Part shown: piece after piece, positions 1 to 64,000 of the stretch
Layout of the letters: each line of letters opens with the position of its first letter
Position numbering within the stretch: the first letter of the stretch is position 1
Assembly: GCF_002161215.1 (NCBI RefSeq)
Contig: NZ_NFMB01000001.1
Span: 248,001-312,000 of the forward strand
Direction of reading: 5' to 3'
Length of the DNA stretch: 64,000 nt
Source: Flavonifractor sp. An10
GTDB taxonomy: Bacteria > Bacillota > Clostridia > Oscillospirales > Oscillospiraceae
Position numbers and translations under genes: made by a program
Notes under the pieces: generated by a model
What the model was told of the DNA's origin: nothing
Database searches by the model: none
Seen by the model: the letters and a program-made list of their open reading frames with translations, nothing else

Positions 1-177
1 GGTGACACAGGGAAGCCCCAGGTTTTGAAAGACAGCAGCGTCCCCGGTTTTCAGACAGTCGATCTTGCACACGCAGGGCGCCATACCGCCGCGGGCCAGC
101 AGAGGAAGCAGACTTTTCAGAACAGACGTCTTTCCCACGGCGGAAGCGCCGGAGAAAAGGAGCACTTGACGCGGCAT
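1..177 (-). CDS. P-loop GTPase, N-terminal 59 residues (cut by window edge)
   Basis: The frame is open from an ATG at 175-177 to the left edge. It is preceded on the minus strand by GGAGG and a short spacer. Residues 9-17 read SGASAVGKT, a Walker A loop, directly after a hydrophobic beta strand, as in CobW/HypB/UreG-type GTPases that insert metals or cofactors. A KIDCLKTGD stretch follows near residue 38. The gene is divergent from the Crp/Fnr-ABC operon, and a degenerate copy of the window's inverted repeat lies just upstream (206-223). The specific client cannot be told because the rest of the gene is missing. Confidence 0.7.
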   Translation of the reverse strand, partial: MPRQVLLFSGASAVGKTSVLKSLLPLLARGGMAPCVCKIDCLKTGDAAVFQNLGLPCVT

Positions 178-205
178 CGTGAACCTCCAATCTTGGAATT
201 CGATT

Positions 206-223
206 GATTAGCCATAGCTTACC
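206..223 (-). promoter_or_regulatory. Degenerate copy of the GTTAG-N6-CTAAC operator
   Basis: Reads GATTAGCCATAGCTTACC, two mismatches from the arms of the 18-bp inverted repeat found intact at 318-335. It lies 29 bp upstream of the start of the divergent GTPase gene. On its own it would not be convincing. It is listed because the intact copy faces it across the same intergenic region. Confidence 0.35.
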
Positions 224-278
224 ACAGGAGATGCAGGATTGTCAGTATCAAATGAGACTGGCCGGCAAGCTTTTTTTC

Positions 279-308
279 TTGACTTACGGCGGGGTTTCAG
301 AGTAGAAT
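279..308 (+). promoter_or_regulatory. Promoter of the Crp/Fnr-ABC operon
   Basis: TTGACT at 279-284 and TAGAAT at 303-308, separated by 18 bp, form a good sigma-A promoter. The operator at 318-335 would cover the transcription start, a position suited to repression. Confidence 0.65.
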
Positions 309-317
309 ATAGCAGTA

Positions 318-335
318 GGTTAGCGATGGCTAACC
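318..335 (+). promoter_or_regulatory. 18-bp inverted-repeat operator, intact copy
   Basis: GGTTAGCGATGGCTAACC is a perfect inverted repeat in its outer seven bases. It begins 9 bp after the -10 box and ends just before the AAGGAGGGG ribosome-binding site of the Crp/Fnr gene. It belongs to the RGTTAG-N6-CTAACY family seen at eight further clear sites in the window. Confidence 0.75.
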
Positions 336-359
336 AAGGAGGGGCGTGATCTGGAGCGA

Positions 360-1001
360 ATGATCATACAGGAAAAACTGGCATCGCCACCCTTTTTGGC
401 GGGCGCATCCCTACCGCTGGAGCAGGTGACCTCAAAGAGGTTCCGTGCGGGCCAGATCATCAGCGACAAGCCGAGCGGCGTTTCATCCGTGGGGATGATC
501 GTGTCCGGACGGGTGGAGGTCTATTCCGTGGCACTGGATGGAAAGGATGTGCAGCTCAATGCCCTGACTGCGGGGGAGTGTTTTGGCGTCTGTAATCTGA
601 TGGCCAGCGCCGAGCTGGAAACGGTCTTGCGATGCGGGGAAGAGACAGAAGTCCTATATATTCCTAAGGCGGTCCTACTCTCCTGTATGGAGCAGGATGC
701 AGGACTTGCCATGCGCTATGCGGCCCTGTGCAACCGGAAGCTCCAGTTTCTGCTCCGGCGCATCGAGCTGCTTACGATGCAGTCCTGCCGAGGCCGGCTC
801 ATTGCCCATCTCCTGGAGCAGCAGGATGAGAAGGGCGTGGTAAGGCTCGCCGGGTCCCGGGAGGATCTGGCCCGCCGTCTGGGGGTCAGCCGGGCCGCCC
901 TTTTCCGGGAGCTGTCCGCGCTCCAGTCCATGGGAGCGGCCGCAGTGGACGGAAATTCCATTCGGATCCAGGACCGCCCGTTGCTGGAAGAACTGCTCTA
1001 G
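360..1001 (+). CDS. Crp/Fnr family transcriptional regulator
   Basis: The 213-residue protein has the Crp/Fnr plan. A cyclic-nucleotide-binding-type beta barrel spans roughly residues 25-115, then a long dimer helix, then a winged helix from about 150. The recognition helix SRAALFRELSAL lies near 177-188. It has no N-terminal four-cysteine Fe-S motif like FNR, but six scattered cysteines (74, 78, 92, 109, 124, 143) could allow redox or metal sensing. It is the first gene of an operon with an ABC importer, and an intact inverted repeat lies at its own promoter. The 5-N6-5 geometry of that repeat matches Crp/Fnr sites, so autoregulation is plausible. The ATG at 360 is chosen; its ribosome-binding site is about 15 bp away. 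Confidence 0.88.
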   Translation: MIIQEKLASPPFLAGASLPLEQVTSKRFRAGQIISDKPSGVSSVGMIVSGRVEVYSVALDGKDVQLNALTAGECFGVCNLMASAELETVLRCGEETEVLYIPKAVLLSCMEQDAGLAMRYAALCNRKLQFLLRRIELLTMQSCRGRLIAHLLEQQDEKGVVRLAGSREDLARRLGVSRAALFRELSALQSMGAAAVDGNSIRIQDRPLLEELL

Positions 1002-1047
1002 CACCCCTCCGACACAAAATGATGAACATTTAGAAAGGAACAACGGT

Positions 1048-2094
1048 ATGAAAAAATTGCTCTCTCTGCTCTGTGTCCTGTCCCTGTCTGCCGCGCTGCT
1101 GGCAGGCTGCTCCACCGCCGGGGATGCCGGCACCTCGGAAACGCCCGGTTCGAGCAGCACGCCATCCGACGTGACAGAGATGGCCGATCCGATCGACGTC
1201 AACGTGATGGCCCTGAAGGGCCCCACCGCAATGGGCATGGTGGAGTTCATGAATGAAGCGGACAGTGGAACGATCACAGACAACAACTATCACTTTAATA
1301 TCACCGCCGCCACCGATGAGGTGTCTGCCGCCCTGGCGCAGGGGACCACGGATATCGCCGCCGTCCCCGCCAACCTGGCTTCTGTCCTTTACAACAACAC
1401 CGAGGGCGGCGTGCAGGTGCTGGCCATCAATACGCTGGGCGTGCTTTACATTGTGGAGAGCGGAGACACGGTACACTCCGTGGAGGACCTCCGGGGCAAG
1501 ACCATTTACGCCAGCGGCAAGGGAAACACACCGGAGGCCGCCCTGAATTATGTGCTGACCCAGAACGGTATCGACCCCTCCGCGGATGTGACCATTGAGT
1601 GGAAAAGCGAGCAGGCCGAGTGCCTTTCCGCCCTGATGGCGGAGGAGAACGCCATCGCCATGCTGCCCCAGCCCTTCGTCACCACCGCCCAGGCCCAGAG
1701 CGAGAGCCTGCGGGTGGCGCTGGATCTGACGGAGGAGTGGGACGCCCTTCAGGCTGACAGCGAGACGCCCTCCACCCTGGTCACTGGCGTGGTGGTGGCC
1801 CGGACCACCTTTGTAGAGGAGCATCCGGAGGTGGTATCTGCCTTCCTGGACCACTATCAGGAGTCGGTGGACTATGTCAACTCCAATGTGGAGGAGGCCG
1901 CCCAGCTGGTGGGCCAGTATGAGATCGTCACCGCCGAAGTGGCACAGAAGGCCCTGCCGGAGTGCAACATTGTTTTCATTGAGGGAGCCGAGATGAAGGA
2001 GAAGCTGTCCGGCTATCTGTCGGTTTTGTTCGAGCAGAATCCTCAGTCCGTGGGCGGCGCCCTGCCTGACGACGCCTTTTACTTCAGCCGCTGA
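1048..2094 (+). CDS. ABC transporter substrate-binding lipoprotein (NMT1/TauA-SsuA type)
   Basis: This 348-residue protein has a signal peptide ending in the lipobox LLAGC (Cys21) and a low-complexity Ser/Thr/Gly linker, so it should be a membrane-anchored extracellular binding protein. The body resembles the NMT1/SsuA/TauA class of ligand-binding proteins (cluster with TauC/SsuC-type permeases). It is followed at 5 bp by the permease and then the ATPase, which gives a complete three-part importer. The substrate cannot be read from sequence. The Crp/Fnr gene in front and the neighbouring iron-related regulon make a metal complex or cofactor precursor possible, but sulfonates or thiamine precursors are the usual ligands of the family. 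Confidence 0.82.
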   Translation: MKKLLSLLCVLSLSAALLAGCSTAGDAGTSETPGSSSTPSDVTEMADPIDVNVMALKGPTAMGMVEFMNEADSGTITDNNYHFNITAATDEVSAALAQGTTDIAAVPANLASVLYNNTEGGVQVLAINTLGVLYIVESGDTVHSVEDLRGKTIYASGKGNTPEAALNYVLTQNGIDPSADVTIEWKSEQAECLSALMAEENAIAMLPQPFVTTAQAQSESLRVALDLTEEWDALQADSETPSTLVTGVVVARTTFVEEHPEVVSAFLDHYQESVDYVNSNVEEAAQLVGQYEIVTAEVAQKALPECNIVFIEGAEMKEKLSGYLSVLFEQNPQSVGGALPDDAFYFSR

Positions 2095-2099
2095 CTTTC

Positions 2100-2849
2100 A
2101 TGAAAGGCCGCCGAACCATACGGGCCTGGGCTGTAATCTTTTGGTTGCTCCTGTGGCAGGCAGGCGCCATGGCCATCGATCAGCGCATCATCCTGGTCTC
2201 TCCCCTCCGTGTGCTGGCGCGGCTGACGGAACTGATCCCCACGCTGGATTTTTGGGGCGCCATCTGGTATTCCCTGGTGCGCATCACAGCGGGTTTCCTG
2301 CTTGGAACAGCGGCCGGAGTTGTGCTGGCGGCTCTGTCCGCCCGGTTCCGCCGGGTGGAGGAGCTGCTGGCGCCAGCCCTCCTGGCCATCAAGTCCATTC
2401 CGGTGGCCTCCTTTATCATTCTGGCGCTGATCCTGTTTTCCTCCAAGAATCTGGCGGTGCTGATCTCCTTCCTGATCGTCCTGCCGGTCCTCTATACCAA
2501 TCTGTTGAGCGGCATCCGGGCCGCCGATCCGCAGCTGCTGGAGATGGCCCGGGTGTTCCGCGTCCCCGCACTCCGCGGCATCCGCTACGTGTATCTGCCC
2601 CAGGTGCTCCCATACTTCCGGTCGGCCTGCGGCTCCGCCCTGGGATTGTGCTGGAAGTCCGGCATCGCCGCCGAGGTCATTGGTATGCCAGACGGCTCCA
2701 TCGGCGAACAGCTCCAGCAGGCCAAAATCTATCTGAACACGCCGGACCTGTTTGCCTGGACGCTGGTGATCGTGCTGGTGAGCCTGATATTTGAAAAGGT
2801 ATTCCTGGCTCTGTTGAAGCGGGGAGAACGCGCCCTGGAGAGGATGTGA
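2100..2849 (+). CDS. ABC transporter permease (SsuC/TauC type)
   Basis: The 249-residue membrane protein has about six hydrophobic segments. The cytoplasmic coupling (EAA-type) loop appears near residues 140-160 as EMARVFRVP followed by the conserved YLPQVLPYF. These are hallmarks of the binding-protein-dependent importer permeases of the nitrate/sulfonate/taurine group. The gene starts 5 bp after the binding protein and ends 3 bp before the ATPase, consistent with one transcript and coupled translation. Confidence 0.88.
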   Translation: MKGRRTIRAWAVIFWLLLWQAGAMAIDQRIILVSPLRVLARLTELIPTLDFWGAIWYSLVRITAGFLLGTAAGVVLAALSARFRRVEELLAPALLAIKSIPVASFIILALILFSSKNLAVLISFLIVLPVLYTNLLSGIRAADPQLLEMARVFRVPALRGIRYVYLPQVLPYFRSACGSALGLCWKSGIAAEVIGMPDGSIGEQLQQAKIYLNTPDLFAWTLVIVLVSLIFEKVFLALLKRGERALERM

Positions 2850-2852
2850 GCC

Positions 2853-3431
2853 ATGCAGGATATTGTGATCCGGGGCCTGTGCAAGGCCTTTGACGGGAAA
2901 CAGGTCCTCCGGGACTTTTCCGCCGCTCTGCCGGCGGGACAGGTCACCGGACTCATGGCCCCCTCCGGTGCGGGCAAGACCACCCTGCTGCGGATCCTCA
3001 TGGGACTGGAGACGCCGGACCGGGGGATCATCACGGGCCTGGATGGTCTGCGCCTGAGCGCTGTGTTTCAGGAGGACCGGTTGTGTGAGAACCTGAATCC
3101 GGTGTCTAACCTCCGCCTGGTGACCCCGGCTTTGAGCTGGGAGGCGGCGGAAGCCGCCCTGGCCACCGTGGGGCTGACGGACTGCCCGCGCCAGCCCGCC
3201 CGGGAGCTGTCCGGCGGGATGCGCCGCCGGGTCGCCATCCTCCGGGCACTGCTGACGGAGTACGACCTGCTGTTCCTGGACGAACCCTTTAAGGGCCTGG
3301 ATCGGAAAACCAAGGAGATCGTCATGGCGGACACCCGCCGACGGTGCGCCGGAAGGACGGTGCTGTTCGTCACCCACGACCCGACGGAACTGGAGGCTAT
3401 GGGCGCCGTACAGCGGCTGGAGCTGTCCTGA
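2853..3431 (+). CDS. ABC transporter ATP-binding protein of the same importer
   Basis: A compact 192-residue ATPase with all nucleotide-binding elements: Walker A APSGAGKTT (36-44), Q-loop (Gln73), signature LSGGM (119-123), Walker B LLFLDE (139-144) and H-loop His175. It lacks the C-terminal extension of many SsuB/TauB proteins, so it is on the short side of the family. It is the last gene before a strong terminator and completes the importer encoded from 1048. Confidence 0.9.
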   Translation: MQDIVIRGLCKAFDGKQVLRDFSAALPAGQVTGLMAPSGAGKTTLLRILMGLETPDRGIITGLDGLRLSAVFQEDRLCENLNPVSNLRLVTPALSWEAAEAALATVGLTDCPRQPARELSGGMRRRVAILRALLTEYDLLFLDEPFKGLDRKTKEIVMADTRRRCAGRTVLFVTHDPTELEAMGAVQRLELS

Positions 3432-3475
3432 ACCCCCGACGTGCCGGCAAGGGTACAACAAAAGCAGAAAAGCAG

Positions 3476-3509
3476 AAAAAGTGGATGCCGGAAGGGCATC
3501 CACTTTTTT
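3476..3509. terminator. Bidirectional rho-independent terminator
   Basis: A 9-bp stem GTGGATGCC / GGCATCCAC (3481-3489 with 3495-3503) is flanked by five A on the left and six T on the right. It would end both the importer operon (plus) and the DUF2249 gene (minus), whose stop is only 12 bp away. Confidence 0.9.
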
Positions 3510-3520
3510 CATGACGCGGC

Positions 3521-4207
3521 TCAAAGAACCGTTACCTCCGCGTTCTTCTCACCGAATTTTTCACGCAGCATCTGGCAGATCCGGGGCCGCTCCGCCCCCT
3601 GTTTTTCCTGCTGCTTGATCAGCTTATAGGCTTGGAACAGAGTGGAGGGACCGATCTCCGAACTGAAATAACCGATCCCCTGGTTCCAGGCCAGCAGCTC
3701 AAACACATCGTCCAGGGCCGCTGACTCCACCCCGCAGGCATAGGCTTTGATCAGCTCTCTTGTGGCCTGCCGCATCCGTCCGGCGCCCACGGCGTTGGCC
3801 AGGGAGAGGAGCAGCCGCATTTCATAAGGCAGCGTCCGCTTTTCGCTCTGCCAGGTCAGCGACCAGAAGTCCGCCGCGATCCGGCCCAGCTCCTCGTCGA
3901 TCATGGGATAGTTGAGCAGGGCCAGGGGCTTGAAGGGCGTATCCTCCCCGCCGTCCTTTTTCTCCACACGGCAGAACGAAACATGAAATTCAGCCGGCCC
4001 GGCCTGCTCGGTATGGTGTTCAAACCCAAGGGCCTCCATGGCGGCATAGAGCGGGTGGGGCTCAAAGGTCTGGATGACGGTGAAGCCCTCGCCTACTTCC
4101 AGTCCCATTGCTTTCTGCTTCAGGCCCGGGAAAAAGTTCCCCTGCAGATGGCGTACATCGACGACCTGGAAGTTGGGCGCCTGATCTTTCCAATTTTCGT
4201 AACTCAT
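3521..4207 (-). CDS. DUF2249-domain protein with AhpD-like helical C-terminus
   Basis: Residues about 10-80 match the DUF2249 pattern (VVDVRHLQ... FTVIQTFEPHPLYAAMEALGF), a small fold resembling sulfur-carrier TusA proteins. The second half (about 95-210) looks like a carboxymuconolactone decarboxylase/AhpD-type helical bundle, but the CxxC redox pair of AhpD is missing. The start codon overlaps the stop of the upstream GNAT gene (ATGA), so the two are translationally coupled. The function is unknown. A role in redox or sulfur handling fits the domains but is an inference. Confidence 0.7.
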   Translation of the reverse strand: MSYENWKDQAPNFQVVDVRHLQGNFFPGLKQKAMGLEVGEGFTVIQTFEPHPLYAAMEALGFEHHTEQAGPAEFHVSFCRVEKKDGGEDTPFKPLALLNYPMIDEELGRIAADFWSLTWQSEKRTLPYEMRLLLSLANAVGAGRMRQATRELIKAYACGVESAALDDVFELLAWNQGIGYFSSEIGPSTLFQAYKLIKQQEKQGAERPRICQMLREKFGEKNAEVTVL

Positions 4208-4848
4208 GCGCTGTCTGCCCCCTTGATTCGGTATTCATAGATAATGGTCCGGTTTTCGGAGCCATCCCGGAACGGCGTTTCGGCCACCCTCGCAAAGCCG
4301 CGCTTCTCATAAAATTCCCATGACGCCAGCGTATTGGTCAGCAGACGCACGGTGTCCGCACCGTCAGCCTTGGCTCTGGACAGAAACTGTGTGACCAAGG
4401 CCGTCCCAAGCCCTTTCCGATAGGCTGCTTTGGACGCAAGCGCCACAAGCTCCAGGTCGCAGGCTCCGAAGGCCTTGCTGTCCCGCTCCTGTAATTGGGA
4501 GAAGAAATGATCCCATTGTTTCTGAAAACACTCCGACATTTTATAACGCTTCAAATAGTATTTGAGAAACATCCTGCACCACAAGCCATAGTGCCTTTTG
4601 CACCCATATCGGTTTGCCAAAGTTCGGTCGAAGGCTTTGTCGTATTTCCCGCAAACGAACCCCACGACCTGCCCATCCTCCGCCTCCGCAACAAAGGTGA
4701 AGTTGCATTTTTCAATCAAGACCTGGGCATAATCCCGCAACAGGAACTTGTCGCAATGATCTATAGGGGCCGTAAAAAAGCCTTCATACAGGCACTCACC
4801 GCAGGCCGCGGCGTCTCTTTCTGCGTATGGACGGATCGTAAACACCAT
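4204..4848 (-). CDS. GNAT-family N-acetyltransferase
   Basis: This 214-residue protein has the GNAT layout: an N-terminal strand-helix start (TIRPYAERDAAA), a central strand VVGFVCGKY, then the acetyl-CoA-binding region near residue 150 (ASKAAYRKGLGTALVTQFL, matching the R/Q-x-x-G-x-G/A motif). The C-terminal part ends FYEKRGFARV. It is coupled to the DUF2249 gene by an ATGA overlap. The acceptor substrate cannot be predicted. Confidence 0.82.
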   Translation of the reverse strand: MVFTIRPYAERDAAACGECLYEGFFTAPIDHCDKFLLRDYAQVLIEKCNFTFVAEAEDGQVVGFVCGKYDKAFDRTLANRYGCKRHYGLWCRMFLKYYLKRYKMSECFQKQWDHFFSQLQERDSKAFGACDLELVALASKAAYRKGLGTALVTQFLSRAKADGADTVRLLTNTLASWEFYEKRGFARVAETPFRDGSENRTIIYEYRIKGADSA

Positions 4849-4877
4849 GATCGTGCTCCCCGTATGTGAGTCTTACT

Positions 4878-5198
4878 TCAGTTATTCCGAAACGGTTGCC
4901 ACTCGAATGTCCACTTCCCGCCCTCTTTCAAGACGAGTTGGGGAGACTGTTCTGTCAGCAAGGTGCGGTCAAATTCAGATTGAACATCCGCTGGAAGTTT
5001 GGAAAACCCCTCCGGGTCAAAGTGACGGAACAGGTCTCCCCAGGTGGAGTCTGCTGCCGGCGTGAATCCTTCCGTTGCCGCAGGTCCCTCCAACGGGGAC
5101 GGTGACTCGCTTTCTGCATCCCCGTGATTCATCATCCCGCAGCCGGTTAGCAGGCAAAAGATAGCAAGCGCAGCCAGAACCGTTTTCCACCGTTTCAA
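4878..5198 (-). CDS. Small lipoprotein of unknown function
   Basis: The 106-residue product begins with a lysine/arginine n-region and a hydrophobic core, then the lipobox LLTGC with Cys at about 20, followed by a Ser/Pro/Glu-rich linker. This predicts a lipid-anchored extracellular protein. The C-terminal 60 residues (LFRHFDPEGFSKLPADVQ...) match no family I recognise. It lies 11 bp downstream of the methyltransferase gene and probably shares its transcript. Confidence 0.65.
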   Translation of the reverse strand: MKRWKTVLAALAIFCLLTGCGMMNHGDAESESPSPLEGPAATEGFTPAADSTWGDLFRHFDPEGFSKLPADVQSEFDRTLLTEQSPQLVLKEGGKWTFEWQPFRNN

Positions 5199-5209
5199 AA
5201 CAATCCCCC

Positions 5210-5908
5210 CTATTCAGCGGTTCCCAGTCCTGTTCCTGGATATCTCCCGTGCAGGCGTCCTTCACTCCTGCTCTGCGCGGTGATCCGTTCCGCCGGTGTC
5301 CACCGGCAGGCGGCGCAACAAAGGGGCAGCACACGGCCGCCCAGCAGTGCGTGCTCCACCACCCAGAAATCGTGCATGGACAGATAGGAGACAAACTCTC
5401 CAGCGTTCCAGCGGTGGTAAACATGGAAACCGGTTCGCTCCATACACCAGGTGCGAAGCCTTGCCAGCCGCCCTCCGCCGTGGACAAAGGTAGGGGCAAA
5501 CAACCATCCGCCCGGCTTCAGAACCCGCTGGATCTCCCGGAGCACGCGATCCGGCTCCGGCAGGATGTGCAGGGCATTGGCGATGACCACCGCGTCGAAG
5601 GACTCCGGCGCGTAGGGCAGATGGGCGGCATCCTGGACAGAGAAGTGGAGGCGTGAGGAGCCGATCCGCTTTTTCGCCTCCTGGATCATAGCGGGAGCGG
5701 CGTCCGTGGCCTCCCAGAGCCGGACATAGGGCGAGAGCGGAAAGGACAGCTGCCCCGTGCCGCAGGCCAGCTCCAGCACGTTCATATCCCGGGAGAGATG
5801 GGGCCGGATCCGCTCACACACCGCCGCGTACAGCGGTGCGGAGCGGTCCATGGACCTGGTATAATGCCGGGCAGTCTTCTGCCAAAAAGCCAATTCAGAT
5901 TCCTTCAT
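5210..5908 (-). CDS. Class I SAM-dependent methyltransferase (UbiE-like)
   Basis: The 232-residue protein has motif I VLELACGTGQ near residue 45, the acidic motif II ATDAAP, a QDAAHLPYAPESFDAVV motif III region and the RVLKPGGW post-motif, all typical of small-molecule methyltransferases. The last 40 residues are basic and poorly conserved-looking. Its promoter (TTGCAA 5971-5976, TATCTT 5948-5953, 17-bp spacer, minus strand) is followed by an intact copy of the window-wide inverted repeat at 5928-5945. That ties it to the putative iron/redox regulon. The substrate is unknown. Confidence 0.85.
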   Translation of the reverse strand: MKESELAFWQKTARHYTRSMDRSAPLYAAVCERIRPHLSRDMNVLELACGTGQLSFPLSPYVRLWEATDAAPAMIQEAKKRIGSSRLHFSVQDAAHLPYAPESFDAVVIANALHILPEPDRVLREIQRVLKPGGWLFAPTFVHGGGRLARLRTWCMERTGFHVYHRWNAGEFVSYLSMHDFWVVEHALLGGRVLPLCCAACRWTPAERITAQSRSEGRLHGRYPGTGLGTAE

Positions 5909-5927
5909 GGTGCGATGCCTCTTTTGT

Positions 5928-5945
5928 GGTTAGTATCTGCTAACC
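5928..5945 (-). promoter_or_regulatory. 18-bp inverted-repeat operator, methyltransferase promoter
   Basis: GGTTAGTATCTGCTAACC; with flanks the arms extend to TGGTTAG / CTAACCA. It lies immediately downstream of the -10 box (5948-5953) of the minus-strand methyltransferase promoter, the same geometry as the copies at 318 and 9559. Confidence 0.75.
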
Positions 5946-6050
5946 ATAAGATACTACAACCCGCAAAAGATTGCAAGTCCCCGCGAGGAGCAAATGTGTT
6001 GAGAGAAACGAGTAGATGACCATGAAGGATGCCGGCGCCTCTCTGTTTTC

Positions 6051-6473
6051 TCAGGCGAGGGCCGCGCCCAGGGCCCGGCAGGCCGACAGGGCCTCCTCAT
6101 CCGGAGCCTCGTTGCAGATCACGCTGTCACAGACGAGGTTTGCCCCGTCGTCGTTGCACCGGGCCTCCCAGCTGCGCATCCATTCGCCGTCGCCCCATCC
6201 GTAGGAACCGAACAGGGCGATGCTCTTCCCGCTCAGCCGGCCCTCACAGGCGGTAAACATGGGCTCAAACTCACTCTCCTCCAGCTGCTCCGACCCCATG
6301 GAGGGGCAGCCAAAGGCAATGGCGTCATACTCGCTGACCTGCTCGGGGGAAAACTCGGAGGCGGTGAGCAGGGACACCTCGGCCCCCTTTTCCTTGGCAC
6401 CTTCCACGACCGCCGCGGCCATGGCCTCGGTGTTGCCGGTGCCGCTCCAATAAACAACTGCGATTTTGCTCAT
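6051..6473 (-). CDS. Flavodoxin
   Basis: From the ATG at 6473 the product is 140 residues. It starts MSKIAVVYWSGTGNTEAMA, the FMN-phosphate loop (T/S-x-T-G-x-T) of short-chain flavodoxins, and has the aromatic FMN-stacking region SYGWGDGEW near residue 90. An upstream TTG at 6485 is open, but the ATG gives the usual family start. Flavodoxins replace ferredoxins when iron is scarce. The adjacent DUF3793 gene is a common clostridial companion, which fits an iron-limitation response. Confidence 0.92.
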   Translation of the reverse strand: MSKIAVVYWSGTGNTEAMAAAVVEGAKEKGAEVSLLTASEFSPEQVSEYDAIAFGCPSMGSEQLEESEFEPMFTACEGRLSGKSIALFGSYGWGDGEWMRSWEARCNDDGANLVCDSVICNEAPDEEALSACRALGAALA

Positions 6474-6515
6474 AAGAATCAACAACCTTTCTGATTTACT
6501 TGGATTTGGAAAACA

Positions 6516-7067
6516 TCAGCCAGCTACCGTGAGCTGCTCGATGGACTTCCCCTGTTCCCACTGCTGGGAATAGATTTTGCTGCATTTTTTGTACCTTCGA
6601 AAGATACACTTGGCCGCTTGTTCATCACCGTAGACCTTCCAGCAGCCAACGCACTTGTGATTGCACGCTTTATTGAGAATGAAACCCAGGACATCCTCCG
6701 GCGGATAGCTGAGAAACAGGCCGATCTCATGGGGGAATTCTCCGTCCGACCGCAGACGTTGGATCAGGTGGATCACACACCGGTTGGAATCTTCCGGCGT
6801 ATAACCATATTGCAGGAGCAGTCCCCTGGAACAGTGATCTGCCAGATCACACTCCAGCGCATTGGGCCGGTAGACATAGATAAGGGCACGGCCTTTCTGA
6901 ACTCTCAGCGGCAGGGCGCGGATCCCCTTGGGGACCAGCTTCCTGTTCAAGCGGCATAATTCTTTTGTCAGTGCGGCTTTGCAGGGGCAGGCGCAGGAAA
7001 ACAGGTTTCCGGTTTTGATCCCTGCCAAAGTCGGGGCGCAGTGGCGAATGACCAGGTCTTCTGACAT
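6516..7067 (-). CDS. DUF3793 family protein
   Basis: The 183-residue protein carries the family hallmark HEIGLFLSYPPEDVLGFI near residue 115, and cysteine-containing segments (SCACPCK near 25, NHKCVGCWKVYG near 138). The family is widespread in clostridia next to flavodoxins and iron-uptake genes, and its biochemical role is not established. Eight or more cysteines suggest metal or redox function, which is an inference. It is probably cotranscribed with the small membrane protein upstream and the flavodoxin downstream. Confidence 0.8.
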   Translation of the reverse strand: MSEDLVIRHCAPTLAGIKTGNLFSCACPCKAALTKELCRLNRKLVPKGIRALPLRVQKGRALIYVYRPNALECDLADHCSRGLLLQYGYTPEDSNRCVIHLIQRLRSDGEFPHEIGLFLSYPPEDVLGFILNKACNHKCVGCWKVYGDEQAAKCIFRRYKKCSKIYSQQWEQGKSIEQLTVAG

Positions 7068-7124
7068 AAGCTTTATCCCCCGAAAAGAAATGGACTTTCT
7101 GTTTGACGCTGTGCGATATTCACG

Positions 7125-7280
7125 TCAAAGCAGTTTTTTATGACTGTTATGAGACTGTGGCTTCTCATGGTGTAAGAACCAATATGCGAGCTTTTTAATC
7201 ATCTGACAGATCGCGCAGATGACAGCACAGAACAGCAAAGCGGCCAAGCCATATCCCAAAGACTGTACTGCCTCGTTCAT
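7125..7280 (-). CDS. 51-residue single-span membrane protein
   Basis: A short frame with an ATG at 7278-7280 and a GGCGG-type ribosome-binding site. Residues 8-27 form one hydrophobic helix containing three cysteines (FCAVICAIC), followed by a basic, histidine-rich tail (FLHHEKPQSHNSHKK). It sits 57 bp upstream of the DUF3793 gene. In clostridia this position is often held by small FeoB-associated or Cys/His-rich membrane proteins, so a metal-related role is possible but unproven. Confidence 0.55.
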   Translation of the reverse strand: MNEAVQSLGYGLAALLFCAVICAICQMIKKLAYWFLHHEKPQSHNSHKKLL

Positions 7281-7340
7281 CGTACCGCCTCTTTTCTAAT
7301 CTTCTCCGCGCAATATTGATGATGGGTACCGCTGGCTCCG

Positions 7341-8960
7341 TTAAGTCAGCAATTCCAACAGTTGCCGGATGCTCTTCTTGCCAAAGGAGACCTGCTCCCC
7401 GCTGTTGACCACCAGGCAGGGGACGCTCATGACCTGGTACTTTTCCCGCAGGTCGGGGAAGTGGTTCAGGTCGTAGACCTGGGCGGTGATGTTCGGATTT
7501 TCCGCGGCAATGCGCTGGGCCGCCGTCACCAGTTCCGGACACATGGTGCAGGACAGCGAGACCAGGATCTGCAAATCCGTCTGTTTCTGGATCGCCTGGA
7601 TCGCGGCCCGGCTCTCTTCGTCCCAAGCCTGTCCCGGCCCGGCGGCGTTATAGAGTCCGAGGACGAAAGAGGTGAACTCATGGCCGCCGGGGACGCCGTG
7701 GAAGGCAAGGCCCGTCCAGCTGCCGTCCGCCCGGCAGACCCGGACGCAGGGCAGATGGTCCGCACTGGCGGGGTCACCCACTTCAACAGATAATTTCCCG
7801 CTCTGGGCCGCCAGCTCATCCATGTATTGCCGCAGTTCGGCGGAGAGGGGCGTTTCATCCAGATACAGACGCAGAATCAATGGCGCGGCCATTCGGGCGA
7901 ATACGGTATGGAGCTGGGAGAGCATATCTCCTGTGAAAAGGTCGCTGCCTATTTTCGTCAGGGTTTCCGGCACTGCAATCCAGCTGGCCGGTGGCTGAGG
8001 ATGGAGGCCGGTCTTGGCCTGCATGGCGGCGCACAGCCGCTCCAGCTCCGTGGCGGCCAGGGCGCCGTCTCCCACAGCGGTGACCACCTGCCGCAGGGGC
8101 TTGACACATACGTCCCCGGCGGCATACAGGCCGTCCGCCGTGGCCTTCTGGCTGCGGTCGGTGAGGATATAGCCCTGCTCGTCCAACTCCGCCAGCCCTT
8201 GCACCAGCTCCGTGGCCGGCTCATATCCGGCAAAGACGAAGACGCCGAAAGCCTCTCCGTCCGCCGCGTGGTGCTTGGTCACCTGGCCGGTCTTTGTGTT
8301 GCGATAGCGGATGAACCGCAGGGCGGTGTCACCGGACACCTCCTCCACCACTGTGTTGGTGAGGACTGTGATCTTCTCATGGTTCCGGGCGGCGTCCGCC
8401 GTGGTCTGGGCGCAGGTGAAGCCATCGCCCCGGATCAGGATGGTCACATGGCGGGCGTACTTGGTAAGAAACACGCTCTCCTCAGCGGCCGCGAAGCCGC
8501 CGCCCACCACAAAGACATCCTTGCCGGTAAAGAACTCCCCATCGCAGGTGGCGCAATAGGCAACTCCCCGCCCCCGGAACTGTGCTTCACCCTGGAACCC
8601 CACCATACGGGGATGGGCGCCGGTGGCCAGCAGGACGCCGAAGCACTTCAAATCGCCACGCCCAGTGCGCACAGTCTTCACATCACCGCTCAGATCCAGT
8701 TCGGTGACCTCCGCCAGGAGGAATTCCGCACCGAAGGACTCGGCCTGTTTCCGCATCGTTTCCGTGAGCGCGGCGCCGCTGGTTCGCTCCACCCCGGGGA
8801 AATTGACCACTTTTGCGGTAATGGTGATCTGCCCGCCGAAGTGGTTCTTTTCCACGACCACGACCCGGTAGCGGGCCCGGGCCAGATAGAGGGCGGCGGT
8901 GAGTCCCGCCGGCCCTCCTCCGATGACCACGACATCGTAGAGATTTTCCATCCGCTCCAT
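7341..8960 (-). CDS. Thioredoxin reductase-like flavoprotein fused to thioredoxin-fold domains (AhpF-like)
   Basis: The 539-residue protein has an N-terminal FAD domain (GGGPAGL at 14-20), an NAD(P)H domain containing the redox site CATC, and a C-terminal tandem thioredoxin-fold region (about 330-539) with a second redox pair, SCTMCPEL. The order is the reverse of E. coli AhpF, which has the thioredoxin folds first. The gene starts 4 bp after the AhpC stop, so it is the likely electron donor of that peroxidase. Both sit behind the operator-controlled promoter at 9585-9614. Confidence 0.88.
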   Translation of the reverse strand: MERMENLYDVVVIGGGPAGLTAALYLARARYRVVVVEKNHFGGQITITAKVVNFPGVERTSGAALTETMRKQAESFGAEFLLAEVTELDLSGDVKTVRTGRGDLKCFGVLLATGAHPRMVGFQGEAQFRGRGVAYCATCDGEFFTGKDVFVVGGGFAAAEESVFLTKYARHVTILIRGDGFTCAQTTADAARNHEKITVLTNTVVEEVSGDTALRFIRYRNTKTGQVTKHHAADGEAFGVFVFAGYEPATELVQGLAELDEQGYILTDRSQKATADGLYAAGDVCVKPLRQVVTAVGDGALAATELERLCAAMQAKTGLHPQPPASWIAVPETLTKIGSDLFTGDMLSQLHTVFARMAAPLILRLYLDETPLSAELRQYMDELAAQSGKLSVEVGDPASADHLPCVRVCRADGSWTGLAFHGVPGGHEFTSFVLGLYNAAGPGQAWDEESRAAIQAIQKQTDLQILVSLSCTMCPELVTAAQRIAAENPNITAQVYDLNHFPDLREKYQVMSVPCLVVNSGEQVSFGKKSIRQLLELLT

Positions 8961-8963
8961 GGC

Positions 8964-9527
8964 TTACAACTGCCCCACCAGATCCAGGCTGGGCTTCAGG
9001 GTCTCGGCGCCAGGCTGCCACTTCGCCGGGCACACCTCGTCTCCATGCTCCGCCACGAACTGGCAGGCCTGCACCTTCCGCAGAAGTTCATCGGCATTCC
9101 GGCCCACATTGCCGGCGTTGACCTCATAAGCCACGATTTTCCCTTCGGGGTTCACGATGAAGCTGCCCCGCTCGGCCACGCCGTCCGCCTCGATATAGAC
9201 CTCAAAATCTTTGGCCAGACAATGGGTGGGGTCGGCCAGCATGGGATACTGGATATTCTGGATGCGCTCGGAAGCGTCATGCCACGCCTTATGGACGAAA
9301 TGGGTATCGCAGGAAACAGAGTAGATTTCGCAGCCGATGGCCTGGAATTTCTCATAGAGATTGGCCAGATCCTCCAATTCTGTGGGGCACACAAAGGTAA
9401 AATCGGCAGGATAGAAGAAGAACACGCTCCACTTGCCCAGGATGTCCGCCTTGGAGACAGCTCGGAAAGCGTTGTTCTGGTAGCACTGTACGGTGAAATC
9501 GGCAATTTCTTTCTGAATCAGGGACAT
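8964..9527 (-). CDS. ahpC: Alkyl hydroperoxide reductase C (2-Cys peroxiredoxin)
   Basis: From the ATG at 9527 the protein is 187 residues. It starts MSLIQKEI like other AhpC proteins and has the peroxidatic cysteine in FTFVCPTE (Cys47) and the resolving cysteine in EVCPAKW. An in-frame ATG at 9545 overlaps the GGAGG ribosome-binding site, so it is not used. It reduces H2O2 and organic peroxides with electrons from the adjacent AhpF-like reductase. A near-consensus promoter and an inverted-repeat operator lie upstream. Confidence 0.95.
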   Translation of the reverse strand: MSLIQKEIADFTVQCYQNNAFRAVSKADILGKWSVFFFYPADFTFVCPTELEDLANLYEKFQAIGCEIYSVSCDTHFVHKAWHDASERIQNIQYPMLADPTHCLAKDFEVYIEADGVAERGSFIVNPEGKIVAYEVNAGNVGRNADELLRKVQACQFVAEHGDEVCPAKWQPGAETLKPSLDLVGQL

Positions 9528-9558
9528 GGGTGATTCAACCTCCATTCATATTTCTTGA

Positions 9559-9576
9559 AGTTAGCTGTCGCTAACC
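9559..9576 (-). promoter_or_regulatory. 18-bp inverted-repeat operator, ahpC promoter
   Basis: AGTTAGCTGTCGCTAACC lies between the ahpC -10 box and the start codon, at the same distance from the -10 as in the Crp/Fnr and methyltransferase promoters. The core GTTAGC-N4-GCTAAC is a perfect inverted repeat. Confidence 0.75.
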
Positions 9577-9584
9577 GTAAAAGA

Positions 9585-9614
9585 ATTATATAGGGTTTTC
9601 TATCTCCTTGTCAA
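9585..9614 (-). promoter_or_regulatory. ahpC promoter
   Basis: On the minus strand TTGACA (9609-9614) and TATAAT (9585-9590) are both perfect consensus hexamers with an 18-bp spacer. Such a strong promoter with an operator at the start site implies repression under non-inducing conditions. Confidence 0.8.
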
Positions 9615-9686
9615 GAGGGAGTGCGCACGGCTCTGAATATGTATCGCTCGACTCAATAAAACCGCTTCTATAATAAGTCGGCGGGC

Positions 9687-9740
9687 TTGATTTTTGCGTT
9701 AAGCAGGTGTATACTGCTCTTGGGTTAGTTATTGCTAACC
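9687..9740 (+). promoter_or_regulatory. Promoter and 18-bp operator of the second methyltransferase operon
   Basis: TTGATT (9687-9692), a 17-bp spacer and TATACT (9710-9715) are followed by GGTTAGTTATTGCTAACC at 9723-9740. The operator, including its non-palindromic centre, is identical in 17 of 18 positions to the one in front of ABC pair 1 (16848-16865). Confidence 0.75.
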
Positions 9741-9763
9741 TATTTTGAGGGATGAGGGTGCCT

Positions 9764-10414
9764 ATGGAACTTTTTCGATCTTTCCTTCGCAACACACGAA
9801 AACCGGAAGGTTTTCTGGGCAAGTGCATGGTAGCCAGCATGAATTATGCCCATGCCGCCCTGGCGGACTGGGGACTGGGCTGTTTGCCGAAAACAGGTCC
9901 CGTCAGGATTGCGGAACTGGGCTGCGGCGGCGGCCGAAACATCCGGGCCCTTCTGCGAAAATACCCTGCCGCAACTGTCACCGCCCTGGACTATTCGGAA
10001 ATATCCGTGGAAAAGGCCAGAAATATCAATCAGGAAGAACTGCAGGCCGGCCGCTGCCGTGTCATACAGGGAGATGTTTCTCGCCTCCCTTTCGAGGATA
10101 GGGCATTTGATCTGGCGACTGCCTTTGAAACGGTATATTTCTGGCCCGGCCCCACGGAGAGTTTCCGGGAGGTGTACCGCATCTTGCGGCCGGGCGGCAT
10201 CTTTCTGATCGTCAATGAAGTGGACGGAGAAAATCCCCGAGACAGCAGGTGGCTTTCTGTCATTGATGGGATGAAGATATTCAACCGGAGCCAGTTTGTC
10301 ACCTTTCTCACCGAGGCTGGTTTTTCTAAGGTCATCGTGAAGCGGGATGCGAAAAGACACTGGCTCTGTGTGCTGGCGATCCGGGAGGATGCGGGGTGTT
10401 CAGGCAATAAATAA
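9764..10414 (+). CDS. Class I SAM-dependent methyltransferase
   Basis: Starting at the ATG at 9764 (GAGGG 5 bp upstream; another in-frame ATG at 9752 is too close to the ribosome-binding site), the protein is 216 residues. It has motif I IAELGCGGGRNI, motif II ALDYSE, a GDVSRLPFEDRAFDLA motif III segment and the ILRPGGIF post-motif. It heads a short operon with a membrane protein and a third methyltransferase. Regulation by the inverted-repeat operator is likely. The substrate is unknown. Confidence 0.87.
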   Translation: MELFRSFLRNTRKPEGFLGKCMVASMNYAHAALADWGLGCLPKTGPVRIAELGCGGGRNIRALLRKYPAATVTALDYSEISVEKARNINQEELQAGRCRVIQGDVSRLPFEDRAFDLATAFETVYFWPGPTESFREVYRILRPGGIFLIVNEVDGENPRDSRWLSVIDGMKIFNRSQFVTFLTEAGFSKVIVKRDAKRHWLCVLAIREDAGCSGNK

Positions 10415-10452
10415 CAAGAGAGGTCCCTTATGAAAAATGCGGGAGGATTTCT

Positions 10453-10965
10453 ATGAACTGGACGCGCAGCATCTTGGACGGGCTCGCTATGGCGGCCTAT
10501 TTTAACCTGTTCGCCGCAGCGGCTGCACTGTATAAGCCCCGGCTGATGTTTCCCTGCTATCCGTCCGCCATCATCAAGGCGGCCAAGGAGCCGCCTACAA
10601 AGCGAGAAGCTGCCGGATATTGGCGGTGGATCATCTTGTGGGAATGGCTCCCGCTGTTGCTTTACGGCGCCCTCAGCGAGGTGGCGGGCGGGACACATGG
10701 TTTTTGGCGCCTGGCGTTGACGGGCTACATCCAGTGGATGATGGTCAACCTAGGCGATCTGTTTTTCCTTGATGTGTGGCTGATCCAGAAAAAGACGAAA
10801 AACCGTTTTGTGATCTCTGGCACAGAGGGACATCCCGGCTATGAGTTCAAGGCATGGATGAAGGATTATGCGTTACCGGAGCATCTGCTCCAGTGGCCGC
10901 TTTTGCTGTGCCCGCTGCTGGCGGCGGCTCAGGCGGGATTGGGACTGTTATTGCAGAAATTATGA
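10453..10965 (+). CDS. Uncharacterised membrane protein
   Basis: The 170-residue protein has about four hydrophobic segments (near 10-28, 58-76, 85-110 and 145-168) and is rich in tryptophan, with a polar loop containing LIQKKTKNRFVISGTEGHPGY. It lies 38 bp after one methyltransferase gene and 17 bp before another. This suggests that the three products act on or near the membrane together. I do not recognise a family. Confidence 0.65.
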   Translation: MNWTRSILDGLAMAAYFNLFAAAAALYKPRLMFPCYPSAIIKAAKEPPTKREAAGYWRWIILWEWLPLLLYGALSEVAGGTHGFWRLALTGYIQWMMVNLGDLFFLDVWLIQKKTKNRFVISGTEGHPGYEFKAWMKDYALPEHLLQWPLLLCPLLAAAQAGLGLLLQKL

Positions 10966-10982
10966 TACGAGGAGATGGTCGG

Positions 10983-11798
10983 ATGAAACATGAAAAATCC
11001 CGACATGAGGAGATCCACCTTGGTACTCACGGCGAGGACTATGGAAGTTGGATGTCCAACCCGGTCTTTTACATGATCGGCGGTCTGCTGGTCCTATCTG
11101 TTGTGCTGGCGGTGCTGTCCTTCACAGTGTTCCGGCTGCCATGGCTAGGAGCGGTTTTTTCGGTGGCCGCCGCAGCATTTCTGGCCCTGCTCTGTTGGTG
11201 CGGCTGGATACGCAAACAATACGCTTTCGGCGGCGGTGGGATGATGGAGCGGACCCACCAGTGCCTGCTCGCCCACCTGGGCTTCGATGGCAAGGGGACG
11301 CTGCTGGATGTGGGCTGCGGCTCCGGCGCCCTGTCCATCCGGGCGGCCCTCACCTGGCCGGAAGCGCAAGTCACCGGTATCGACTATTGGGGCGTGGCAT
11401 ACGGCTACGGCCAGCCCATGTGCGAGAAGAACGCCGCCAGTGAGGGTGTAGCGACCCGGTGCCGGTTTCAGCACGGGGACGCCCATCAGCTGGACTTCCC
11501 CGATGATACCTTTGACGCGGTCGTAAGCAACTATGTCTATCACAATATTACCGGCGCGGATAAGCAAGCACTGCTGCGGGAGACCCTGCGGGTATTAAAG
11601 CCCGGTGGGGTATTTGCCCTGAATGACGATATGAAGCCCCGGATGTACGGGGACATGGAGGCCTTTGCCCAGGATCTGCGGGAGGCCGGATTTCAGGAGG
11701 TGCGGCTGGTGGATACCGCCACGGAGGTGTTCGGTTCCCAGCGGCGGGCGGCCATGATGATGCTGGGAGAGTCTCGGATGCTGGTTGGGCGAAAGTGA
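10983..11798 (+). CDS. Membrane-anchored class I SAM-dependent methyltransferase
   Basis: The ATG at 10983 follows GAGGAG at a good distance. The frame stays open further upstream but would overlap the previous gene. The 271-residue protein begins with a charged segment and two transmembrane helices (about 23-70), then a methyltransferase domain: motif I LLDVGCGSGALSI, motif II GIDYWG, GDAHQLDFPDDTFDAVVSNYV and LRVLKPGGVF. The two-helix anchor is unusual for this fold but recurs in clostridial methyltransferases. The acceptor is unknown, perhaps a lipid or membrane-bound metabolite. Confidence 0.82.
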   Translation: MKHEKSRHEEIHLGTHGEDYGSWMSNPVFYMIGGLLVLSVVLAVLSFTVFRLPWLGAVFSVAAAAFLALLCWCGWIRKQYAFGGGGMMERTHQCLLAHLGFDGKGTLLDVGCGSGALSIRAALTWPEAQVTGIDYWGVAYGYGQPMCEKNAASEGVATRCRFQHGDAHQLDFPDDTFDAVVSNYVYHNITGADKQALLRETLRVLKPGGVFALNDDMKPRMYGDMEAFAQDLREAGFQEVRLVDTATEVFGSQRRAAMMMLGESRMLVGRK

Positions 11799-11925
11799 TG
11801 GATATGGCAACGCATTCCCTGACGCATCTTCCAGCAGGATGCCGGCAGTGATGCGAAAGTCGTTGAGGCTGCTGCATATGCTGGAAACAGCAAACTGAAC
11901 TTTAAAAACAGTGGAGGGATAGACG

Positions 11926-12174
11926 ATGTGGAAGTACACGGTCCATGTGGAAGGCATGATGTGCGGCATGTGCGAAAGCCATGTAAACGACGCGGTACGG
12001 AAGGCGTTTCCGGTGAAGAAGGTCACCTCGTCCCGGAGTAAAAAAGAGACCACGGTGATCGCAGAGACGGAACTGGACGAGGATGCCCTGCGCACGGCCA
12101 TTTCCGCCACCGGATATGAGGTGGGGGAGATCCGGAAGGAGCCTTGGGAAAAGAAGGGACTGTTCGGCCGGTAA
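11926..12174 (+). CDS. HMA-domain metal chaperone (CopZ-like)
   Basis: An 82-residue single HMA domain with the metal-binding loop GMMCGMCESHV (M-x-C-x-x-C class) and the expected beta-alpha-beta layout (DEDALRTAISATGYEV near the end). Such proteins carry Cu(I) or similar soft ions in the cytoplasm to P-type ATPases or regulators. A P-type metal ATPase is encoded 1.5 kb downstream. That ATPase lacks an N-terminal CxxC, so this separate domain could serve it. The extra basic tail (KEPWEKKGLFGR) is seen in clostridial members. Confidence 0.85.
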   Translation: MWKYTVHVEGMMCGMCESHVNDAVRKAFPVKKVTSSRSKKETTVIAETELDEDALRTAISATGYEVGEIRKEPWEKKGLFGR

Positions 12175-12212
12175 AGAGCCGGGATACCGACAGATGGAGA
12201 GGGGGGAGAATT

Positions 12213-13094
12213 TTGCTGGCGGAATTTCTGGCGGATCGGGGAGACTGGGCTCAGGTGATGCCCGGCGCACGGGCCTGCCTGTTCTCCCTGGAGGAGGGGA
12301 CTTTCCCCCTGCCTCTCCAACTGGCCCCCCTGCACTTTGAGACCCTGTTCTGTCTGCGGGGCGCCGTGACCTTGACCCGGCGAGACGGGTCATCCCTGAC
12401 AGCTGGCGCCCGGCAGGTGCTGAGTCTCACCGATCTCTCCAATCTGACCGGGGCCAGCGTGGATGCGCCTCTGGAAGGAATTCTCGTGGCGGTAGACGCC
12501 CGGGGCGCCCGAGAGAGTTTGGAAACCATATGTAATCTGCTGGGCGGCTTGATCCTGGACACAAGCCGGGTACGGCGGTGGATGACCAGCCGGGGCGGCT
12601 GCGCCGTGGAGGGGCCCACCCACTGGAGCCGGGCGGCCTTTGCCGACCTGGAACGTCTGCCCCAGAGCGAGCGGGCCCGCTGGTGCGTGTGGAAGTCAGT
12701 GGAACTGCTCTATCTGCTCTCTGCCCAGGATGAACAGAGAACGGAAGCCCTCTTGGGTCCGATGCTGGACCGGGGTGTCGCCCAGTCGCTAGCAGAGATC
12801 CGCCGGTATATGGAGGAACACCTGGACGAGCATCTCACCATTCCGGCCTTGAGCCGCCGGGCCTGTCTCTCCGCCACTACCGTAAAGGAGGGATTCCGCC
12901 GCCTTTACGGTCTGCCGGTCCATACTTGGCTGCGCCAGCGGCGGATGGAACGGGCGGCGGAGTTGCTGCACACGACCGAGCTAAGCCTGGAAGGCGTGGC
13001 CAAAGCAGTGGGCTATAGCAGTGTCAGTCAATTTATCGCTGCTTTCAGGCAGCAATATGGGCTGACACCGGGCCAGTATCGCAAAAATGTCTAA
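12213..13094 (+). CDS. AraC-family transcriptional regulator
   Basis: The chosen start is TTG at 12213, 4 bp after a strong GGGGGGAG. An in-frame ATG at 12144 lies inside the HMA gene and has no ribosome-binding site. The 293-residue product has a cupin-like N-terminal half (HFETLFCLRGAVTLTRRDG) and a C-terminal AraC pair of helix-turn-helix motifs (about 190-290, ending VAKAVGYSSVSQFIAAFRQQYGLTPGQYR). Lying between the HMA chaperone and the metal-ATPase operon, it may control metal export. No binding site was identified. Confidence 0.85.
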   Translation: MLAEFLADRGDWAQVMPGARACLFSLEEGTFPLPLQLAPLHFETLFCLRGAVTLTRRDGSSLTAGARQVLSLTDLSNLTGASVDAPLEGILVAVDARGARESLETICNLLGGLILDTSRVRRWMTSRGGCAVEGPTHWSRAAFADLERLPQSERARWCVWKSVELLYLLSAQDEQRTEALLGPMLDRGVAQSLAEIRRYMEEHLDEHLTIPALSRRACLSATTVKEGFRRLYGLPVHTWLRQRRMERAAELLHTTELSLEGVAKAVGYSSVSQFIAAFRQQYGLTPGQYRKNV

Positions 13095-13200
13095 ACAGGC
13101 AACTATTTGACCGATTCAGAGATGTGCTTGAGAGGGATATCTGCTATATTATTTAAATACGCTAAGAGCTAAGCTTGTTTCCTGATAGGAGGAGATCTTG

Positions 13201-13281
13201 ATGAAGCAGCATCGTTTCTGGGCCTGGGGCGCCGTGATCTGCATGGTCATGGTGATGATCACGGGCTACAAGCGCAAATAA
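13201..13281 (+). CDS. 26-residue membrane peptide (possible DUF6219-like)
   Basis: A very short frame with an excellent ribosome-binding site (GGAGGAGAT, 5-7 bp before the ATG). It encodes MKQHRFWAWGAVICMVMVM, a single hydrophobic helix, and ends in a basic TGYKRK tail. It is 27 bp upstream of DUF6110 and on the same strand. I recall similar micropeptides before DUF6110/P-type ATPase genes in clostridia, possibly DUF6219, but could not verify this. Confidence 0.6.
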   Translation: MKQHRFWAWGAVICMVMVMITGYKRK

Positions 13282-13308
13282 GTACATAGCAGAAAGGAAG
13301 AATCTCTC

Positions 13309-13572
13309 ATGATGAAGCACTATGTCAAACTGGCCTGCTTCGTGGGCGGCGCTCTGTTCGGCTCCGCCGGCGTGAAGCTGCTTGCCAGCAAGGACGCCAA
13401 GAAGGCCTATACCCACATTACCGCCGCCGGCCTGCGGATGAAGGACAGCGTAATGGAGACCGTTACCTCTGTCCAGGAGAACGCCGCCGACATCCTGGCC
13501 GCCGCCAAGGACATCAACGAGGCCCGGGCCGCCAAGGAAGCCGAGGCTCAGGTAGAGGGCCAGGAGGCCTGA
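13309..13572 (+). CDS. DUF6110 family protein (PacL-like small metal-ATPase partner)
   Basis: The 87-residue protein has one N-terminal hydrophobic segment (about 6-26, LACFVGGALFGSAGVKLLAS) and then an alanine/lysine/glutamate-rich amphipathic helix (AGLRMKDSVMETVTSVQENAADI). The layout parallels mycobacterial PacL/DUF1490 proteins, which sit beside P1B ATPases and act as membrane scaffold and metal chaperones. It is directly upstream of the P-type ATPase gene, with a terminator-like hairpin between. Relationship to PacL is an inference from architecture and context, not from alignment. Confidence 0.75.
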   Translation: MMKHYVKLACFVGGALFGSAGVKLLASKDAKKAYTHITAAGLRMKDSVMETVTSVQENAADILAAAKDINEARAAKEAEAQVEGQEA

Positions 13573-13584
13573 AAAACCGCGGAA

Positions 13585-13610
13585 GGGAGCCGGTAAGCGG
13601 CTCCCTTTTT
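13585..13610 (+). terminator. Rho-independent terminator or attenuator
   Basis: Stem GGGAGCCG / CGGCTCCC (13585-13592 with 13598-13605), 5-base loop, then five T. It lies between the DUF6110 gene and the ATPase gene, so it may set a higher dose of the small proteins than of the ATPase. Confidence 0.75.
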
Positions 13611-13629
13611 CCATGAGGAGAGATCGATT

Positions 13630-15738
13630 ATGAGAGCGACCATCGTACATGAGAGCCGGGGCCGGATGCGCCTGCGGCTCCGGCAGAAAAATATGACCCT
13701 CCGGCAGGCAGACCTGCTGGAGACCTGGCTGAAGGGCCAACCTTGGACGAGAGAGGCCGTGGTCCATGAGCGCACCGGCTGCGTCATCGTGACCTACGCG
13801 GGAGATCGGGAGACGGTGCTATCCGCTATCGGCGGCTTCACCTGGGCCGGGGCGGAGGAAGCGGTTACCCTTCCCAGCCACAGCACCCGGGAACTGAACC
13901 GGGAGTTTCAAGAAAAACTGGTGGGCAAGGTGCTGATGAAGGGGGCCGCCGCCCTGTTTTTGCCTGCCCCGCTGCGGATCGCCCGGGTGGTCTGGCACAT
14001 GGTACCATTCCTTCACAAAGGCATTCGATGCCTGGGGCGGCGAAAAATCAAGGTGGAACTGCTGGACGCCCTGTCCATCGGCATCTCCGCATGCCGCCGG
14101 GACTTTGGAACCGCCGGCACCGTCATGTTCCTGCTGGAGATCGGCGAGTTGCTGGAGGATTGGACGCGGAAGAAGTCCGTGGCCGACCTGGCGGAAAGCC
14201 TGTCCCTCCATGTGGATCGGGTGTGGCTGAAAACTGAGGCCGGCGAGGTGCTTACCCCAATCGGACAGATCAGGCCCGGCGACCGGGTGGTGGTCCGGGC
14301 CGGGGGCGTTATCCCCCTGGACAGCGTGGTGGCGGAAGGGGAGGTCACCGTCAACCAGGCATCCCTCACCGGCGAGTCCGTCCCTGTGGCCAAGCATTCC
14401 GGCGGCGCGGTGTACGCCGGAACCGTGGTGGAGGAGGGCGAGTGCGTCCTGGAGGTAAAACAGGTCTCCGGCCAGGGTCGCTACGACCAGATCGTGGAGA
14501 TGATCCAGCGGTCCGAGCAGATGAAGTCCGCCGCCGAGGCCAAGGCATCCGGCTTGGCGGACAAGCTGGTGCCCTACACCTTCGCCGGGAGCCTGCTGAG
14601 CCTGGCCCTCACCCGGAACGTGACCCGGGCCCTGTCGGTGCTCATGGTGGACTTCTCCTGCGCCCTGAAGCTGGCCATGCCCCTGGCGGTGCTCTCCGCC
14701 ATGCGGGAGGCGGGACGGGAGCACATCACTGTCAAGGGCGGTAAATTCCTGGAGGCGGTGGCAAAAGCGGATACCATCGTCTTTGACAAGACCGGCACCC
14801 TCACCCACGCCTGCCCCCGGGTGGCCCGGGTCATTCCCTTCAATGGCATGGAGGAGGCGGAGATGCTCCGTCTGGCCGCCTGCCTGGAGGAGCACTTCCC
14901 CCACTCCATGGCCAACGCCGTGGTGGAGGAGGCCCGCCGCCGCGGCCTGAACCATGAGGAACGCCATGCGAAGGTGGAATACCTGGTGGCTCACGGCATC
15001 GCTAGTTCGGTGGATGGGGAGCAGGTACGCATCGGCAGCGCCCACTTCATCTTTGAAGATGAAAAGGTGACCATCCCGGAGGGAGAGCAGGAGAAGTTCG
15101 ACGCACTGCCCCCGGAGTTCTCTCAGTTGTATCTGGCCATTGACGGGGTGCTCTCCGCCGTGCTCTGCATCTCCGATCCCCTGCGGGAGGAGGCGGAGGA
15201 CGTGCTATCCGCCCTGCGGAGCCTGGGCGTTCAGAACGCCGTCATGCTCACCGGGGACAGCCCCCGCACCGCCGCCGCCATTGCCAAGGAATTGGGGGTA
15301 GACGACTTTCGGGCCGGAGTGCTCCCGGCGGACAAGGCGGAGTATGTGTCCGCCCTGCGGCGTGAGGGCCATACCGTCCTCATGGTGGGAGACGGCATCA
15401 ACGACTCCCCGGCCCTCTCCGAGGCGGATGCGGGTATCGCAATCAGTGACGGGGCGGCTATCGCCCGGGAGATCGCCGACATCACCATCGCCGCCGACAG
15501 CCTGTGGGAGCTGGTGCGCCTGCGGCAGCTGGCCATGGCCCTGATGAACCGCATCCAGAACAACTACCGCTTTGTCATCGGCTTCAACGGGGCCCTCATC
15601 GGCCTGGGCATAGTGGGTATCCTGCCTCCGGCCACCTCCGCCATGCTACATAACCTGTCCACTCTTGGAGTAAGCCTTCACAGCATGAGCGCACTACCGG
15701 TAGCCGGTCAGGCGACAAAGGTGCTGAAGGATCTGTAA
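13630..15738 (+). CDS. Heavy-metal translocating P-type ATPase (P1B)
   Basis: The 702-residue pump has an N-terminal HMA-like fold (1-75) without CxxC, the actuator TGES (247-250), the phosphorylation site DKTGT (Asp386), and the hinge GDGINDSP. The transmembrane metal-site motif is SCALKLAMP (343-351) in place of the CPC or SPC of copper, zinc or cobalt pumps, so the ion cannot be assigned by the usual rule. Iron, manganese or zinc are candidates. Export of metal would balance the importers encoded downstream. It is preceded by DUF6110 and a micropeptide and followed by a small membrane protein. Confidence 0.92.
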   Translation: MRATIVHESRGRMRLRLRQKNMTLRQADLLETWLKGQPWTREAVVHERTGCVIVTYAGDRETVLSAIGGFTWAGAEEAVTLPSHSTRELNREFQEKLVGKVLMKGAAALFLPAPLRIARVVWHMVPFLHKGIRCLGRRKIKVELLDALSIGISACRRDFGTAGTVMFLLEIGELLEDWTRKKSVADLAESLSLHVDRVWLKTEAGEVLTPIGQIRPGDRVVVRAGGVIPLDSVVAEGEVTVNQASLTGESVPVAKHSGGAVYAGTVVEEGECVLEVKQVSGQGRYDQIVEMIQRSEQMKSAAEAKASGLADKLVPYTFAGSLLSLALTRNVTRALSVLMVDFSCALKLAMPLAVLSAMREAGREHITVKGGKFLEAVAKADTIVFDKTGTLTHACPRVARVIPFNGMEEAEMLRLAACLEEHFPHSMANAVVEEARRRGLNHEERHAKVEYLVAHGIASSVDGEQVRIGSAHFIFEDEKVTIPEGEQEKFDALPPEFSQLYLAIDGVLSAVLCISDPLREEAEDVLSALRSLGVQNAVMLTGDSPRTAAAIAKELGVDDFRAGVLPADKAEYVSALRREGHTVLMVGDGINDSPALSEADAGIAISDGAAIAREIADITIAADSLWELVRLRQLAMALMNRIQNNYRFVIGFNGALIGLGIVGILPPATSAMLHNLSTLGVSLHSMSALPVAGQATKVLKDL

Positions 15739-15795
15739 AGTTCGGAAGATCCCGCATGAGTTTATTTCCATCATCGACTGAACGGAGGGTTGGAT

Positions 15796-16026
15796 ATGAA
15801 GAAGGAAATATTCTATCTGATTGGCGCCGTGGCCGGTGCGCTGCTGGTGTTGCTGGCAGTACCGCTGGGAAACGCCTATATTGGAAATTATCTTTCGGTT
15901 TATGGTGGGATGGACACCCAGAGCTATGTACTGCTTATGCAGAGCGCGGTAACGGGCTTTCAGATCCTGGGCGGTGTTCTTCTGGGACTCTTCGGCGCGG
16001 CGTATCTTTTCCGGCGCAAACCGTAA
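15796..16026 (+). CDS. Small two-span membrane protein
   Basis: From the ATG at 15796 (GGAGGG 6 bp upstream; a TTG at 15790 is the alternative) the product is 76 residues with two hydrophobic helices (about 5-25 and 50-70) and a short external loop with NYLSVYGGMDTQSY. It ends in a positively charged FRRKP. It lies 57 bp after the P-type ATPase and before a hairpin, so it is probably the last gene of that operon. Function unknown. Confidence 0.6.
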   Translation: MKKEIFYLIGAVAGALLVLLAVPLGNAYIGNYLSVYGGMDTQSYVLLMQSAVTGFQILGGVLLGLFGAAYLFRRKP

Positions 16027-16044
16027 GCAACGATTTTATTCTCG

Positions 16045-16078
16045 AATGCCCCGGCGTGCAGTTGTACGCCGGGGCATT
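16045..16078 (+). terminator. Long hairpin, probable terminator
   Basis: A perfect 13-bp stem, AATGCCCCGGCGT / ACGCCGGGGCATT (16045-16057 with 16066-16078), with an 8-base loop. The T tract is weak, but its place after the last gene of the ATPase operon fits termination. Confidence 0.65.
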
Positions 16079-16140
16079 TCTCATCGTGCTCTTTGGGGAA
16101 TTTCCTTCCATGTGCTCCGTGGAGAATTTCCTTCCACCTC

Positions 16141-16194
16141 TTGACAAATGGATCCGACAGCTATACTATAGCATTGTTATATAACGCTGCTATA
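16141..16194 (+). promoter_or_regulatory. Promoter and 28-bp palindromic operator of the TetR gene
   Basis: TTGACA (16141-16146) and TACTAT (16164-16169) are spaced by 17 bp. A near-perfect 28-bp palindrome at 16167-16194, TATAGCA...TGCTATA with GTTATATAAC at its centre (12 of 14 half-site positions match), overlaps the -10 box. This is a classic arrangement for TetR autorepression. Confidence 0.75.
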
Positions 16195-16208
16195 AGGAGG
16201 CTGCCACA

Positions 16209-16826
16209 ATGGAAGAGAACACTCCCACCACATTGGAAAGGATCCAGGAGGCGGCCATGACCGAATTTCTGGACAAGGGCTTTCTGGGGGCCTCCCTGCG
16301 GCAGATCGTGAAGAACGCCGGGGTAACTACCGGAGCTTTCTATGGCTACTTCTCCAGCAAGGAGGCTCTATTTGCCTCTATTGTAGAACCCCACGCCAAG
16401 GCACTGATGGGCCGGTTCATGGAGGCCCAGACCTCCTTTGCTGAGTTGCCCGAGGAACAGCAGCCGGAGCATATGGGGATAGAATCCTCGGACTGTGTCC
16501 ACTGGATGGTGGACTACATCTGCCAGCACCGCCAGGCAGTGAAGCTGCTCCTGTGCCGGGCGGAGGGCACCGGCTATGAGCAATTCATCCACAACATGGT
16601 GGAGGTGGAGGTGGAATCCACCCTCCGCTATATGGAAGTGCTGCGGCATCTGGGGCGGGATGTGCCGGAACTGAGCCGGTCCCTGTGCCACATCATCGCC
16701 AGCGGGATGTTCAGCGGCCTCTTTGAGATCGTGGTCCACGATATGCCCCGGGAGCAGGCACAGCGGGACGTGGAACAGTTCCGCCAGTTTTACACCGGAG
16801 GATGGCTGAAATTGATGGGGGGATGA
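16209..16826 (+). CDS. TetR-family regulator (upstream of ABC pair 1)
   Basis: The 205-residue protein has the TetR N-terminal HTH (TRIQEAAMTEF-like start, SLRQIVKNAGVTTGAFYGYFSSKEALF at about 36-62) and a divergent all-helical ligand domain. It directly precedes ABC pair 1 and has its own 28-bp palindrome. The ABC pair has a separate operator of the common 18-bp type, so it may answer to both. The ligand is unknown; in this setting a metallophore or its breakdown product is plausible. Confidence 0.9.
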   Translation: MEENTPTTLERIQEAAMTEFLDKGFLGASLRQIVKNAGVTTGAFYGYFSSKEALFASIVEPHAKALMGRFMEAQTSFAELPEEQQPEHMGIESSDCVHWMVDYICQHRQAVKLLLCRAEGTGYEQFIHNMVEVEVESTLRYMEVLRHLGRDVPELSRSLCHIIASGMFSGLFEIVVHDMPREQAQRDVEQFRQFYTGGWLKLMGG

Positions 16827-16847
16827 CCCCTGTCTTTTTTGGATATT

Positions 16848-16865
16848 GGTTAGTTATTGCTAACT
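16848..16865 (+). promoter_or_regulatory. 18-bp inverted-repeat operator, ABC pair 1
   Basis: GGTTAGTTATTGCTAACT lies 20 bp upstream of the start of ABC pair 1 and just before its AAAGGAGG. Only the final base differs from the operator at 9723-9740. Confidence 0.7.
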
Positions 16866-16884
16866 TTCAAAAGGAGGTTTTTCC

Positions 16885-18678
16885 ATGAAGCAAAAGAAGA
16901 AGAACGATATAGCCGCCCTGCTGGACTACGCGGGGAGCCACCGGGGGCTGACCTTTCTGGGCCTCGGCCTGTCGGCGGCGTCCATGGTGTGCAGCATGAT
17001 CCCTTACCTCTGCATCTGGCTGGCGGCCCGGGATCTGATCGAAGTTGCTCCAAACTGGACGCAGGCCCAGAGCGTCGCCCGGTACGGGTGGCTGGCCTTC
17101 GGGGCTGCCTTCGGGGGCATCGTGCTGTACTTCGGGGGGCTGATGTGTACTCACCTGGCGGCTTTCCGCACGGCGGCCAACATCCGCAAGCAGGGCGTGG
17201 CCCATGTGATGAACGCCCCTCTGGGCTGGTTCGACGCCAACGCCTCCGGCCTCATACGGGGACGGCTGGACGCGGCGGCGGCCGACACCGAGACCCTGCT
17301 GGCCCACAATCTGGCAGACATCGTGGGTACCATCACCCTGTTTATTGCCATGCTGGTGCTGATGTTCGTCTTCGACTGGCGGATGGGCTGCGCCTGCTTG
17401 CTGGCAGCGGTAATCTCCATCCTCAGCATGTTCGCCATGATGGGCGGCAAGAACGCTCAGTTCATGGCGGAGTACCAGGCGGCCCAGGATCGAATGACCA
17501 AGGCCGGCACCGAGTATGTCCGGGGCATCCCGGTGGTGAAGATCTTCCAGCAGACGGTGTATTCCTTCAAGGCGTTCCAGCAGGCCATTGAGGAGTACAG
17601 CGCCAAGGCCGAGCACTATCAGGCGGACGTGTGCCGGACGCCCCAGTCCATCAACCTGAGCGTCACCGAGGGGGCCTTCGTGTTCCTGGTTCCGGCGGCC
17701 CTGTTCCTGGCTCCAGGGGCCCTGGTCGCCGGGAGTTTCGCTGGATTCTTGACCGACTTTGCCTTTTACGCGGTGTTCTCCGCCATCATCTCCACGGCGC
17801 TGGCACGGATCATGTTCGCCTCCTCCGGCATCATGCTGGCCAGCACCGCCCTGGGCCGTATCAGCATAGTTATGGATGCCCCGGAGTTGAAAGCACCGGA
17901 GCACCCAAAGGCGCCCCAAGGCAGCCAGGTAGCGTTCCGGGACGTGAACTTTACCTATGACGGGGTGGAGACTCCCGCCTTGTCCCACGTCTCTTTCATT
18001 GCGGAGCCGGGACAGACGGTGGCCCTGGTAGGGCCCTCCGGCGGCGGCAAGACCACCGCCGCCAGCCTGATCCCCCGGTTCTGGGACGTGACCTCCGGCG
18101 CGGTGCTGGTGGGCGGTGTGGATGTGCGGGATATGGACTCCCATGTGCTCACGGCTCAGATCGCTTTCGTGTTCCAGAACAGCCGGCTGTTCAAGACCTC
18201 CATCCTGGAGAACGTCCGGGCCGCCAGGCCGGAAGCCACCCGGGAGCAGGTGCTCACCGCCCTCATGGCCGCCCAGTGCGGGGACATACTGGAAAAACTG
18301 CCCCAGGGCATGGACACCGTGATCGGAACCGAGGGCACCTATCTCTCCGGCGGGGAGCAGCAGCGCATCGCCCTGGCCAGGGCCATTTTGAAGGATGCCC
18401 CCATCGTGGTGCTGGACGAGGCCACCGCCTTTGCCGACCCGGAGAACGAGGCTCTGATCCAGAAGGCGTTTGCTCGACTGACGAAGGGCCGCACGGTCAT
18501 CATGATCGCCCACCGCCTGTCCACCGTGGTGGGAGCGGACAAGATTCTCGTCCTGGACCAGGGGCGCGTGGTGGAACAGGGTACCCATGAAGAGTTGACC
18601 GCCGCCGGCGGGCTGTACGCCAAAATGTGGGCGGACTACAACCGGGCGGTCCAATGGAAGATCACCAGCGAGAAATGA
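16885..18678 (+). CDS. ABC half-transporter, pair 1 subunit A (siderophore-importer type)
   Basis: The 597-residue fused TMD-NBD protein has six membrane helices in about 1-320, Walker A GPSGGGKTT (about 383-391), signature LSGGEQQR (about 487), Walker B VVLDEA and H-loop IAHRLST. The D-loop region reads ATAFADPENE, a form shared by the first subunits of pairs 1, 2 and 4 here. It forms a heterodimer with the next gene. The fold is that of exporters, but YbtPQ and IrtAB of this class import siderophores, and the DtxR and operator context supports import. Export of a drug or peptide remains possible. Confidence 0.88.
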   Translation: MKQKKKNDIAALLDYAGSHRGLTFLGLGLSAASMVCSMIPYLCIWLAARDLIEVAPNWTQAQSVARYGWLAFGAAFGGIVLYFGGLMCTHLAAFRTAANIRKQGVAHVMNAPLGWFDANASGLIRGRLDAAAADTETLLAHNLADIVGTITLFIAMLVLMFVFDWRMGCACLLAAVISILSMFAMMGGKNAQFMAEYQAAQDRMTKAGTEYVRGIPVVKIFQQTVYSFKAFQQAIEEYSAKAEHYQADVCRTPQSINLSVTEGAFVFLVPAALFLAPGALVAGSFAGFLTDFAFYAVFSAIISTALARIMFASSGIMLASTALGRISIVMDAPELKAPEHPKAPQGSQVAFRDVNFTYDGVETPALSHVSFIAEPGQTVALVGPSGGGKTTAASLIPRFWDVTSGAVLVGGVDVRDMDSHVLTAQIAFVFQNSRLFKTSILENVRAARPEATREQVLTALMAAQCGDILEKLPQGMDTVIGTEGTYLSGGEQQRIALARAILKDAPIVVLDEATAFADPENEALIQKAFARLTKGRTVIMIAHRLSTVVGADKILVLDQGRVVEQGTHEELTAAGGLYAKMWADYNRAVQWKITSEK

Positions 18679-18692
18679 GAGGGGCGAGTAAG

Positions 18693-20438
18693 ATGTTCAG
18701 TAAAGAGTTTCAGCGCAGATACGCCCTGACTGACCAGGGGTTGAAAAATACCAAAAGTGGCGTATTCTGGACCGTTATCACCAACCTGGTGGTCATGGGC
18801 GGCATGGGCATCCTGTACCTGCTGATGGGGGCCTTCATGGATACTCTGACAGGCGGAGCACCCCTGCCGGGAGCGGCGCTGCCGGTGGCCCTGACGGCGG
18901 GGTTCGTCCTGCTGTCCTTTGTGACCCACCTGCAGCAGTACCGGGCCACCTACGGTCTGGTATACGGCGAGGTCAAAACCACCCGCCTGCGCCTGGCGGA
19001 GCGGCTACGGAAGTTACCCCTGGGCTACTTCGGAAAAAGGGATCTGGCGGACCTGACCGAGACCATCATGGGGGACGTGAACCGGATGGAGCACGTGTGG
19101 AGCCATGTGCTGGGCTACCTGTACGGGGCCTATATCTCCACCGCCATTATCGCCGTATGCCTGCTCTTCTACGACTGGCGGCTGATGATCGCCTGCATGT
19201 GGGGCGTACCGGTGGCCTTTGGGCTGCTGTTCGGCAGCCGGAAAATCGCGGCTCGGAGTTCCGAGGTCACAAAGAAAGCTGCCCTTCGGGTCTCCGACGG
19301 CATTCAGGAGGCGCTGGAGAACGTCCGGGAGATCCGGGCCGCCAACCAGGAGGAGCGGTATCTGGCCAGCCTCTATGAGAAGATCGACCAGCACGAAAAA
19401 GTCACCATCCGGGGCGAACTCACCACCGGATTGTTCGTCAACGCCGCTAGCGTCATCATGCGCCTGGGGGTGGCCACCACCATCCTAACGGGAGCCAGCC
19501 TGATCCTCTCGGGGCAGATCGACTTCATGGTGCTGTTCCTGTTCCTGCTGGTCATCACCCGGGTATACGCTCCCTTCGACCAGAGCCTGGCCCTTATCGC
19601 GGAGATGTTTGTCTCCCAGGTGTCTGCCGACCGCATCAACGAGATCTACGAAACCCCCATCGCCAAAGGAGTGGAGACCTTCCAGCCACAGGGCCACGAC
19701 ATCGTCTTCGACCATGTGGGCTTTGCCTACGACAAAAAGCAGGTGCTCCGGGACGTGAGTTTCACTGCCAAAGAGGGAGAAGTCACGGCTCTGGTAGGGC
19801 CCTCCGGCTCTGGAAAGAGCACCTGCGCCCGCCTGGCCGCCCGGCTGTGGGATGCCACCGAAGGGACTATCCGGGTGGGCGGCGTGGACATCGCCACCGT
19901 GGACCCGGAGGTGCTGCTCACCGACTACTCCATGGTATTCCAGGACGTGGTACTTTTTGATGACACGGTACTGGAGAACATCCGCCTTGGCAAGCGGGGC
20001 GCAACGGACGAAGAGGTACGTGCCGCTGCCAGGGCTGCCAACTGCGACGAGTTCGTCAGCCGTCTGCCCCAGGGCTACGACACGCCCATCGGGGAGAACG
20101 GAACGAAACTCTCCGGCGGGGAGAGGCAGCGGATTTCCATCGCCCGGGCCCTGCTGAAGGACGCCCCCATCGTCCTGCTGGACGAGGCCACCGCCAGCCT
20201 GGACGTGGAGAATGAGACGAAGGTGCAGGAGGCCCTGTCCCGCCTGCTTCAGGGCAAGACGGTGCTGGTCATCGCCCACCGAATGCGTACCGTGGCGGGG
20301 GCCGACCACATCGTGGTGCTGGAGGACGGCCATGTGGCCCAGCAAGGCACACCGGCGGAGCTGATGGAGCAGGGAGGCCTCTACCGCCGCATGGTGGAAC
20401 TTCAGAGCGAGAGCGCCCAGTGGCGGCTGAACAGATGA
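18693..20438 (+). CDS. ABC half-transporter, pair 1 subunit B
   Basis: The ATG at 18693 follows GAGAGGGG; the frame is open upstream inside the previous gene. The 581-residue TMD-NBD protein has Walker A GPSGSGKST (about 369), signature LSGGERQRISIARA (about 473), a canonical Walker B/D-loop LLDEATASLD, and H-loop IAHRMRT. It ends SAQWRLNR, and the basic/tryptophan tail recurs in other B subunits. It pairs with subunit A, 14 bp upstream. A DtxR-type regulator gene follows. Confidence 0.88.
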   Translation: MFSKEFQRRYALTDQGLKNTKSGVFWTVITNLVVMGGMGILYLLMGAFMDTLTGGAPLPGAALPVALTAGFVLLSFVTHLQQYRATYGLVYGEVKTTRLRLAERLRKLPLGYFGKRDLADLTETIMGDVNRMEHVWSHVLGYLYGAYISTAIIAVCLLFYDWRLMIACMWGVPVAFGLLFGSRKIAARSSEVTKKAALRVSDGIQEALENVREIRAANQEERYLASLYEKIDQHEKVTIRGELTTGLFVNAASVIMRLGVATTILTGASLILSGQIDFMVLFLFLLVITRVYAPFDQSLALIAEMFVSQVSADRINEIYETPIAKGVETFQPQGHDIVFDHVGFAYDKKQVLRDVSFTAKEGEVTALVGPSGSGKSTCARLAARLWDATEGTIRVGGVDIATVDPEVLLTDYSMVFQDVVLFDDTVLENIRLGKRGATDEEVRAAARAANCDEFVSRLPQGYDTPIGENGTKLSGGERQRISIARALLKDAPIVLLDEATASLDVENETKVQEALSRLLQGKTVLVIAHRMRTVAGADHIVVLEDGHVAQQGTPAELMEQGGLYRRMVELQSESAQWRLNR

Positions 20439-20533
20439 GTAGCATTGTATCATAAAGATATTATTATTTACAGAAATTGCATTGGTGCATTAGAAAAGTC
20501 CTTTGCACCACAAAAATCAGCGGCTAGGAGGTA

Positions 20534-20896
20534 ATGATGAAACTTCATGCATCGGGAGAAGATTACCTGGAGGCTATCCTTGTCCTCCACAAGAAAGCGG
20601 GCATGGTGCGCTCCGTGGATGTCGCCCGGCATTTGGATGTATCCAAGCCCAGCGTGTGCCATGCGGTGGCGACCCTGCGGGACGGAGGCTTTCTGACGAT
20701 GGACGGGGACTACTTCCTGCACCTGACCGACATTGGCCGGGAAGTAGCGGAACAGATCTATGAAAAGCACCGCTTTTTTACTGAGCGCCTGATCGCTGCT
20801 GGCGTAGCACCCGAGACAGCCGAGCGGGACGCCTGCCGCATTGAGCACGTAATCAGCGACGAGAGTTTCCAAAAATTAAAGAAACAACTCATGTAA
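20534..20896 (+). CDS. Short DtxR-type metal-dependent repressor, copy 1
   Basis: This 120-residue protein has the DtxR/MntR plan: an N-terminal winged helix with ligand-bearing helix GEDYLEAI, HTH VDVARHLDVSKPSVCHAVATL, and a C-terminal dimerisation helix pair. Expected metal ligands are present: Asp and Glu of EDYLE, His of EKHRFF, and Cys, Glu, His of ACRIEH. A cysteine at the MntR Glu99 position is the state seen in iron-sensing DtxR. It has no SH3/FeoA domain. Two near-identical paralogues follow other ABC pairs (29842, 53735). Confidence 0.9.
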   Translation: MMKLHASGEDYLEAILVLHKKAGMVRSVDVARHLDVSKPSVCHAVATLRDGGFLTMDGDYFLHLTDIGREVAEQIYEKHRFFTERLIAAGVAPETAERDACRIEHVISDESFQKLKKQLM

Positions 20897-20953
20897 TCTG
20901 TGGAGATTGAACTCATTCCACCAAGAGTGTCTTTGAAATTGAGGATGACCAAT

Positions 20954-21814
20954 ATGCAAAACGCTCCGCGCTCCCGAATTCTCCTATTGCTGCAACTTCT
21001 CCTGGAGCAGACCGATGAGCACCACTACGCAACTGGCGCAGATATTCTCCATTTTTGGGAGACTCATGGCATCCAGGCCAACCGGAAAAACGTCTACAGC
21101 GATATCCAGCTGCTCATGGAATTTGGGTTGGACATCATCTGCATCAAAAGCACGCAGAACCGTTACTTTATCGGCTCCCGGCTGCTGGAGCTGCCGGAAC
21201 TGAAACTGCTGGTGGACGCCGTGGAGTCCTCCCACCTCATCACGGAGAAGAAAAGCGCCGCCCTCATCGAGAAGTTGGGCCACCTCACAAGCCGGCACAA
21301 CGCCGCGCTCCTGAACCGCCCCGTCTACATGGACGGCACGGCCAAGCCGGACAACGAGGCCGTGTACTACGCCATCGACGCCATCCAGACGGCGATCCAC
21401 GAACAGCGGGCCATCTCCTTCCAGTATTTCGAGTACACGCCGAAAAAGGAAAAGATCCTGAAACATAAGGGGTACCGCTATGGCTTCAGCCCTTACGCCC
21501 TCATCTGGAACCGGGACTTCTACTACGCCGTGGGCTGGTCGGGAAAGCACAGGAAACTGGCCCAGTTCCGGGTGGACCGCATGACGGCCATCCAAGAAAC
21601 CGACGCCCCTTACATAGCAGACCCGTTCTTTGACCCATCCAGTTATGTCCGGGAGGTCTTTGGTATCTACGAAAAGCACCGCTTCTTTACCGAGCGGCTG
21701 ATCGAGGCTGGAGTAGACCCGGAAACGGCGGAAAGGGACGCCTGCCGCATTGAGCACGTCATCAGCGATGAGAGTTTCCGACGACTGAAGGCAGTTGCGA
21801 AATCAGAGTCATAA
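20954..21814 (+). CDS. WYL-domain regulator fused to the C-terminal half of a DtxR-type repressor
   Basis: From the ATG at 20954 (GAGG 9 bp upstream) the product is 286 residues. Residues 1-65 are a winged helix and about 130-235 a WYL domain (GYRYGFSPYALIWNRDFYYAVGW... FRVDRM). At the REVFGIY point, where WYL proteins normally run into their C-terminal extension, the sequence changes into IYEKHRFFTERLIEAGVDP, the DtxR dimer helices, to the end. His, Cys, Glu and His metal ligands are kept, but the N-terminal Asp/Glu pair is lost. It appears to be a recombination product that replaced the WYL tail and the 5' half of a DtxR copy. The frame is intact, so a chimeric protein may be made. Confidence 0.8.
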   Translation: MQNAPRSRILLLLQLLLEQTDEHHYATGADILHFWETHGIQANRKNVYSDIQLLMEFGLDIICIKSTQNRYFIGSRLLELPELKLLVDAVESSHLITEKKSAALIEKLGHLTSRHNAALLNRPVYMDGTAKPDNEAVYYAIDAIQTAIHEQRAISFQYFEYTPKKEKILKHKGYRYGFSPYALIWNRDFYYAVGWSGKHRKLAQFRVDRMTAIQETDAPYIADPFFDPSSYVREVFGIYEKHRFFTERLIEAGVDPETAERDACRIEHVISDESFRRLKAVAKSES

Positions 21815-21819
21815 GCACA

Positions 21820-21859
21820 GCAAAAGGAGAGGGCCGTGCGTACGGCCCTCTCCTTTTGC
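21820..21859 (+). terminator. Perfect 18-bp hairpin between DtxR segment and winged-helix gene (copy 1)
   Basis: Stem GCAAAAGGAGAGGGCCGT / ACGGCCCTCTCCTTTTGC (21820-21837 with 21842-21859), 4-base loop GCGT. Related hairpins occupy the same place at 30216-30255 and 54109-54148, always just before the ribosome-binding site of the winged-helix gene. It could terminate or attenuate. Confidence 0.75.
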
Positions 21860-21876
21860 AATCGGGAGGTAATATA

Positions 21877-22319
21877 GTGGACGAAATCATCGTCATTCGG
21901 GCCGCAGACCCGGACGGCAGTATATTTAAGGCAATCGTTAATGCGCTGAAGGACAAAAGAACGGAAGCGGTTCATGTCGCTGACACAGTTTCCTCCGTGT
22001 TGCGTGTCGGAGAACTGGAGATCCATCATGAGTACCGCTGGGTGATGATGGCCGGCAGGGAAGTGCGTCTCAACCACGGGGAATACGCCATGCTCTACTG
22101 CATGGCCAGTTCACCAGGGCAAGTGTTCTCAAGGGCACAGCTCTATGCAGCGGCTTGGGGAGAGGAGTATCTGCATGGGTCGACCTCCGTGGAGAATATC
22201 ATCTGGCGGCTGAGAAAAAGCTGGAGCCCGATTCAAGGAACCCGATCTACATTAAAACTGTGATTGGAGCAGGATATAAAATCGAGATTCCAAATAACGC
22301 CGGCCAGCAGAGGAGATAA
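21877..22319 (+). pseudogene. Frameshifted winged-helix regulator, copy 1
   Basis: It starts with GTG (GGGAGG upstream) and runs as a close paralogue of the proteins at 30273 and 54163 up to NIIWRLRK. There a five-A run (22215-22219) appears one base short. The original frame then reads to an early stop near 22263. Adding one base restores KLEPDSRNPIYIKTVIGAGYKIEIP and a stop at 22317-22319, the expected end of an OmpR/PhoB-type DNA-binding domain. The lost part holds the wing and DNA contacts, so the gene is probably dead unless this is a sequencing error or slippage. Confidence 0.75.
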
Positions 22320-22467
22320 TCTCCTTTGCTGGTCAGTTCTTTGAAAATTGAGTCGTGAAACTATCCAGATGCAGACACCGGTGCATGACACGCAAACAAC
22401 AATAATCTCGTCCAATCAGAGCAAAGTCGGCCAAACAGGGCAGACAACCAACCACTCAACCGATAAA

Positions 22468-22506
22468 ATAGGACGAAGTGAGGAGGCCGGGCGGCGTCCT
22501 ATTTTT
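22468..22506 (+). terminator. Rho-independent terminator
   Basis: Stem ATAGGACG / CGTCCTAT (22468-22475 with 22495-22502), followed by T. It closes the pair 1 region and precedes the ECF module operator. The 140 bp before it (22320-22467) hold no gene that I can recognise. Confidence 0.7.
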
Positions 22507-22515
22507 CAATACATG

Positions 22516-22533
22516 GGTTAGCAATATCTAACT
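22516..22533 (+). promoter_or_regulatory. 18-bp inverted-repeat operator, ECF module
   Basis: GGTTAGCAATATCTAACT lies 17 bp before the MptD gene. It is directly after the terminator at 22468-22506, so any promoter must overlap the hairpin region; none is obvious. Confidence 0.65.
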
Positions 22534-22549
22534 AAAAGGAGAGTGCGTT

Positions 22550-23155
22550 ATGTCTGAACCAATCAAACGCCGCGGAATGAGCGGCAAGGATGTCATTACC
22601 GTGGGGATTTTCTCCGCCATTTACTTCGTCATTAACTTCGCCTTCATGCTTCTGGGCGGGCTGCACCCGCTGCTATGGATCTTGATGCCCGGCTTCATCG
22701 CCCTGTTCACCGGCATCCCGTATCTCATGATGTGCGCCAAGGTGCAGAAGGCGGGTTCGGTGTTGCTTATGGGCCTCATCACCGGCCTCATCTACTATGT
22801 CACCGGGCAGTTCACCGTGGTGATCCTTGTCTCCTTCGTCCTGGCCTGCGGCCTGGCGGAACTCACCAGGGGCCTCATCAACTACCGGAGCATCGCCGGC
22901 AACATGGCGTCCTTTGTGCTGTTCTCGGTGGGCATGGTGGGATCTCCGCTGCCCATCTGGCTCATGCGGGAGGACTTCCTGCGGCAGATTACGGAGCAGG
23001 GGATGCCGGCGGACTATGTGAACACCCTGGCAGCCCTCTCCTCCACTGGAATGCTGGTGGTGCTGTTTCTGGCGCCCATCGTGGGCGCGATCATCGGGGG
23101 CTTCATCGCCCGGGCCATGTTCCGCAAGCACTTTGAGAAGGCCGGCCTGGTGTGA
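22550..23155 (+). CDS. MptD-family ECF transporter S component
   Basis: The 201-residue protein has about five to six hydrophobic helices and matches the Trep_Strep/MptD family of substrate-binding S components (start KDVITVGIFSAIYFVINF, then a GGLHPLLWILMPG segment and a conserved GMVGSPLPIWL loop). It binds substrate and docks on EcfT. It is followed within 2 bp by the T component and then a fused double ATPase. In the equibactin locus of Streptococcus equi, comparable ECF genes accompany YbtPQ-like ABC genes and a DtxR-like regulator. The same combination occurs here, so a metal or metallophore substrate is likely. Confidence 0.88.
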   Translation: MSEPIKRRGMSGKDVITVGIFSAIYFVINFAFMLLGGLHPLLWILMPGFIALFTGIPYLMMCAKVQKAGSVLLMGLITGLIYYVTGQFTVVILVSFVLACGLAELTRGLINYRSIAGNMASFVLFSVGMVGSPLPIWLMREDFLRQITEQGMPADYVNTLAALSSTGMLVVLFLAPIVGAIIGGFIARAMFRKHFEKAGLV

Positions 23156-23156
23156 G

Positions 23157-23828
23157 ATGAAAGCGGAACAGCGGATCTTTGACCCGAGGGCCGGACTCTG
23201 GCTGCTGATTGCGGCGAACATGATCGCGTTTCGACCCCATACCTTCTGGCTGGAATTGGTCCTGATCGGACTGCTGCTGGTGCTGATGCTGGGCCATGGA
23301 CGGCTGACCATGGCGGTCAAATGGGCGGTGGGATACTGCGCGCTGGTGGTATTCCAGCAATTCATCCTGCCAGTGTCCCCCATGGTCATCGCCACCAGTT
23401 TTACCATCTTCGCCACCTACACCCGCCGGATGTTTCCCTGCCTGATGACGGGGGCATTGATGCTGACCTGTACCCCGCTGAGATACCTGATCGTAGGCCT
23501 GCGGCAGCTGCATATCCCCCAGAAACTGATTGTGGCCATTTCCGTTACCCTGCGGTATTTCCCTGCCATTCGGGAGGAGGTGGGCTACATCCGGGATGCC
23601 ATGAAACTGCGGGACATCCGGGGACTGGCCCGGCTGGAGTGTACGGTGATGCCGCTAATGGTGTCCGCCACGGAGACGGCGGAGGAGCTGTCCGCGGCGG
23701 CGGTGACCCGGGGTATCGAAAACCCAGCCCGCAAAACCAGCGCCATATCCCTGCGGCTTTCCACTCTGGACCTATTGGGGATGCTGGCAGGCTTGGCCTT
23801 GCTGGTGCTCTCATTTGTGGTACAATAA
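23157..23828 (+). CDS. ECF transporter transmembrane component EcfT (CbiQ-like)
   Basis: The ATG at 23157 is 1 bp after the S-component stop. The 223-residue protein has hydrophobic helices in its first half and ends with the coupling region: LRYFPAIREEVGYIRDAMKLRDI, then AEELSAAAVTRGIENP. These are the two A-R-G type signatures by which EcfT contacts its ATPases. It links the MptD S component to the fused ATPase encoded next. Confidence 0.88.
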   Translation: MKAEQRIFDPRAGLWLLIAANMIAFRPHTFWLELVLIGLLLVLMLGHGRLTMAVKWAVGYCALVVFQQFILPVSPMVIATSFTIFATYTRRMFPCLMTGALMLTCTPLRYLIVGLRQLHIPQKLIVAISVTLRYFPAIREEVGYIRDAMKLRDIRGLARLECTVMPLMVSATETAEELSAAAVTRGIENPARKTSAISLRLSTLDLLGMLAGLALLVLSFVVQ

Positions 23829-23842
23829 GGGAGGCAATGACA

Positions 23843-25225
23843 ATGATAAGCATTGACAATGTTTCCTTCGGCTATGGGGAGGCGCAGGAAACGCTCTCCC
23901 AGGTCAGCGCCGCCATCGCGCCGGGTGAGTGTGTCCTGCTGTGCGGGGCCTCTGGCTGCGGCAAGACTACGGTGACGAAACTGATCAACGGCCTGATCCC
24001 GGCCTTCACCCCCGGCTGCCGCCTGGAAGGGCGGGTAGAGGTAGACGGTCTTGACCCTGGGATGACACCTATGTATGAGTTGGCCCGGAAAGTCGGCTCT
24101 GTATTCCAAAATCCGAAATCCCAGTTTTTCAATCTGGACACGGACAGCGAACTGGCCTTCGGTCTGGAAAACGAGGGCCGGCCGCCGGAGGAGATCCGGA
24201 AGCGGGTGGCAGATACCGTGGATGCGCTGCACCTTCAGGATTTGCAGGCACGGAGCATCTTCTCCCTGTCCGGCGGGCAGAAGCAGCTGCTGGCCTTCGG
24301 CTCGGTCTATGCCATGGGCCCGGAGGTTTTTGTGCTGGACGAGCCCACGGCCAATTTGGACCAGGAAGCCATCGCCCGGCTCCACGACCAGATCGCCTGT
24401 TTGAAACATCAGGGCCGCACGGTGGTGATCGCGGAGCATCGGCTGTATTTCCTTACAGATCTGATCGACCGGGCGCTCTATCTGCGGGACGGGGTGCTGG
24501 AGCGTACCTTCACCCGGGAGCAATTCTGCGGTCTGACCGAACAAGAGCGGGAGGAACTGGGACTTCGGACCCTGACGCCGGCGGCCTGTACCCTGCCTGC
24601 TGTGGCGCCAGCGGGCACGAAAGAAGGTTTGTCCGTAGAGGGATTGACCTGTGCCTATCGGAAAGAACCTGCTGTGTTTCAAGGCCTGTCCTTTTCTGCC
24701 CGCCCCGGGGAAGTGGTGGCTATCACCGGACCCAATGGCGTGGGCAAGACCACCCTCTCCCGGTGCCTGTGCGGCCTGATCCGGGAACAGGCTGGACAGA
24801 TCAGACTGGATGGCAGACCGCTGAACCGAAAGGAGCGGCAGAGGGCGGCGTTCTGCGTCATGCAGGATGTGAACCACCAGCTCTTCTCCGACAGCGTGTG
24901 GGGCGAGTGCCGGATGTCCGCACCGGATGCGCCTGACTCAACAGTGGAAGGGGTGCTGGACAGTCTCCATTTGCTGCCCTTCCGGGAGCGCCACCCCATG
25001 TCCCTGTCCGGCGGGCAGAAGCAGCGGCTGGCGGTGGCCACGGCGCTGCTGTCGGAGAAACCGATCTTGATTTTTGACGAACCCACCAGCGGCCTGGACT
25101 ACGCCCGTATGGTGGAAGTGTCCGGGGTGATCCGAAGCCTGGCCCGGCAGGGGCGGATCGTGTTGGTGGTCACCCACGACCAGGAGTTTTTGCAGCGCGC
25201 CTGTGACCGGGTGCTGCGGCTCTGA
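23843..25225 (+). CDS. ECF transporter ATPase with two fused NBDs (EcfA1A2-like)
   Basis: The ATG at 23843 is 8 bp from GGGAGG; another at 23837 is too close. The 460-residue protein carries two complete ABC domains. The first has Walker A GASGCGKTT and LSGGQKQLLAFG, the second GPNGVGKTT and LSGGQKQRLAVATALL, each with its own DEPT Walker B. Such double ATPases power single-polypeptide ECF modules. The order S-T-AA in one operon predicts a dedicated (group I) ECF importer. Confidence 0.9.
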   Translation: MISIDNVSFGYGEAQETLSQVSAAIAPGECVLLCGASGCGKTTVTKLINGLIPAFTPGCRLEGRVEVDGLDPGMTPMYELARKVGSVFQNPKSQFFNLDTDSELAFGLENEGRPPEEIRKRVADTVDALHLQDLQARSIFSLSGGQKQLLAFGSVYAMGPEVFVLDEPTANLDQEAIARLHDQIACLKHQGRTVVIAEHRLYFLTDLIDRALYLRDGVLERTFTREQFCGLTEQEREELGLRTLTPAACTLPAVAPAGTKEGLSVEGLTCAYRKEPAVFQGLSFSARPGEVVAITGPNGVGKTTLSRCLCGLIREQAGQIRLDGRPLNRKERQRAAFCVMQDVNHQLFSDSVWGECRMSAPDAPDSTVEGVLDSLHLLPFRERHPMSLSGGQKQRLAVATALLSEKPILIFDEPTSGLDYARMVEVSGVIRSLARQGRIVLVVTHDQEFLQRACDRVLRL

Positions 25226-25238
25226 GAGGAGGAGAACC

Positions 25239-26189
25239 ATGCTGGAGCGCATCATGGCGGACAACGGCTTTCCCAGCCCCGTAGCAGAGAGTGGAGGATG
25301 CCGGGTCTTCCAGTTTCACAGTGAGTCCGGGGAGGGGATCATGACCCAGTATGACCTGTTTCCCGGCGTCTATCTCATGTATAACGACTTCAACATGGAG
25401 AGCTATGACTCCGTGTTCCGCACCACGGAAGATATGCTGTGCATCGACTACTGCCGCCAGGACCGGATGGAGTACCCGGCGGGGCCGGACACCTACTCCT
25501 ATGTGGAGGCCGGGGACCTGAAGCTGGACCGCCGGCTGGAGCACCAGGGCCACTTTACCTTTCCGCTCTCCCACTACCACGGAATTACCATCGGGTTTAC
25601 CCTGCCCCTTGCCGCCCAATCCCTGAAGGAATGGGTGAGGGAGTTCCCGGTGGATCTGGGGCGGCTCCAGGAGAAATTCTGCGCCGGCCGTCACCCCAGG
25701 GTGATCCACGGGGCGCCCTCTGTGGACCACATCTTCCAGGAGCTCTATGCGGTGCCGGAGCAGATCAAACTGCCCTACTTCCGCATCAAGGTGCTGGAGC
25801 TGCTGCTGTATCTGGATGCCCTGGAACTGAACGGGAGAACGGAGAAGCCCTACTTCTATAAGTCCCAGGTGGAGAAGGTCAAGGCCGCCCACCGCCTGCT
25901 GACCGAGGACCTGGAGCGGCACTACACCATTGCAGAACTCTCAGAGCGTTTCTCTATCCCGGCCACGGCCTTGAAGGAGTGCTTCAAGTCGGTCTACGGC
26001 CAGCCCGTGGGTACCTATATGCGGAACCTACGCATGGACCGGGCCGCCCTGCTCCTCCGGCAGGAGCCCCAGACCAGCGTGGCGGAGATCGCCGGACGGG
26101 TGGGCTATGACAGCGCCAGCAAATTCGCCGCCGTGTTCAGGGAGGCCAAGGGGAAGACCCCGCTGGAATACCGGCGGGAAGGGCGGTAA
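25239..26189 (+). CDS. AraC-family regulator (YbtA-like context), 316 residues
   Basis: The ATG at 25239 follows GGAGGAG. The N-terminal 210 residues form a ligand-binding region with no simple cupin motif. The C-terminal 100 residues hold the two AraC helix-turn-helix motifs (YTIAELSERFSIPATALKECFKSVYG, then VAEIAGRVGYDSASKFAAVFREAKGKTPLEYRR). It lies between the ECF module and ABC pair 2. YbtA, an AraC regulator, activates the ybtPQ importer genes with siderophore as effector, and the arrangement here suggests the same for pair 2. A related gene divergent from pair 5 (49101-50081) supports this. Confidence 0.88.
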   Translation: MLERIMADNGFPSPVAESGGCRVFQFHSESGEGIMTQYDLFPGVYLMYNDFNMESYDSVFRTTEDMLCIDYCRQDRMEYPAGPDTYSYVEAGDLKLDRRLEHQGHFTFPLSHYHGITIGFTLPLAAQSLKEWVREFPVDLGRLQEKFCAGRHPRVIHGAPSVDHIFQELYAVPEQIKLPYFRIKVLELLLYLDALELNGRTEKPYFYKSQVEKVKAAHRLLTEDLERHYTIAELSERFSIPATALKECFKSVYGQPVGTYMRNLRMDRAALLLRQEPQTSVAEIAGRVGYDSASKFAAVFREAKGKTPLEYRREGR

Positions 26190-26251
26190 ATGTTTTCGTC
26201 CAAACGGGACCGAACCGGCGCGCCGGAGCGGACAGGAACAAAGTATCTCCC

Positions 26252-26290
26252 TATAATCGTTGTAGTTAGCGTGAGCGAACTACAACGATT
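26252..26290 (+). promoter_or_regulatory. -10 box and 36-bp perfect inverted repeat upstream of ABC pair 2
   Basis: TATAAT at 26252-26257 overlaps the left arm of AATCGTTGTAGTT / AACTACAACGATT (26255-26267 with 26278-26290), a perfect 13-bp inverted repeat with the spacer AGCGTGAGCG. No good -35 is visible (CGGACA at the right distance), as expected for an activator-dependent promoter. The outer ATCGTT/AACGAT and inner GTTAGCG/GCGAAC pieces recur at the TetR promoter 35372-35390. Confidence 0.65.
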
Positions 26291-26313
26291 TTTCTTTGAG
26301 AGGAGTGCTGTGT

Positions 26314-28080
26314 ATGAAGGAGAGGACCTGGCTTGGCATCCTGCTGTCCTTCGCCGCGCCCTGCCGGGGGAAGATGGCCGCCTCTGTGGTGCTGGCTATT
26401 CTCAGCGTTGCGGGCGGCTTTGTGCCATACCTTGGCGTCTATCAGATCATCCGGCTGTTTCTGGAGCGGCAGGCCAGCTGGGAGGGCATCCTGTTCTGGT
26501 GCGGCGTATGCCTTGCGGGTTACGCCATCAAGGTGGCGGGCTACGCCTTGTCCACCATGCTGGCCCATGTATCCGCCTACACCATTCTGGAGGGCCTGCG
26601 CCTCCAGGCGGCGGACCGGCTTATGGGGGCGCCCCTGGGAGAGGTGGACTCCCGGCCTATCGGCGCCATGAAGAGCACCATCGTGGACCGGATCGAGGAC
26701 ATCGAGCCGCCCCTGGCCCACATGATCCCGGAGCTGAGCTCCAACATCCTGCTGCCCCTGGTGGTGGCTATCGCCATGTTTGCCATCGACTGGCGGATGG
26801 GGCTGGCCCTGCTGGTGACCATCCCCGTGGCACTGATTCCCATGGCATTTGGGCTGCGGACTTATAACAAAAACTACGCCGCCTACATGGCGGCCAACGC
26901 CCATGTGAACAGCGTCATTGTGGAGTATGTGGAGGGTATCCAGGTGGTCAAAGCCTTCAGCCAGGGGGAGCGGTCCTATCAGAAATTCGCCAATGCGGTG
27001 AGATCCTTCCGTGATTTTACGATGGACTGGTTCCGCTGCACCTGGGCATCCATGAACCTGTGCCTGTCCATCCTGCCCACTACCCTGCTGGGGACGCTCC
27101 CCATGGGGATCTATCTCTATCAGACAGGGGTGCTGGACCCGGCCCAGGTGACGCTGTGCCTAATGCTGGCGCTGGGGATCGTGACCCCGCTCATGAGCGC
27201 CACCGCCTTCATCAACTCCATGAAGAGCATGCAGTTTGCTGTGAAGGATACCCGGGAGCTGCTGGACCTGCCCCAGCTGTCCCAGGCGGAACAGGACGCG
27301 CCCCTCAATGGCTGTGATATTCAGCTGCGGGATGTGTCCTTCTCCTACGGCGGCGATGGAGAAGAAGTGCTCCACCATCTGGACCTGACCATCCCCCAGG
27401 GGAAGTTTACCGCCCTGGTAGGCCCCTCCGGCGGCGGAAAGTCCACCATCGCCCGGCTGGCGGCCCGGTTCTGGGATGTGACCGGCGGCTCCATCACCCT
27501 GGGCGGGCGGGACATCCGGGAACTGCCTCTGAAACAGCTCTCCCGGGAGATCAGCTTCGTCACCCAGGACAACTTTCTCTTTGACTGCTCCCTGAAGGAG
27601 AACATCCGGCTGGGAAGGCCGGGGGCCTCAGACGAGGAGGTGTTCGCCGCCGCCAGGGCAGCCCAGTGTGAGGAGTTCATCGGCCGTCTGGAGCACGGCT
27701 GGGACACCGCCGCCGGGGACGCGGGCAAGCAGCTCTCCGGCGGAGAGCGTCAGCGTATCGCCATCGCCCGGGCAATTTTGAAGGACGCGCCCATCGTCAT
27801 TTTGGACGAGGCCACCGCCTTCACGGACCCGGAGAATGAGGACAAGATCCAGAGGTCCATCATGGCCCTCTCCAAGGGAAAGACGCTGCTGGTGATCGCC
27901 CACCGGCTGTCCACTATCCAGAACGCGGACCAGATCGTGGTGCTGGAGAAGGGGCAGATCGTGGACCGGGGCGTCCAGAGCGAACTGCTCTCCCACTGCC
28001 CGCTGTATCAGGCCCTTTGGGCAGCCCATGTGGGAGCGAAAACTTGGGCGGTCACTTCTGGGGAAAAGGAGGGAAACTGA
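26314..28080 (+). CDS. ABC half-transporter, pair 2 subunit A
   Basis: The ATG at 26314 follows GAGGAG. This 588-residue TMD-NBD protein has six helices in about 15-310, Walker A GPSGGGKST (about 370), signature LSGGERQRIAIARA (about 474), Walker B VILDEA with the D-loop ATAFTDPENE, and H-loop IAHRLST. It stands downstream of the ECF module and AraC regulator and is followed 1 bp later by its partner. It is the subunit A of a presumed siderophore-importer heterodimer. Confidence 0.88.
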   Translation: MKERTWLGILLSFAAPCRGKMAASVVLAILSVAGGFVPYLGVYQIIRLFLERQASWEGILFWCGVCLAGYAIKVAGYALSTMLAHVSAYTILEGLRLQAADRLMGAPLGEVDSRPIGAMKSTIVDRIEDIEPPLAHMIPELSSNILLPLVVAIAMFAIDWRMGLALLVTIPVALIPMAFGLRTYNKNYAAYMAANAHVNSVIVEYVEGIQVVKAFSQGERSYQKFANAVRSFRDFTMDWFRCTWASMNLCLSILPTTLLGTLPMGIYLYQTGVLDPAQVTLCLMLALGIVTPLMSATAFINSMKSMQFAVKDTRELLDLPQLSQAEQDAPLNGCDIQLRDVSFSYGGDGEEVLHHLDLTIPQGKFTALVGPSGGGKSTIARLAARFWDVTGGSITLGGRDIRELPLKQLSREISFVTQDNFLFDCSLKENIRLGRPGASDEEVFAAARAAQCEEFIGRLEHGWDTAAGDAGKQLSGGERQRIAIARAILKDAPIVILDEATAFTDPENEDKIQRSIMALSKGKTLLVIAHRLSTIQNADQIVVLEKGQIVDRGVQSELLSHCPLYQALWAAHVGAKTWAVTSGEKEGN

Positions 28081-28081
28081 G

Positions 28082-29830
28082 ATGTTTCACAGTGTCGGAC
28101 GCATATTGAGGTGGGCGAAGGGCTACCGGAGACGCATGATTCTGGGCTTTGTCTGCTCCTTCTTCGCCACCTGGTGTACCGCCGGACCGGTGATGCTGGC
28201 CGCCTGGGCTTTGGGACGGCTGATCGGGAACGCCTGGGGAGAAAACGAACTCTCGGCCTCTCTTCCCTGGCTGTGCCTGGGCGGGATCGTGGCGCTGATC
28301 CTGCTGCGGTTCCTCTTCACCTATTGGAAGAACCGGCTCCAGGAGAGCATCGGCACGGAGCGGGCGGCGGACCAGCGCATGGAGCTGGGGGATGTGCTGA
28401 AACGGGTGTCCCTGGGGTACTTCGCAAGGAACAACCTGGGGGACATCCTGACCGCCCTCACCACGGAACTGAGCACGCTGGAACTTCAGAGCATGAAGAT
28501 GGTGGACGCGGTGATCAACGGCTATATCCAGGTGGCTGTGATCCTGCTGTGCGTGGCCATCTTCTGCCCGCCCGCGGCCCTGGTGGCGCTGGTCGGCGTC
28601 TTGGTTTCCGCCTTTGCCCTGCGGGGCATCGGCCGGCAGAGCGCCCGCACCGCACCAGTGGGCCACCGGGCCCAGGAGGCCCTCTCCGGCGCGGCCATCG
28701 AGTACATCCACGGCCTGCCGGTGGTGAAGTCCTTCGGCCAGGACGGGGTATCCGTCCAGCGGTTCCAGGAGGCCTGCCGGGACAACAAGGCCATCCGCAT
28801 CAAGAATGAGTTTGGATTCGTGCCATGGAATTGCCTGCACCTGTTTGCTCTGCGGGCGGCGTCCGTGGGGCTGGTCCTTACCGCCGGGCAGCAGGCTTTG
28901 GTGGGGGCGTTGCCGCTCCCGTATTTCCTGATGATCGCCCTGTTCTCCTTCACCATCTTCGGCAGCGTGGAGGCCATCAACGACGCGGCCCACATCCTGT
29001 CGGTGACAGACTCGGTACTGGACCGGCTGGAGGAACTGGAGCACACCGACTTCATCGACAAGGACGGACGGGAGATCACCCCGGAGCGGTTCGACGTGAC
29101 CCTCTCCCATGTGTCCTTCGGCTACGGCCAGCGAGAAGTGCTCCACGATGTGACCTTTACCGCGCCCCAGGGGACCACCACCGCCATCGTGGGGCCTTCC
29201 GGCTCCGGCAAGAGCACCATCTGCAATCTGGTGGCCCGGTTCTACGATGCGGACAGCGGGACCGTGTCCGTCGGCGGCCGCGACGTACGGGAGTACACGT
29301 GCGAGAGCCTGCTGCGGAACATCTCCATGGTCTTTCAGAATGTGTATCTCTTCCAGGACAGCGTGGAGAACAACATCAAATTCGGATGCCCCGACGCCAC
29401 CCATGAGCAGGTGGTGGCCGCCGCCAAGGCCGCCTGCTGCCACGACTTCATCATGTCCCTGCCAGATGGGTATGACACGGTGATTGGGGAAGGCGGTTCC
29501 ACCCTTTCCGGCGGGGAGAAGCAGCGCATTTCCATCGCCCGGGCCATCTTGAAGGACGCCCCTATTGTCATCCTGGACGAAGCCACCGCCAGTGTGGACC
29601 CGGAGAATGAGCACCTGATCCAGCAGGCCCTGTCCGCCCTGACCAAGGGGAAGACGATCCTCACCATCGCCCACCGGCTGGCCACCATCCAGCACGCCGA
29701 TCAGATTTTAGTGGTGGAGGATGGTCGCATCGTCCAGCGGGGCACCCATGAGGAACTAATGGCCCAGGGCGGGCTGTACCGGCGGTTCATTGAGATCCGA
29801 GAACAGGCCGAAGGCTGGCGAATCCAGTAG
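28082..29830 (+). CDS. ABC half-transporter, pair 2 subunit B
   Basis: A 582-residue TMD-NBD protein starting 1 bp after the subunit A stop. It has Walker A GPSGSGKST (about 370), signature LSGGEKQRISIARA (about 476), D-loop ATASVDPENE, H-loop IAHRLAT, and the tail EQAEGWRIQ. The same QAEGWR tail is found on pair 4 subunit B, so these two are the closest relatives among the B subunits. The DtxR gene begins 11 bp after its stop, so repressor and transporter should share a transcript. Confidence 0.88.
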   Translation: MFHSVGRILRWAKGYRRRMILGFVCSFFATWCTAGPVMLAAWALGRLIGNAWGENELSASLPWLCLGGIVALILLRFLFTYWKNRLQESIGTERAADQRMELGDVLKRVSLGYFARNNLGDILTALTTELSTLELQSMKMVDAVINGYIQVAVILLCVAIFCPPAALVALVGVLVSAFALRGIGRQSARTAPVGHRAQEALSGAAIEYIHGLPVVKSFGQDGVSVQRFQEACRDNKAIRIKNEFGFVPWNCLHLFALRAASVGLVLTAGQQALVGALPLPYFLMIALFSFTIFGSVEAINDAAHILSVTDSVLDRLEELEHTDFIDKDGREITPERFDVTLSHVSFGYGQREVLHDVTFTAPQGTTTAIVGPSGSGKSTICNLVARFYDADSGTVSVGGRDVREYTCESLLRNISMVFQNVYLFQDSVENNIKFGCPDATHEQVVAAAKAACCHDFIMSLPDGYDTVIGEGGSTLSGGEKQRISIARAILKDAPIVILDEATASVDPENEHLIQQALSALTKGKTILTIAHRLATIQHADQILVVEDGRIVQRGTHEELMAQGGLYRRFIEIREQAEGWRIQ

Positions 29831-29841
29831 GGGAGGGTATC

Positions 29842-30210
29842 ATGGAACTCCGAGCATCCGGCGAAGATTACCTGGAGGCCATTCTGGTGCTCCAAAAACA
29901 GAAAGGCATAGTGCGCTCCGTGGATGTGGCCCGACACATGGATGTGTCCAAGCCCAGCGTATGCCATGCAGTGGCCACTTTGAAAAGTGGAGGGTTCCTT
30001 ACTATGGATGACGATTTTTTCTTGCATCTGACCGAGGTGGGCCGCGAGGTTGCGGAGCAGATCTACGAAAAGCACCGCTTTTTTACCCAACGCCTGATCG
30101 CTGCCGGCGTGGATCCGAAAACCGCTGAGGCAGACGCCTGCCGGATTGAGCACGTCATCAGCGAGGAGAGCTTCCGGCGACTCAAGGCAGCTATGGAACC
30201 AGAGCCATAA
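29842..30210 (+). CDS. Short DtxR-type metal-dependent repressor, copy 2
   Basis: A 122-residue paralogue of the protein at 20534 with the same layout: GEDYLEAI ligand helix, HTH around VDVARHMDVSKPSVCHAVATL, EKHRFF and ADACRIEHVIS. Metal ligands Asp, Glu, His, Cys, Glu and His are all present. It is cotranscribed with ABC pair 2 and followed by the hairpin and winged-helix gene. If it represses its own operon when iron is abundant, this would give feedback. Confidence 0.9.
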   Translation: MELRASGEDYLEAILVLQKQKGIVRSVDVARHMDVSKPSVCHAVATLKSGGFLTMDDDFFLHLTEVGREVAEQIYEKHRFFTQRLIAAGVDPKTAEADACRIEHVISEESFRRLKAAMEPEP

Positions 30211-30215
30211 GTACA

Positions 30216-30255
30216 GCAAGAGGAGGGGGCCGTGCGGACGGCCCTCTCTTTCTGC
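30216..30255 (+). terminator. 18-bp hairpin between DtxR and winged-helix genes (copy 2)
   Basis: Stem GCAAGAGGAGGGGGCCGT / ACGGCCCTCTCTTTCTGC (30216-30233 with 30238-30255), loop GCGG. It differs from copy 1 at several stem positions, and some changes give G-T pairs that keep the helix. Confidence 0.7.
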
Positions 30256-30272
30256 AGTCGGGAGGTAATATA

Positions 30273-30722
30273 GTGGACGAAATCATTGTCATCCGGGCTG
30301 CAGACCCGGACGGCAGTTTATTTCAGGCAATCATGGACGTTTTGAAAGACAAGCGGGCGGAAGTGATCCACGCCGCTACCTCAGTCTCCTCCGTGCTGCG
30401 CATCGGGGAGTTGGAGATCCATCACGGGCACCGCCGGGTGTTTGTGGCCGGCAGGGAAGTGCGTCTCAACCACGGGGAATACGCCATGCTCTACTGCATG
30501 GCCAGCGCCCCCGGGCAGGTATTTTCCAAGGTGCAGCTCTATGCAGCGGCTTGGGGAGAGGGGTATCTGCATAGGACTACATCGGTAGAGAATATCATCT
30601 GGCGGCTGAGACGGAAATTGGAATCTGATCCGAAACATCCAGACTATATTAAGACAGTGCTCAGAGCAGGATACAAGATGAACAATCCAATGAATAAGGT
30701 GGTTAATCTTCGTTCTGATTAG
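30273..30722 (+). CDS. Stand-alone OmpR/PhoB-type winged-helix protein, copy 2 (intact)
   Basis: It starts with GTG behind GGGAGG and encodes 149 residues. The C-terminal 100 residues are a Trans_reg_C winged helix (GREVRLNHGEYAMLYCMASAPGQVFSK, then TTSVENIIWRLRRKLESDP and YIKTVLRAGYKM). There is no receiver domain. Instead a conserved 40-residue N-terminus (VDEIIVIRAADPDGSLFQAI) is shared by all copies, with no phosphoacceptor aspartate setting. No histidine kinase is nearby. I do not know this N-terminal module. It always follows a DtxR-type gene and a hairpin. Confidence 0.8.
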   Translation: MDEIIVIRAADPDGSLFQAIMDVLKDKRAEVIHAATSVSSVLRIGELEIHHGHRRVFVAGREVRLNHGEYAMLYCMASAPGQVFSKVQLYAAAWGEGYLHRTTSVENIIWRLRRKLESDPKHPDYIKTVLRAGYKMNNPMNKVVNLRSD

Positions 30723-30759
30723 AACAGTTGTGATAATTTTATCAAAAAAGAACAGTTTT

Positions 30760-30891
30760 ATGAAAAGGTCAACCGACGTTGAGAATATGATATGGCAACG
30801 TAGAAAAGGACTGGAGGACGATCCTCCGTATCCAATCTATATAAAACTGAGATCGGGAGCGGCTATAAACATCGCTGCGGAGTGGACTTGA
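30760..30891 (+). pseudogene. Fragment of a fourth winged-helix gene
   Basis: A 43-codon frame reads TDVENMIWQRRKGLEDDPPYPIYIK, matching the end of the paralogues. It then loses the frame at an A run (30843-30846). One extra base would give TEIGSGYK, the expected wing. The 5' two thirds are missing. It lies directly behind the intact copy at 30273, so it is a decayed tandem duplicate or the scar of an excised cassette. Confidence 0.6.
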
Positions 30892-30932
30892 TAAACTGAG
30901 ACGATTACCATAAGCGAATAAAATTATTATTA

Positions 30933-31009
30933 TAGTCGCAAAGCGATTGACAGACGTATAGCAGTGTGCTATTATACTATTGCGACTAAAATTAAAATAA
31001 TAGTCGCAA
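30933..31009 (+). promoter_or_regulatory. Promoter and TetR operators (TAGTCGCAA repeats)
   Basis: TTGACA (30947-30952) and TATTAT (30970-30975) are spaced by 17 bp. Three copies of one 9-mer surround them: TAGTCGCAA at 30933-30941, its complement TTGCGACTA at 30980-30988, and TAGTCGCAA at 31001-31009. The last two form a 30-bp palindrome over the start site; the first and second face each other across the promoter. This is strong evidence for autorepression by the TetR protein at 31023. Confidence 0.8.
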
Positions 31010-31022
31010 AAGGAGAATGCCT

Positions 31023-31631
31023 ATGTCACCGAGGATTTTTTCTACCACCCAGCGGGAGGAACTGCGGATCAAGATGTTGGACGCAGGCTTTGAACTGATC
31101 AAACAGCACGGCATGACCCATGCCTCTGTGGAGAAGATCTCCCAAGCCGCCGGCCTGGGTAAGAGCACCTTTTACAACTTTTTCTCCTCCAAGGAGGAGT
31201 TCGTCACCGACATCATGGAGTATCAGCGGGACCGTGTCAAGCAACACTTTGAGCAGATCCTGAACGGCCGGGAGAAGATGACCGCTGCGGAAGGCAAGGA
31301 GTATCTGAAACTCATCGTATTCAGCCGGAACAGTATCTACCAGTACCTGACCGCAGAGGACATGGAAAAACTCAAGCAGGCGTCCTCCCCGGAGTGTACC
31401 AGTCCAGATGACAGCCTCTATGACCAGCGGGAGGCCGAGATCATGCACGGCCTGTTTGACCATATGGAGGGGGTACGGCCTGATTTGGACCTCCATGTGG
31501 TGGCCAACCTCATTAAGATCATGGCGATGGCAAAGGTCAACCGGGATGCCCTGCATGCCGATGCTCTGGACCGAACCCTTGACCATATCTATGGACTCCT
31601 GTATTCTCTGATTTTTGAGGAGGGCGCTTGA
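31023..31631 (+). CDS. TetR-family regulator (upstream of ABC pair 3)
   Basis: The ATG at 31023 is 7 bp from AAAAGGAG. The 202-residue protein has the TetR HTH (about 28-60: HASVEKISQAAGLGKSTFYNFFSSKEEF) and a helical ligand domain ending LDHIYGLLYSLIF. Three TAGTCGCAA half-sites occur at its promoter. ABC pair 3 begins 58 bp after its stop with a separate common-type operator. Confidence 0.9.
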   Translation: MSPRIFSTTQREELRIKMLDAGFELIKQHGMTHASVEKISQAAGLGKSTFYNFFSSKEEFVTDIMEYQRDRVKQHFEQILNGREKMTAAEGKEYLKLIVFSRNSIYQYLTAEDMEKLKQASSPECTSPDDSLYDQREAEIMHGLFDHMEGVRPDLDLHVVANLIKIMAMAKVNRDALHADALDRTLDHIYGLLYSLIFEEGA

Positions 31632-31654
31632 CCGCGCCTTTCTTTATCAGCAGA

Positions 31655-31672
31655 AGTTAGCGATAACTAATT
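31655..31672 (+). promoter_or_regulatory. 18-bp inverted-repeat operator, ABC pair 3
   Basis: AGTTAGCGATAACTAATT, one mismatch in the right arm (CTAAT for CTAAC). It lies 17 bp before the ABC pair 3 start, the same place as for pairs 1 and 4. Confidence 0.6.
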
Positions 31673-31689
31673 AAAGTGAGGTGTTTTTC

Positions 31690-33492
31690 ATGCGCTCGAA
31701 ATCCCCAAAAGAGAAACAGGGCGTTGCCCGGCTTTTTGAATTGGCGGGCCAAAGGGGGAGGAAGTTAACCTTGGCCTGTGTACTGTCCGTCCTGTCCTCG
31801 GCCGCTCGCATCGTACCATTCTTCACCATCTACGGTGTGGTGCGGGAGCTGCTGGCTCATTACCAGGAGCCATCCATGGTGGATCAAAATGCGATCCTAA
31901 CGCTCTGCGCGGTCACTTTTGGTGCGGCGTTGGTCTACGGCCTGTGCGCCTTCATTTCCTCTGCACTTTCCCATACGGCGGCCTATGAGATTATCTACGA
32001 CCTGCGGCTGCAGCTGATGGAGAAGCTCTCCCGCGTCTCCTCCGGATTTTTCACCGGCACAACCCAGGGAGCCATCAAGAAGGTGGTCTCCGATGACTCC
32101 AACCAGATCGAGGCGTTTCTGGCGCACCACTTCTGCGAGATCGCGGCCGCAGTTGCTACGCCGGTCTTTACCCTTCTGTACCTGTTCGGCATGGACTGGC
32201 GTCTGGCCATTGTGACTCTGCTGCCTATTCTGGTCTCTCTGGTACTGCTCTCCGCCTGCTTGAAACAGCCCGACAAGGCGGCCCTCCAAGTGGAACTCCA
32301 CGACGCCCAGGAGCGGATGCAGGAGACGGTGGTGGAGTATATTCACGGCATGAGCGTCATTAAGGTGTTCAACCGCACCCTCAGCGCCTTCCGACGGTTT
32401 GAAGAGGACCTCAACCACTTTACCGAGGTGGTGGACCGGACAGCTCGGGCCAACGCCAAGTCCATGGGTGCCTACTACGCTTTTTTCGGCGCGCAGCTGC
32501 TGTTCCTGCTCCCGGCCGTTTTGCTGCTGATCCCCATGGCGGAGAGCTATCTGGACTTCCTGCCGGTGATCCTGCTGTTTTTCCTGGTGGGCAGCGGCCT
32601 CAAGGAGCCTATGGAGAACCTGATGCAGATGGTGATACTTTCGGGCCGCATCGTGGAGGGGGTCAGCCGCATCGACAACATTCTCCGCCAGCCGGAACCG
32701 GATCAGGATGGCGCTGGAGATCCCACCACGTTCGATGTGGAATTTTCTGATGTGGAGTTTGCTTATACGGAGGGCATCCCAGCGGTAGACCATGTATCCT
32801 TTCATCTGTCCCAGGGAACTGTCACCGGGCTGGTGGGACCTTCTGGTGGTGGGAAATCCACTTTGGCCCAGCTTTTGCTGCGGTTCTATGGGCCCCAGGG
32901 GGGCACCATCCGCATTGGCGGCGTGGACATCCGGGAGATCCCGCCTGCACGGTTGATGGAGCTGGTGGCCTATGTGTTCCAAGACTCCGTGCTGTTTACA
33001 GATACCATTGAAAACAACATCCGTATGGGGAATACCGAAGCCACCACGGAGGAAGTGGAGCAGGCGGCCCGGAACGCTGGCATCCATGAGGTTATCCAGG
33101 CATTGCCCCAGGGATATCAGACAGTGGTGAGCCGGGACGACGCCTATCTCTCCGGCGGTGAGAAACAGCGCCTTGCCATTGCGCGAGTCTTCCTGAAAGA
33201 CGCCCCTATCATCATCTTGGATGAGGCAACCGCCTACGCGGACGCCGAAAACGAGGCAAAGATCCAGGCGGCATTTGCGAAACTGGCCCAGAACAAGACG
33301 GTGCTGATGATTGCCCATCGGCTGAAAACGGTGGAGCGGGCAGACCAAATCTTGGTTATGGACAAAGGGAAATTGGTGGGGGCAGGGACCCATGAGGAAC
33401 TGCTGACAGGCTGTGAGACCTATAAGCATCTGGTAGACGCCAATCTGCGGCGGGATCGCTGGAGTATCGGGAAGGGAGCGGTGCAGGTATGA
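31690..33492 (+). CDS. ABC half-transporter, pair 3 subunit A
   Basis: The ATG at 31690 is preferred to the in-frame GTG at 31681, because GAGG lies 7-8 bp before it. The 600-residue TMD-NBD protein has six helices, Walker A GPSGGGKST (about 383), signature LSGGEKQRLAIARV (about 487), Walker B IILDEA, D-loop ATAYADAENE and H-loop IAHRLKT. It overlaps its partner by ATGA. It has lower similarity to the other A subunits, and no DtxR cassette follows this pair. Confidence 0.87.
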   Translation: MRSKSPKEKQGVARLFELAGQRGRKLTLACVLSVLSSAARIVPFFTIYGVVRELLAHYQEPSMVDQNAILTLCAVTFGAALVYGLCAFISSALSHTAAYEIIYDLRLQLMEKLSRVSSGFFTGTTQGAIKKVVSDDSNQIEAFLAHHFCEIAAAVATPVFTLLYLFGMDWRLAIVTLLPILVSLVLLSACLKQPDKAALQVELHDAQERMQETVVEYIHGMSVIKVFNRTLSAFRRFEEDLNHFTEVVDRTARANAKSMGAYYAFFGAQLLFLLPAVLLLIPMAESYLDFLPVILLFFLVGSGLKEPMENLMQMVILSGRIVEGVSRIDNILRQPEPDQDGAGDPTTFDVEFSDVEFAYTEGIPAVDHVSFHLSQGTVTGLVGPSGGGKSTLAQLLLRFYGPQGGTIRIGGVDIREIPPARLMELVAYVFQDSVLFTDTIENNIRMGNTEATTEEVEQAARNAGIHEVIQALPQGYQTVVSRDDAYLSGGEKQRLAIARVFLKDAPIIILDEATAYADAENEAKIQAAFAKLAQNKTVLMIAHRLKTVERADQILVMDKGKLVGAGTHEELLTGCETYKHLVDANLRRDRWSIGKGAVQV

Positions 33493-35237
33493 AGTTCAGA
33501 GATTGGTTTCAAATGATGACCCTGGGCCACCCTGGGAAGTACCTGCGCCTGATGGCCTGGTGCCTCTTTGACAGCATTGTAATGTCTGTCCCATACGGAC
33601 TGATGCTGGGTGCTGTCTATTTCCTCCTGGTCCCTCTGGCAGAACCCGGGGCCGCACTCCCCACTGGGGTACTCTGGGGGCTTGCCGCCGGATTCTTGGC
33701 CCAGTTGATCGTCTACTTCTTCATCCGCCAGAAAACCTACATAGATGCCTGCACCGGTTATGCGGGGATTATCAAGGACTCCCAGATCACACTGGGGGAG
33801 CATCTGCGCCAGTTGTCCATGGGCTTTTATTCCAGCAGGGACGCTGGGGATCTGTCCACCGTCCTTCTGCGGGATTACCAGACGGTGGGCGACTTATCCC
33901 AGCAGTTACTGCCACAGACAGCGGTCATTGTTATCCGCTTTGTACTGGCGGCCGTATGCCTCTCCTGGTTCAACGGCATGATGACTTTGGCACTGTTTGC
34001 GGTGATCCCCCTGGCACTTCCCTTTGCGTTCTGGAGCCTGCGCCGGATGGGGACGGTCAGCGCCGATCTCCAGCAGGCCCAGCGTGAAGTGGCCTCCGGC
34101 ATCTTGGAATATGTCAATGGCATTCAAACCCTCCGGGCCTTCAATTTGGCCGGCCAGCACTTCCAAAGCCTCAAGAAATCCTTTGATCAGGAGCGGAAGG
34201 CGGCAATCGGGATGGAGACCGGCGCGGCCGCGCCGGTGAGCATGCTGGGCCGGGCCATTTTGAGTTGCGGGATCGGGCTGGTTATTCTGGTGGGTGTTGT
34301 ACTGCTGACCCGCGGGGAGTTGACACCCTACTATTACATTGCCTTCCTGATCCTCACGCTGACGGTCTATGAGCCGGTCCTGACTTTGTTCACCTTCATC
34401 GCGGACTTCTCCCGCACCCGCCGAAGCGGAGAACGGATCAAGGCCCTGTTTGATGAAAAGCCCCTGCCGGAACCGACAGTTAGTCAGACACCGCAAGGGA
34501 CAGACATCGTATTTGACCATGTATCCTTCGGCTATGGAAAAACCGAGGTCCTGCACGACATTTCCCTGCAATTCCCGGCCCGGAGCGTCACCGCACTGGT
34601 GGGGCCGTCCGGCTCCGGGAAGTCCACCATCACCCGGTTGGCCGCCCGGTTCTGGGATGTGAACAGCGGAGCGGTGCGGCTGGGCTGTGTGGACGTACGG
34701 GACATGAAAAGTGACGAGGTGCTCAGCCGCATCAGTGTTGTCTTTCAGGACGTGTATCTCTTTCATGACACGGTAGAGGGAAATATCCGCATGGGAAAGC
34801 CGGACGCCACCAAGGAGGAGATCATCGCGGCAGCCAAGGCCGCGGCCTGTCACGACTTCATCATGGCCCTGCCCGAAGGTTACCAGACCATGGTGGGAGA
34901 GGGTGGCTCCACCCTCTCCGGCGGGGAAAAGCAGCGAATCTCCATTGCCCGAGCTTTGCTGAAGGATGCCCCCATTGTTCTGCTGGACGAGGCAACAGCA
35001 TCCCTTGACCCCGAGAACGAGGTGCTGATTCAGCAGGCGATCTCCGCTTTGGTTGCGGAAAAGACCGTCATCGTCATTGCCCACCGGCTCCAATCCATTA
35101 TGAGTGCCGACAATATTGTGGTTCTGGATGAGGGCCGGGTAGCCGAGCAGGGCACCCATGAAGAACTGCTGAAGCGAAATGGGATCTATGCCCGGCTTTG
35201 GGCTGAGCAGTGCCAGGCGGCAAGCTGGGGATTGTAG
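33489..35237 (+). CDS. ABC half-transporter, pair 3 subunit B
   Basis: A 582-residue TMD-NBD protein coupled to subunit A by an ATGA overlap. It has Walker A GPSGSGKST (about 371), signature LSGGEKQRISIARA (about 476), D-loop ATASLDPENE and H-loop IAHRLQS. It ends QAASWGL just before a strong terminator, so TetR-pair 3 is a closed unit. Confidence 0.87.
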   Translation: MKFRDWFQMMTLGHPGKYLRLMAWCLFDSIVMSVPYGLMLGAVYFLLVPLAEPGAALPTGVLWGLAAGFLAQLIVYFFIRQKTYIDACTGYAGIIKDSQITLGEHLRQLSMGFYSSRDAGDLSTVLLRDYQTVGDLSQQLLPQTAVIVIRFVLAAVCLSWFNGMMTLALFAVIPLALPFAFWSLRRMGTVSADLQQAQREVASGILEYVNGIQTLRAFNLAGQHFQSLKKSFDQERKAAIGMETGAAAPVSMLGRAILSCGIGLVILVGVVLLTRGELTPYYYIAFLILTLTVYEPVLTLFTFIADFSRTRRSGERIKALFDEKPLPEPTVSQTPQGTDIVFDHVSFGYGKTEVLHDISLQFPARSVTALVGPSGSGKSTITRLAARFWDVNSGAVRLGCVDVRDMKSDEVLSRISVVFQDVYLFHDTVEGNIRMGKPDATKEEIIAAAKAAACHDFIMALPEGYQTMVGEGGSTLSGGEKQRISIARALLKDAPIVLLDEATASLDPENEVLIQQAISALVAEKTVIVIAHRLQSIMSADNIVVLDEGRVAEQGTHEELLKRNGIYARLWAEQCQAASWGL

Positions 35238-35258
35238 CATAGGCAGCAGAATAGGCAG

Positions 35259-35297
35259 AAAAACCGCAGTTGCCCTAAATGGGTGACTGCGGTTTTT
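35259..35297. terminator. Bidirectional rho-independent terminator
   Basis: A perfect 12-bp stem AAAAACCGCAGT / ACTGCGGTTTTT (35259-35270 with 35286-35297). It ends the pair 3 operon. Confidence 0.9.
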
Positions 35298-35336
35298 CCA
35301 TCGTGTCTATCTGTCATGGTAATCAGAACGAGAGGC

Positions 35337-35390
35337 TTGACAGGCTGAACACTGCGTGCTATATTGTAAACATCGTTAGCGAACAACGAT
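35337..35390 (+). promoter_or_regulatory. Promoter and operator of the third TetR gene
   Basis: TTGACA (35337-35342), a 17-bp spacer and TATATT (35360-35365). The inverted repeat ATCGTTAGCGAACAACGAT (35372-35390) follows. It shares its outer and inner pieces with the larger palindrome before ABC pair 2 (26255-26290). Confidence 0.7.
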
Positions 35391-35410
35391 AACAAAGAAA
35401 GGAGGCAAGT

Positions 35411-36025
35411 ATGCCGAAGGACAAGACGGAAACCCACGAACGGATCATACCGGCCGCCATGAAGATCTTTCTGGAAAAAGGCTTTGAAAAGGCCACCATG
35501 CGGGAGATCGCGGAGGAGGCTGGCATCACCGCCGCCGGACTGTACCGCCACTTTGTAGACAAGGAGGCCATGTTCGCCGCCCTGGTGGAGCCGGTACTCT
35601 CCGAACTTCAGAAGTGGTGTGAGCGGACGCGGCAGGTGGACTATGACTTTCTGGAGCAGGGCGACCTGGATGCCATGTGGGATTCAGGCAATGATTTGGG
35701 CCTGGTGGTGGAACAGATCTATTCCCATTTCAACGAGTTCAAGCTGCTGCTTTGCTGTTCCGCCGGGACCAAGTACGCCTGGTTTCTCCACGATATTGTG
35801 GTTATGGAGCAGCAGGAGACGCTGGCCTACATGGAGGAAGCGAAGAAGCATGGCGTCCCGGTAAAAGAAGTGGACCCCAAAGAACTCCATCTGCTTATGA
35901 CCGCCTATACCAATGCCCTCTTTGAAGTTGTAGTCCATGACTTCACCAAGGAGGAGGCCCTGCACTACCTGGATACGATGCACCAGTTCTTCATTCCCGG
36001 CTGGCGGGCCATCCTGGGGCTTTGA
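35411..36025 (+). CDS. TetR-family regulator (upstream of broken S component and ABC pair 4)
   Basis: The 204-residue protein has the TetR HTH (TMREIAEEAGITAAGLYRHFVDKEAMF at about 27-52) and a ligand domain whose final part (HLLMTAYTNALFEVVVHDFTKEEALHYLDTM) resembles the TetR at 16209, so the two are likely paralogues. It precedes the MptD pseudogene and ABC pair 4. Confidence 0.9.
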   Translation: MPKDKTETHERIIPAAMKIFLEKGFEKATMREIAEEAGITAAGLYRHFVDKEAMFAALVEPVLSELQKWCERTRQVDYDFLEQGDLDAMWDSGNDLGLVVEQIYSHFNEFKLLLCCSAGTKYAWFLHDIVVMEQQETLAYMEEAKKHGVPVKEVDPKELHLLMTAYTNALFEVVVHDFTKEEALHYLDTMHQFFIPGWRAILGL

Positions 36026-36039
36026 ACAGCCCCTTTTTT
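36016..36039 (+). terminator. Terminator overlapping the TetR stop codon
   Basis: Stem GGGGCT / AGCCCC (36016-36021 with 36028-36033) followed by six T. It begins within the last codons of the TetR gene and separates it from the operator at 36049. Confidence 0.8.
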
Positions 36040-36048
36040 CTACATTTG

Positions 36049-36066
36049 AGTTAGCGAAAACTAACT
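36049..36066 (+). promoter_or_regulatory. 18-bp inverted-repeat operator, pair 4 region
   Basis: AGTTAGCGAAAACTAACT, with intact arms. It lies 30 bp upstream of the start of the broken MptD gene and is the only operator seen ahead of ABC pair 4. Confidence 0.7.
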
Positions 36067-36095
36067 AAAATCCACAACAGGAGGTGCGTATGTAA

Positions 36096-36663
36096 ATGAA
36101 GCGTGTATGGACGGCCAGGAGCCTTGCTGCCGTGCTCGGCGGGTCCCTGCTCTATTTCCTGATCACGGTGCTGGTGATGATGTGTGGGTCATTTTCCCCC
36201 TTGTTCTGGGTCTTTCTCCCGGCCATCACCGCATCTGGCGGCCCGAACGCCCCGGTTTGGGGTACCGGTACTCATGAACTTAGTGGTGCTTCTGCTGTTC
36301 CTGGCGGCGGGTGAGCTGTCCGGCTGGATGGCGGTGACGCTGGCGGCCGGAGCGGTGCTGGCGGAGCTGGTGCGGCGGCTGGGCGGGTATGAGAGCCTGC
36401 GGGCCGCCCGCTGGAGCTTTCTCCCGCTGGCCTTCAGCTCCAGCGGGAGTCCACTCTACATTTGGATCGACCCGGCCCGGACGGCAGCCAGCGCCGCGGA
36501 AGAGATGTCCCCAGCCTATGCCGCGGCGGTGGAGGGGCTTGCTACGCCGGGGATGCTGGTCCTGATGCTGGCGGCCATCATCGTGGGAGCCGCCATCGGC
36601 GCATGGCTTGGGAGCCCGCTTTGGAAACGCGGTCAGGCCCGAATCTATATCAGAAAAGCATGA
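36096..36663 (+). pseudogene. MptD-family ECF S component, frameshifted and without T/A partners
   Basis: The first frame encodes the family N-terminus (SLLYFLITVLVMMCGSFSPLFWVFLPAITA), then ends early. The continuing homology (VPVLMNLVVLLLFLAAGELSGW, SSSGSPLYIW, and TPGMLVLMLAAIIVGAAIGAWLGS) is in the next frame from about 36235. The shift lies near 36231-36235. A second oddity: the ATG best spaced from AGGAGG (36090) is followed at once by TAA, and the usable ATG is 6 bp further on. No EcfT or EcfA follows. If the shift is real the protein is lost; an assembly error is possible. Confidence 0.75.
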
Positions 36664-36697
36664 GCCGTATCGGAATACGGCGGAAAGGAAGTGCAGA

Positions 36698-38455
36698 ATG
36701 AAAACAAAACGGGAAAATCCCCTGAAAGTCCTCTTTTCCTTCTCTGGAGAGGCCAGGGGAAAAATGACTGGCTCGGTGATCCTGGCCTTTATCGGAGAGA
36801 TGTTCGGCATGGCCCCCTATTTTGTGGTGACCCTGCTGGCGAAGGAGCTGTATGAGGGCACTGCCACGGTGGAACGGGCGGCGGTCATGGCGGTGACGGC
36901 GGCGGTGTGCATGTGCCTGCGGGCGTGGCTTACCGGCCTGTCCTCCATGCGCAGCCATACAGTTTCCTTCACCATCCTGAAGAACATCCGGTGCGCTCTG
37001 GCGGATAAAATGGCGAAGGTCCCCATGGGCGTCATGCTGGAGACCCCCTCCGGCACCTTCAAGACTTTGATGGTGGACAATGTGGGGCGGCTGGAGGACA
37101 TCATCGCCCACATGGTGCCGGAGCTGCCCTCCAACCTGGCCGGGCCGGTTTTCAGCATCATCCTGGTGTTCGTTCTGGACTGGCGGATGGGGCTGGCCGC
37201 CTTCATTACCGTCCCCCTGAGCCTGGTGTTCGCCGTGTGCATGATGCGGGGGTACAAGGAGAAGATGGCCGTCTACCTGCGCTCGGGCAACGAGATGAAT
37301 GCCGCCCTGGTGGAGTATGTGGGCGGCATCCAGGTCATCAAGGCATTCGGGCAGGGGAGCAAGAGCTTCGGGGAGTTCTCCCGGTCGGTCAACTTTTTCC
37401 ACGACAGCACCCTGGCCTGGTGGCGGCAGAGCTGGTTTTGGATGGCGGGCTTCAAGGCGGTGCTCCCCTCCACTTTACTGGGCACGCTGCCCGTGGGAGC
37501 GTGGCTCTATATGCAGGGCACGCTGGAGCTGCCCCTGTTCCTGGCCTGCATCATCATCCCCTTCGGCTTTATGGCCGGGCTCATCAAATTCGGCTTTGCC
37601 CTGGGGCAGCTTTCCTACATGGCTCCCAACCTGGACCCCATTCAGGACTTCCTCGACACGCCGGAGCAGCGCCGGCCTGAAAAGCCGGTGAAGCTGGGAG
37701 AGCGTTCCTTCCGTTTTGACCGGGTGTGCTTCTCCTATGATGGGAAGAAAGAGGTCCTCCACGATGTGAGCTTTACCGCCCGCACTGGGCAGATCACCGC
37801 CATTGTGGGGCCCTCCGGCTCCGGAAAATCCACCATTGCCAAGCTGATGGCCGGCTTCTGGGACGCCACAGGCGGGACGGTCTCCTTCGGCGGGCAGGAC
37901 ATCCAAAATATTCCCTTTGACCAGCTCATGGGGGAGATCAGCTATGTGGCCCAGGACAACTTCCTCTTTGACAGGTCCATCCGGGAGAATATCCGCATGG
38001 GCGACCCCGGCGCCACCGACGCGGAGGTGGAAGCCGCGGCCAGGGCCGCCAACTGCCATGACTTTATCATGAATCTGGAGCAGGGGTACGATACCCTGGC
38101 CGGAGACGCCGGGGACCGGCTCTCCGGCGGAGAGCGCCAGCGCATCACCATCGCCCGGGCCATGCTCAAAAAGGCGTCCGTCATCATTCTGGACGAGGCA
38201 ACCGCCTTCGCTGACCCCGAGAGCGAGGCGCAGATCCAACAGGCCATCTCCCGTCTGGTACGGGGCAAGACCCTGATCGTGGTGGCCCACCGGCTGAACA
38301 CCATCCAGAACGCGGATCAAATTCTGGTGATCGACCAGGGGCGGCTTGCCGCCTGCGGCCGGCAGGAGGAGCTGCTTAACACCTGCCCCCTGTACCGGAC
38401 TATGTGGGAGCAGTATCAAAGCACGGCGGCTTTTGCCGGAAAGGAGGTCAACTGA
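36698..38455 (+). CDS. ABC half-transporter, pair 4 subunit A
   Basis: The ATG at 36698 follows GGAAAGGAAG. The 585-residue TMD-NBD protein has six helices, Walker A GPSGSGKST (about 371), signature LSGGERQRITIARA (about 475), D-loop ATAFADPESE and H-loop VAHRLNT. It resembles pair 2 subunit A in its start (GKMTGSVILAFIGEMFGMAPYF) and its SYVAQDNFLFDRS Q-loop region, so pairs 2 and 4 look like sister duplicates. Confidence 0.88.
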   Translation: MKTKRENPLKVLFSFSGEARGKMTGSVILAFIGEMFGMAPYFVVTLLAKELYEGTATVERAAVMAVTAAVCMCLRAWLTGLSSMRSHTVSFTILKNIRCALADKMAKVPMGVMLETPSGTFKTLMVDNVGRLEDIIAHMVPELPSNLAGPVFSIILVFVLDWRMGLAAFITVPLSLVFAVCMMRGYKEKMAVYLRSGNEMNAALVEYVGGIQVIKAFGQGSKSFGEFSRSVNFFHDSTLAWWRQSWFWMAGFKAVLPSTLLGTLPVGAWLYMQGTLELPLFLACIIIPFGFMAGLIKFGFALGQLSYMAPNLDPIQDFLDTPEQRRPEKPVKLGERSFRFDRVCFSYDGKKEVLHDVSFTARTGQITAIVGPSGSGKSTIAKLMAGFWDATGGTVSFGGQDIQNIPFDQLMGEISYVAQDNFLFDRSIRENIRMGDPGATDAEVEAAARAANCHDFIMNLEQGYDTLAGDAGDRLSGGERQRITIARAMLKKASVIILDEATAFADPESEAQIQQAISRLVRGKTLIVVAHRLNTIQNADQILVIDQGRLAACGRQEELLNTCPLYRTMWEQYQSTAAFAGKEVN

Positions 38456-40186
38456 ATGTTCCATACCATCAAACGGATTCTGGATATTGCCGGAGACCAG
38501 AAAAAATACATCTATGCGGGCATTGTCTGCAACATCCTGAAAACCTTTTCCATGGCCATGATGCTCATGGCGGTCTATGTGGTGATCTCCCATCTGGACA
38601 GCCTCACCGCCGAGGTGATCGGACAGGGCCTCGGCATCCTGATTGCCAGCGTGTTCGGCCGTTTCCTGTTCCAGTGGCTGGAGGACATCTCTATGAGCGC
38701 CAAGGGCTTCGACATCTTCCGGGACTACCGGCTGGCTATCGGTGAGAAGATGAAAAGCGCCCCCATGGGCTACTTCTCCGACCAGCGCCTAGGCACCATC
38801 CAGACCACTCTCACCTCCACGGTGGTGGAGCTGGAGCAGTATTCCATGCTGTTTATCACGGACATCACCGGCGGCGTGTCCATGTCGGTCATCATTATTG
38901 TAATGATGCTGTTTTTCAGTCCCTGGTTCTCCCTGCTGTCCCTGGCGGGCCTGCTGGTGGGCCTCTATGTGCTGGGAATGGTGCAGAAAGCCGCGGCAGA
39001 GCACACCCCCAAGGTGCAGGAGGCGCAGGAGGAGCTGGTCACCCAGTCGCTGGAGTACATCCGGGGCATCGCGGTGCTGCGCTCCTTCTCCCAGACGGTG
39101 GGGCAGGACGGCGCGGTGTACCAGTCCTTCCGCCGGCGGCAGAAGGCGGCGCTGGATCAGGAGAAGGCGGCCCTGCCCGCCCTGCGGCTCTATATTCTGG
39201 TGTTCAAGCTCACCGGCTGCGCCCTCATGTTCCTGTCCACCTTCCTCTACCTGCAGGGGGCCATCTCCCTGACCTACTGCTTTTTGTTCCTGGTGGCGTC
39301 CTTTATCCTCTACTCCGAGATGGAGGTCATGGGGGACGGCTCCTTCCTGGACAAGAAGATCGCCACTGAGCTGGACCGGCTGGAGGCTGTGACCAACATC
39401 CCCTCCCTGGACCGGACGGACAAGGCCCTCGCTCCCGGCCGCTTCGACATTGAGCTGAAGGAGGTATCCTTCTCCTATGGAGGAGGCCGGAAGGTCATCG
39501 ACCATGTTTCTCTCAAAATCCCCCAGGGGACTACCTGCGCCGTGGTGGGACCGTCCGGCTCTGGAAAGACCACCTTATGCAGCCTGATCGCCCGTTTTTG
39601 GGATGTGCAGGAGGGGAGTGTCTGCGTGGGCGGCATGGATGTGAAGGACTGCACCGCCGACAGCCTGCTGAAAAACCTCTCCATGGTCTTCCAAAATGTG
39701 TATCTCTTCCACGACTCCATTGAGAACAACATCAAATTCGGCAATCCCAACGCCACTCACGGGCAGGTGGTGGAGGCGGCCAAGCGCGCACAGTGCCACG
39801 ACTTTATCATGGCGCTGCCCGACGGCTATAATACGATGGTGGGAGAGGGCGGCTCCACCCTCTCCGGAGGCGAGAAGCAGCGGGTCTCCATTGCCCGCGC
39901 CATTCTGAAGGACGCCCCCATCGTCATTCTGGATGAGGCGACTTCCAGTGTGGACCCGGAGAACGAACACCTGCTTTTGGCCGCCATCCGGGAGCTGACG
40001 GCGGGCAAAACACTCATTTCCATCGCCCACCGGCTTTCAACCGTCCGGGACGCGGATCAGATCGTGGTGGTGGACCAGGGACGGATCGTTCAGCAGGGGA
40101 CTCACGATGCGCTGATGGCGCAGGACGGCCTCTACCGCCGGTTTGTTCAGGTCCGGGAGCAGGCCGAGGGCTGGCGGCTGGAATAA
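38456..40186 (+). CDS. ABC half-transporter, pair 4 subunit B
   Basis: The 576-residue TMD-NBD protein starts at the base after the subunit A stop. It has Walker A GPSGSGKTT (about 365), signature LSGGEKQRVSIARA (about 469), D-loop ATSSVDPENE, H-loop IAHRLST and the tail EQAEGWRLE, like pair 2 subunit B. No DtxR cassette follows. A strong hairpin is found 37 bp after the stop. Confidence 0.88.
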   Translation: MFHTIKRILDIAGDQKKYIYAGIVCNILKTFSMAMMLMAVYVVISHLDSLTAEVIGQGLGILIASVFGRFLFQWLEDISMSAKGFDIFRDYRLAIGEKMKSAPMGYFSDQRLGTIQTTLTSTVVELEQYSMLFITDITGGVSMSVIIIVMMLFFSPWFSLLSLAGLLVGLYVLGMVQKAAAEHTPKVQEAQEELVTQSLEYIRGIAVLRSFSQTVGQDGAVYQSFRRRQKAALDQEKAALPALRLYILVFKLTGCALMFLSTFLYLQGAISLTYCFLFLVASFILYSEMEVMGDGSFLDKKIATELDRLEAVTNIPSLDRTDKALAPGRFDIELKEVSFSYGGGRKVIDHVSLKIPQGTTCAVVGPSGSGKTTLCSLIARFWDVQEGSVCVGGMDVKDCTADSLLKNLSMVFQNVYLFHDSIENNIKFGNPNATHGQVVEAAKRAQCHDFIMALPDGYNTMVGEGGSTLSGGEKQRVSIARAILKDAPIVILDEATSSVDPENEHLLLAAIRELTAGKTLISIAHRLSTVRDADQIVVVDQGRIVQQGTHDALMAQDGLYRRFVQVREQAEGWRLE

Positions 40187-40223
40187 TCGTTTTTTTAGGC
40201 GTCGTTCTGGAAGGTTGCAGAAA

Positions 40224-40262
40224 GGCCAGAGGCCGCCGGCATGATGCCGGCGGCCTCTGGCC
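40224..40262. terminator. 39-nt near-continuous palindrome
   Basis: A 19-bp perfect stem with a single-base centre, from GGCCAGAGG at 40224 to CCTCTGGCC at 40262. No T tract follows, but the place after the last gene of pair 4 fits a terminator or an RNA 3'-end stabiliser. Confidence 0.7.
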
Positions 40263-40406
40263 GCTTACCGCCTGCCAGGTCTGCTGCTTGGACATATTGA
40301 CAATCAGCCATTCAGGAGGAACCCAGCCTACAATTCACCATAATAAACTGTACCTGATATTTCGGCTATTTTCAAGTTTATATCATCCTGAATGAGAATA
40401 TATTAC

Positions 40407-40455
40407 TTGTCCGTAAGCGCCTGATATAGTATATTGTGGTTAGTATACGCAAACT
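40407..40455 (+). promoter_or_regulatory. Promoter of the LysR gene with a degenerate operator copy
   Basis: TTGTCC (40407-40412), 17-bp spacer, TATATT (40430-40435), then GGTTAGTATACGCAAACT (40438-40455), in which the right arm is CAAAC for CTAAC. The place relative to the -10 is the same as for intact copies. Confidence 0.5.
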
Positions 40456-40476
40456 GATGGCATGGAGGAACGCGCA

Positions 40477-41379
40477 ATGGAAATGAAACAACTGGAGAGC
40501 TTTGTGACCGCCTGCGAACGCGGAAGCATTTCACAAGCTGCGGCTTGCATGTATACCACGCAGCCAAACGTCAGCAAAACCATCCGTACATTGGAGCATG
40601 AACTGGGACGGCCCCTTCTGGTCCGGAGCGGGAAGGGCGTACAGCCTACGGTTTATGGGAAGACCGTACTGGAGTATGCGAAGCTGATTCTGAGGGCAAC
40701 GGCTACGATCTCCTCTTTAGCCGTGCCGGATGAGCAGGACGGTCTGCGGCTGTCCACATATCCTAGCAACATGGTGTCACGCCTGTTGGTAGACTTCTAC
40801 AAAACCTGGGGACCTCGAATCCATATTGAGCACCATGAGGGCACCGTGGAGGAGATCACCAACCATGTCCACCAGGGGATCTCCGAAGTCGGGATCGTAT
40901 ATGTGGCGCAAAAGCAGACTCCTACATTCCAACACATTCTTTTCCACAAGAAATTGGAATTTGTTCCTCAGAGTGAAAAGAGCATCTGCGTCTATGTAGG
41001 ACCTCAGCACCCACTGTATCATGCGGAGAGTGTGGACTTTTCAGAACTGCCAAATCTGAAATTCATGCGGGGAGTACGGGATTTCTTTTCCATGGAACAT
41101 CATCTTGAAACGGTGAGCATGGGAGTCATTGACCAAAGCGTTATGAAGCACGTGATATACAGCGACAGTGACCACTCGATCATCAATTTTCTGCTCCACA
41201 CGGATGTTTGCAGTCTAGGCCTGAATTTTATGCACCGCCCCTATGAACAATATGATATCAAACCGTTGTCCATCAACGGATGCGAGCCGTTTCTCCAAAT
41301 CGGCTATGTGCTGGACCCAGAGCGCCCGCTCTCGCCGCAGGCCTCCTGGCTGATAGAGCGGTTCAGGGAAATGCTGTAA
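40477..41379 (+). CDS. LysR-family regulator of the Nik-like operon
   Basis: The ATG at 40477 is 9 bp from GGAGG. The 300-residue protein has the LysR HTH (LESFVTACERGSISQAAACMYTTQPNVSKTIRTLEHELG) and a LysR effector domain that runs to the end. The Nik-like operon starts 118 bp downstream on the same strand, with LysR-type dyads in between (41444-41474). It is the likely activator of that operon. Confidence 0.9.
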   Translation: MEMKQLESFVTACERGSISQAAACMYTTQPNVSKTIRTLEHELGRPLLVRSGKGVQPTVYGKTVLEYAKLILRATATISSLAVPDEQDGLRLSTYPSNMVSRLLVDFYKTWGPRIHIEHHEGTVEEITNHVHQGISEVGIVYVAQKQTPTFQHILFHKKLEFVPQSEKSICVYVGPQHPLYHAESVDFSELPNLKFMRGVRDFFSMEHHLETVSMGVIDQSVMKHVIYSDSDHSIINFLLHTDVCSLGLNFMHRPYEQYDIKPLSINGCEPFLQIGYVLDPERPLSPQASWLIERFREML

Positions 41380-41443
41380 GGGCATAACAAATAGTTATGG
41401 AATTCCATGAAAAACTGGCCTCTGGTAAGTCTTGACTAACTGT

Positions 41444-41474
41444 TGTAAAATTACAGACCGTAGTACAAGACTAC
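41444..41474 (+). promoter_or_regulatory. Candidate LysR binding dyads before the Nik-like operon
   Basis: TGTAAAATTACA (41444-41455) and GTAGT-N5-ACTAC (41460-41474) are two dyads in the 118-bp gap. A TACAAT at 41472-41477 could be the -10, without a good -35, as for an activated promoter. Confidence 0.45.
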
Positions 41475-41497
41475 AATATTTAAGACTGGAGGCATTT

Positions 41498-43111
41498 ATG
41501 AAAAGAAGGATTTTTTCTGTGCTGTTGAGCAGCGCTCTGTTGCTGACGGCGCTCGCCGGCTGCGGGCAAGGGGGCGAAGCAGATCCAAGCGGAAGCCCGT
41601 CCGACGCAGAGAGTGAAACCGCTACGCGGGACGAGCTGATATTTGTCAACTATCGGGATATCCGGGACCTGAACCCCCACCTGTACGCCGGTGAGATGTA
41701 CGCCCAGAGTATCCTTTACGATACACTGGTGAGCAATACGGAAGATGGTTATGTGGGTTGTCTGGCAGAGGACTGGACCATCAGCGATGATAGCCGGATC
41801 TATACCTTCAATATCCGGGACGGCGTAACCTTCTCCGACGGAACACCCTGCGACGCCAACGCCATTCTGACCAACTTCAACGCGATTCTGGAAAACCGGG
41901 AGCGGCACACCTGGCTGGAGATGATGAACCTGCTGGTGAGCGTTTCGGCGCCGGACAGCGACACTTTTGTCATTGAGATGAGCGAGCCGTACTACCCCAT
42001 GCTCACCGAGCTGGCTTGCATCCGCCCGTTCGCAATGATTTCCCCTAACTGCATGATCGACGGCAGCACGATGAACGGCGTCAACGGCTATATCGGGACA
42101 GGTCCTTATGTGCTCACAGACTTTGTTACCGATGAGTATGCTGTTTTTGAGCGCAATGAGAATTATTGGGGTGAGGCGCCCGCAATTCAGAAGATCACTG
42201 TCAAGGTCATCCCCGACAACCAGACACGCATTATGGCCCTGGAGAATGAGGAGATCGACCTGATTTTCGGCAAGAACATGCTGGACGCTGATGCCATCAG
42301 CCAGTATGTGGACAGTGACCGGTTCACCGTAAGCTTGTCTGACCCCACCTCCACCCGGCATATTGTGCTGAACACCACCCACGATATTTTGGGAGACGTG
42401 GCGGTGCGAAAGGCGCTCCAGCACGCCACAAACCGGCAGGCCATCTCCGAGGGCATTTTCTACGGCCTGGAGCCGGCAGCGGATACCCTTTATTCCACAA
42501 CCGTCCCCTACTGTGACGTGGATTTGGAGCCTTATGCTTACGACACAGATGAGGCGGCCCGCCTTCTGGACGAGGCCGGCTGGGTTATGGGAAGCGACGG
42601 GGTCCGCGCCAAGAATGGACAGAAACTGGAACTGGACCTCCTCTACAACAGCGACAGCGTTACTGAGAAGACTATTTCCGAGTATCTTCAGAGCGAGTAT
42701 CTGAAATTGGGCATCTCCCTGAACATCCACGGCGAGGAAGAACAGTCTTATCGTGATAACATGAAAGCCGGTAATTTCGATATGGTGTTCAACATCTGCT
42801 GGGGTATGCCTTATGATCCCCAGTCCTCTCTGGCTGCTATGCGGGCCCCGGTGTATGGCGACTACGCTGCACAGCAGGGACTGGAGGACAAGGCGGAGAT
42901 CGATCAGGCCATCACGGATATCCTCACCTCCACCGATGAGACAGAGCGTCAGGAACTATATGACTTTGTTCTGACCCGGCTCCATGAGGACGCCGTCTAC
43001 ATCCCCTTGACCTATGAAACCAACAAGGCCCTTTATACCTCGGAACTGAAGGGGGTCCACTTCGGCACCGACCAGTATGATGTGGATTTCGCAAGCATGT
43101 ACTTCGAGTAA
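41498..43111 (+). CDS. NikA/CntA-like substrate-binding lipoprotein
   Basis: The ATG at 41498 follows GGAGG. The 537-residue precursor has a lipobox LAGC (Cys about 21). The mature part follows NikA closely: FSDGTPCDANAI, GYIGTGPYVL, EYAVFERNENYWGEAPAI, and the diagnostic WGMPYDPQSSLAAMRAP ... AAQQGLEDKAEID. NikA proteins bind Ni(II) with a small organic chelator, and CntA binds opine metallophore complexes. A metal-chelate substrate is therefore more likely than a plain peptide, though the family cannot be split with certainty by eye. Confidence 0.85.
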   Translation: MKRRIFSVLLSSALLLTALAGCGQGGEADPSGSPSDAESETATRDELIFVNYRDIRDLNPHLYAGEMYAQSILYDTLVSNTEDGYVGCLAEDWTISDDSRIYTFNIRDGVTFSDGTPCDANAILTNFNAILENRERHTWLEMMNLLVSVSAPDSDTFVIEMSEPYYPMLTELACIRPFAMISPNCMIDGSTMNGVNGYIGTGPYVLTDFVTDEYAVFERNENYWGEAPAIQKITVKVIPDNQTRIMALENEEIDLIFGKNMLDADAISQYVDSDRFTVSLSDPTSTRHIVLNTTHDILGDVAVRKALQHATNRQAISEGIFYGLEPAADTLYSTTVPYCDVDLEPYAYDTDEAARLLDEAGWVMGSDGVRAKNGQKLELDLLYNSDSVTEKTISEYLQSEYLKLGISLNIHGEEEQSYRDNMKAGNFDMVFNICWGMPYDPQSSLAAMRAPVYGDYAAQQGLEDKAEIDQAITDILTSTDETERQELYDFVLTRLHEDAVYIPLTYETNKALYTSELKGVHFGTDQYDVDFASMYFE

Positions 43112-43126
43112 TCGTCGATGGCATCG

Positions 43127-43150
43127 GGGCCGCTTCTTTTGAAGCGGCCC
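43127..43150 (+). other. Intercistronic hairpin after the binding-protein gene
   Basis: Perfect 10-bp stem GGGCCGCTTC / GAAGCGGCCC with loop TTTT, 15 bp after the NikA-like stop. Such hairpins commonly stabilise the 5' message so that binding protein is made in excess over the permeases. Confidence 0.65.
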
Positions 43151-43285
43151 TTATGATGAATTGCTTTCGCTCGCGGGATTTGCTCACGCTTTCCCCAGGC
43201 GTGAAGCACACAAGAAACACGTTTGCGAGGCTTCCACAGAAGAAAATCACAATTTTGCAAATATGTAAAAAAGAAAGGGGCATCT

Positions 43286-44224
43286 ATGAAGCGCTATGTG
43301 ATCCGCCGGCTGCTGATGGCAATCCCCCTGCTGCTGGCGATTTCCTTTGTCTGTTTTGTATTCATCAATATGATTCCCTCAAATCCGGCGGAGGTCGTCC
43401 TCCGAATTCAGCAGACGCCCATTATCACAGAGGAGGCGATTGCGGAGATGGAGGAGGCGCTGGGCCTGAACAAACCGTTTCTGGTGCGGTATTTTGATTG
43501 GGTCCTGGGCTGTCTTCAGGGAGATTTCGGTATCAGTTATGTCAATCCCGCCCGCACAGTAGCCGGAGAACTGGCCCGCTGCCTGCCAGCCACACTGCAG
43601 TTGGCGGCGGCCTCGTTTGTGATCGTGCTGGTGCTGAGCATCCCTATCGGCTTCCTCTGCGCTGTGTATAAGGACGGCTGGTTCGATAAGATTATGCGGG
43701 GTTTGGTCTTCATCTCCACCGCCATGCCTGCCTATTGGGTCGGGTTACTCCTGATGTGGGGGATCAGTGTCAAAATGGGGCTTCTACCGACCAACGGAAA
43801 CGGTACTTGGCAACATATGATACTGCCCGCCTTTACCGTGGCGCTCAGCTACATCTCTACCTATATCCGGCTCATCCGCAACAATATGCTGGAGAATATG
43901 AAGCAGGATTATGTACTCTATGCCAATGTCCGGGGATTGCCTCAGCGGTCTATCCTGGTCAAGCATATCCTGAAAAATTCCATGCACACCTGCATTGTCG
44001 CCATGGGCATGAGCATCCCTCAGATGATTGCCGGCACCATCGTGGTGGAAAACGTGTTTTCCTGGCCGGGGCTGGGAACGCTGTGCATCAGTTCTATCTT
44101 TAATCGTGATCTGCCGGTCATCCAGACTTATGTGCTGTTCATCGGTGTATTGTTCGTTGTATTTAATCTAGTGTTCGACATCCTTCAGACTGTATCCGAT
44201 CCCAGGCTGAGAAAGGAGAGCTGA
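43286..44224 (+). CDS. NikB-like ABC permease
   Basis: The ATG at 43286 follows GAAAGGGG. The 312-residue protein has the Dpp/Opp/Nik B-type layout: an N-terminal helix (RRLLMAIPLLLAISFVCFVF), a periplasmic segment with GLNKPFLVRYFDWVLGCLQGDFG, and about five further helices with an EAA-type loop (YVLYANVRGLPQRSILVKHILKNS). It forms the channel with the next gene product. Confidence 0.88.
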   Translation: MKRYVIRRLLMAIPLLLAISFVCFVFINMIPSNPAEVVLRIQQTPIITEEAIAEMEEALGLNKPFLVRYFDWVLGCLQGDFGISYVNPARTVAGELARCLPATLQLAAASFVIVLVLSIPIGFLCAVYKDGWFDKIMRGLVFISTAMPAYWVGLLLMWGISVKMGLLPTNGNGTWQHMILPAFTVALSYISTYIRLIRNNMLENMKQDYVLYANVRGLPQRSILVKHILKNSMHTCIVAMGMSIPQMIAGTIVVENVFSWPGLGTLCISSIFNRDLPVIQTYVLFIGVLFVVFNLVFDILQTVSDPRLRKES

Positions 44225-44227
44225 GCT

Positions 44228-45052
44228 ATGGGAAAACGCTTTCTGCACAACCGTGCCGCTGTGGTAACGGTGGCTTTTGTCCTCCTGATCGCGCTGATCG
44301 GCATTCTTGCCCCGCTCCTGGCGCCGCACGATCCCTATGTTACGGACATCCTCGACAAATTCGCGCCGTACAGCCTGGAATATCCGCTGGGGACTGATCA
44401 CCTGGGGCGGTGTGTGCTCTCCCGCCTGATTTATGGTATCCGTCCAACACTGGGACTTGCCCTTCTGACCATGCTGGGGACCATCGCGCTGGGCGCGCTG
44501 CTGGGCGTTATGGCCGGCTACTTCCGGGGCGTGGTGGAAGAAATCATCATGCGGGTGGTGGACGTGATGCTCTCCTTCCCCAGTCAGATCATGGTGTTCG
44601 CCGTGGTGGGCCTTCTGGGGATCAATGTCCAAAATGTCATCATTGCCAATGTGTTCATCAAATGGGCCTGGTATGCCCGTATGATCCGAACCGGCGTTAT
44701 GCAGTACCGGGACCGGAACTTTGTCCAGTTCTCCCGGTGCGTGGGGATGCCGGAGCGGTTCATCCTGTTCCGCCACCTTTTGCCATCCATCACCTCTGAT
44801 CTTGCGGTGCTGGCTTCTCTGGATGTGGGCTGGGCCATTATCAATATCTCTACCCTGTCCTTCCTGGGGCTCGGCGTGCAGGCCCCCACCCCGGAATGGG
44901 GAGCCATGCTCAACGAGGCGAAGGATGTACTCACCAGTAATCCCACCCAGATGATCGCGCCTGGTATTGCTATCGTGGTTCTGGTGTGCTGCTTTAATCT
45001 GATGGGTGACGCCCTGCGGGACGTGCTGGACCCCAAGGAGGTGGAGAAATGA
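44228..45052 (+). CDS. NikC-like ABC permease
   Basis: The 274-residue protein has an N-terminal helix, the GTDHLGRCVLSRLIYG motif characteristic of DppC/OppC/NikC permeases, and the coupling loop (NFVQFSRCVGMPERFILFRHLLPS). It starts 3 bp after the NikB-like gene and overlaps the next gene by ATGA. Confidence 0.9.
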   Translation: MGKRFLHNRAAVVTVAFVLLIALIGILAPLLAPHDPYVTDILDKFAPYSLEYPLGTDHLGRCVLSRLIYGIRPTLGLALLTMLGTIALGALLGVMAGYFRGVVEEIIMRVVDVMLSFPSQIMVFAVVGLLGINVQNVIIANVFIKWAWYARMIRTGVMQYRDRNFVQFSRCVGMPERFILFRHLLPSITSDLAVLASLDVGWAIINISTLSFLGLGVQAPTPEWGAMLNEAKDVLTSNPTQMIAPGIAIVVLVCCFNLMGDALRDVLDPKEVEK

Positions 45053-45882
45053 CCCCGGTTCTGGAATTACAAGATCTCCATGTCCTGCTCTGCGCACGTC
45101 GGCATCAGGGGGTGGAGTTGGTGAAGGGAGTTTCCTTCTCGATATATCCTGGAGAGTGTCTTGGAATCCTTGGGGAGTCCGGAAGTGGAAAATCCATGTC
45201 TATGAAAGCGGCGATGGGCCTTTTGGATCATGGATTCCACGTGCTTGGAAGCGCCAAATTCCAGGGAGAAGAACTGCTGGGGAAAAGTGATGAAGAGCTG
45301 CGCCGTCTGAGGGGCGGCCAGGTAGGCATCATTCTCCAAAACCCGATGACCTGTTTTGACCCCCTCTACCGGATCGGAGCCCAGATTGCCGAAACCTTTG
45401 CGGCCCACAATAACTGGAGCAAGGAGGATATCCTCCAGCGATCTCTGGAGATGCTGGGGAAAATGCGGATTCGTAATCCGGAAGAGGTGTTGGAGAAGTA
45501 CCCGCATCAGCTCTCCGGCGGAATGCTTCAACGGATCATGATTGGTATCGCAACCGCTATGGAGCCGTCCCTCCTGATCGCGGACGAACCCACGACAGCC
45601 ATTGACGCCATCACTCAATTTGAGATTCTGGACGAATTGCTGCGGATCAAGCAGGAACACCAGACGGCAATGGTCTTTATCTCTCATGACTTGAACGCTA
45701 TTTCCCGGGTGGCAGACCGGATCGTAGTCCTCAATCAGGGGCTTGTGGTGGATCAAGGGGATTTCCATCATATTCTCCATCACGCGGCCGATTCCTATAC
45801 CAAGCTGCTGGTGGAGAAGCGGACGGATGTGATGCGCCGGTACAGCCAGGTACTGGGAGGAAAGGAGTGCGCCTATGCTTGA
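45049..45882 (+). CDS. NikD-like ABC ATPase
   Basis: The 277-residue protein has Walker A GESGSGKSM (about 44-52; Met where Thr/Ser is usual after the Ser), signature LSGGMLQR, Walker B LLIADEPTTAID and H-loop ISHDL. It ends with a short tail and lacks the long C-terminal zinc-cluster extension of DppD/OppD, as is usual for NikD. It overlaps both neighbours. Confidence 0.88.
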   Translation: MTPVLELQDLHVLLCARRHQGVELVKGVSFSIYPGECLGILGESGSGKSMSMKAAMGLLDHGFHVLGSAKFQGEELLGKSDEELRRLRGGQVGIILQNPMTCFDPLYRIGAQIAETFAAHNNWSKEDILQRSLEMLGKMRIRNPEEVLEKYPHQLSGGMLQRIMIGIATAMEPSLLIADEPTTAIDAITQFEILDELLRIKQEHQTAMVFISHDLNAISRVADRIVVLNQGLVVDQGDFHHILHHAADSYTKLLVEKRTDVMRRYSQVLGGKECAYA

Positions 45883-46678
45883 ACTGAAAAATATCTGCGT
45901 CAGTTTCCGAAGTGAGCGTCAGGACAAGGTGTTCGGACATACCCGTCAGCAGGTGCTCTTTGATGTGTCCCTGAACGTAAAAAGAGGGACTTGCCTCGGT
46001 ATTTTGGGAGAGTCCGGCAGCGGAAAATCCACTATGGGCCGGGTGCTGTGTGGGCTCCTGAAGCCAGACAGCGGGGAGGCGATTCTGGACGGTGTGTCGG
46101 TCTACGCCTCCCGGGCGGGCCGGAGGAACCTGCAAAACAAGCTCAGTGTGGTGTTTCAAGACTACACAACCTCTGCTAATCCCCGCTTCCGTGTCAAAGA
46201 CATCATTGGCGAGGGCCTGACCGTCCGGGAACGCCGGGAGAGGGGACGGCTGGAGCGAAACAAAGAAACAGCCGCCCTTCTGGAGCTGGTGGGACTTCCT
46301 GCTGATTTTGCGGACAGATTTCCCCACGAACTCTCCGGTGGCCAGCTTCAGCGGGTGTGCATCGCCAGGGCGGTGGCCTGTAAGCCAGAGGTCATCCTCT
46401 TTGATGAGGCGATCTCCTCCTTGGATGCGCATACCCAGGTCCAGGTGATGGATCTGCTGCAGGACCTGAAGGAAAAACTGGGACTGACCTATGTATTTAT
46501 CACCCACGACCTGACCTCTATCACTTATCTCTGTGACGATGTGCTGTTCCTTTATCAGGGCCGTGTAACTGAATATCTGCCCGTCAGCCGCATCAGCGAG
46601 ACCAAGGATGAGTACGCCCGGCGGCTGCTGGAGTCCATTGTGGTATTTGACACCGAGACTTCGGAGGTGGCCGTATGA
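45875..46678 (+). CDS. NikE-like ABC ATPase
   Basis: The 267-residue ATPase has Walker A GESGSGKST, Q-loop VVFQDYTTSANPRF (typical of the Dpp/Nik group), signature LSGGQLQRVCIARA, Walker B VILFDEAISSLD and H-loop ITHDL. It overlaps the NikD-like gene by 8 bp and the deacylase gene by 4 bp. Together with 41498-45882 it makes a complete five-part importer. Confidence 0.9.
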   Translation: MLELKNICVSFRSERQDKVFGHTRQQVLFDVSLNVKRGTCLGILGESGSGKSTMGRVLCGLLKPDSGEAILDGVSVYASRAGRRNLQNKLSVVFQDYTTSANPRFRVKDIIGEGLTVRERRERGRLERNKETAALLELVGLPADFADRFPHELSGGQLQRVCIARAVACKPEVILFDEAISSLDAHTQVQVMDLLQDLKEKLGLTYVFITHDLTSITYLCDDVLFLYQGRVTEYLPVSRISETKDEYARRLLESIVVFDTETSEVAV

Positions 46679-47607
46679 TTTTTTGTGGGACAACACTTTT
46701 GTCGGGTGAGCGGAAAAACGTACCGCTCCCGGTACCGGATGCTCCGCCTCTGAATGCAATCTGCCTGTGCGGCGCCGCACGGGGCAGAACACTGGTTGTC
46801 ACAGGCGGGGTCCATGGGTGCGAATATGTGGGGCCCCAGGCACTGCGCCGCCTGGCTGGAGAACTGGACCCGGCGAGACTGTCGGGGAACGTCATCCTCC
46901 TGCCGCTGGCAAATCCCAGCGCCTTCTATGCCGGAGCCAAACAGGTGGTGCCAGAGGACGGCGTCAATTTGAACCGAGCCTTCCCCGGCGATTCTGCGGG
47001 CAGCCTTTCCGCTCGATTGGCCTTTGCTCTGGAAACGGCTTTGTACCCGGAAGCCGATTTGCTGGCTGATCTCCACAGCGGAGACTGCAACGAGGCGCTT
47101 CATCCATTGGTGTTCTTCCCCACAGCGGGGGAGGAAATAGTCAACCAAGTCTCCCTGGCCGCCGCCAAGGTCCTGACTGTACCCTACCGGGTACGTTCCA
47201 CTGCGAAGAACGGACTTTACAGCTGGGCGGTGCAGAGGGGCGTTCCCGCCCTGCTGATTGAGCGGGGCGGTCAGGGGCTGTGGTCTGAACAGGAGGTGGA
47301 CGCCTGCTGTGAGGATGTCCGCTCCCTGCTGCGACATCTGGAGGTTATGCCCGGAGGGAACCCGCCGCGGGATCAGCTGGAAATCACAGAAACCTTCTAT
47401 GCGGAAGCTGAGTCGGAGGGATTTTGGTACCCGGCAGTAGGTTTAGACCAACAGGTCCGAAGGGGAGAACTGCTCGGACATCTGGAGACGCTGTCCGGCC
47501 ACCGCTTACAAGAGGTTCGGGCCGAGTTTGACGGCATTGTCCTTTACTACACAATCGCCCTGGGCGTCCGGGCGGGAGATCCGCTGATCGCATATGGCCA
47601 TCCGTAA
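46675..47607 (+). CDS. Zinc carboxypeptidase-fold deacylase (AstE/aspartoacylase family)
   Basis: The 310-residue protein shows the family's zinc site: His47 and Glu50 in GGVHGCEYVG and His134 in LADLHSGD. Substrate-binding NLNRAFPG (98-105) and the likely catalytic Glu in LLIERGGQG (about 205) are also seen. The C-terminal 80 residues form the usual beta domain. Members hydrolyse N-acyl amino acids or amide/peptide-like bonds with a free carboxylate. Locked between the Nik-like importer and a MATE exporter by overlaps, it probably processes the imported ligand in the cytoplasm. Confidence 0.85.
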   Translation: MIFCGTTLLSGERKNVPLPVPDAPPLNAICLCGAARGRTLVVTGGVHGCEYVGPQALRRLAGELDPARLSGNVILLPLANPSAFYAGAKQVVPEDGVNLNRAFPGDSAGSLSARLAFALETALYPEADLLADLHSGDCNEALHPLVFFPTAGEEIVNQVSLAAAKVLTVPYRVRSTAKNGLYSWAVQRGVPALLIERGGQGLWSEQEVDACCEDVRSLLRHLEVMPGGNPPRDQLEITETFYAEAESEGFWYPAVGLDQQVRRGELLGHLETLSGHRLQEVRAEFDGIVLYYTIALGVRAGDPLIAYGHP

Positions 47608-48931
47608 GGAATTCTGGCGGCTGGCCTGGCCCGCCGCGGCAGAGGGACTGTTGCTGATGTTGCTCACCGCCGCCGACCTGCTGATGGTTTCCTCTCTGGG
47701 AAACACAGCGGTGGCGGCGATCAGTATTTTTTCCCAACCCCGTATGGTGATCCTCTGCGTAACCCGCTCCTACTCTGTTGCACTGAGCGCCTATGTTGCC
47801 CGCCGGCGCGGCGAGGATCCGGATGAGTCCCTGACCGCCTGTTCCCGCGCTTCGCTCATGCTGGGGTGCGGTCTCTCGATACTGCTCCTGGTCGGGACCT
47901 GGATTGGAGCCGGCCCGCTTCTACAACTGGCCGGTGCACAGGATGACTATATCAGCTTGGCGTTGCGGTATGCCTTTCCCGCCCTGGTGAGTCTGGCATT
48001 CTCCGGGCCGGCTATTGTCCTTCACGGCATCTTGGCGGGGCTTGGCGATACCAAAAGCGTGCTTGTGTCCAATGTGCTGGGCAACGGAGTCAATGTCGTC
48101 TTCAATGCGCTGCTGATCTACGGCCTTGGTCCATTCCCCAAATTGGGAGTTTTTGGCGCCGGGCTTGGAACCGCTATCGGTGCTGGCGCTACGCTGGCCT
48201 ATACGCTGGCGCTTTTCTTACGGCGGCGGCATCCGGCCACTCTGCGGGGCAGAGGGGACTGGCTGCCGGGACGGGAATACCTCCGCTCCCTGGCTCCCCT
48301 TGCCGCGGGCACGTTCCTGGAGCAGGCGGCGGAACGGTTCGGGATGTTCACATTCTCCCGCCTGGTGGCGGATCTGGGCACAGTGGCGCTAAGCGTCCAC
48401 AACATCTGCGGGAGCCTGTGCGACATTTACTATAGCTTCTCCCAGGGGCTTGGGAAGGCCAGCTTGGTTCAGGCAGGCCAGGCGTTGGGCTCTGGACGGA
48501 CGTGCAATCTGAAACGGATCGGGGCGGTGTCCCGCCGGGCGGCGCTGTGGACTGGGGGTGCGGCCACGCTGATCTATTTGCTGCTCCGGTCGCCCTTGCT
48601 TCGGTTCTACCACTTGGAGGGCAATGACCTGGCTCTGGGCTGTGAGATCATGATCTTTGTGGCTGCTGTCAACATTCCGGAGGCATGGGCTATGGTCCAT
48701 GCGGGGCTGCTCCGTGGCTTGGGGCATACCAGTTTTGTGGCCCTCTATTCTCTCATCAGTATCGCGGTGGTGCGGCCGATCCTTACCTTCTTTCTGGTTT
48801 ATGAACTTGGTCTGGGATTATACGGAGCATGGATTGCCCTTACTCTCGATCAAGCAACAAGAGCGGTATGTTCCATGCTGGGAGCGCAGCAGACGATTCG
48901 TACCAAGATGAAGGATGGCTCAAATTCATAA
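47594..48931 (+). CDS. MATE-family efflux transporter
   Basis: The 445-residue protein has twelve predicted helices in two related halves, starting FWRLAWPAAAEGLLLMLLTAADLLMVSSLG as in other MATE proteins. MATE transporters export organic cations or other small molecules in exchange for Na+ or H+. It overlaps the deacylase gene by 14 bp and closes the operon. In this setting it could expel the processed ligand. Confidence 0.88.
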   Translation: MAIRKEFWRLAWPAAAEGLLLMLLTAADLLMVSSLGNTAVAAISIFSQPRMVILCVTRSYSVALSAYVARRRGEDPDESLTACSRASLMLGCGLSILLLVGTWIGAGPLLQLAGAQDDYISLALRYAFPALVSLAFSGPAIVLHGILAGLGDTKSVLVSNVLGNGVNVVFNALLIYGLGPFPKLGVFGAGLGTAIGAGATLAYTLALFLRRRHPATLRGRGDWLPGREYLRSLAPLAAGTFLEQAAERFGMFTFSRLVADLGTVALSVHNICGSLCDIYYSFSQGLGKASLVQAGQALGSGRTCNLKRIGAVSRRAALWTGGAATLIYLLLRSPLLRFYHLEGNDLALGCEIMIFVAAVNIPEAWAMVHAGLLRGLGHTSFVALYSLISIAVVRPILTFFLVYELGLGLYGAWIALTLDQATRAVCSMLGAQQTIRTKMKDGSNS

Positions 48932-49100
48932 TCTCCTTGATATTATTGTAGCGTCCTCATATAGATTTTTCTATTACCATAGATATCGGGCGCAATGAGA
49001 TTGTAAATCATTCACCGGTTCCTTCAGGCTTAGGAGCAAGCCGAGAGCTGGCGGCTGTCTTTCTTCCTACCTCCTGTCTTTTTCGGTCCGGCGTATTCTC

Positions 49101-50081
49101 TCACTCTGCTTCCCGTGGGTGGGAGAACGCCCGGAACGCTGCCGGGCTCTGCCCGGTGCTGCGGCGGAAGAGCTGCGCGAAACGGCTGGGATTCTGATAG
49201 CCCACAATTTTAGCGATCTGGCCCACGGGCAGGTCGGTATTTGCCAGCAGCTGTTCCGCACGCTCCATCCGCTGCTCCTGAATATACTGAGTGATGGTGC
49301 AGCCGTATCGGGTGTGAAAGGCATCCTTCAGCTTGGAGACGCCCATGCAGCCGATGCGGGCCAGGCGCTCCAGAGGCAGCCGGTCCGCACAATGGGCGGT
49401 GATGTAGGCCGCCACATCCGCCAGCATCCGCTCATCCTCCTGCGTCAGTGTCCGCCTGGGAGCTGGGTGGGCCCGGTGCCGTTCCACCACCAGCGCCACG
49501 GCTTCCGCCACCTTGCCGTCGTAAAAGAGTTTGGCGGCCAGCCCCTCGCCCCGGTAGTCACGGACCTCTTTCAGCAGGCGGACCATCTCCGGGAAGTGGT
49601 CGGTCTGGTCCAGAGATTGAAAGGATTCCAACAGGCTTTGGAACTCCTCCGGAAACTGGCGGCGGAGGTAGTCCTGATAGTAGGCCGGAGTGATCTCAAT
49701 GCCGATGGATACGATGGGGACCCGGCGGTGGATGAGCGCCCGGTAGGGCTCCCGCCCGCCGATGAAGCTCTTGACACAGCCGGACACCAGCCGGCGGCAG
49801 GGAGAGAACTCCTCCCCGGAGATGGACTCGTACCAGGTGACGCTCAGGCTCTCCGGCCAGCAAAACTCCAGAAGCTGATCCTCGTGAAAATAGAAATCGT
49901 GGATTTTGAGCATATAGAGGTCCTGCTGCCCATAGGTCCAGAAATAGCCGCTTCCACCGGGGCCGGCCTGCCGCCAGCACAGGCCCATGCTTCCATACCT
50001 CCGGTTGTCCGGCTCCGGCACAAAACCATGCTCTGCCATGGCCCCGGCATATTGCTCATCCAACACATTGCAGCTATACAT
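49101..50081 (-). CDS. AraC-family regulator divergent from ABC pair 5
   Basis: The ATG at 50081 lies about 10 bp after GGAGG. The product is 326 residues: a 220-residue ligand-binding region and a C-terminal AraC domain (LPLERLARIGCMGVSKLKDAFHTRYGCTITQYIQEQRM, then VGQIAKIVGYQNPSRFAQLFRRSTGQSPAAFR). Its division and length resemble those of the AraC regulator beside pair 2. It shares the intergenic region with the pair 5 promoter, so it probably activates that pair, in the manner of YbtA. Confidence 0.87.
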   Translation of the reverse strand: MYSCNVLDEQYAGAMAEHGFVPEPDNRRYGSMGLCWRQAGPGGSGYFWTYGQQDLYMLKIHDFYFHEDQLLEFCWPESLSVTWYESISGEEFSPCRRLVSGCVKSFIGGREPYRALIHRRVPIVSIGIEITPAYYQDYLRRQFPEEFQSLLESFQSLDQTDHFPEMVRLLKEVRDYRGEGLAAKLFYDGKVAEAVALVVERHRAHPAPRRTLTQEDERMLADVAAYITAHCADRLPLERLARIGCMGVSKLKDAFHTRYGCTITQYIQEQRMERAEQLLANTDLPVGQIAKIVGYQNPSRFAQLFRRSTGQSPAAFRAFSHPREAE

Positions 50082-50150
50082 TCTGACACGCCTCCTCCGC
50101 CTCAATCGGCCGAATCCATACCCCGATCAGCCGCATGAGCGTGGCACGCC

Positions 50151-50204
50151 TTGTATCTGTGACAGACAGGGAGTATGCTGTTATTTAGTTAGTATCTACT
50201 AACT
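50151..50204 (+). promoter_or_regulatory. Promoter and 18-bp operator of ABC pair 5
   Basis: TTGTAT (50151-50156), 17-bp spacer, TATGCT (50174-50179), then AGTTAGTATCTACTAACT at 50187-50204. The palindrome extends on both sides (TTTAGTTAGTA / TACTAACTAAA), the longest symmetric copy in the window. Confidence 0.75.
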
Positions 50205-50256
50205 AAAATATCATATCCGGCCTGTTCCGTCAAGGCTGGTAAAGGAGGAGTGCAAT

Positions 50257-52023
50257 ATGAAACAGAAAGAGATAAGCCCGGTCAGGCTTTTGCTCCGGTG
50301 GGCAGGGCCGGAGAAGAAATGGCTGATCGGGTCGGTGCTGTGCGCATTTGGGAGCGGGCTGCTGGCGATCACCGCTTACCTGGGGCTGTACCGGCTGATG
50401 GACGCGGTGCTGTCCGGCGCCTGCACCCCGGCGGTGATCGCGGACTGCGCCGTGTTCGTGATGGCGGGCACCGTGGGGCGGATGGTGCTGCTGGGGGCCT
50501 CCGGGGTGCTGTCCCACAAGGGGGCCTACGGCGCCCTGTTCCGGGTGCGGTGCATGGTCACGGAGCATCTGGCGAAGGTGCCCCTGGGCGCGTTGGATGA
50601 GCGGAGCACGGGAGCGGTCAAGACCGTGCTCAACGAGGACATTGAGAAGCTGGAGCTGTTTCTGGCCCATAACCTGCCGGAGTTCGTGGCCTATCTCACC
50701 GGCCCGGTGGTGATCTTCCTCTATCTGCTGTCGGTGAATGTCCCATTGGCGCTGGTCTCGCTGCTCCCCCTGCCGCTGGCGGGAATTGTGATGGGGGTGA
50801 TCTTTGGCCGCATGAAGGGGATTCTGGAGGACGCCAACCGCTCCCTGGTGAGCTTCAACTCGGTAATGATCGAGTATGTCTCCGGGATGCGGCTCATCAA
50901 GGCGTACAACATGGGGAGCCGGTCGTTTCAGAAGTTTTCCCACGCCATTTCGGAGGAAAACCGGATCTGGAATCTAGTGACCCATAAAACCGCGCCGCCC
51001 TATGCGGCTTTCCTGCTGCTGGTGGAGTGCGGTATGCTCCTGATGATCCCGGCCGGGGGGCTGCTGTTCCTCCGTGGTTCGGTGAGTGCCAGCGTGTTTT
51101 TGCTCTTTGCCTATGTGGGCGGCATGTACCTGACGGAGATCCTGCCGCTCCAGAAGATGTCCACCACCTTTGGCCAGGCCCTCAGCGGTGTGGGAAAGGT
51201 GCGGGAGATCCTGGAGCTTCCGGTCTTTGAAGGAGGCGGGCCATTCCCGGAGGACCGCGGCATTGAACTGGACCATGTGACCTTCTCCTATGTCGGGAAG
51301 ACGGATGTGCTGCGGGATTGTTCTCTGTCGGTAAAGCAGGGGGAAAAGGTGGCCCTGGTGGGGGTGTCCGGCGCGGGCAAGAGCACTATCATCCAGCTGA
51401 TCTCCCGGTTTTACGACACAACAAAGGGCGAGGTCCGCATCGGCGGCCGGAATGTCAGGGACATCCGCTACGAGGACCTGCTCGCCCACATCTCCATCGT
51501 GTTTCAAAAGACCTTCCTCACCCGGGACAGCGTGCTGGAGAACATCCGTATGGGCACGCAGGCCACGCTGGAACAGGTGCGGGAGGCTGCCCGTCTGGCA
51601 CAGATCGACGACTTCATCCTGTCGCTGCCCCAAGGATACGACACCAAGGTTGGGGCCATGGGTTCACGCTTTTCCGGTGGGGAGCGCCAGCGCATCGCCA
51701 TTGCCCGCGCCATTTTGAAGGACGCCCCTATCCTCATTTTGGACGAGGCGACCTCTGCCGCCGACCCGGAGAATCAGGTGGAGATTGACCGGGCCATTGA
51801 AAACCTCTGCCGTGGCAAGACCGTACTCATCGTGGCTCACCGGCTGGGCGCGGTAAAGATGTGCGACAAGGTGGCGGTGGTGGAGGATCACACCATCACC
51901 TGCTGCGGAACTCATGCGGAGGTGTTGGAACAGAATTCTTATTACCGCAAAGCCTGGGCCGACTACCGGGCAGCCAGGTCCATCACCTATTCCGTGAAAG
52001 GAGGGCAAGACGATGACAAATGA
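50257..52023 (+). CDS. ABC half-transporter, pair 5 subunit A
   Basis: The 588-residue TMD-NBD protein has six helices, Walker A GVSGAGKST (about 369; Val instead of the Pro of other copies) and a changed signature FSGGERQR (about 472), with Phe for Leu. Walker B ILDEA continues into ATSAADPENQ, and H-loop IAHRLG is VAHRLG here. It overlaps its partner by 11 bp. It is the most divergent A subunit of the five, and one ATP site may be weakened. Confidence 0.87.
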   Translation: MKQKEISPVRLLLRWAGPEKKWLIGSVLCAFGSGLLAITAYLGLYRLMDAVLSGACTPAVIADCAVFVMAGTVGRMVLLGASGVLSHKGAYGALFRVRCMVTEHLAKVPLGALDERSTGAVKTVLNEDIEKLELFLAHNLPEFVAYLTGPVVIFLYLLSVNVPLALVSLLPLPLAGIVMGVIFGRMKGILEDANRSLVSFNSVMIEYVSGMRLIKAYNMGSRSFQKFSHAISEENRIWNLVTHKTAPPYAAFLLLVECGMLLMIPAGGLLFLRGSVSASVFLLFAYVGGMYLTEILPLQKMSTTFGQALSGVGKVREILELPVFEGGGPFPEDRGIELDHVTFSYVGKTDVLRDCSLSVKQGEKVALVGVSGAGKSTIIQLISRFYDTTKGEVRIGGRNVRDIRYEDLLAHISIVFQKTFLTRDSVLENIRMGTQATLEQVREAARLAQIDDFILSLPQGYDTKVGAMGSRFSGGERQRIAIARAILKDAPILILDEATSAADPENQVEIDRAIENLCRGKTVLIVAHRLGAVKMCDKVAVVEDHTITCCGTHAEVLEQNSYYRKAWADYRAARSITYSVKGGQDDDK

Positions 52024-53722
52024 ATCTCCGTTCCGCAAAAACAGGGCTTATTATATTGGCGTAGTGCTGACCGTATTGGAGGGCATCCTCTCCGGGTGCA
52101 GTTATCTGTCTGTCTACATCGTCCTCACCGCTCTGGCTTCAGGAACGATTACCGCCGGAATGGTGGGAGCGGTCACCGCGGGGCTCGTTGTCATTTTCCT
52201 GCTGCGGCTGGTCATTTACAGCACCGGGTACACCCAGGTCCAGATCGGCGGGGCGGCGGTGTCCAAGCGCCTGCGGCTGCTTCTGGGGGATAAGCTCAAG
52301 AAGATCCCCCTGGCCCGCTTCACCCAGGGGCAGGTTGGGCAGTATGTGAACACCATGACCAGCGATGTGGGCAGCTATGAGAAAATCCTGACCCATTCCA
52401 GTGGGAACATTATCAAAAACGCCGCGCTTTCCGCGGTGCTGGTGGGCTTTGTCTGCACCGTCTGGCTGCCGGCGGGGCTGATTCTGCTGGCGGTTGTCGT
52501 ACTGCTGATTCCCGACCTGTGGCTGTCCTTCCGGGTGGTAAAGGTGTACGGCGTGGCGAAAAACAAGGTCAGCGCTGAGACGGTGAGCGGCATTGTGGAG
52601 TACATTGATGGCATTCAGATGTTCCGGGCGTACAACATGGGCGGCGTGAAAAACAGGACCGTCACCCAGGCCATGGAGGAGTTCGGCCGGGTGTGCTACC
52701 AGTACGAAGCCAAGGGCATCCCCATCGGATTCGGCTACAATATCATCAGCTGGGGCAGCGTGCCGCTTATCATGGTGCTGGCCGCCGGGCCATGGGCGGC
52801 GGGGACGCTGAACGGCGTAGACTATCTGATGCTGTCCATGCTTCCCATTCTGCTGACCAAGCTCACCGCCAGTATTGCCATTGATCTCTTTGAGTGGAAG
52901 CACCTGATGGTCTCCAAAAGGAACATTGAGAATCTGATTCAGGAGCCGGAGGAGACCGGAGAGGACGCACCCTTTGTCCCGGAGCGGCACGACATCACCT
53001 TCCGGGATGTGTCGTTCTCCTATATACCGGGAGAGCCGGTCCTGAAGAGGGTGTCCTTCACCGTCCCGGAGGGAAAACTCACCGCCATCGTGGGGGACTC
53101 CGGCTCGGGCAAATCCACGATTTTGAATCTGATTGCCAAATTCTATGAGCCGCAGAGCGGGACCATCACCATCGGCGGTCGATCCATCCAGACTGTCTCC
53201 GCAGAGCGGGTGCTGGCACAGCTCTCTATGGTGGATCAGCAGGTGTTCCTCTTTGACGATACTGTGCGGGAGAATATCCGCCACGCCCGGCCCACGGCCA
53301 CTGACCGGGAGGTGGAGGCAGCCTGCAGGGACGCCGGATGTGACGGTTTTGTGGAGAAACTGGAAAAGAGCTATGACACCGAGATTGGAGAAAACGGCAG
53401 CCTGCTCTCCGGAGGAGAGCGGCAGCGGCTTTCTATCGCCAGGGCCATTCTAAAAAACAGTCCCATCCTATTGCTGGACGAGGCCACCGCATCCCTGGAC
53501 ATCGAGAACGAACTGGCGGTGAAACAGGCCATCGCCAACCTGCTCAAGGAGAAAAAGACCGTGGTGATGATCGCCCACACCCTGTCTATTGTCAAGAATG
53601 CGGATCAGATCCTGGTGGTAGCAGATGGAAAAATTGCAGAGTCCGGTACCCATGAGGAACTGCTGGCGAAGAACGGGAAGTATGCAGCCATGTGGAATGC
53701 AGAGCAAAAGATTTCCGCCTGA
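52013..53722 (+). CDS. ABC half-transporter, pair 5 subunit B
   Basis: The 569-residue TMD-NBD protein has Walker A GDSGSGKST (about 361), signature LSGGERQRLSIARA (about 465), D-loop ATASLDIENE and H-loop IAHTLS (Thr for Arg after His). It is followed after 12 bp by a DtxR-type gene, as in pair 2. Confidence 0.87.
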   Translation: MTNESPFRKNRAYYIGVVLTVLEGILSGCSYLSVYIVLTALASGTITAGMVGAVTAGLVVIFLLRLVIYSTGYTQVQIGGAAVSKRLRLLLGDKLKKIPLARFTQGQVGQYVNTMTSDVGSYEKILTHSSGNIIKNAALSAVLVGFVCTVWLPAGLILLAVVVLLIPDLWLSFRVVKVYGVAKNKVSAETVSGIVEYIDGIQMFRAYNMGGVKNRTVTQAMEEFGRVCYQYEAKGIPIGFGYNIISWGSVPLIMVLAAGPWAAGTLNGVDYLMLSMLPILLTKLTASIAIDLFEWKHLMVSKRNIENLIQEPEETGEDAPFVPERHDITFRDVSFSYIPGEPVLKRVSFTVPEGKLTAIVGDSGSGKSTILNLIAKFYEPQSGTITIGGRSIQTVSAERVLAQLSMVDQQVFLFDDTVRENIRHARPTATDREVEAACRDAGCDGFVEKLEKSYDTEIGENGSLLSGGERQRLSIARAILKNSPILLLDEATASLDIENELAVKQAIANLLKEKKTVVMIAHTLSIVKNADQILVVADGKIAESGTHEELLAKNGKYAAMWNAEQKISA

Positions 53723-53734
53723 AGGGAGAATATT

Positions 53735-54103
53735 ATGAAACTTCACGCATCCGGTGAGGACTATCTGGAGGCCGTGCTGGTACTCCAAAAGCAAAAGGGT
53801 ATGGTGCGCTCTGTGGATATCGCCCGACACATGGATGTGTCCAAGCCCAGCGTGTGCTATGCAGTGGCCACTTTGAAAGATGGCGGGTTCCTCACTATGG
53901 ATGATGGCTTTTTCTTGCATTTGACCAATATTGGACGGGAAGTGGCAGAGCAGATCTATGAAAAGCACCGCTTTTTCACCGAGCGCCTGATTGCCGCCGG
54001 CGTGGACCCGGAAACCGCTGAGGCAGACGCCTGCAGGATCGAGCACGTCATCAGCGACGAAAGTTTCCAATGCCTGAAATCGGCGAAGAAAACAGAAACG
54101 TAA
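53735..54103 (+). CDS. Short DtxR-type metal-dependent repressor, copy 3
   Basis: A 122-residue paralogue with the same ligand set (EDYLEA, EKHRFFTERL, ADACRIEHVISDE) and the HTH VDIARHMDVSKPSVCYAVATL. It is cotranscribed with ABC pair 5 and followed by a hairpin and a winged-helix gene, which gives the third copy of this cassette. Near-identical recognition helices in the three repressors mean they probably bind the same sites. Confidence 0.9.
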   Translation: MKLHASGEDYLEAVLVLQKQKGMVRSVDIARHMDVSKPSVCYAVATLKDGGFLTMDDGFFLHLTNIGREVAEQIYEKHRFFTERLIAAGVDPETAEADACRIEHVISDESFQCLKSAKKTET

Positions 54104-54108
54104 GCACA

Positions 54109-54148
54109 GCGAAGGGAGGAGGCCGTGTAGGCGGCCGCCTCCTTTTGC
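54109..54148 (+). terminator. Hairpin between DtxR and winged-helix genes (copy 3)
   Basis: A 17-bp imperfect stem (54109-54125 with 54132-54148), mostly Watson-Crick and G-T pairs with one A-C mismatch. It is at the same place as the hairpins at 21820 and 30216. Confidence 0.6.
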
Positions 54149-54162
54149 CGTTGGGGGGTGAA

Positions 54163-54588
54163 ATGGTGAATGAAATCATCGTCATCCGGGCCGCAGACCC
54201 GGACGGCAGTATGTTCCGGGCCATCATGGATGTGCTCCGGGACAGGAAGGCGGAAGTTATTGAACTGGCTGCGCCTTCTCTGGATGCCTTCACCTTTGGG
54301 GAAATAGCGATTTACCCAGAGCGCCGGACGGTACTCAAGGCAGGGGAGGAAGTTCGCCTAAATCATGGAGAGTTTTCCGTGCTCCTACTCCTGGCCAGCG
54401 CTCCTGGGCAGGTGTTCAGTAAGAATCAGCTCTATGAAGCCGCCTGGCATGAGGAGTACCGATACGGGACCACTACGGTGGAAAATATCATCTGGCGGCT
54501 GCGACAGAAACTGGAGGATGATCCTAAGCACCCGGTTTACATCAAGACAGTCATCCGGAGTGGATATAAAATAGAACTGCCAAGGTAA
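54163..54588 (+). CDS. Stand-alone OmpR/PhoB-type winged-helix protein, copy 3 (intact)
   Basis: The start is ATG at 54163 or GTG at 54166, the latter matching the other copies, behind GGGGGG. The 141-residue protein has the same N-terminal module (VNEIIVIRAADPDGSMFRAI) and a C-terminal winged helix with TTTVENIIWRLRQKLEDDP and YIKTVIRSGYKIELP. Between them the sequence differs from copy 2 (LDAFTFGEIAIYPERRTV), so target or partner may differ. No receiver domain and no kinase gene is present. Confidence 0.8.
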   Translation: MVNEIIVIRAADPDGSMFRAIMDVLRDRKAEVIELAAPSLDAFTFGEIAIYPERRTVLKAGEEVRLNHGEFSVLLLLASAPGQVFSKNQLYEAAWHEEYRYGTTTVENIIWRLRQKLEDDPKHPVYIKTVIRSGYKIELPR

Positions 54589-54594
54589 GACAAA

Positions 54595-54625
54595 GGCGGC
54601 ACCAGCATTGGTGCCGCCTCATTTT
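54595..54625. terminator. Rho-independent terminator
   Basis: A 10-bp stem GGCGGCACCA / TGGTGCCGCC (54595-54604 with 54609-54618), loop GCAT, then TCATTTT. It ends the pair 5 cassette and lies between convergent genes. Confidence 0.85.
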
Positions 54626-54635
54626 CTCATGCGGA

Positions 54636-54881
54636 TCATCGTTTGGCACAGACAAACCATCTCCCTTTTTCCATCCATAGATAGGTTTCCTTGCCCTGAA
54701 TGAGGCAAGTGTATCGGTCCCCAACGCCACCCACGCTCTGGCAGGCCGCCCGGCGGACATCCAGAATCTTGTCCACCGGGTATTTGTGGTTCTCGTCAAA
54801 CTCAATCTCCAATGGACGCAGTTTCCCCTCTGCGTCAAACCGGACAATAACCGGAACATATCGTTTCTCGCGCTGATCCAT
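54636..54881 (-). CDS. 81-residue protein paired with the Y-family polymerase
   Basis: A small hydrophilic protein (starts MDQREKRYVPVIVRFDAEG; ends WMEKGRWFVCAKR), 5 bp downstream of the polymerase gene. Small genes of this kind often follow dinB-like genes in clostridia. The function is unknown; it might modulate the polymerase. Confidence 0.65.
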   Translation of the reverse strand: MDQREKRYVPVIVRFDAEGKLRPLEIEFDENHKYPVDKILDVRRAACQSVGGVGDRYTCLIQGKETYLWMEKGRWFVCAKR

Positions 54882-54886
54882 CAGGC

Positions 54887-56137
54887 TTATCCTCCAAAGA
54901 ATCCGATAGGGTGAACGGTATGATCGTCCCGCACGTTGATATGGCCCAGGCGCGGGTCAGTATCCAGCAAGGCGCGGCGGACGCTCATGTAGCCGTACCG
55001 CTGGCGCAGGTGGTCCACCGCCCGGTCAATCCGCTCCCACTTGTCCCGCCGCTGATCCTCCGCATAGAGCGACATCTGAACGGCCCCAACATCTTCCACC
55101 AAGCCGGCGCCCCGTAGTCCAATGCTCCGGATCGGGCGCTCCCAGTGATAGTGGCGGCGGAACAATTCCATTCCTACCTCTGCCAGCTCCTGACTGGAGC
55201 AGGAGGGGGCCGGAAGTTTTCGCTGCCGAATCATAGAGCGCAATTCCGTGTCCCGGACATAGATCTCTATCACCGTGCATCGGGATGCCAGATCCCGCAT
55301 CCGGGAACAGACGCTTTCGGCCAGCAGGAGCAGCATGAGTTTGACATCTTCCTCGTTTTCCAGATCTCTGGGTGTGGTTGCGGAGTTGCCTACCGACTTG
55401 ATATTGGGGATATGGTCCGTTCGTTGGACCGGGGATATGTCCAGACCTCTTGCAAACGTGCTGAGTACCAGACCCATCTTACCAAGGCGGCGCTGCAGCA
55501 CATCCTCCGGACATTCGGCCAGCCGGCCGATGGTGCTGATCCCAATGGCCCGCAGTTTTTTGGCGGTGGCAGGTCCCACATAGAGCAAGGCCTCCACCGG
55601 CAGGGGGTAGACAATCTCCTTGTAGCTGCTTTCCGAAATCTGGGTGATGGCGTCCGGCTTTTTGTAGTCGCTGCCCAGCTTTGCGGTGATCTTGTTGTCG
55701 GCTACGCCGATGCTGGCCGTGATCCCTAACTCGAACTTGATCCGATTGCTGATCTCTCTGGCGATGGTCACGGGGGAGCCGTACAGTCCCACGCTGCCCG
55801 TCACATCCAGCCAGCTCTCATCCAGGCCAAACGGCTCCACCTGGTCGGTGTAGTCCTCGTAGATCTCTCTGGCATAGCGGCTGATGCGGATATACTCATC
55901 CATGTCGGGGGACAGGGTAACAAGCTGGGGGCACCGCTGTTTTGCCTGCCAGATGGCCATGCCGGTTTTGACGCCGTAGGGCTTGGCGATATAATTCGCG
56001 GTGAGTACGATGCCGTGCCGCTCCTCCTGGCTCCCACACACCGCCAGCGGCGTGTCCCTCGGTTCCGGGTGGCGCTGCATCTCGACGCTGGCGTAGAAGC
56101 AGTTCATATCACAGTGTAAAATGTGGCGCGTGCCCAT
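54887..56137 (-). CDS. Y-family DNA polymerase (DinB/UmuC type)
   Basis: The ATG at 56137 (GGGGGGTG upstream) gives 416 residues. It starts RHILHCDMNCFYASVE, the first catalytic Asp region of Y-family polymerases, and has the second catalytic motif in GLDESWLDVTGS (near 105), helix-hairpin-helix YVGPATAKKLRAIGI, and a C-terminal little-finger domain. It performs error-prone lesion bypass. The DESWLD form points to the Firmicute UvrX/DinB-like subgroup. An SRAP gene lies divergent to it, so this is a DNA-damage locus. Confidence 0.9.
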   Translation of the reverse strand: MGTRHILHCDMNCFYASVEMQRHPEPRDTPLAVCGSQEERHGIVLTANYIAKPYGVKTGMAIWQAKQRCPQLVTLSPDMDEYIRISRYAREIYEDYTDQVEPFGLDESWLDVTGSVGLYGSPVTIAREISNRIKFELGITASIGVADNKITAKLGSDYKKPDAITQISESSYKEIVYPLPVEALLYVGPATAKKLRAIGISTIGRLAECPEDVLQRRLGKMGLVLSTFARGLDISPVQRTDHIPNIKSVGNSATTPRDLENEEDVKLMLLLLAESVCSRMRDLASRCTVIEIYVRDTELRSMIRQRKLPAPSCSSQELAEVGMELFRRHYHWERPIRSIGLRGAGLVEDVGAVQMSLYAEDQRRDKWERIDRAVDHLRQRYGYMSVRRALLDTDPRLGHINVRDDHTVHPIGFFGG

Positions 56138-56166
56138 CGGCGTCACCCCCCTTTGCCTCCATAATA

Positions 56167-56262
56167 GAACATTTGTTTGATAAGCGCAAGAGCCGATTTC
56201 TGGAAAATGGCCGGAAGCTGTTTTCCCACATCCCTCTTTATGGTACACTATATTTTGTACCA
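56167..56262. promoter_or_regulatory. Divergent region with LexA-like box and a TGGTACA palindrome
   Basis: GAACATTTGTTT (56167-56178) is one base from the Firmicute LexA/DinR form GAAC-N4-GTTC, 30 bp before the polymerase gene. Separately TGGTACA-N8-TGTACCA (56241-56262) lies 36 bp before the SRAP gene, with TATATT inside. Either could be a damage-response operator; neither is proved. Confidence 0.45.
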
Positions 56263-56297
56263 GCGCGTACAACTTGTTGCATGGGAGGCCCAAAGTC

Positions 56298-56879
56298 ATG
56301 TGTGGTCGGTATCAGTTCACGGCGGAACAATGCGAAGAAATTCGGCAGATTGCCGAAGCGATCCAGCGCAAGTATGGCGCCGGCGCGTGGACGCCGGGGG
56401 AGATCCGGCCGTCCAACCATGCCCCGGTCCTGCTGGACGGCGCCGGAGGGCCGGTCCCAAAGCTGATGAAGTGGGGATATCAGCTGCCCGGCACGCTGGT
56501 CATCAATGCCCGTGCTGAGACGGCGGCGGAGAAGCCCCTGTTTCGGGACAGCGTCCGCAGCCGGCGCTGTCTGATCCCGTCCACAGGATTTTATGAGTGG
56601 GACGGCCAGAAGCGGAAGTATCTGTTCACCCTGCCCCGGGAGGGCGCCCTCTATATGGCGGGGCTGTATGACCGGCGGGGGAGCGAGGAGTGCTACTGCA
56701 TCCTGACCACGGCGCCCAACGCATCCATGCGGCCCATCCACGACCGGATGCCCCTGATCCTGACAGGGGAGCAGCGGCAAAGATGGCTGGCCGACGCCGA
56801 TGCCGCGACTGAGATCCTTACCGTGGCGCCCCCGGAGCTGACCCGCGCGTCAGCGGAGGCTCAGATCAGCCTGTGGTAG
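56298..56879 (+). CDS. SRAP-domain protein (YedK/HMCES family)
   Basis: The ATG at 56298 places the catalytic Cys at position 2 (MCGRY), exposed after Met removal. The other active-site residues are present: Asn70 in NARAET, Glu100 in GFYEW and His148 in IHDRMP. The 193-residue protein forms a covalent thiazolidine crosslink with abasic sites in single-stranded DNA and shields them. It is divergent from the bypass polymerase. Confidence 0.93.
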   Translation: MCGRYQFTAEQCEEIRQIAEAIQRKYGAGAWTPGEIRPSNHAPVLLDGAGGPVPKLMKWGYQLPGTLVINARAETAAEKPLFRDSVRSRRCLIPSTGFYEWDGQKRKYLFTLPREGALYMAGLYDRRGSEECYCILTTAPNASMRPIHDRMPLILTGEQRQRWLADADAATEILTVAPPELTRASAEAQISLW

Positions 56880-56920
56880 AGAGGCAGGGCAGGGGAGGAG
56901 CCGCTTTCAGGCGAAAAATA

Positions 56921-56958
56921 AAGAGGCCGCCGATCTTGTGAGATCGACGGCCTCTTGC
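56921..56958. terminator. Bidirectional terminator
   Basis: A 16-bp stem with one mismatch, AAGAGGCCG... / ...CGGCCTCTT (56921-56936 with 56941-56956), between convergent genes. Confidence 0.8.
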
Positions 56959-56991
56959 TGTGACAGGGTTGCAGGCGCCGAGATGGATGGC

Positions 56992-57492
56992 TCAGACCAG
57001 CTTCCCCATCTCCATCAGGACGGTGGCCAGCGACGCGGTCTGCTCGTTGAACTCCTGCAGAAGTTCCAACAGGCTTTCCTTGGTCAAAAGCCGCTCGCTA
57101 TCCATTTTGAACAGCTCGTACTCCTGGCTGTCCACCGCGTCGTAGGGCAGGCAGAGGATGCCTTCCTGCACCAGGCAGAGGACGCACCCGCTGAAGTCCA
57201 GGCAGCCATAAGGGATGCGCCAGACCAGGTCACGGCGCAGCGCCTTTCCGTACGGCTCATAGAAGTCCTCCAGACTGACGAAGGTGGCGCCGGACTCCTC
57301 AAGGATGTGGCAGACCCACTCCTCCTTGGGGAGTTCGGACAGAGCCAGGGGCTTTTCCATAAATGGGATGGAGTGCGGCGTGTAGGACTGGCACCGCTTT
57401 TGATCCACCCGGACCTCGACGTCCAGTTTACAGGTGCCGTCCGCCCCGCAGCTGACGCAGTCCGGGGTGTGACAGATCAACTTTGTCGGCAT
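56992..57492 (-). CDS. Uncharacterised protein with cysteine-rich N-terminus
   Basis: The 166-residue protein starts with four cysteines in about 20 residues (LICHTPDCVSCGADGTCKLDV), a possible zinc or iron site, followed by a mixed domain containing PYGKALRRDLVWRIPYGCLDFSGCVLCLVQEG and an acidic C-terminal helix. It sits 35 bp downstream of another unknown gene, and the two may form an operon. No family recognised. Confidence 0.65.
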   Translation of the reverse strand: MPTKLICHTPDCVSCGADGTCKLDVEVRVDQKRCQSYTPHSIPFMEKPLALSELPKEEWVCHILEESGATFVSLEDFYEPYGKALRRDLVWRIPYGCLDFSGCVLCLVQEGILCLPYDAVDSQEYELFKMDSERLLTKESLLELLQEFNEQTASLATVLMEMGKLV

Positions 57493-57527
57493 GAAAATCC
57501 CTCCTTTTTAGATGTGATAGGCACCGG

Positions 57528-58040
57528 TCATTTCCCCGGCTTCGACTGCGCCTTCCCGGCGGCATCATCCCAAACCTGCTGGGATAGGATCTTCTTTGCA
57601 AAGGAAAGGATGCGGTCAAGGCATCCGTCCCGAACCAGGGAGGGGACGTGTTTCGAGCAGAATTTGTCGATCTGCTCCGTCTGCCAGATGCCTTGGAACA
57701 GCAGCTCGGTGCCCAGCGCCTGGGCCATCTCGTCCAGCTGGCCGTCGGGGCTGATTTCAGCACCCTCAAAGACACAGTACGGAAGACGGAGTTTGTTGAG
57801 CACTGCCTCCACGCGCTCCCGGAGCTGAACTTCCGTAAGTAGGTTCGAAGTCAATGCCGCCTGCCAGCCAGGAGACGTGGCGCTGGGGTATCCGATGGTC
57901 ACAGTGCCCAAAAGGAATTTCCCCTCCTGGCGCAGTGCCACCTTTCCGGGCAAGGGCGCATCAAACAGGTCTTTGGCACCTGTACGGGCCGCGGCCAAGT
58001 CGCTCCCGCATACGATGAAGCGGAGTTCAAATTGTTCCAT
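57528..58040 (-). CDS. Uncharacterised 170-residue protein
   Basis: The ATG at 58040 follows GAGGAGG. The protein starts EQFELRFIVCGSDLAAARTGAKDLF and includes a segment on two-part alpha/beta folds (LLTEVQLRERVEAVLNKLRLPYCVFEGAEI). A longer open frame upstream has no ribosome-binding site and covers a terminator hairpin. Function unknown; probably cotranscribed with the next minus-strand gene. Confidence 0.6.
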   Translation of the reverse strand: MEQFELRFIVCGSDLAAARTGAKDLFDAPLPGKVALRQEGKFLLGTVTIGYPSATSPGWQAALTSNLLTEVQLRERVEAVLNKLRLPYCVFEGAEISPDGQLDEMAQALGTELLFQGIWQTEQIDKFCSKHVPSLVRDGCLDRILSFAKKILSQQVWDDAAGKAQSKPGK

Positions 58041-58687
58041 GATGATGTTCCTCCTCAAGACTGGAATGATTATGGTGTATATATAAAAAGCGCATGGAAA
58101 AGAGATCCTTTCCATGCGCTTGTGGCCGGCTGGCCGGTGTTGAGTTGACACGGCCCGGTTCCCGGGGCCTTCGGTGAAATAAAAAAGTACCCAAGCAACC
58201 AATGCGGCTCTCAGGCACTTTGAAACACGGTGACTATGACTGCTTAGACGCAGACATCAGAAACTGTTGAAACCATTATAGCTTGACCGGCCGGAAATGG
58301 CAAGAGGGGGATGGAGTTAAGAGTTCTATTTAAGCAGATAGCTATATCATGAGGAACGGAAAATCGACAGAACTTATTGAAATACACAGAGCGTTTTCCT
58401 ATGTAGTCCTGCATAGAGCATCTGAGAATGGAGTAATCCTGTCACAAGGTGCCTCCAACCGCCCCGAGGCAAAAAAATATGAAACAGATATGAAGTAAAT
58501 AAGAAGTGAATATGAAATAGAAGGTATAGAATTACAAAAAGGCTTCCCACTCATCGGACAGTAAACACTGCGTGAAATACTGCTAAGGAGCCTGCATAGG
58601 GTGAATACGGGCCGCGCCCGTGAATAAAGGGCATTGCTCCTCAGGGTGGAGCAATGCCCTTTATGCTTTTTCAAGGAGAAAACGCGG
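58041..58687. other. 647-bp stretch without a convincing gene
   Basis: It holds a 13-bp stem AAGCGCATGGAAA / TTTCCATGCGCTT (58088-58121, terminator-like) and a 16-bp stem TAAAGGGCATTGCTCC / GGAGCAATGCCCTTTA (58625-58663) that would end the XRE gene on the minus strand. A 48-codon plus frame (58349-58495) has no ribosome-binding site. The part from 58290 to 58560 is clearly AT-richer than its surroundings, perhaps a remnant of inserted DNA. Confidence 0.6.
58625..58663 (-). terminator. Terminator-like hairpin after the XRE gene
   Basis: Perfect 16-bp stem with a 7-base loop (58641-58647), 25 bp past the stop codon of the minus-strand XRE gene, with TTATTC after it on that strand. Confidence 0.65.
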
Positions 58688-59050
58688 TTACACGGTCTCA
58701 TCCGGCGTGTCCTCCTGCCGGTGCTGGTCGAGGATCGTATCAATTATGGCCGCAATGAGCTTGCGCTCTTTCGGGGTACACTGCAGGAACAGGCGGGCCA
58801 GCCGCTCGCACTCATCATCCGCCTGCTGCTGTGAAGCGTAGATCACAGTGTTGGCAGACGCGCCCATACCCCGGATGAGCTTCACCAGTACATCGGCCTT
58901 TGGAATTTTTTCGCCCAATTCGATGGCTGCCAGATACCGTGAAGTGATGTCGGCCCGTTCAGCGGCTTGATCTCTTGTATAGCCGAGTCGCTCCCGCTCC
59001 GCACGCAGCTGCATGCCGCAGCCCTTGAATTCATCATTTGTTACCACCAA
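58688..59050 (-). CDS. XRE-family transcriptional regulator
   Basis: The start is TTG at 59050, with GGAGG 7 bp upstream. The 120-residue protein has an HTH_XRE domain (LRAERERLGYTRDQAAERADITSRYLAAIELGEKIPKADVL, about 15-60) and an acidic helical tail that probably dimerises. It may be the regulator of the neighbouring mobile-element remnant. Confidence 0.85.
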   Translation of the reverse strand: MVVTNDEFKGCGMQLRAERERLGYTRDQAAERADITSRYLAAIELGEKIPKADVLVKLIRGMGASANTVIYASQQQADDECERLARLFLQCTPKERKLIAAIIDTILDQHRQEDTPDETV

Positions 59051-59424
59051 TGGTTCACCTCCGACTCACATTCTATGTTGTGCAGAAATCAGGTGAAATG
59101 CTCCAATGGTGGCGGGATAATTGTTCCATTAGTTCATAGCACATGAGAGGTGGGAAGAGAATGAGAGCGGATATGCTGGTAGAGTAGCAAAATGGCTCAA
59201 TGCGCCGTACCGGTCGGAACAGTTGAAAAAAACCGGCATGACCGGCAGGCACTCTTTCCGCACCAACTATGAACCAATAGTTCTAAATTTTCGACACCAG
59301 ACCGCCAAGCAAGGAATTTGCTTGGCGGTTTTTATCATGTGTGGCAAAATCGCCGCCCACTTTCGGGGAAAGGAGCGAAAGGGGACGAAGAAACCGCCTC
59401 CGCGGGCAGGGAGGGGGTGATTAG
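59051..59424. other. 374-bp stretch without a gene, with a strong terminator
   Basis: The 12-bp stem ACCGCCAAGCAA / TTGCTTGGCGGT (59301-59312 with 59318-59329) followed by five T is a clear plus-strand terminator at 59301-59333. What it ends is not evident; the DNA before it (59200-59290) may be the tail of a lost mobile-element gene. No convincing promoter for the sigma gene was found. Confidence 0.6.
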
Positions 59425-59841
59425 ATGGAGACCACACAGGCCGCCCGGAGAAGAGTCCGTTACCAATTTGAGATCTTCTGCATGAAGATTATCGACGGGG
59501 AGCGGTGTGATTACTTCCGGCAACTGATGAAGAAGATGGAATGGGAGTCATCTTTTTCAGACTTATCGGAAGCCGTGCTGACGAATCTTTGCACCTTTGA
59601 CAGCGATCCAGCAGAGCAGTATATCTTCCACGTTTACGGTCATCAGATTCCAATCAAGAACGACCGGCTGGCAGAAATTCTCCTTGCGCTCGGCGATGAG
59701 GGATACAGCATCCTGCTGCTGTACTATTCTCTCCAACTCAAGGATCGTGAGATCGCTTCGCTCCTGGGCCTTTCCAGGTCTAAAATCCAGAAGGATCGGA
59801 AAGTTTTATTCGATGAATTGAGGAAACGGATGGTGGAGTAA
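59425..59841 (+). CDS. Sigma-70 region 4-like protein of mobile-element type
   Basis: The 138-residue protein ends with a sigma region 4 HTH (LGDEGYSILLLYYSLQLKDREIASLLGLSRSKIQKDRKVL). It corresponds in size, place and sequence type to the Tn916 Orf7-like sigma factors that precede an HTH_16 protein and an integrase. It follows GGGAGGGGGTGATT. It probably drove element functions. Confidence 0.82.
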   Translation: METTQAARRRVRYQFEIFCMKIIDGERCDYFRQLMKKMEWESSFSDLSEAVLTNLCTFDSDPAEQYIFHVYGHQIPIKNDRLAEILLALGDEGYSILLLYYSLQLKDREIASLLGLSRSKIQKDRKVLFDELRKRMVE

Positions 59842-59842
59842 G

Positions 59843-60091
59843 ATGAAAAGAAAAAGCAGTATCCCGGAGGAAAAACTGCTGCCCTATGAGACCATCTGCG
59901 CTGCAACCCGCGGTGACCCAGACGCAATGACGGAAGTGCTTCGGCACTTTGACGGTTACATATCGTATCAGGCCACCCGCATCTTCTACGATGAATACGG
60001 TCAGTCCTATCGCGGTGTGGATGCAGAGTTGAAACAGCGCATCCAGGACAAGCTGGTTGCCCGCATTATGGAGCGGTTCAGACCTGAGTAA
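59843..60091 (+). CDS. Helix-turn-helix protein (Tn916 Orf8-like, HTH_16)
   Basis: The 82-residue protein has the family pattern LLPYETICAATRGDPDAMTEVLRHFDGYI ... DAELKQRIQDKLVARIMERF. It starts 1 bp after the sigma gene. In Tn916-type elements the same pair lies just before xis and int; here no xis is visible before the recombinase. Confidence 0.82.
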   Translation: MKRKSSIPEEKLLPYETICAATRGDPDAMTEVLRHFDGYISYQATRIFYDEYGQSYRGVDAELKQRIQDKLVARIMERFRPE

Positions 60092-60165
60092 TTTTCCCCA
60101 TAGTCCCGGGGCAGGTATATGGCGTCCCCCCCATCTGCCTGCCCCGGGCATATCACGCACCATAA

Positions 60166-60270
60166 GATAAATTATGTTGCAAAACCGGCCTGTCATCGGT
60201 GTAATAGAGCAGGTGGATGCAACATAATTGATACGTCCGCCCGGAAATCTCAATGCGACATAATTTATGA
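60166..60270 (+). repeat. Three 16-bp repeats upstream of the recombinase gene (candidate recombination site)
   Basis: GATAAATTATGTTGCA (60166-60181) is inverted relative to TGCAACATAATTGATA (60218-60233) and TGCGACATAATTTATG (60254-60269). The first two are 36 bp apart, and the second and third are direct repeats with a 20-bp gap. An inverted core plus a direct accessory repeat beside a small tyrosine recombinase gene recalls the TnpI/IRS resolution site of Tn4430. The repeats also span the recombinase promoter. Confidence 0.6.
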
Positions 60271-60288
60271 GCCGAGGAGGACCAAAGG

Positions 60289-61125
60289 ATGCTGGATGGA
60301 TTTTGTGAATACCTGCGACAGCAGGGAAAGTCGGAGAACACAGTGAAGTCATACTGTCAGGGCGTAAAGGAGTATATGCGGTGGCACGAGGAGACTTTTG
60401 GGAAGCGGATGAAGATGCTCATCCGGGCCAATGTGCTGGACTACATCTCCTACCTGCGTACGGTAAAGGAACTGAACAACCGTTCGGTCAACGCAAAGCT
60501 AGCCAGTCTGCACAGCTTTAACCTCTACCTCATCTCGGCCGGCTACAAAACCGAGGTAGTCCTGACCAAGGAGGATTATCTCAAGGTGCAGACGGCCTAC
60601 GCCAGTCCCAGTACCGTGGATCGCGGGGAGGTGGAACGGTTTCGACAGGAGATTTTGGAGAACAACGGCATCCGCGACTATGCAATCGTCACCATTCTGG
60701 CTTATGCCGGCCTGCGGATCAGCGAGTGCCTGGAGTTGCGGATGGGGGACATCTCTCTGGCGGCCCGGGAGATCACGGTGCGTCACGGCAAGGGGGACAA
60801 GATGCGGGTGGTCTACTTCGGAAACAAGGTGGCAAATGCGGTGCGGGAGTATCTCAAAAGCCGTCCGGCAACGGAAAACCCCTATCTATTCCCCGGACGG
60901 GGGGATAGCCACCTTACCCGAGGCCAGGTCAACCGGATCTTCAATGCGCACTCCGCTTCCATCACGCCTCACACTCTCCGGCATTTCTTCTGCTCCAATG
61001 CTCTGGAGAATGGGTACAGCATCGGCGAGTTGGCAAACCAGGCGGGACATTCCAATGTCCATACCACTTTGCTCTATACCAACCCCACCAAGGAGAAGAT
61101 GAAGGAGAAGGCAAACTTGCTTTGA
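60289..61125 (+). CDS. Tyrosine recombinase/integrase
   Basis: The 278-residue protein has an N-terminal SAM-like core-binding domain (1-100) and a catalytic domain with Arg in AYAGLRISE, Lys in HGKGDK, the His-x-x-Arg box HTLRHFF, His in GHSNVHTT and the nucleophile Tyr in LLYTNP. The size and compact form are like XerD and TnpI. Three repeats lie immediately upstream, so it may act as a resolvase-type enzyme or an integrase of the remnant. Confidence 0.92.
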   Translation: MLDGFCEYLRQQGKSENTVKSYCQGVKEYMRWHEETFGKRMKMLIRANVLDYISYLRTVKELNNRSVNAKLASLHSFNLYLISAGYKTEVVLTKEDYLKVQTAYASPSTVDRGEVERFRQEILENNGIRDYAIVTILAYAGLRISECLELRMGDISLAAREITVRHGKGDKMRVVYFGNKVANAVREYLKSRPATENPYLFPGRGDSHLTRGQVNRIFNAHSASITPHTLRHFFCSNALENGYSIGELANQAGHSNVHTTLLYTNPTKEKMKEKANLL

Positions 61126-61141
61126 TTTTTGCAGCTCATAA

Positions 61142-61178
61142 TTCTGCATTGTAACTTTGTCCATGTTACAGTGCAGAA
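61142..61178 (+). other. Hairpin after the recombinase gene
   Basis: 14-bp stem with one mismatch, TTCTGCATTGTAAC / GTTACAGTGCAGAA (61142-61155 with 61165-61178), 16 bp after the recombinase stop, without a T tract. It could be a terminator-like end or an attachment/recombination arm. Confidence 0.5.
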
Positions 61179-61210
61179 AAGGATGTTGTAAAGGAGAAGG
61201 ATGTGCTAAG

Positions 61211-61606
61211 ATGTCTGATATTCTTTTTCGTGACAACGAGCACAGCGCATTTTATCGGGAACATTTGGAATCTGGCGTGGATCCATATTTCCGAGCACTG
61301 GTGTATCTGTTCGGCCTAACAGCGGAGACCCGCGAAAATTTCCCGCAGTGCTTTGATCAGGACACCCGAATGATTAAGCCTGAGGCCCTGAACGATGGGT
61401 GGCAGACTGGCGGCACTGCACGGGTCGTGCGGATGGCGTTCAACCTTTGGAATGGATGGTGCTACGAGACAGAGGAGGATGCGCAAGGAGGCCGGATTTC
61501 GGATGCCTTTACGCCAGACAACCTTTTCTGCTGTGAATTTGCCCCCTACTTTTATGAAGCTGTGAAATTGCGCTATCCCGAATATACGGGTGGCTCCCGG
61601 AAGTAA
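61211..61606 (+). CDS. DUF6075 family protein
   Basis: The ATG at 61211 follows GGAG. The 131-residue protein starts LFRDNEHSAFYREHLESG and contains PEALNDGWQTGGTARVVRMAFNLWNGW, the conserved block of this family, which is common on clostridial mobile elements. The function is unknown. Linkage to the recombinase and sigma/HTH pair supports a mobile origin. Confidence 0.7.
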   Translation: MSDILFRDNEHSAFYREHLESGVDPYFRALVYLFGLTAETRENFPQCFDQDTRMIKPEALNDGWQTGGTARVVRMAFNLWNGWCYETEEDAQGGRISDAFTPDNLFCCEFAPYFYEAVKLRYPEYTGGSRK

Positions 61607-61808
61607 GCACCCGGGGCGGCAAGAGTCCCCGCCGGGCTTGGAGCTTGGCGAGGACTTTTGTAGCCTTATCGGGGAAACCCATATTCCGCCGACGGGGCCG
61701 GGATTTGAACCTGATGTGAAAGTCGGATCGATTTATACCCGTGATATCCTTCGGACAATTTAGAACAGAAATAAGTCGGACTTTCTGACAATTTATCCGT
61801 TTTTTCGG

Positions 61809-61836
61809 TTGACTATTTGGGAGGTGATGATATACT
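61809..61836 (+). promoter_or_regulatory. Promoter of the AAA ATPase gene
   Basis: TTGACT (61809-61814), a 16-bp spacer and TATACT (61831-61836), 34 bp before the start codon. The 200 bp before it (61607-61808) contain no gene I can support. Confidence 0.6.
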
Positions 61837-61870
61837 GAAACTATCAATACAGTCAGGTAGGAGGGCGGAA

Positions 61871-63184
61871 ATGAAACGATTTGCGATAAATCGCCTGCAG
61901 GAGTGGAAAGAGGATCCCAACCGTCTGCCCATGATTATCCGCGGTGCACGGCAGGTCGGGAAAACTTGGCTCATGCAGGAATTCGGCCGCACTGCGTTTG
62001 AACGATGTGCCTATATCAATTTTGACCGCAATGAGCGGATGCAGCACCTGTTCTCCGGAGACTTTGATGTGGATCGAATCCTGCGGGGCCTTGCTATTGA
62101 AAGCGGAGTGGAGATTGACCCGGAAAGCACGCTGATTATCCTGGACGAGATCCAGGAAGTCCCGGCGGCGTTGCAAAGCCTCAAATACTTTTGCGAGGAT
62201 AAGCGGCACAGCTACTATATCCTTGCTGCCGGGTCTTTGCTGGGGATCGCTATGCACGAAGGGACATCCTTCCCCGTAGGGAAGGTAGACAGCATGGAGC
62301 TCTATCCGCTCTCCTTTACTGAATTTCTCTCCGCTACCGGCAATGAGCAGCTGCTTGCCCTCCTGGAACAGAGGGACTTTGAAATGATTACCGCGTTCCG
62401 GGACAAGTATATTGACTTGCTCAGAACCTATTACTATGTCGGTGGGATGCCGGCGGCGGTGAATGCCTATTTGCCCAAGCAGAATCTTGCTGCCGTACGC
62501 CGGGTGCAGCTGCGCCTGATTTCAGATTACGAGCAGGACTTTTCAAAACACGCACCGACGGCCGTCATTCCCCGCATCCGTATGGTGTGGGACGGCATTC
62601 CATCGCAGCTTGCAAAGGAGAATAAGAAATTCATTTATAGTGTCTTGCGGGAGGGGGCTCGAGCCAAGGACTTTGAGCTGGCCATCCAATGGCTAATCGA
62701 CTGCGGACTGTGCTGTAAGGTAGGCCGTGTTACCAAGGGCGCCGTTCCCCTGAAGGCGTACCAGGATATGCCCGCCTTCAAACTGTACCTGGTGGATGTG
62801 GGCCTGCTGGCGGCCATGACGGATCTGGACGCCAAGACGCTGCTCAATGGCAATGCAATCTTCACGGAGTTCAAAGGGGCGCTCACGGAGCAGTTTGTTT
62901 GCCAGCAGCTCATTTCAGACTTGGGTGCCACACCCTATTACTGGTCGGCGGAGAACTCTTCCGGCGAAGTGGACTTTGTACTACAGCACAGCGGGAGCGT
63001 GATTCCGCTGGAGGTCAAGGCGGAGGAGAACCTGCAGGCCAAGAGCCTGAAATACTTTGTCGCCAACAATGGGCTGCCATTTGGCGTCCGCACCTCCATG
63101 TCAGACTACCGTAAGCAGGATAAGCTCATCAATCTGCCTCTCTATGCGATTTCCCAGTTATGGGAGGTCTGCGACACATTTTGA
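61871..63184 (+). CDS. AAA ATPase with DUF4143 domain
   Basis: The ATG at 61871 follows GGAGGG. The 437-residue protein has Walker A GARQVGKTWL (about 26-35), Walker B LIILDEIQEVP (about 98-108), an AAGSLLG sensor, and a C-terminal DUF4143/DUF234-type domain with a nuclease-like EVDFVLQ...VIPLEVKA motif (Glu/Asp...Glu-x-Lys, PD-(D/E)xK-like). Such proteins are frequent, patchily distributed genes of unknown role, perhaps in DNA or defence functions. Confidence 0.88.
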   Translation: MKRFAINRLQEWKEDPNRLPMIIRGARQVGKTWLMQEFGRTAFERCAYINFDRNERMQHLFSGDFDVDRILRGLAIESGVEIDPESTLIILDEIQEVPAALQSLKYFCEDKRHSYYILAAGSLLGIAMHEGTSFPVGKVDSMELYPLSFTEFLSATGNEQLLALLEQRDFEMITAFRDKYIDLLRTYYYVGGMPAAVNAYLPKQNLAAVRRVQLRLISDYEQDFSKHAPTAVIPRIRMVWDGIPSQLAKENKKFIYSVLREGARAKDFELAIQWLIDCGLCCKVGRVTKGAVPLKAYQDMPAFKLYLVDVGLLAAMTDLDAKTLLNGNAIFTEFKGALTEQFVCQQLISDLGATPYYWSAENSSGEVDFVLQHSGSVIPLEVKAEENLQAKSLKYFVANNGLPFGVRTSMSDYRKQDKLINLPLYAISQLWEVCDTF

Positions 63185-63283
63185 TAAAACATACCGCGCA
63201 TGGGGCTATAGTTCCCATGCGCGGCATAACTCAATCATCTGAATTTGCTTTATACCGAAGATGCCTGTGAGGTGATGCGCATT

Positions 63284-63499
63284 ATGGAGAACGAAAACAG
63301 GGCAAATTTGCTGCGCGTCCATGAAGCGCTCCAAGAAAAGGGGTATAATCCAATCGGCCAGATCGTCGGGTATCTGTTGACTGAGGATCCAACATACATC
63401 ACAAATCATCTTGGCGCCCGCAAACTCATTCGGAAAATCGACCGATATCATTTGTTGGAAGATATTGTGGCGTGCTACTTTAACGGCCACGAGAAATGA
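63284..63499 (+). CDS. IreB/UPF0297-like small regulatory protein
   Basis: The ATG at 63284 follows GAGGTGATG; an in-frame TTG at 63245 gives 13 more residues without a good site. The 71-residue protein matches IreB in ALQEKGYNPIGQIVGYLLTEDPTYITNHLGARKLIRKI. IreB proteins are phosphorylated by the IreK kinase and control cell-envelope stress in enterococci. The N-terminal threonines phosphorylated in IreB are missing, and the usual alaS-ruvX neighbours are absent, so this may be an extra, accessory copy. Confidence 0.75.
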   Translation: MENENRANLLRVHEALQEKGYNPIGQIVGYLLTEDPTYITNHLGARKLIRKIDRYHLLEDIVACYFNGHEK

Positions 63500-63752
63500 A
63501 TCAGGCGGTTCCTTCTGGGCGGCATAGGTTACATATTTGAGGTGAAACATATTTCCTCGATATCTTTACAAAACCTTCATCTTCTGTTCCAGTTTTTGTA
63601 AACATTTTCACATCATGATGTGATACCATGTTATCGTCAGGAACAGGAAGCTGACGTGATAACTTTTCTTCTTTCTCCCTCTCTTCTTTACCAGGCAGAG
63701 CAGACCGGGCCCTGCCTGGATCAAAGATTCCGAAACCATCCAGGTTTCGTTT

Positions 63753-63777
63753 GCCGCCCGTAAGGGCGGCTTTTTTT
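63753..63777 (+). terminator. Rho-independent terminator without an obvious gene
   Basis: Stem GCCGCCC / GGGCGGC (63753-63759 with 63764-63770), loop GTAA, then seven T. It is 254 bp after the IreB-like gene and preceded by a second hairpin. Confidence 0.85.
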
Positions 63778-63967
63778 CGGACATATCCAAGTAAACACAT
63801 TTGTGCCGTGGAGAGCAGACGCTTCAAGGGAACTTTGTTCCTACGCCGATTAGTCTTCCGGGAAATAGACACCATCACCAATGAGGCCCCCGCAGTTCCA
63901 ACTAGAGATGTCCAGCGGCCTTATCCTATACAAAACAGACGGCACTCCTCTTGGAAAGCAAAAAATT

Positions 63968-63997
63968 CCGGGACCTACACAACAGTGTAGACCCCGG
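63968..63997 (-). terminator. Minus-strand terminator of a gene right of the window
   Basis: On the minus strand CCGGGGTCTACAC pairs with GTGTAGGTCCCGG (loop TGTT) and AATTTTTT follows. It implies a minus-strand gene ending just past the right edge. Confidence 0.8.
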
Positions 63998-64000
63998 AAA

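Follow-up and report, generated by a model that had tools for sequence, protein, structure and literature searches.

The closest described operator is the IdeR/DtxR box of Actinobacteria, TTAGGTTAGSCTAACCTAA, in which TTAG occurs at positions 1 and 6 and CTAA at positions 11 and 16, i.e., two TTAG-N6-CTAA units. The metal ligands of IdeR are Cys102, Glu105 and His106 (IdeR numbering); in MntR, an Asp at the position matching IdeR Met10 is a metal ligand, and the targets of MntR are of another kind than feoB-linked genes. Crp/Fnr sites, for their part, have a 5-N6-5 layout. Excerpts of an IdeR study (PMC8464063) describe one dimer on repeats 1 and 3, a single-dimer site TTAGGNNNNCCTAA (S. erythraea) and a 19-bp DtxR/IdeR box in which two single-dimer sites, each of N6 spacing, overlap; they also state that Gln43 of IdeR contacts the base beside CTAA and that the Q43A variant still binds. 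In the excerpted part of an IdeR review (PMC10317159), the use of half sites in other species is posed as a question.

Here, we analysed a window of 64,000 nucleotides from Flavonifractor sp. An10 (C1:248001-312000, C1 being a contig label in a genome split over 15 contigs), in which a sequence-only reading had proposed an 18-bp repeat, RGTTAG-N6-CTAACY, as a probably repressive operator shared by iron-type genes and owned by either a Crp/Fnr or a DtxR protein. Eight exact copies are indeed located where that reading had put them, and none appeared in 100 dinucleotide shuffles. From the comparisons below, it is highly probable that the repeat serves as operator for a short metalloregulator of the DtxR type, which would bind each site as one dimer and repress transcription in a metal-dependent manner. 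The putative operators and associated features are as follows.

206-223: degraded copy with two mismatches, at chance level
318-335: exact copy ahead of the Crp/Fnr-ABC operon (start 360); TTGACT-18-TAGAAT as -35/-10, gap 10 bp
360-1001, + strand: Crp/Fnr-type regulator, read as a target and not as the owner
5928-5945: exact copy ahead of a methyltransferase gene (5210-5908, - strand)
9559-9576: exact copy ahead of ahpC (8964-9545, - strand), itself followed by a reductase gene (7341-8960, - strand); TTGACA-18-TATAAT, gap 9 bp
9723-9740: exact copy ahead of a methyltransferase gene (9752-10414, + strand); TTGATT-17-TATACT, gap 8 bp
16848-16865: exact copy, with a tetR gene (16209-16826) before it and an ABC pair from 16885 after it
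22516-22533: exact copy ahead of a Trep_Strep gene (22550-23155), followed by an ABC gene
26255-26290, + strand: terminator-like hairpin at an earlier-claimed degraded copy, 13-bp stem running into a U tract
31655-31672: inexact copy (one mismatch in an arm), flanked by a tetR gene and an ABC pair whose ORF runs from 31681; assigned by position
36049-36066: exact copy, with a tetR gene (35411-36025) before it and a Trep_Strep/ABC unit after it
40438-40455: possible weak operator with one arm mismatch, ahead of a lysR-type gene (40462)
50187-50204: exact copy 52 bp ahead of an ABC pair (50257-53722)

The copy at 31655, which the sequence-only reading had counted as a ninth member, is not exact, but it is plausible because it occupies the same kind of position as others, with a tetR gene on one side and an ABC pair on the other, and stands 8 bp ahead of the first possible start codon (GTG, 31681). 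The degraded copies that it had added are weak as a class, since the window holds 13 matches with at most two mismatches (the eight exact copies included) for 10.5 expected. The copy at 206 is probably not part of an operator, and the one at 26266-26281 looks more like a terminator than an operator (hairpin of -20.2 kcal/mol, z -5.9), even though a TATAAT-type promoter was scored 7 bp upstream of it (p 0.01). A sequence resembling a promoter stands 3 bp upstream of the copy at 40438 (p 0.04).

Hereafter, the strict site is GTTAG-N6-CTAAC, the core site is TTAG-N6-CTAA and the control is the reversed pattern. Over the whole genome (3.88 Mb, 15 contigs), the strict site occurs 22 times and its control once. 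When spacers of 0 to 20 were scanned, N6 accounted for 22 of the 26 matches, the reversed pattern yielding 47 over all 21 spacers, and the same spacing was found in 39 of 44 strict matches from 80 named DtxR loci (the best 80 of at least 589 confirmed DtxR stretches, with titles from Oscillospiraceae, Lachnospiraceae and others). Across 120 genomes of the family, 474 strict sites were counted for 113 reversed ones, with at least one site in 102 genomes and a count above the control in 92 and below it in 12. Of the two genomes from the same genus, one has 13 sites (control: 2) and two DtxR matches, the other 5 sites (control: 1) and one DtxR match. Among open-licence papers, we found none describing this motif.

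The sequence-only reading had seen in the 1-bp centre of DtxR/IdeR boxes a doubt about a DtxR protein. This doubt does not hold, since the 19-bp box contains two N6 single-dimer sites (PMC8464063, in excerpts) and the N6 layout is thus that of one DtxR dimer. Shared with the actinobacterial system are the TTAG/CTAA half-sites, the first two domains of the regulator, the placement in the region of the -10 and the start, and the iron-uptake targets; in contrast, the IdeR/DtxR box takes two dimers at a 5-bp offset, whereas the sites studied here would be separate single-dimer sites, often in tandem. The classic 19-bp box itself was rejected as an operator in this group, as it is absent from all 120 genomes at up to two mismatches (reversed control: 3). 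With the half site of S. erythraea IdeR, the TTAG-N6-CTAA spacing and the one-dimer form are common (PMC8464063, in excerpts), but that site has a C before CTAA, where ours mostly have A or G, the C of the searched motif being the outer one (CTAAC); the C that opens each CCTAA repeat in IdeR sites is thus mostly lacking. The IdeR-type base beside CTAA was observed in 1 of 44 half-sites of the genome and in 8 of 140 in relatives, and since the preferred base differs from that of IdeR, recognition would not be identical. The exact published half site was also considered as an enriched form and discarded, because its 24 occurrences in the 120 genomes fall below the reversed control and reveal no overall enrichment, this control having a base bias of its own (26 in the Flavonifractor genome alone). 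Yet, for eight of these 24, a listed feoB or DtxR match is no more than 0.7 kb away (in genomes G007, G014, G037, G046, G051, G055, G084 and G095), which supports a common kind of site.

The linkage of the motif to DtxR and feoB genes extends across genera. The 30 top-scoring DtxR loci (91.6 kb) contain 21 strict sites, found in 13 loci and absent from the other 17, while the 30 top-scoring FeoB loci (L091-L120), many of them with long open frames, contain eight in four loci, and the 30 top-scoring Crp loci of relatives (93.3 kb) contain none, the reversed pattern being absent from all three sets. As the chance expectation estimated from the average density is about 0.2 sites per set, the zero at Crp loci reflects a lack of enrichment and not a depletion. 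In the 80 named DtxR loci, we counted 39 strict sites in 22 loci against no reversed one, and 56 core sites in 26 loci against 10. The core site is present in 22 of the 23 named loci with feoB and in 4 of the 57 without it (linkage counts based on feoB only). Moreover, dtxR and feoB are divergent in 20 of these 23 loci, and in 19 of the 20 a core site lies between both matches, its sole copy being right beside feoB in three (L177, L185 and L195). These loci argue for DtxR, one of the two owners considered in the sequence-only reading. At the genome level, the 11 of 120 genomes without a PF02742 match have 15 sites (control: 4); a search with the N-domain scored over the cut-off in four of them, including G065 (6 sites), and gave no match over the cut-off in G072 (3 sites).

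It is unlikely that another iron regulator, Fur-type or one of the neighbouring TetR, AraC or LysR proteins, owns the site and that the DtxR genes are fellow targets. Three window sites directly follow tetR genes, a divergent dtxR gene could be a target only and linkage to feoB could also suit a Fur-type protein, for example; however, TTAG-N6-CTAA has the spacing of a single DtxR dimer, and a core site so regularly separating divergent dtxR and feoB genes fits DtxR better.

Ownership by the Crp/Fnr-type protein of the window or one of its paralogues, the other option of the sequence-only reading, appears slightly less probable still. The layout does agree with it, a copy sits in the promoter of the gene itself, and, of the nine Crp/Fnr genes that the genome has above the Pfam cut-off, two are preceded by a site (C1:248319 and C1:228050). 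Site counts correlate weakly with the number of P0001-like Crp copies (Spearman 0.24, the counts of 5 of the 120 genomes having been set to 0 by subtraction) and more with that of DtxR copies (0.43), the genomes sharing ancestry, so that p-values are too small. Yet, the window protein has no close relative in 119 genomes of the family, even within the genus (none of the matches listed exceeds 35% identity), the motif was found at 13 of 30 DtxR loci but at 0 of 30 Crp loci, and the linkage to feoB is not explained by Crp/Fnr. In addition, the 20 genomes with DtxR but without a P0001-like match, some of which have other Crp-type genes, contain 54 sites against 18 for the control. Within the Flavonifractor genome, a strict site is found within about 9 kb of seven of the eight DtxR matches versus two of the nine Crp genes over the cut-off, part of these counts coming from one shared island. 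Crp/Fnr is thus disfavoured on linkage and conservation, and its gene looks like a target of the motif.

Returning to DtxR, the genome has eight PF02742 matches. One is a core gene, located on contig C15; six more are full copies as well, of which three are in the window and the others at C1:64 kb, on C2 and on C10; the last is a fragment that forms the end of a different regulator. The copies of the window, all in the same transporter island, are:

20534-20896, + strand: DtxR-type regulator, island copy 1, 120 aa
29842-30210, + strand: DtxR-type regulator, island copy 2, 122 aa, with PDB sequence matches to IdeR, DtxR, MntR and their kin
53735-54103, + strand: DtxR-type regulator, island copy 3, 122 aa

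Both the Fe_dep_repress winged helix and Fe_dep_repr_C pass the Pfam cut-off in copies 2 and 3, while the SH3-like C-terminal domain of IdeR and DtxR is absent from the window copies (120-122 aa versus 225-233 aa for full-length chains of IdeR and DtxR in the PDB). Being short and without SH3, these proteins resemble MntR, as does the Asp at the IdeR Met10 position of 29842-30210; they differ from it by Cys-Glu-His ligands as in IdeR/DtxR, and the motif by its link to feoB. Indeed, C, E and H at the positions of Cys102, Glu105 and His106 are invariant in 35 of 35 aligned DtxR copies. In contrast, the position of Gln43 is occupied by H in 29842-30210 and by R, V, Y, I, H or S among the 35 copies, never by Q. 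Both the recognition residue and the base contacted in IdeR are thus changed here, but since IdeR Q43A still binds, a tie between the two changes is suggestive only. In the phylogeny, the core copy (L016) groups at 100/99 with L087, a motif-adjacent DtxR of another genus, whereas the six other copies form one group at 98/95 (for both groups, the bootstrap is not fully settled); its closest match among the collected loci (86%) comes from an uncultured Flavonifractor sp. As the motif is adjacent to the closest relative that the core gene on C15 has in another genus, this gene would be the likeliest owner, and the window copies probably read the same site.

Other regulators are found next to these genes. 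Directly after island copy 1, the 20900-21814 gene (+ strand) encodes a regulator of a different type, WYL-like by eye. Its last 48 residues or so are very close to the metal-binding end that the DtxR copies nearby have, and with no stop interrupting the frame, it is apparently a fusion. Two island DtxR genes are followed by small stand-alone OmpR-type winged-helix proteins (30273-30722 and 54070-54588, + strand). Elsewhere in a collected locus, a protein with a DtxR-type DNA-binding domain, seemingly devoid of the metal ligands, is encoded after feoB (L029:11493-12134, i.e., G000:C9:474492-475133).

Genome-wide, the sites mostly stand just ahead of gene starts (gene direction judged by inspection). 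A Shine-Dalgarno-like stretch and the start codon of a frame of at least 70 aa follow within 61 bp in 16 of 22 cases; sites 248319, 298188, 307681 and 173463 are 24-52 bp ahead of a long ORF, and two (241327 and 284050) are without a clear following gene start. Site 298188 is also followed by a 116-aa frame after a Shine-Dalgarno-like stretch, but this frame is not the ABC gene. Regarding promoters, the 22 exact-site rows represent 21 sites, as one was scanned on both strands and C9:471645 was left out. A promoter is readable in eight of these rows, at an uncorrected p≤0.06 relative to shuffles, the site then being 4-16 bp past the -10. Two of the three weak copies also score at p≤0.06, which brings the range of gaps to 3-16 bp. 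The 2 to 13 bp of the sequence-only reading therefore roughly stands where a promoter can be read, but does not apply to 15 of 25 site rows, from which a convincing promoter is absent.

In the Flavonifractor genome, a tandem pair of motifs precedes feoA-feoB, and the promoter TTGAC[A/T]-N6-GTTAG-N6-[T/C]AAACT to which it belongs was found 15 times in 1.03 Mb of loci (chosen for the motif, DtxR, FeoB or Crp, and not a random sample) versus once for a control pattern. Its -10 position reads TAAACT in 14 cases and CAAACT in one, and a full or near-full site follows 8-17 bp further downstream in 12 of the 15. The right half of the promoter-embedded site is the -10 element itself, which suggests repression by promoter blocking and makes the operator probably repressive, in line with the sequence-only reading. 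That the repeat acts instead in RNA, as a 5'-UTR hairpin involved in attenuation or stability, is very improbable, for although many sites lie between promoter and Shine-Dalgarno and the arms are extended at some of them (e.g., C11:244955 and C2:185353), one site of the feo promoters overlaps both the -10 itself and the spacer that separates it from the -35, a position ahead of the point where the transcript should begin, and the flanking pair -1/+16 is Watson-Crick at 12 of 22 sites, G-U at 4 and unpaired at 6.

Judging from Pfam matches, the predicted targets make up an iron-type gene set: feoB, with a tandem pair ahead of feoA-like genes (labelled by reading their sequence, without a Pfam match), DUF3793 (also a tandem pair), Trep_Strep/CbiQ modules, ABC pairs, methyltransferases, ahpC with its reductase, an AraC-type gene and two Crp/Fnr genes with NMT1-type ABC systems. 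Such targets, along with the feoB linkage in relatives, agree with the single shared operator for iron-type genes put forward by the sequence-only reading. The DUF3793 gene downstream of the tandem sites on C11 is at L031:8027-8590; a second one in the window island (6516-7067) has no strict site ahead of it.

The mechanism that we infer for the DtxR-type regulator would be the following. Composed of a winged helix and a metal-binding/dimerisation domain without SH3, it would bind each GTTAG-N6-CTAAC as one dimer, on the equivalent of one of the two interleaved sites in the 19-bp box. When metal is plentiful, the dimer would sit on or just after the -10 and switch off the genes of iron uptake and others related to them, and it would come off the DNA under metal scarcity. 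Given that feoB recurs as a neighbour, Fe(II) is the most probable metal.

These results provide a probable operator and regulator for the control of iron in gut Clostridia, for which we found no described DtxR regulon in open-licence papers. Single-dimer sites look like the rule here, which bears on the question about half sites raised in the review, as excerpted (PMC10317159). A broader picture can be proposed tentatively, at somewhat less than even chances: a gut Clostridia iron regulon built on single-dimer DtxR operators, RGTTAGY-N4-RCTAACY, without the double box, in which the core repressor of the Flavonifractor genome would share its operator with six DtxR paralogues, three of them in the transporter island, competing for the sites. 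As the site can be searched for in the genomes of the group, iron-regulated genes could be predicted from it.

Finally, two features of site spacing were observed in the collected loci. Among 24 pairs of strict sites less than 120 bp apart, the neighbours are separated by 25 bp in six and by 34-36 bp in six. There is also a minor spacer peak at GTTAG-N10-CTAAC in the 80 named loci, with 4 strict and 11 core matches, mostly close to N6 sites (examples at L152:2785, L217:640 and 1071, and L229:1811).
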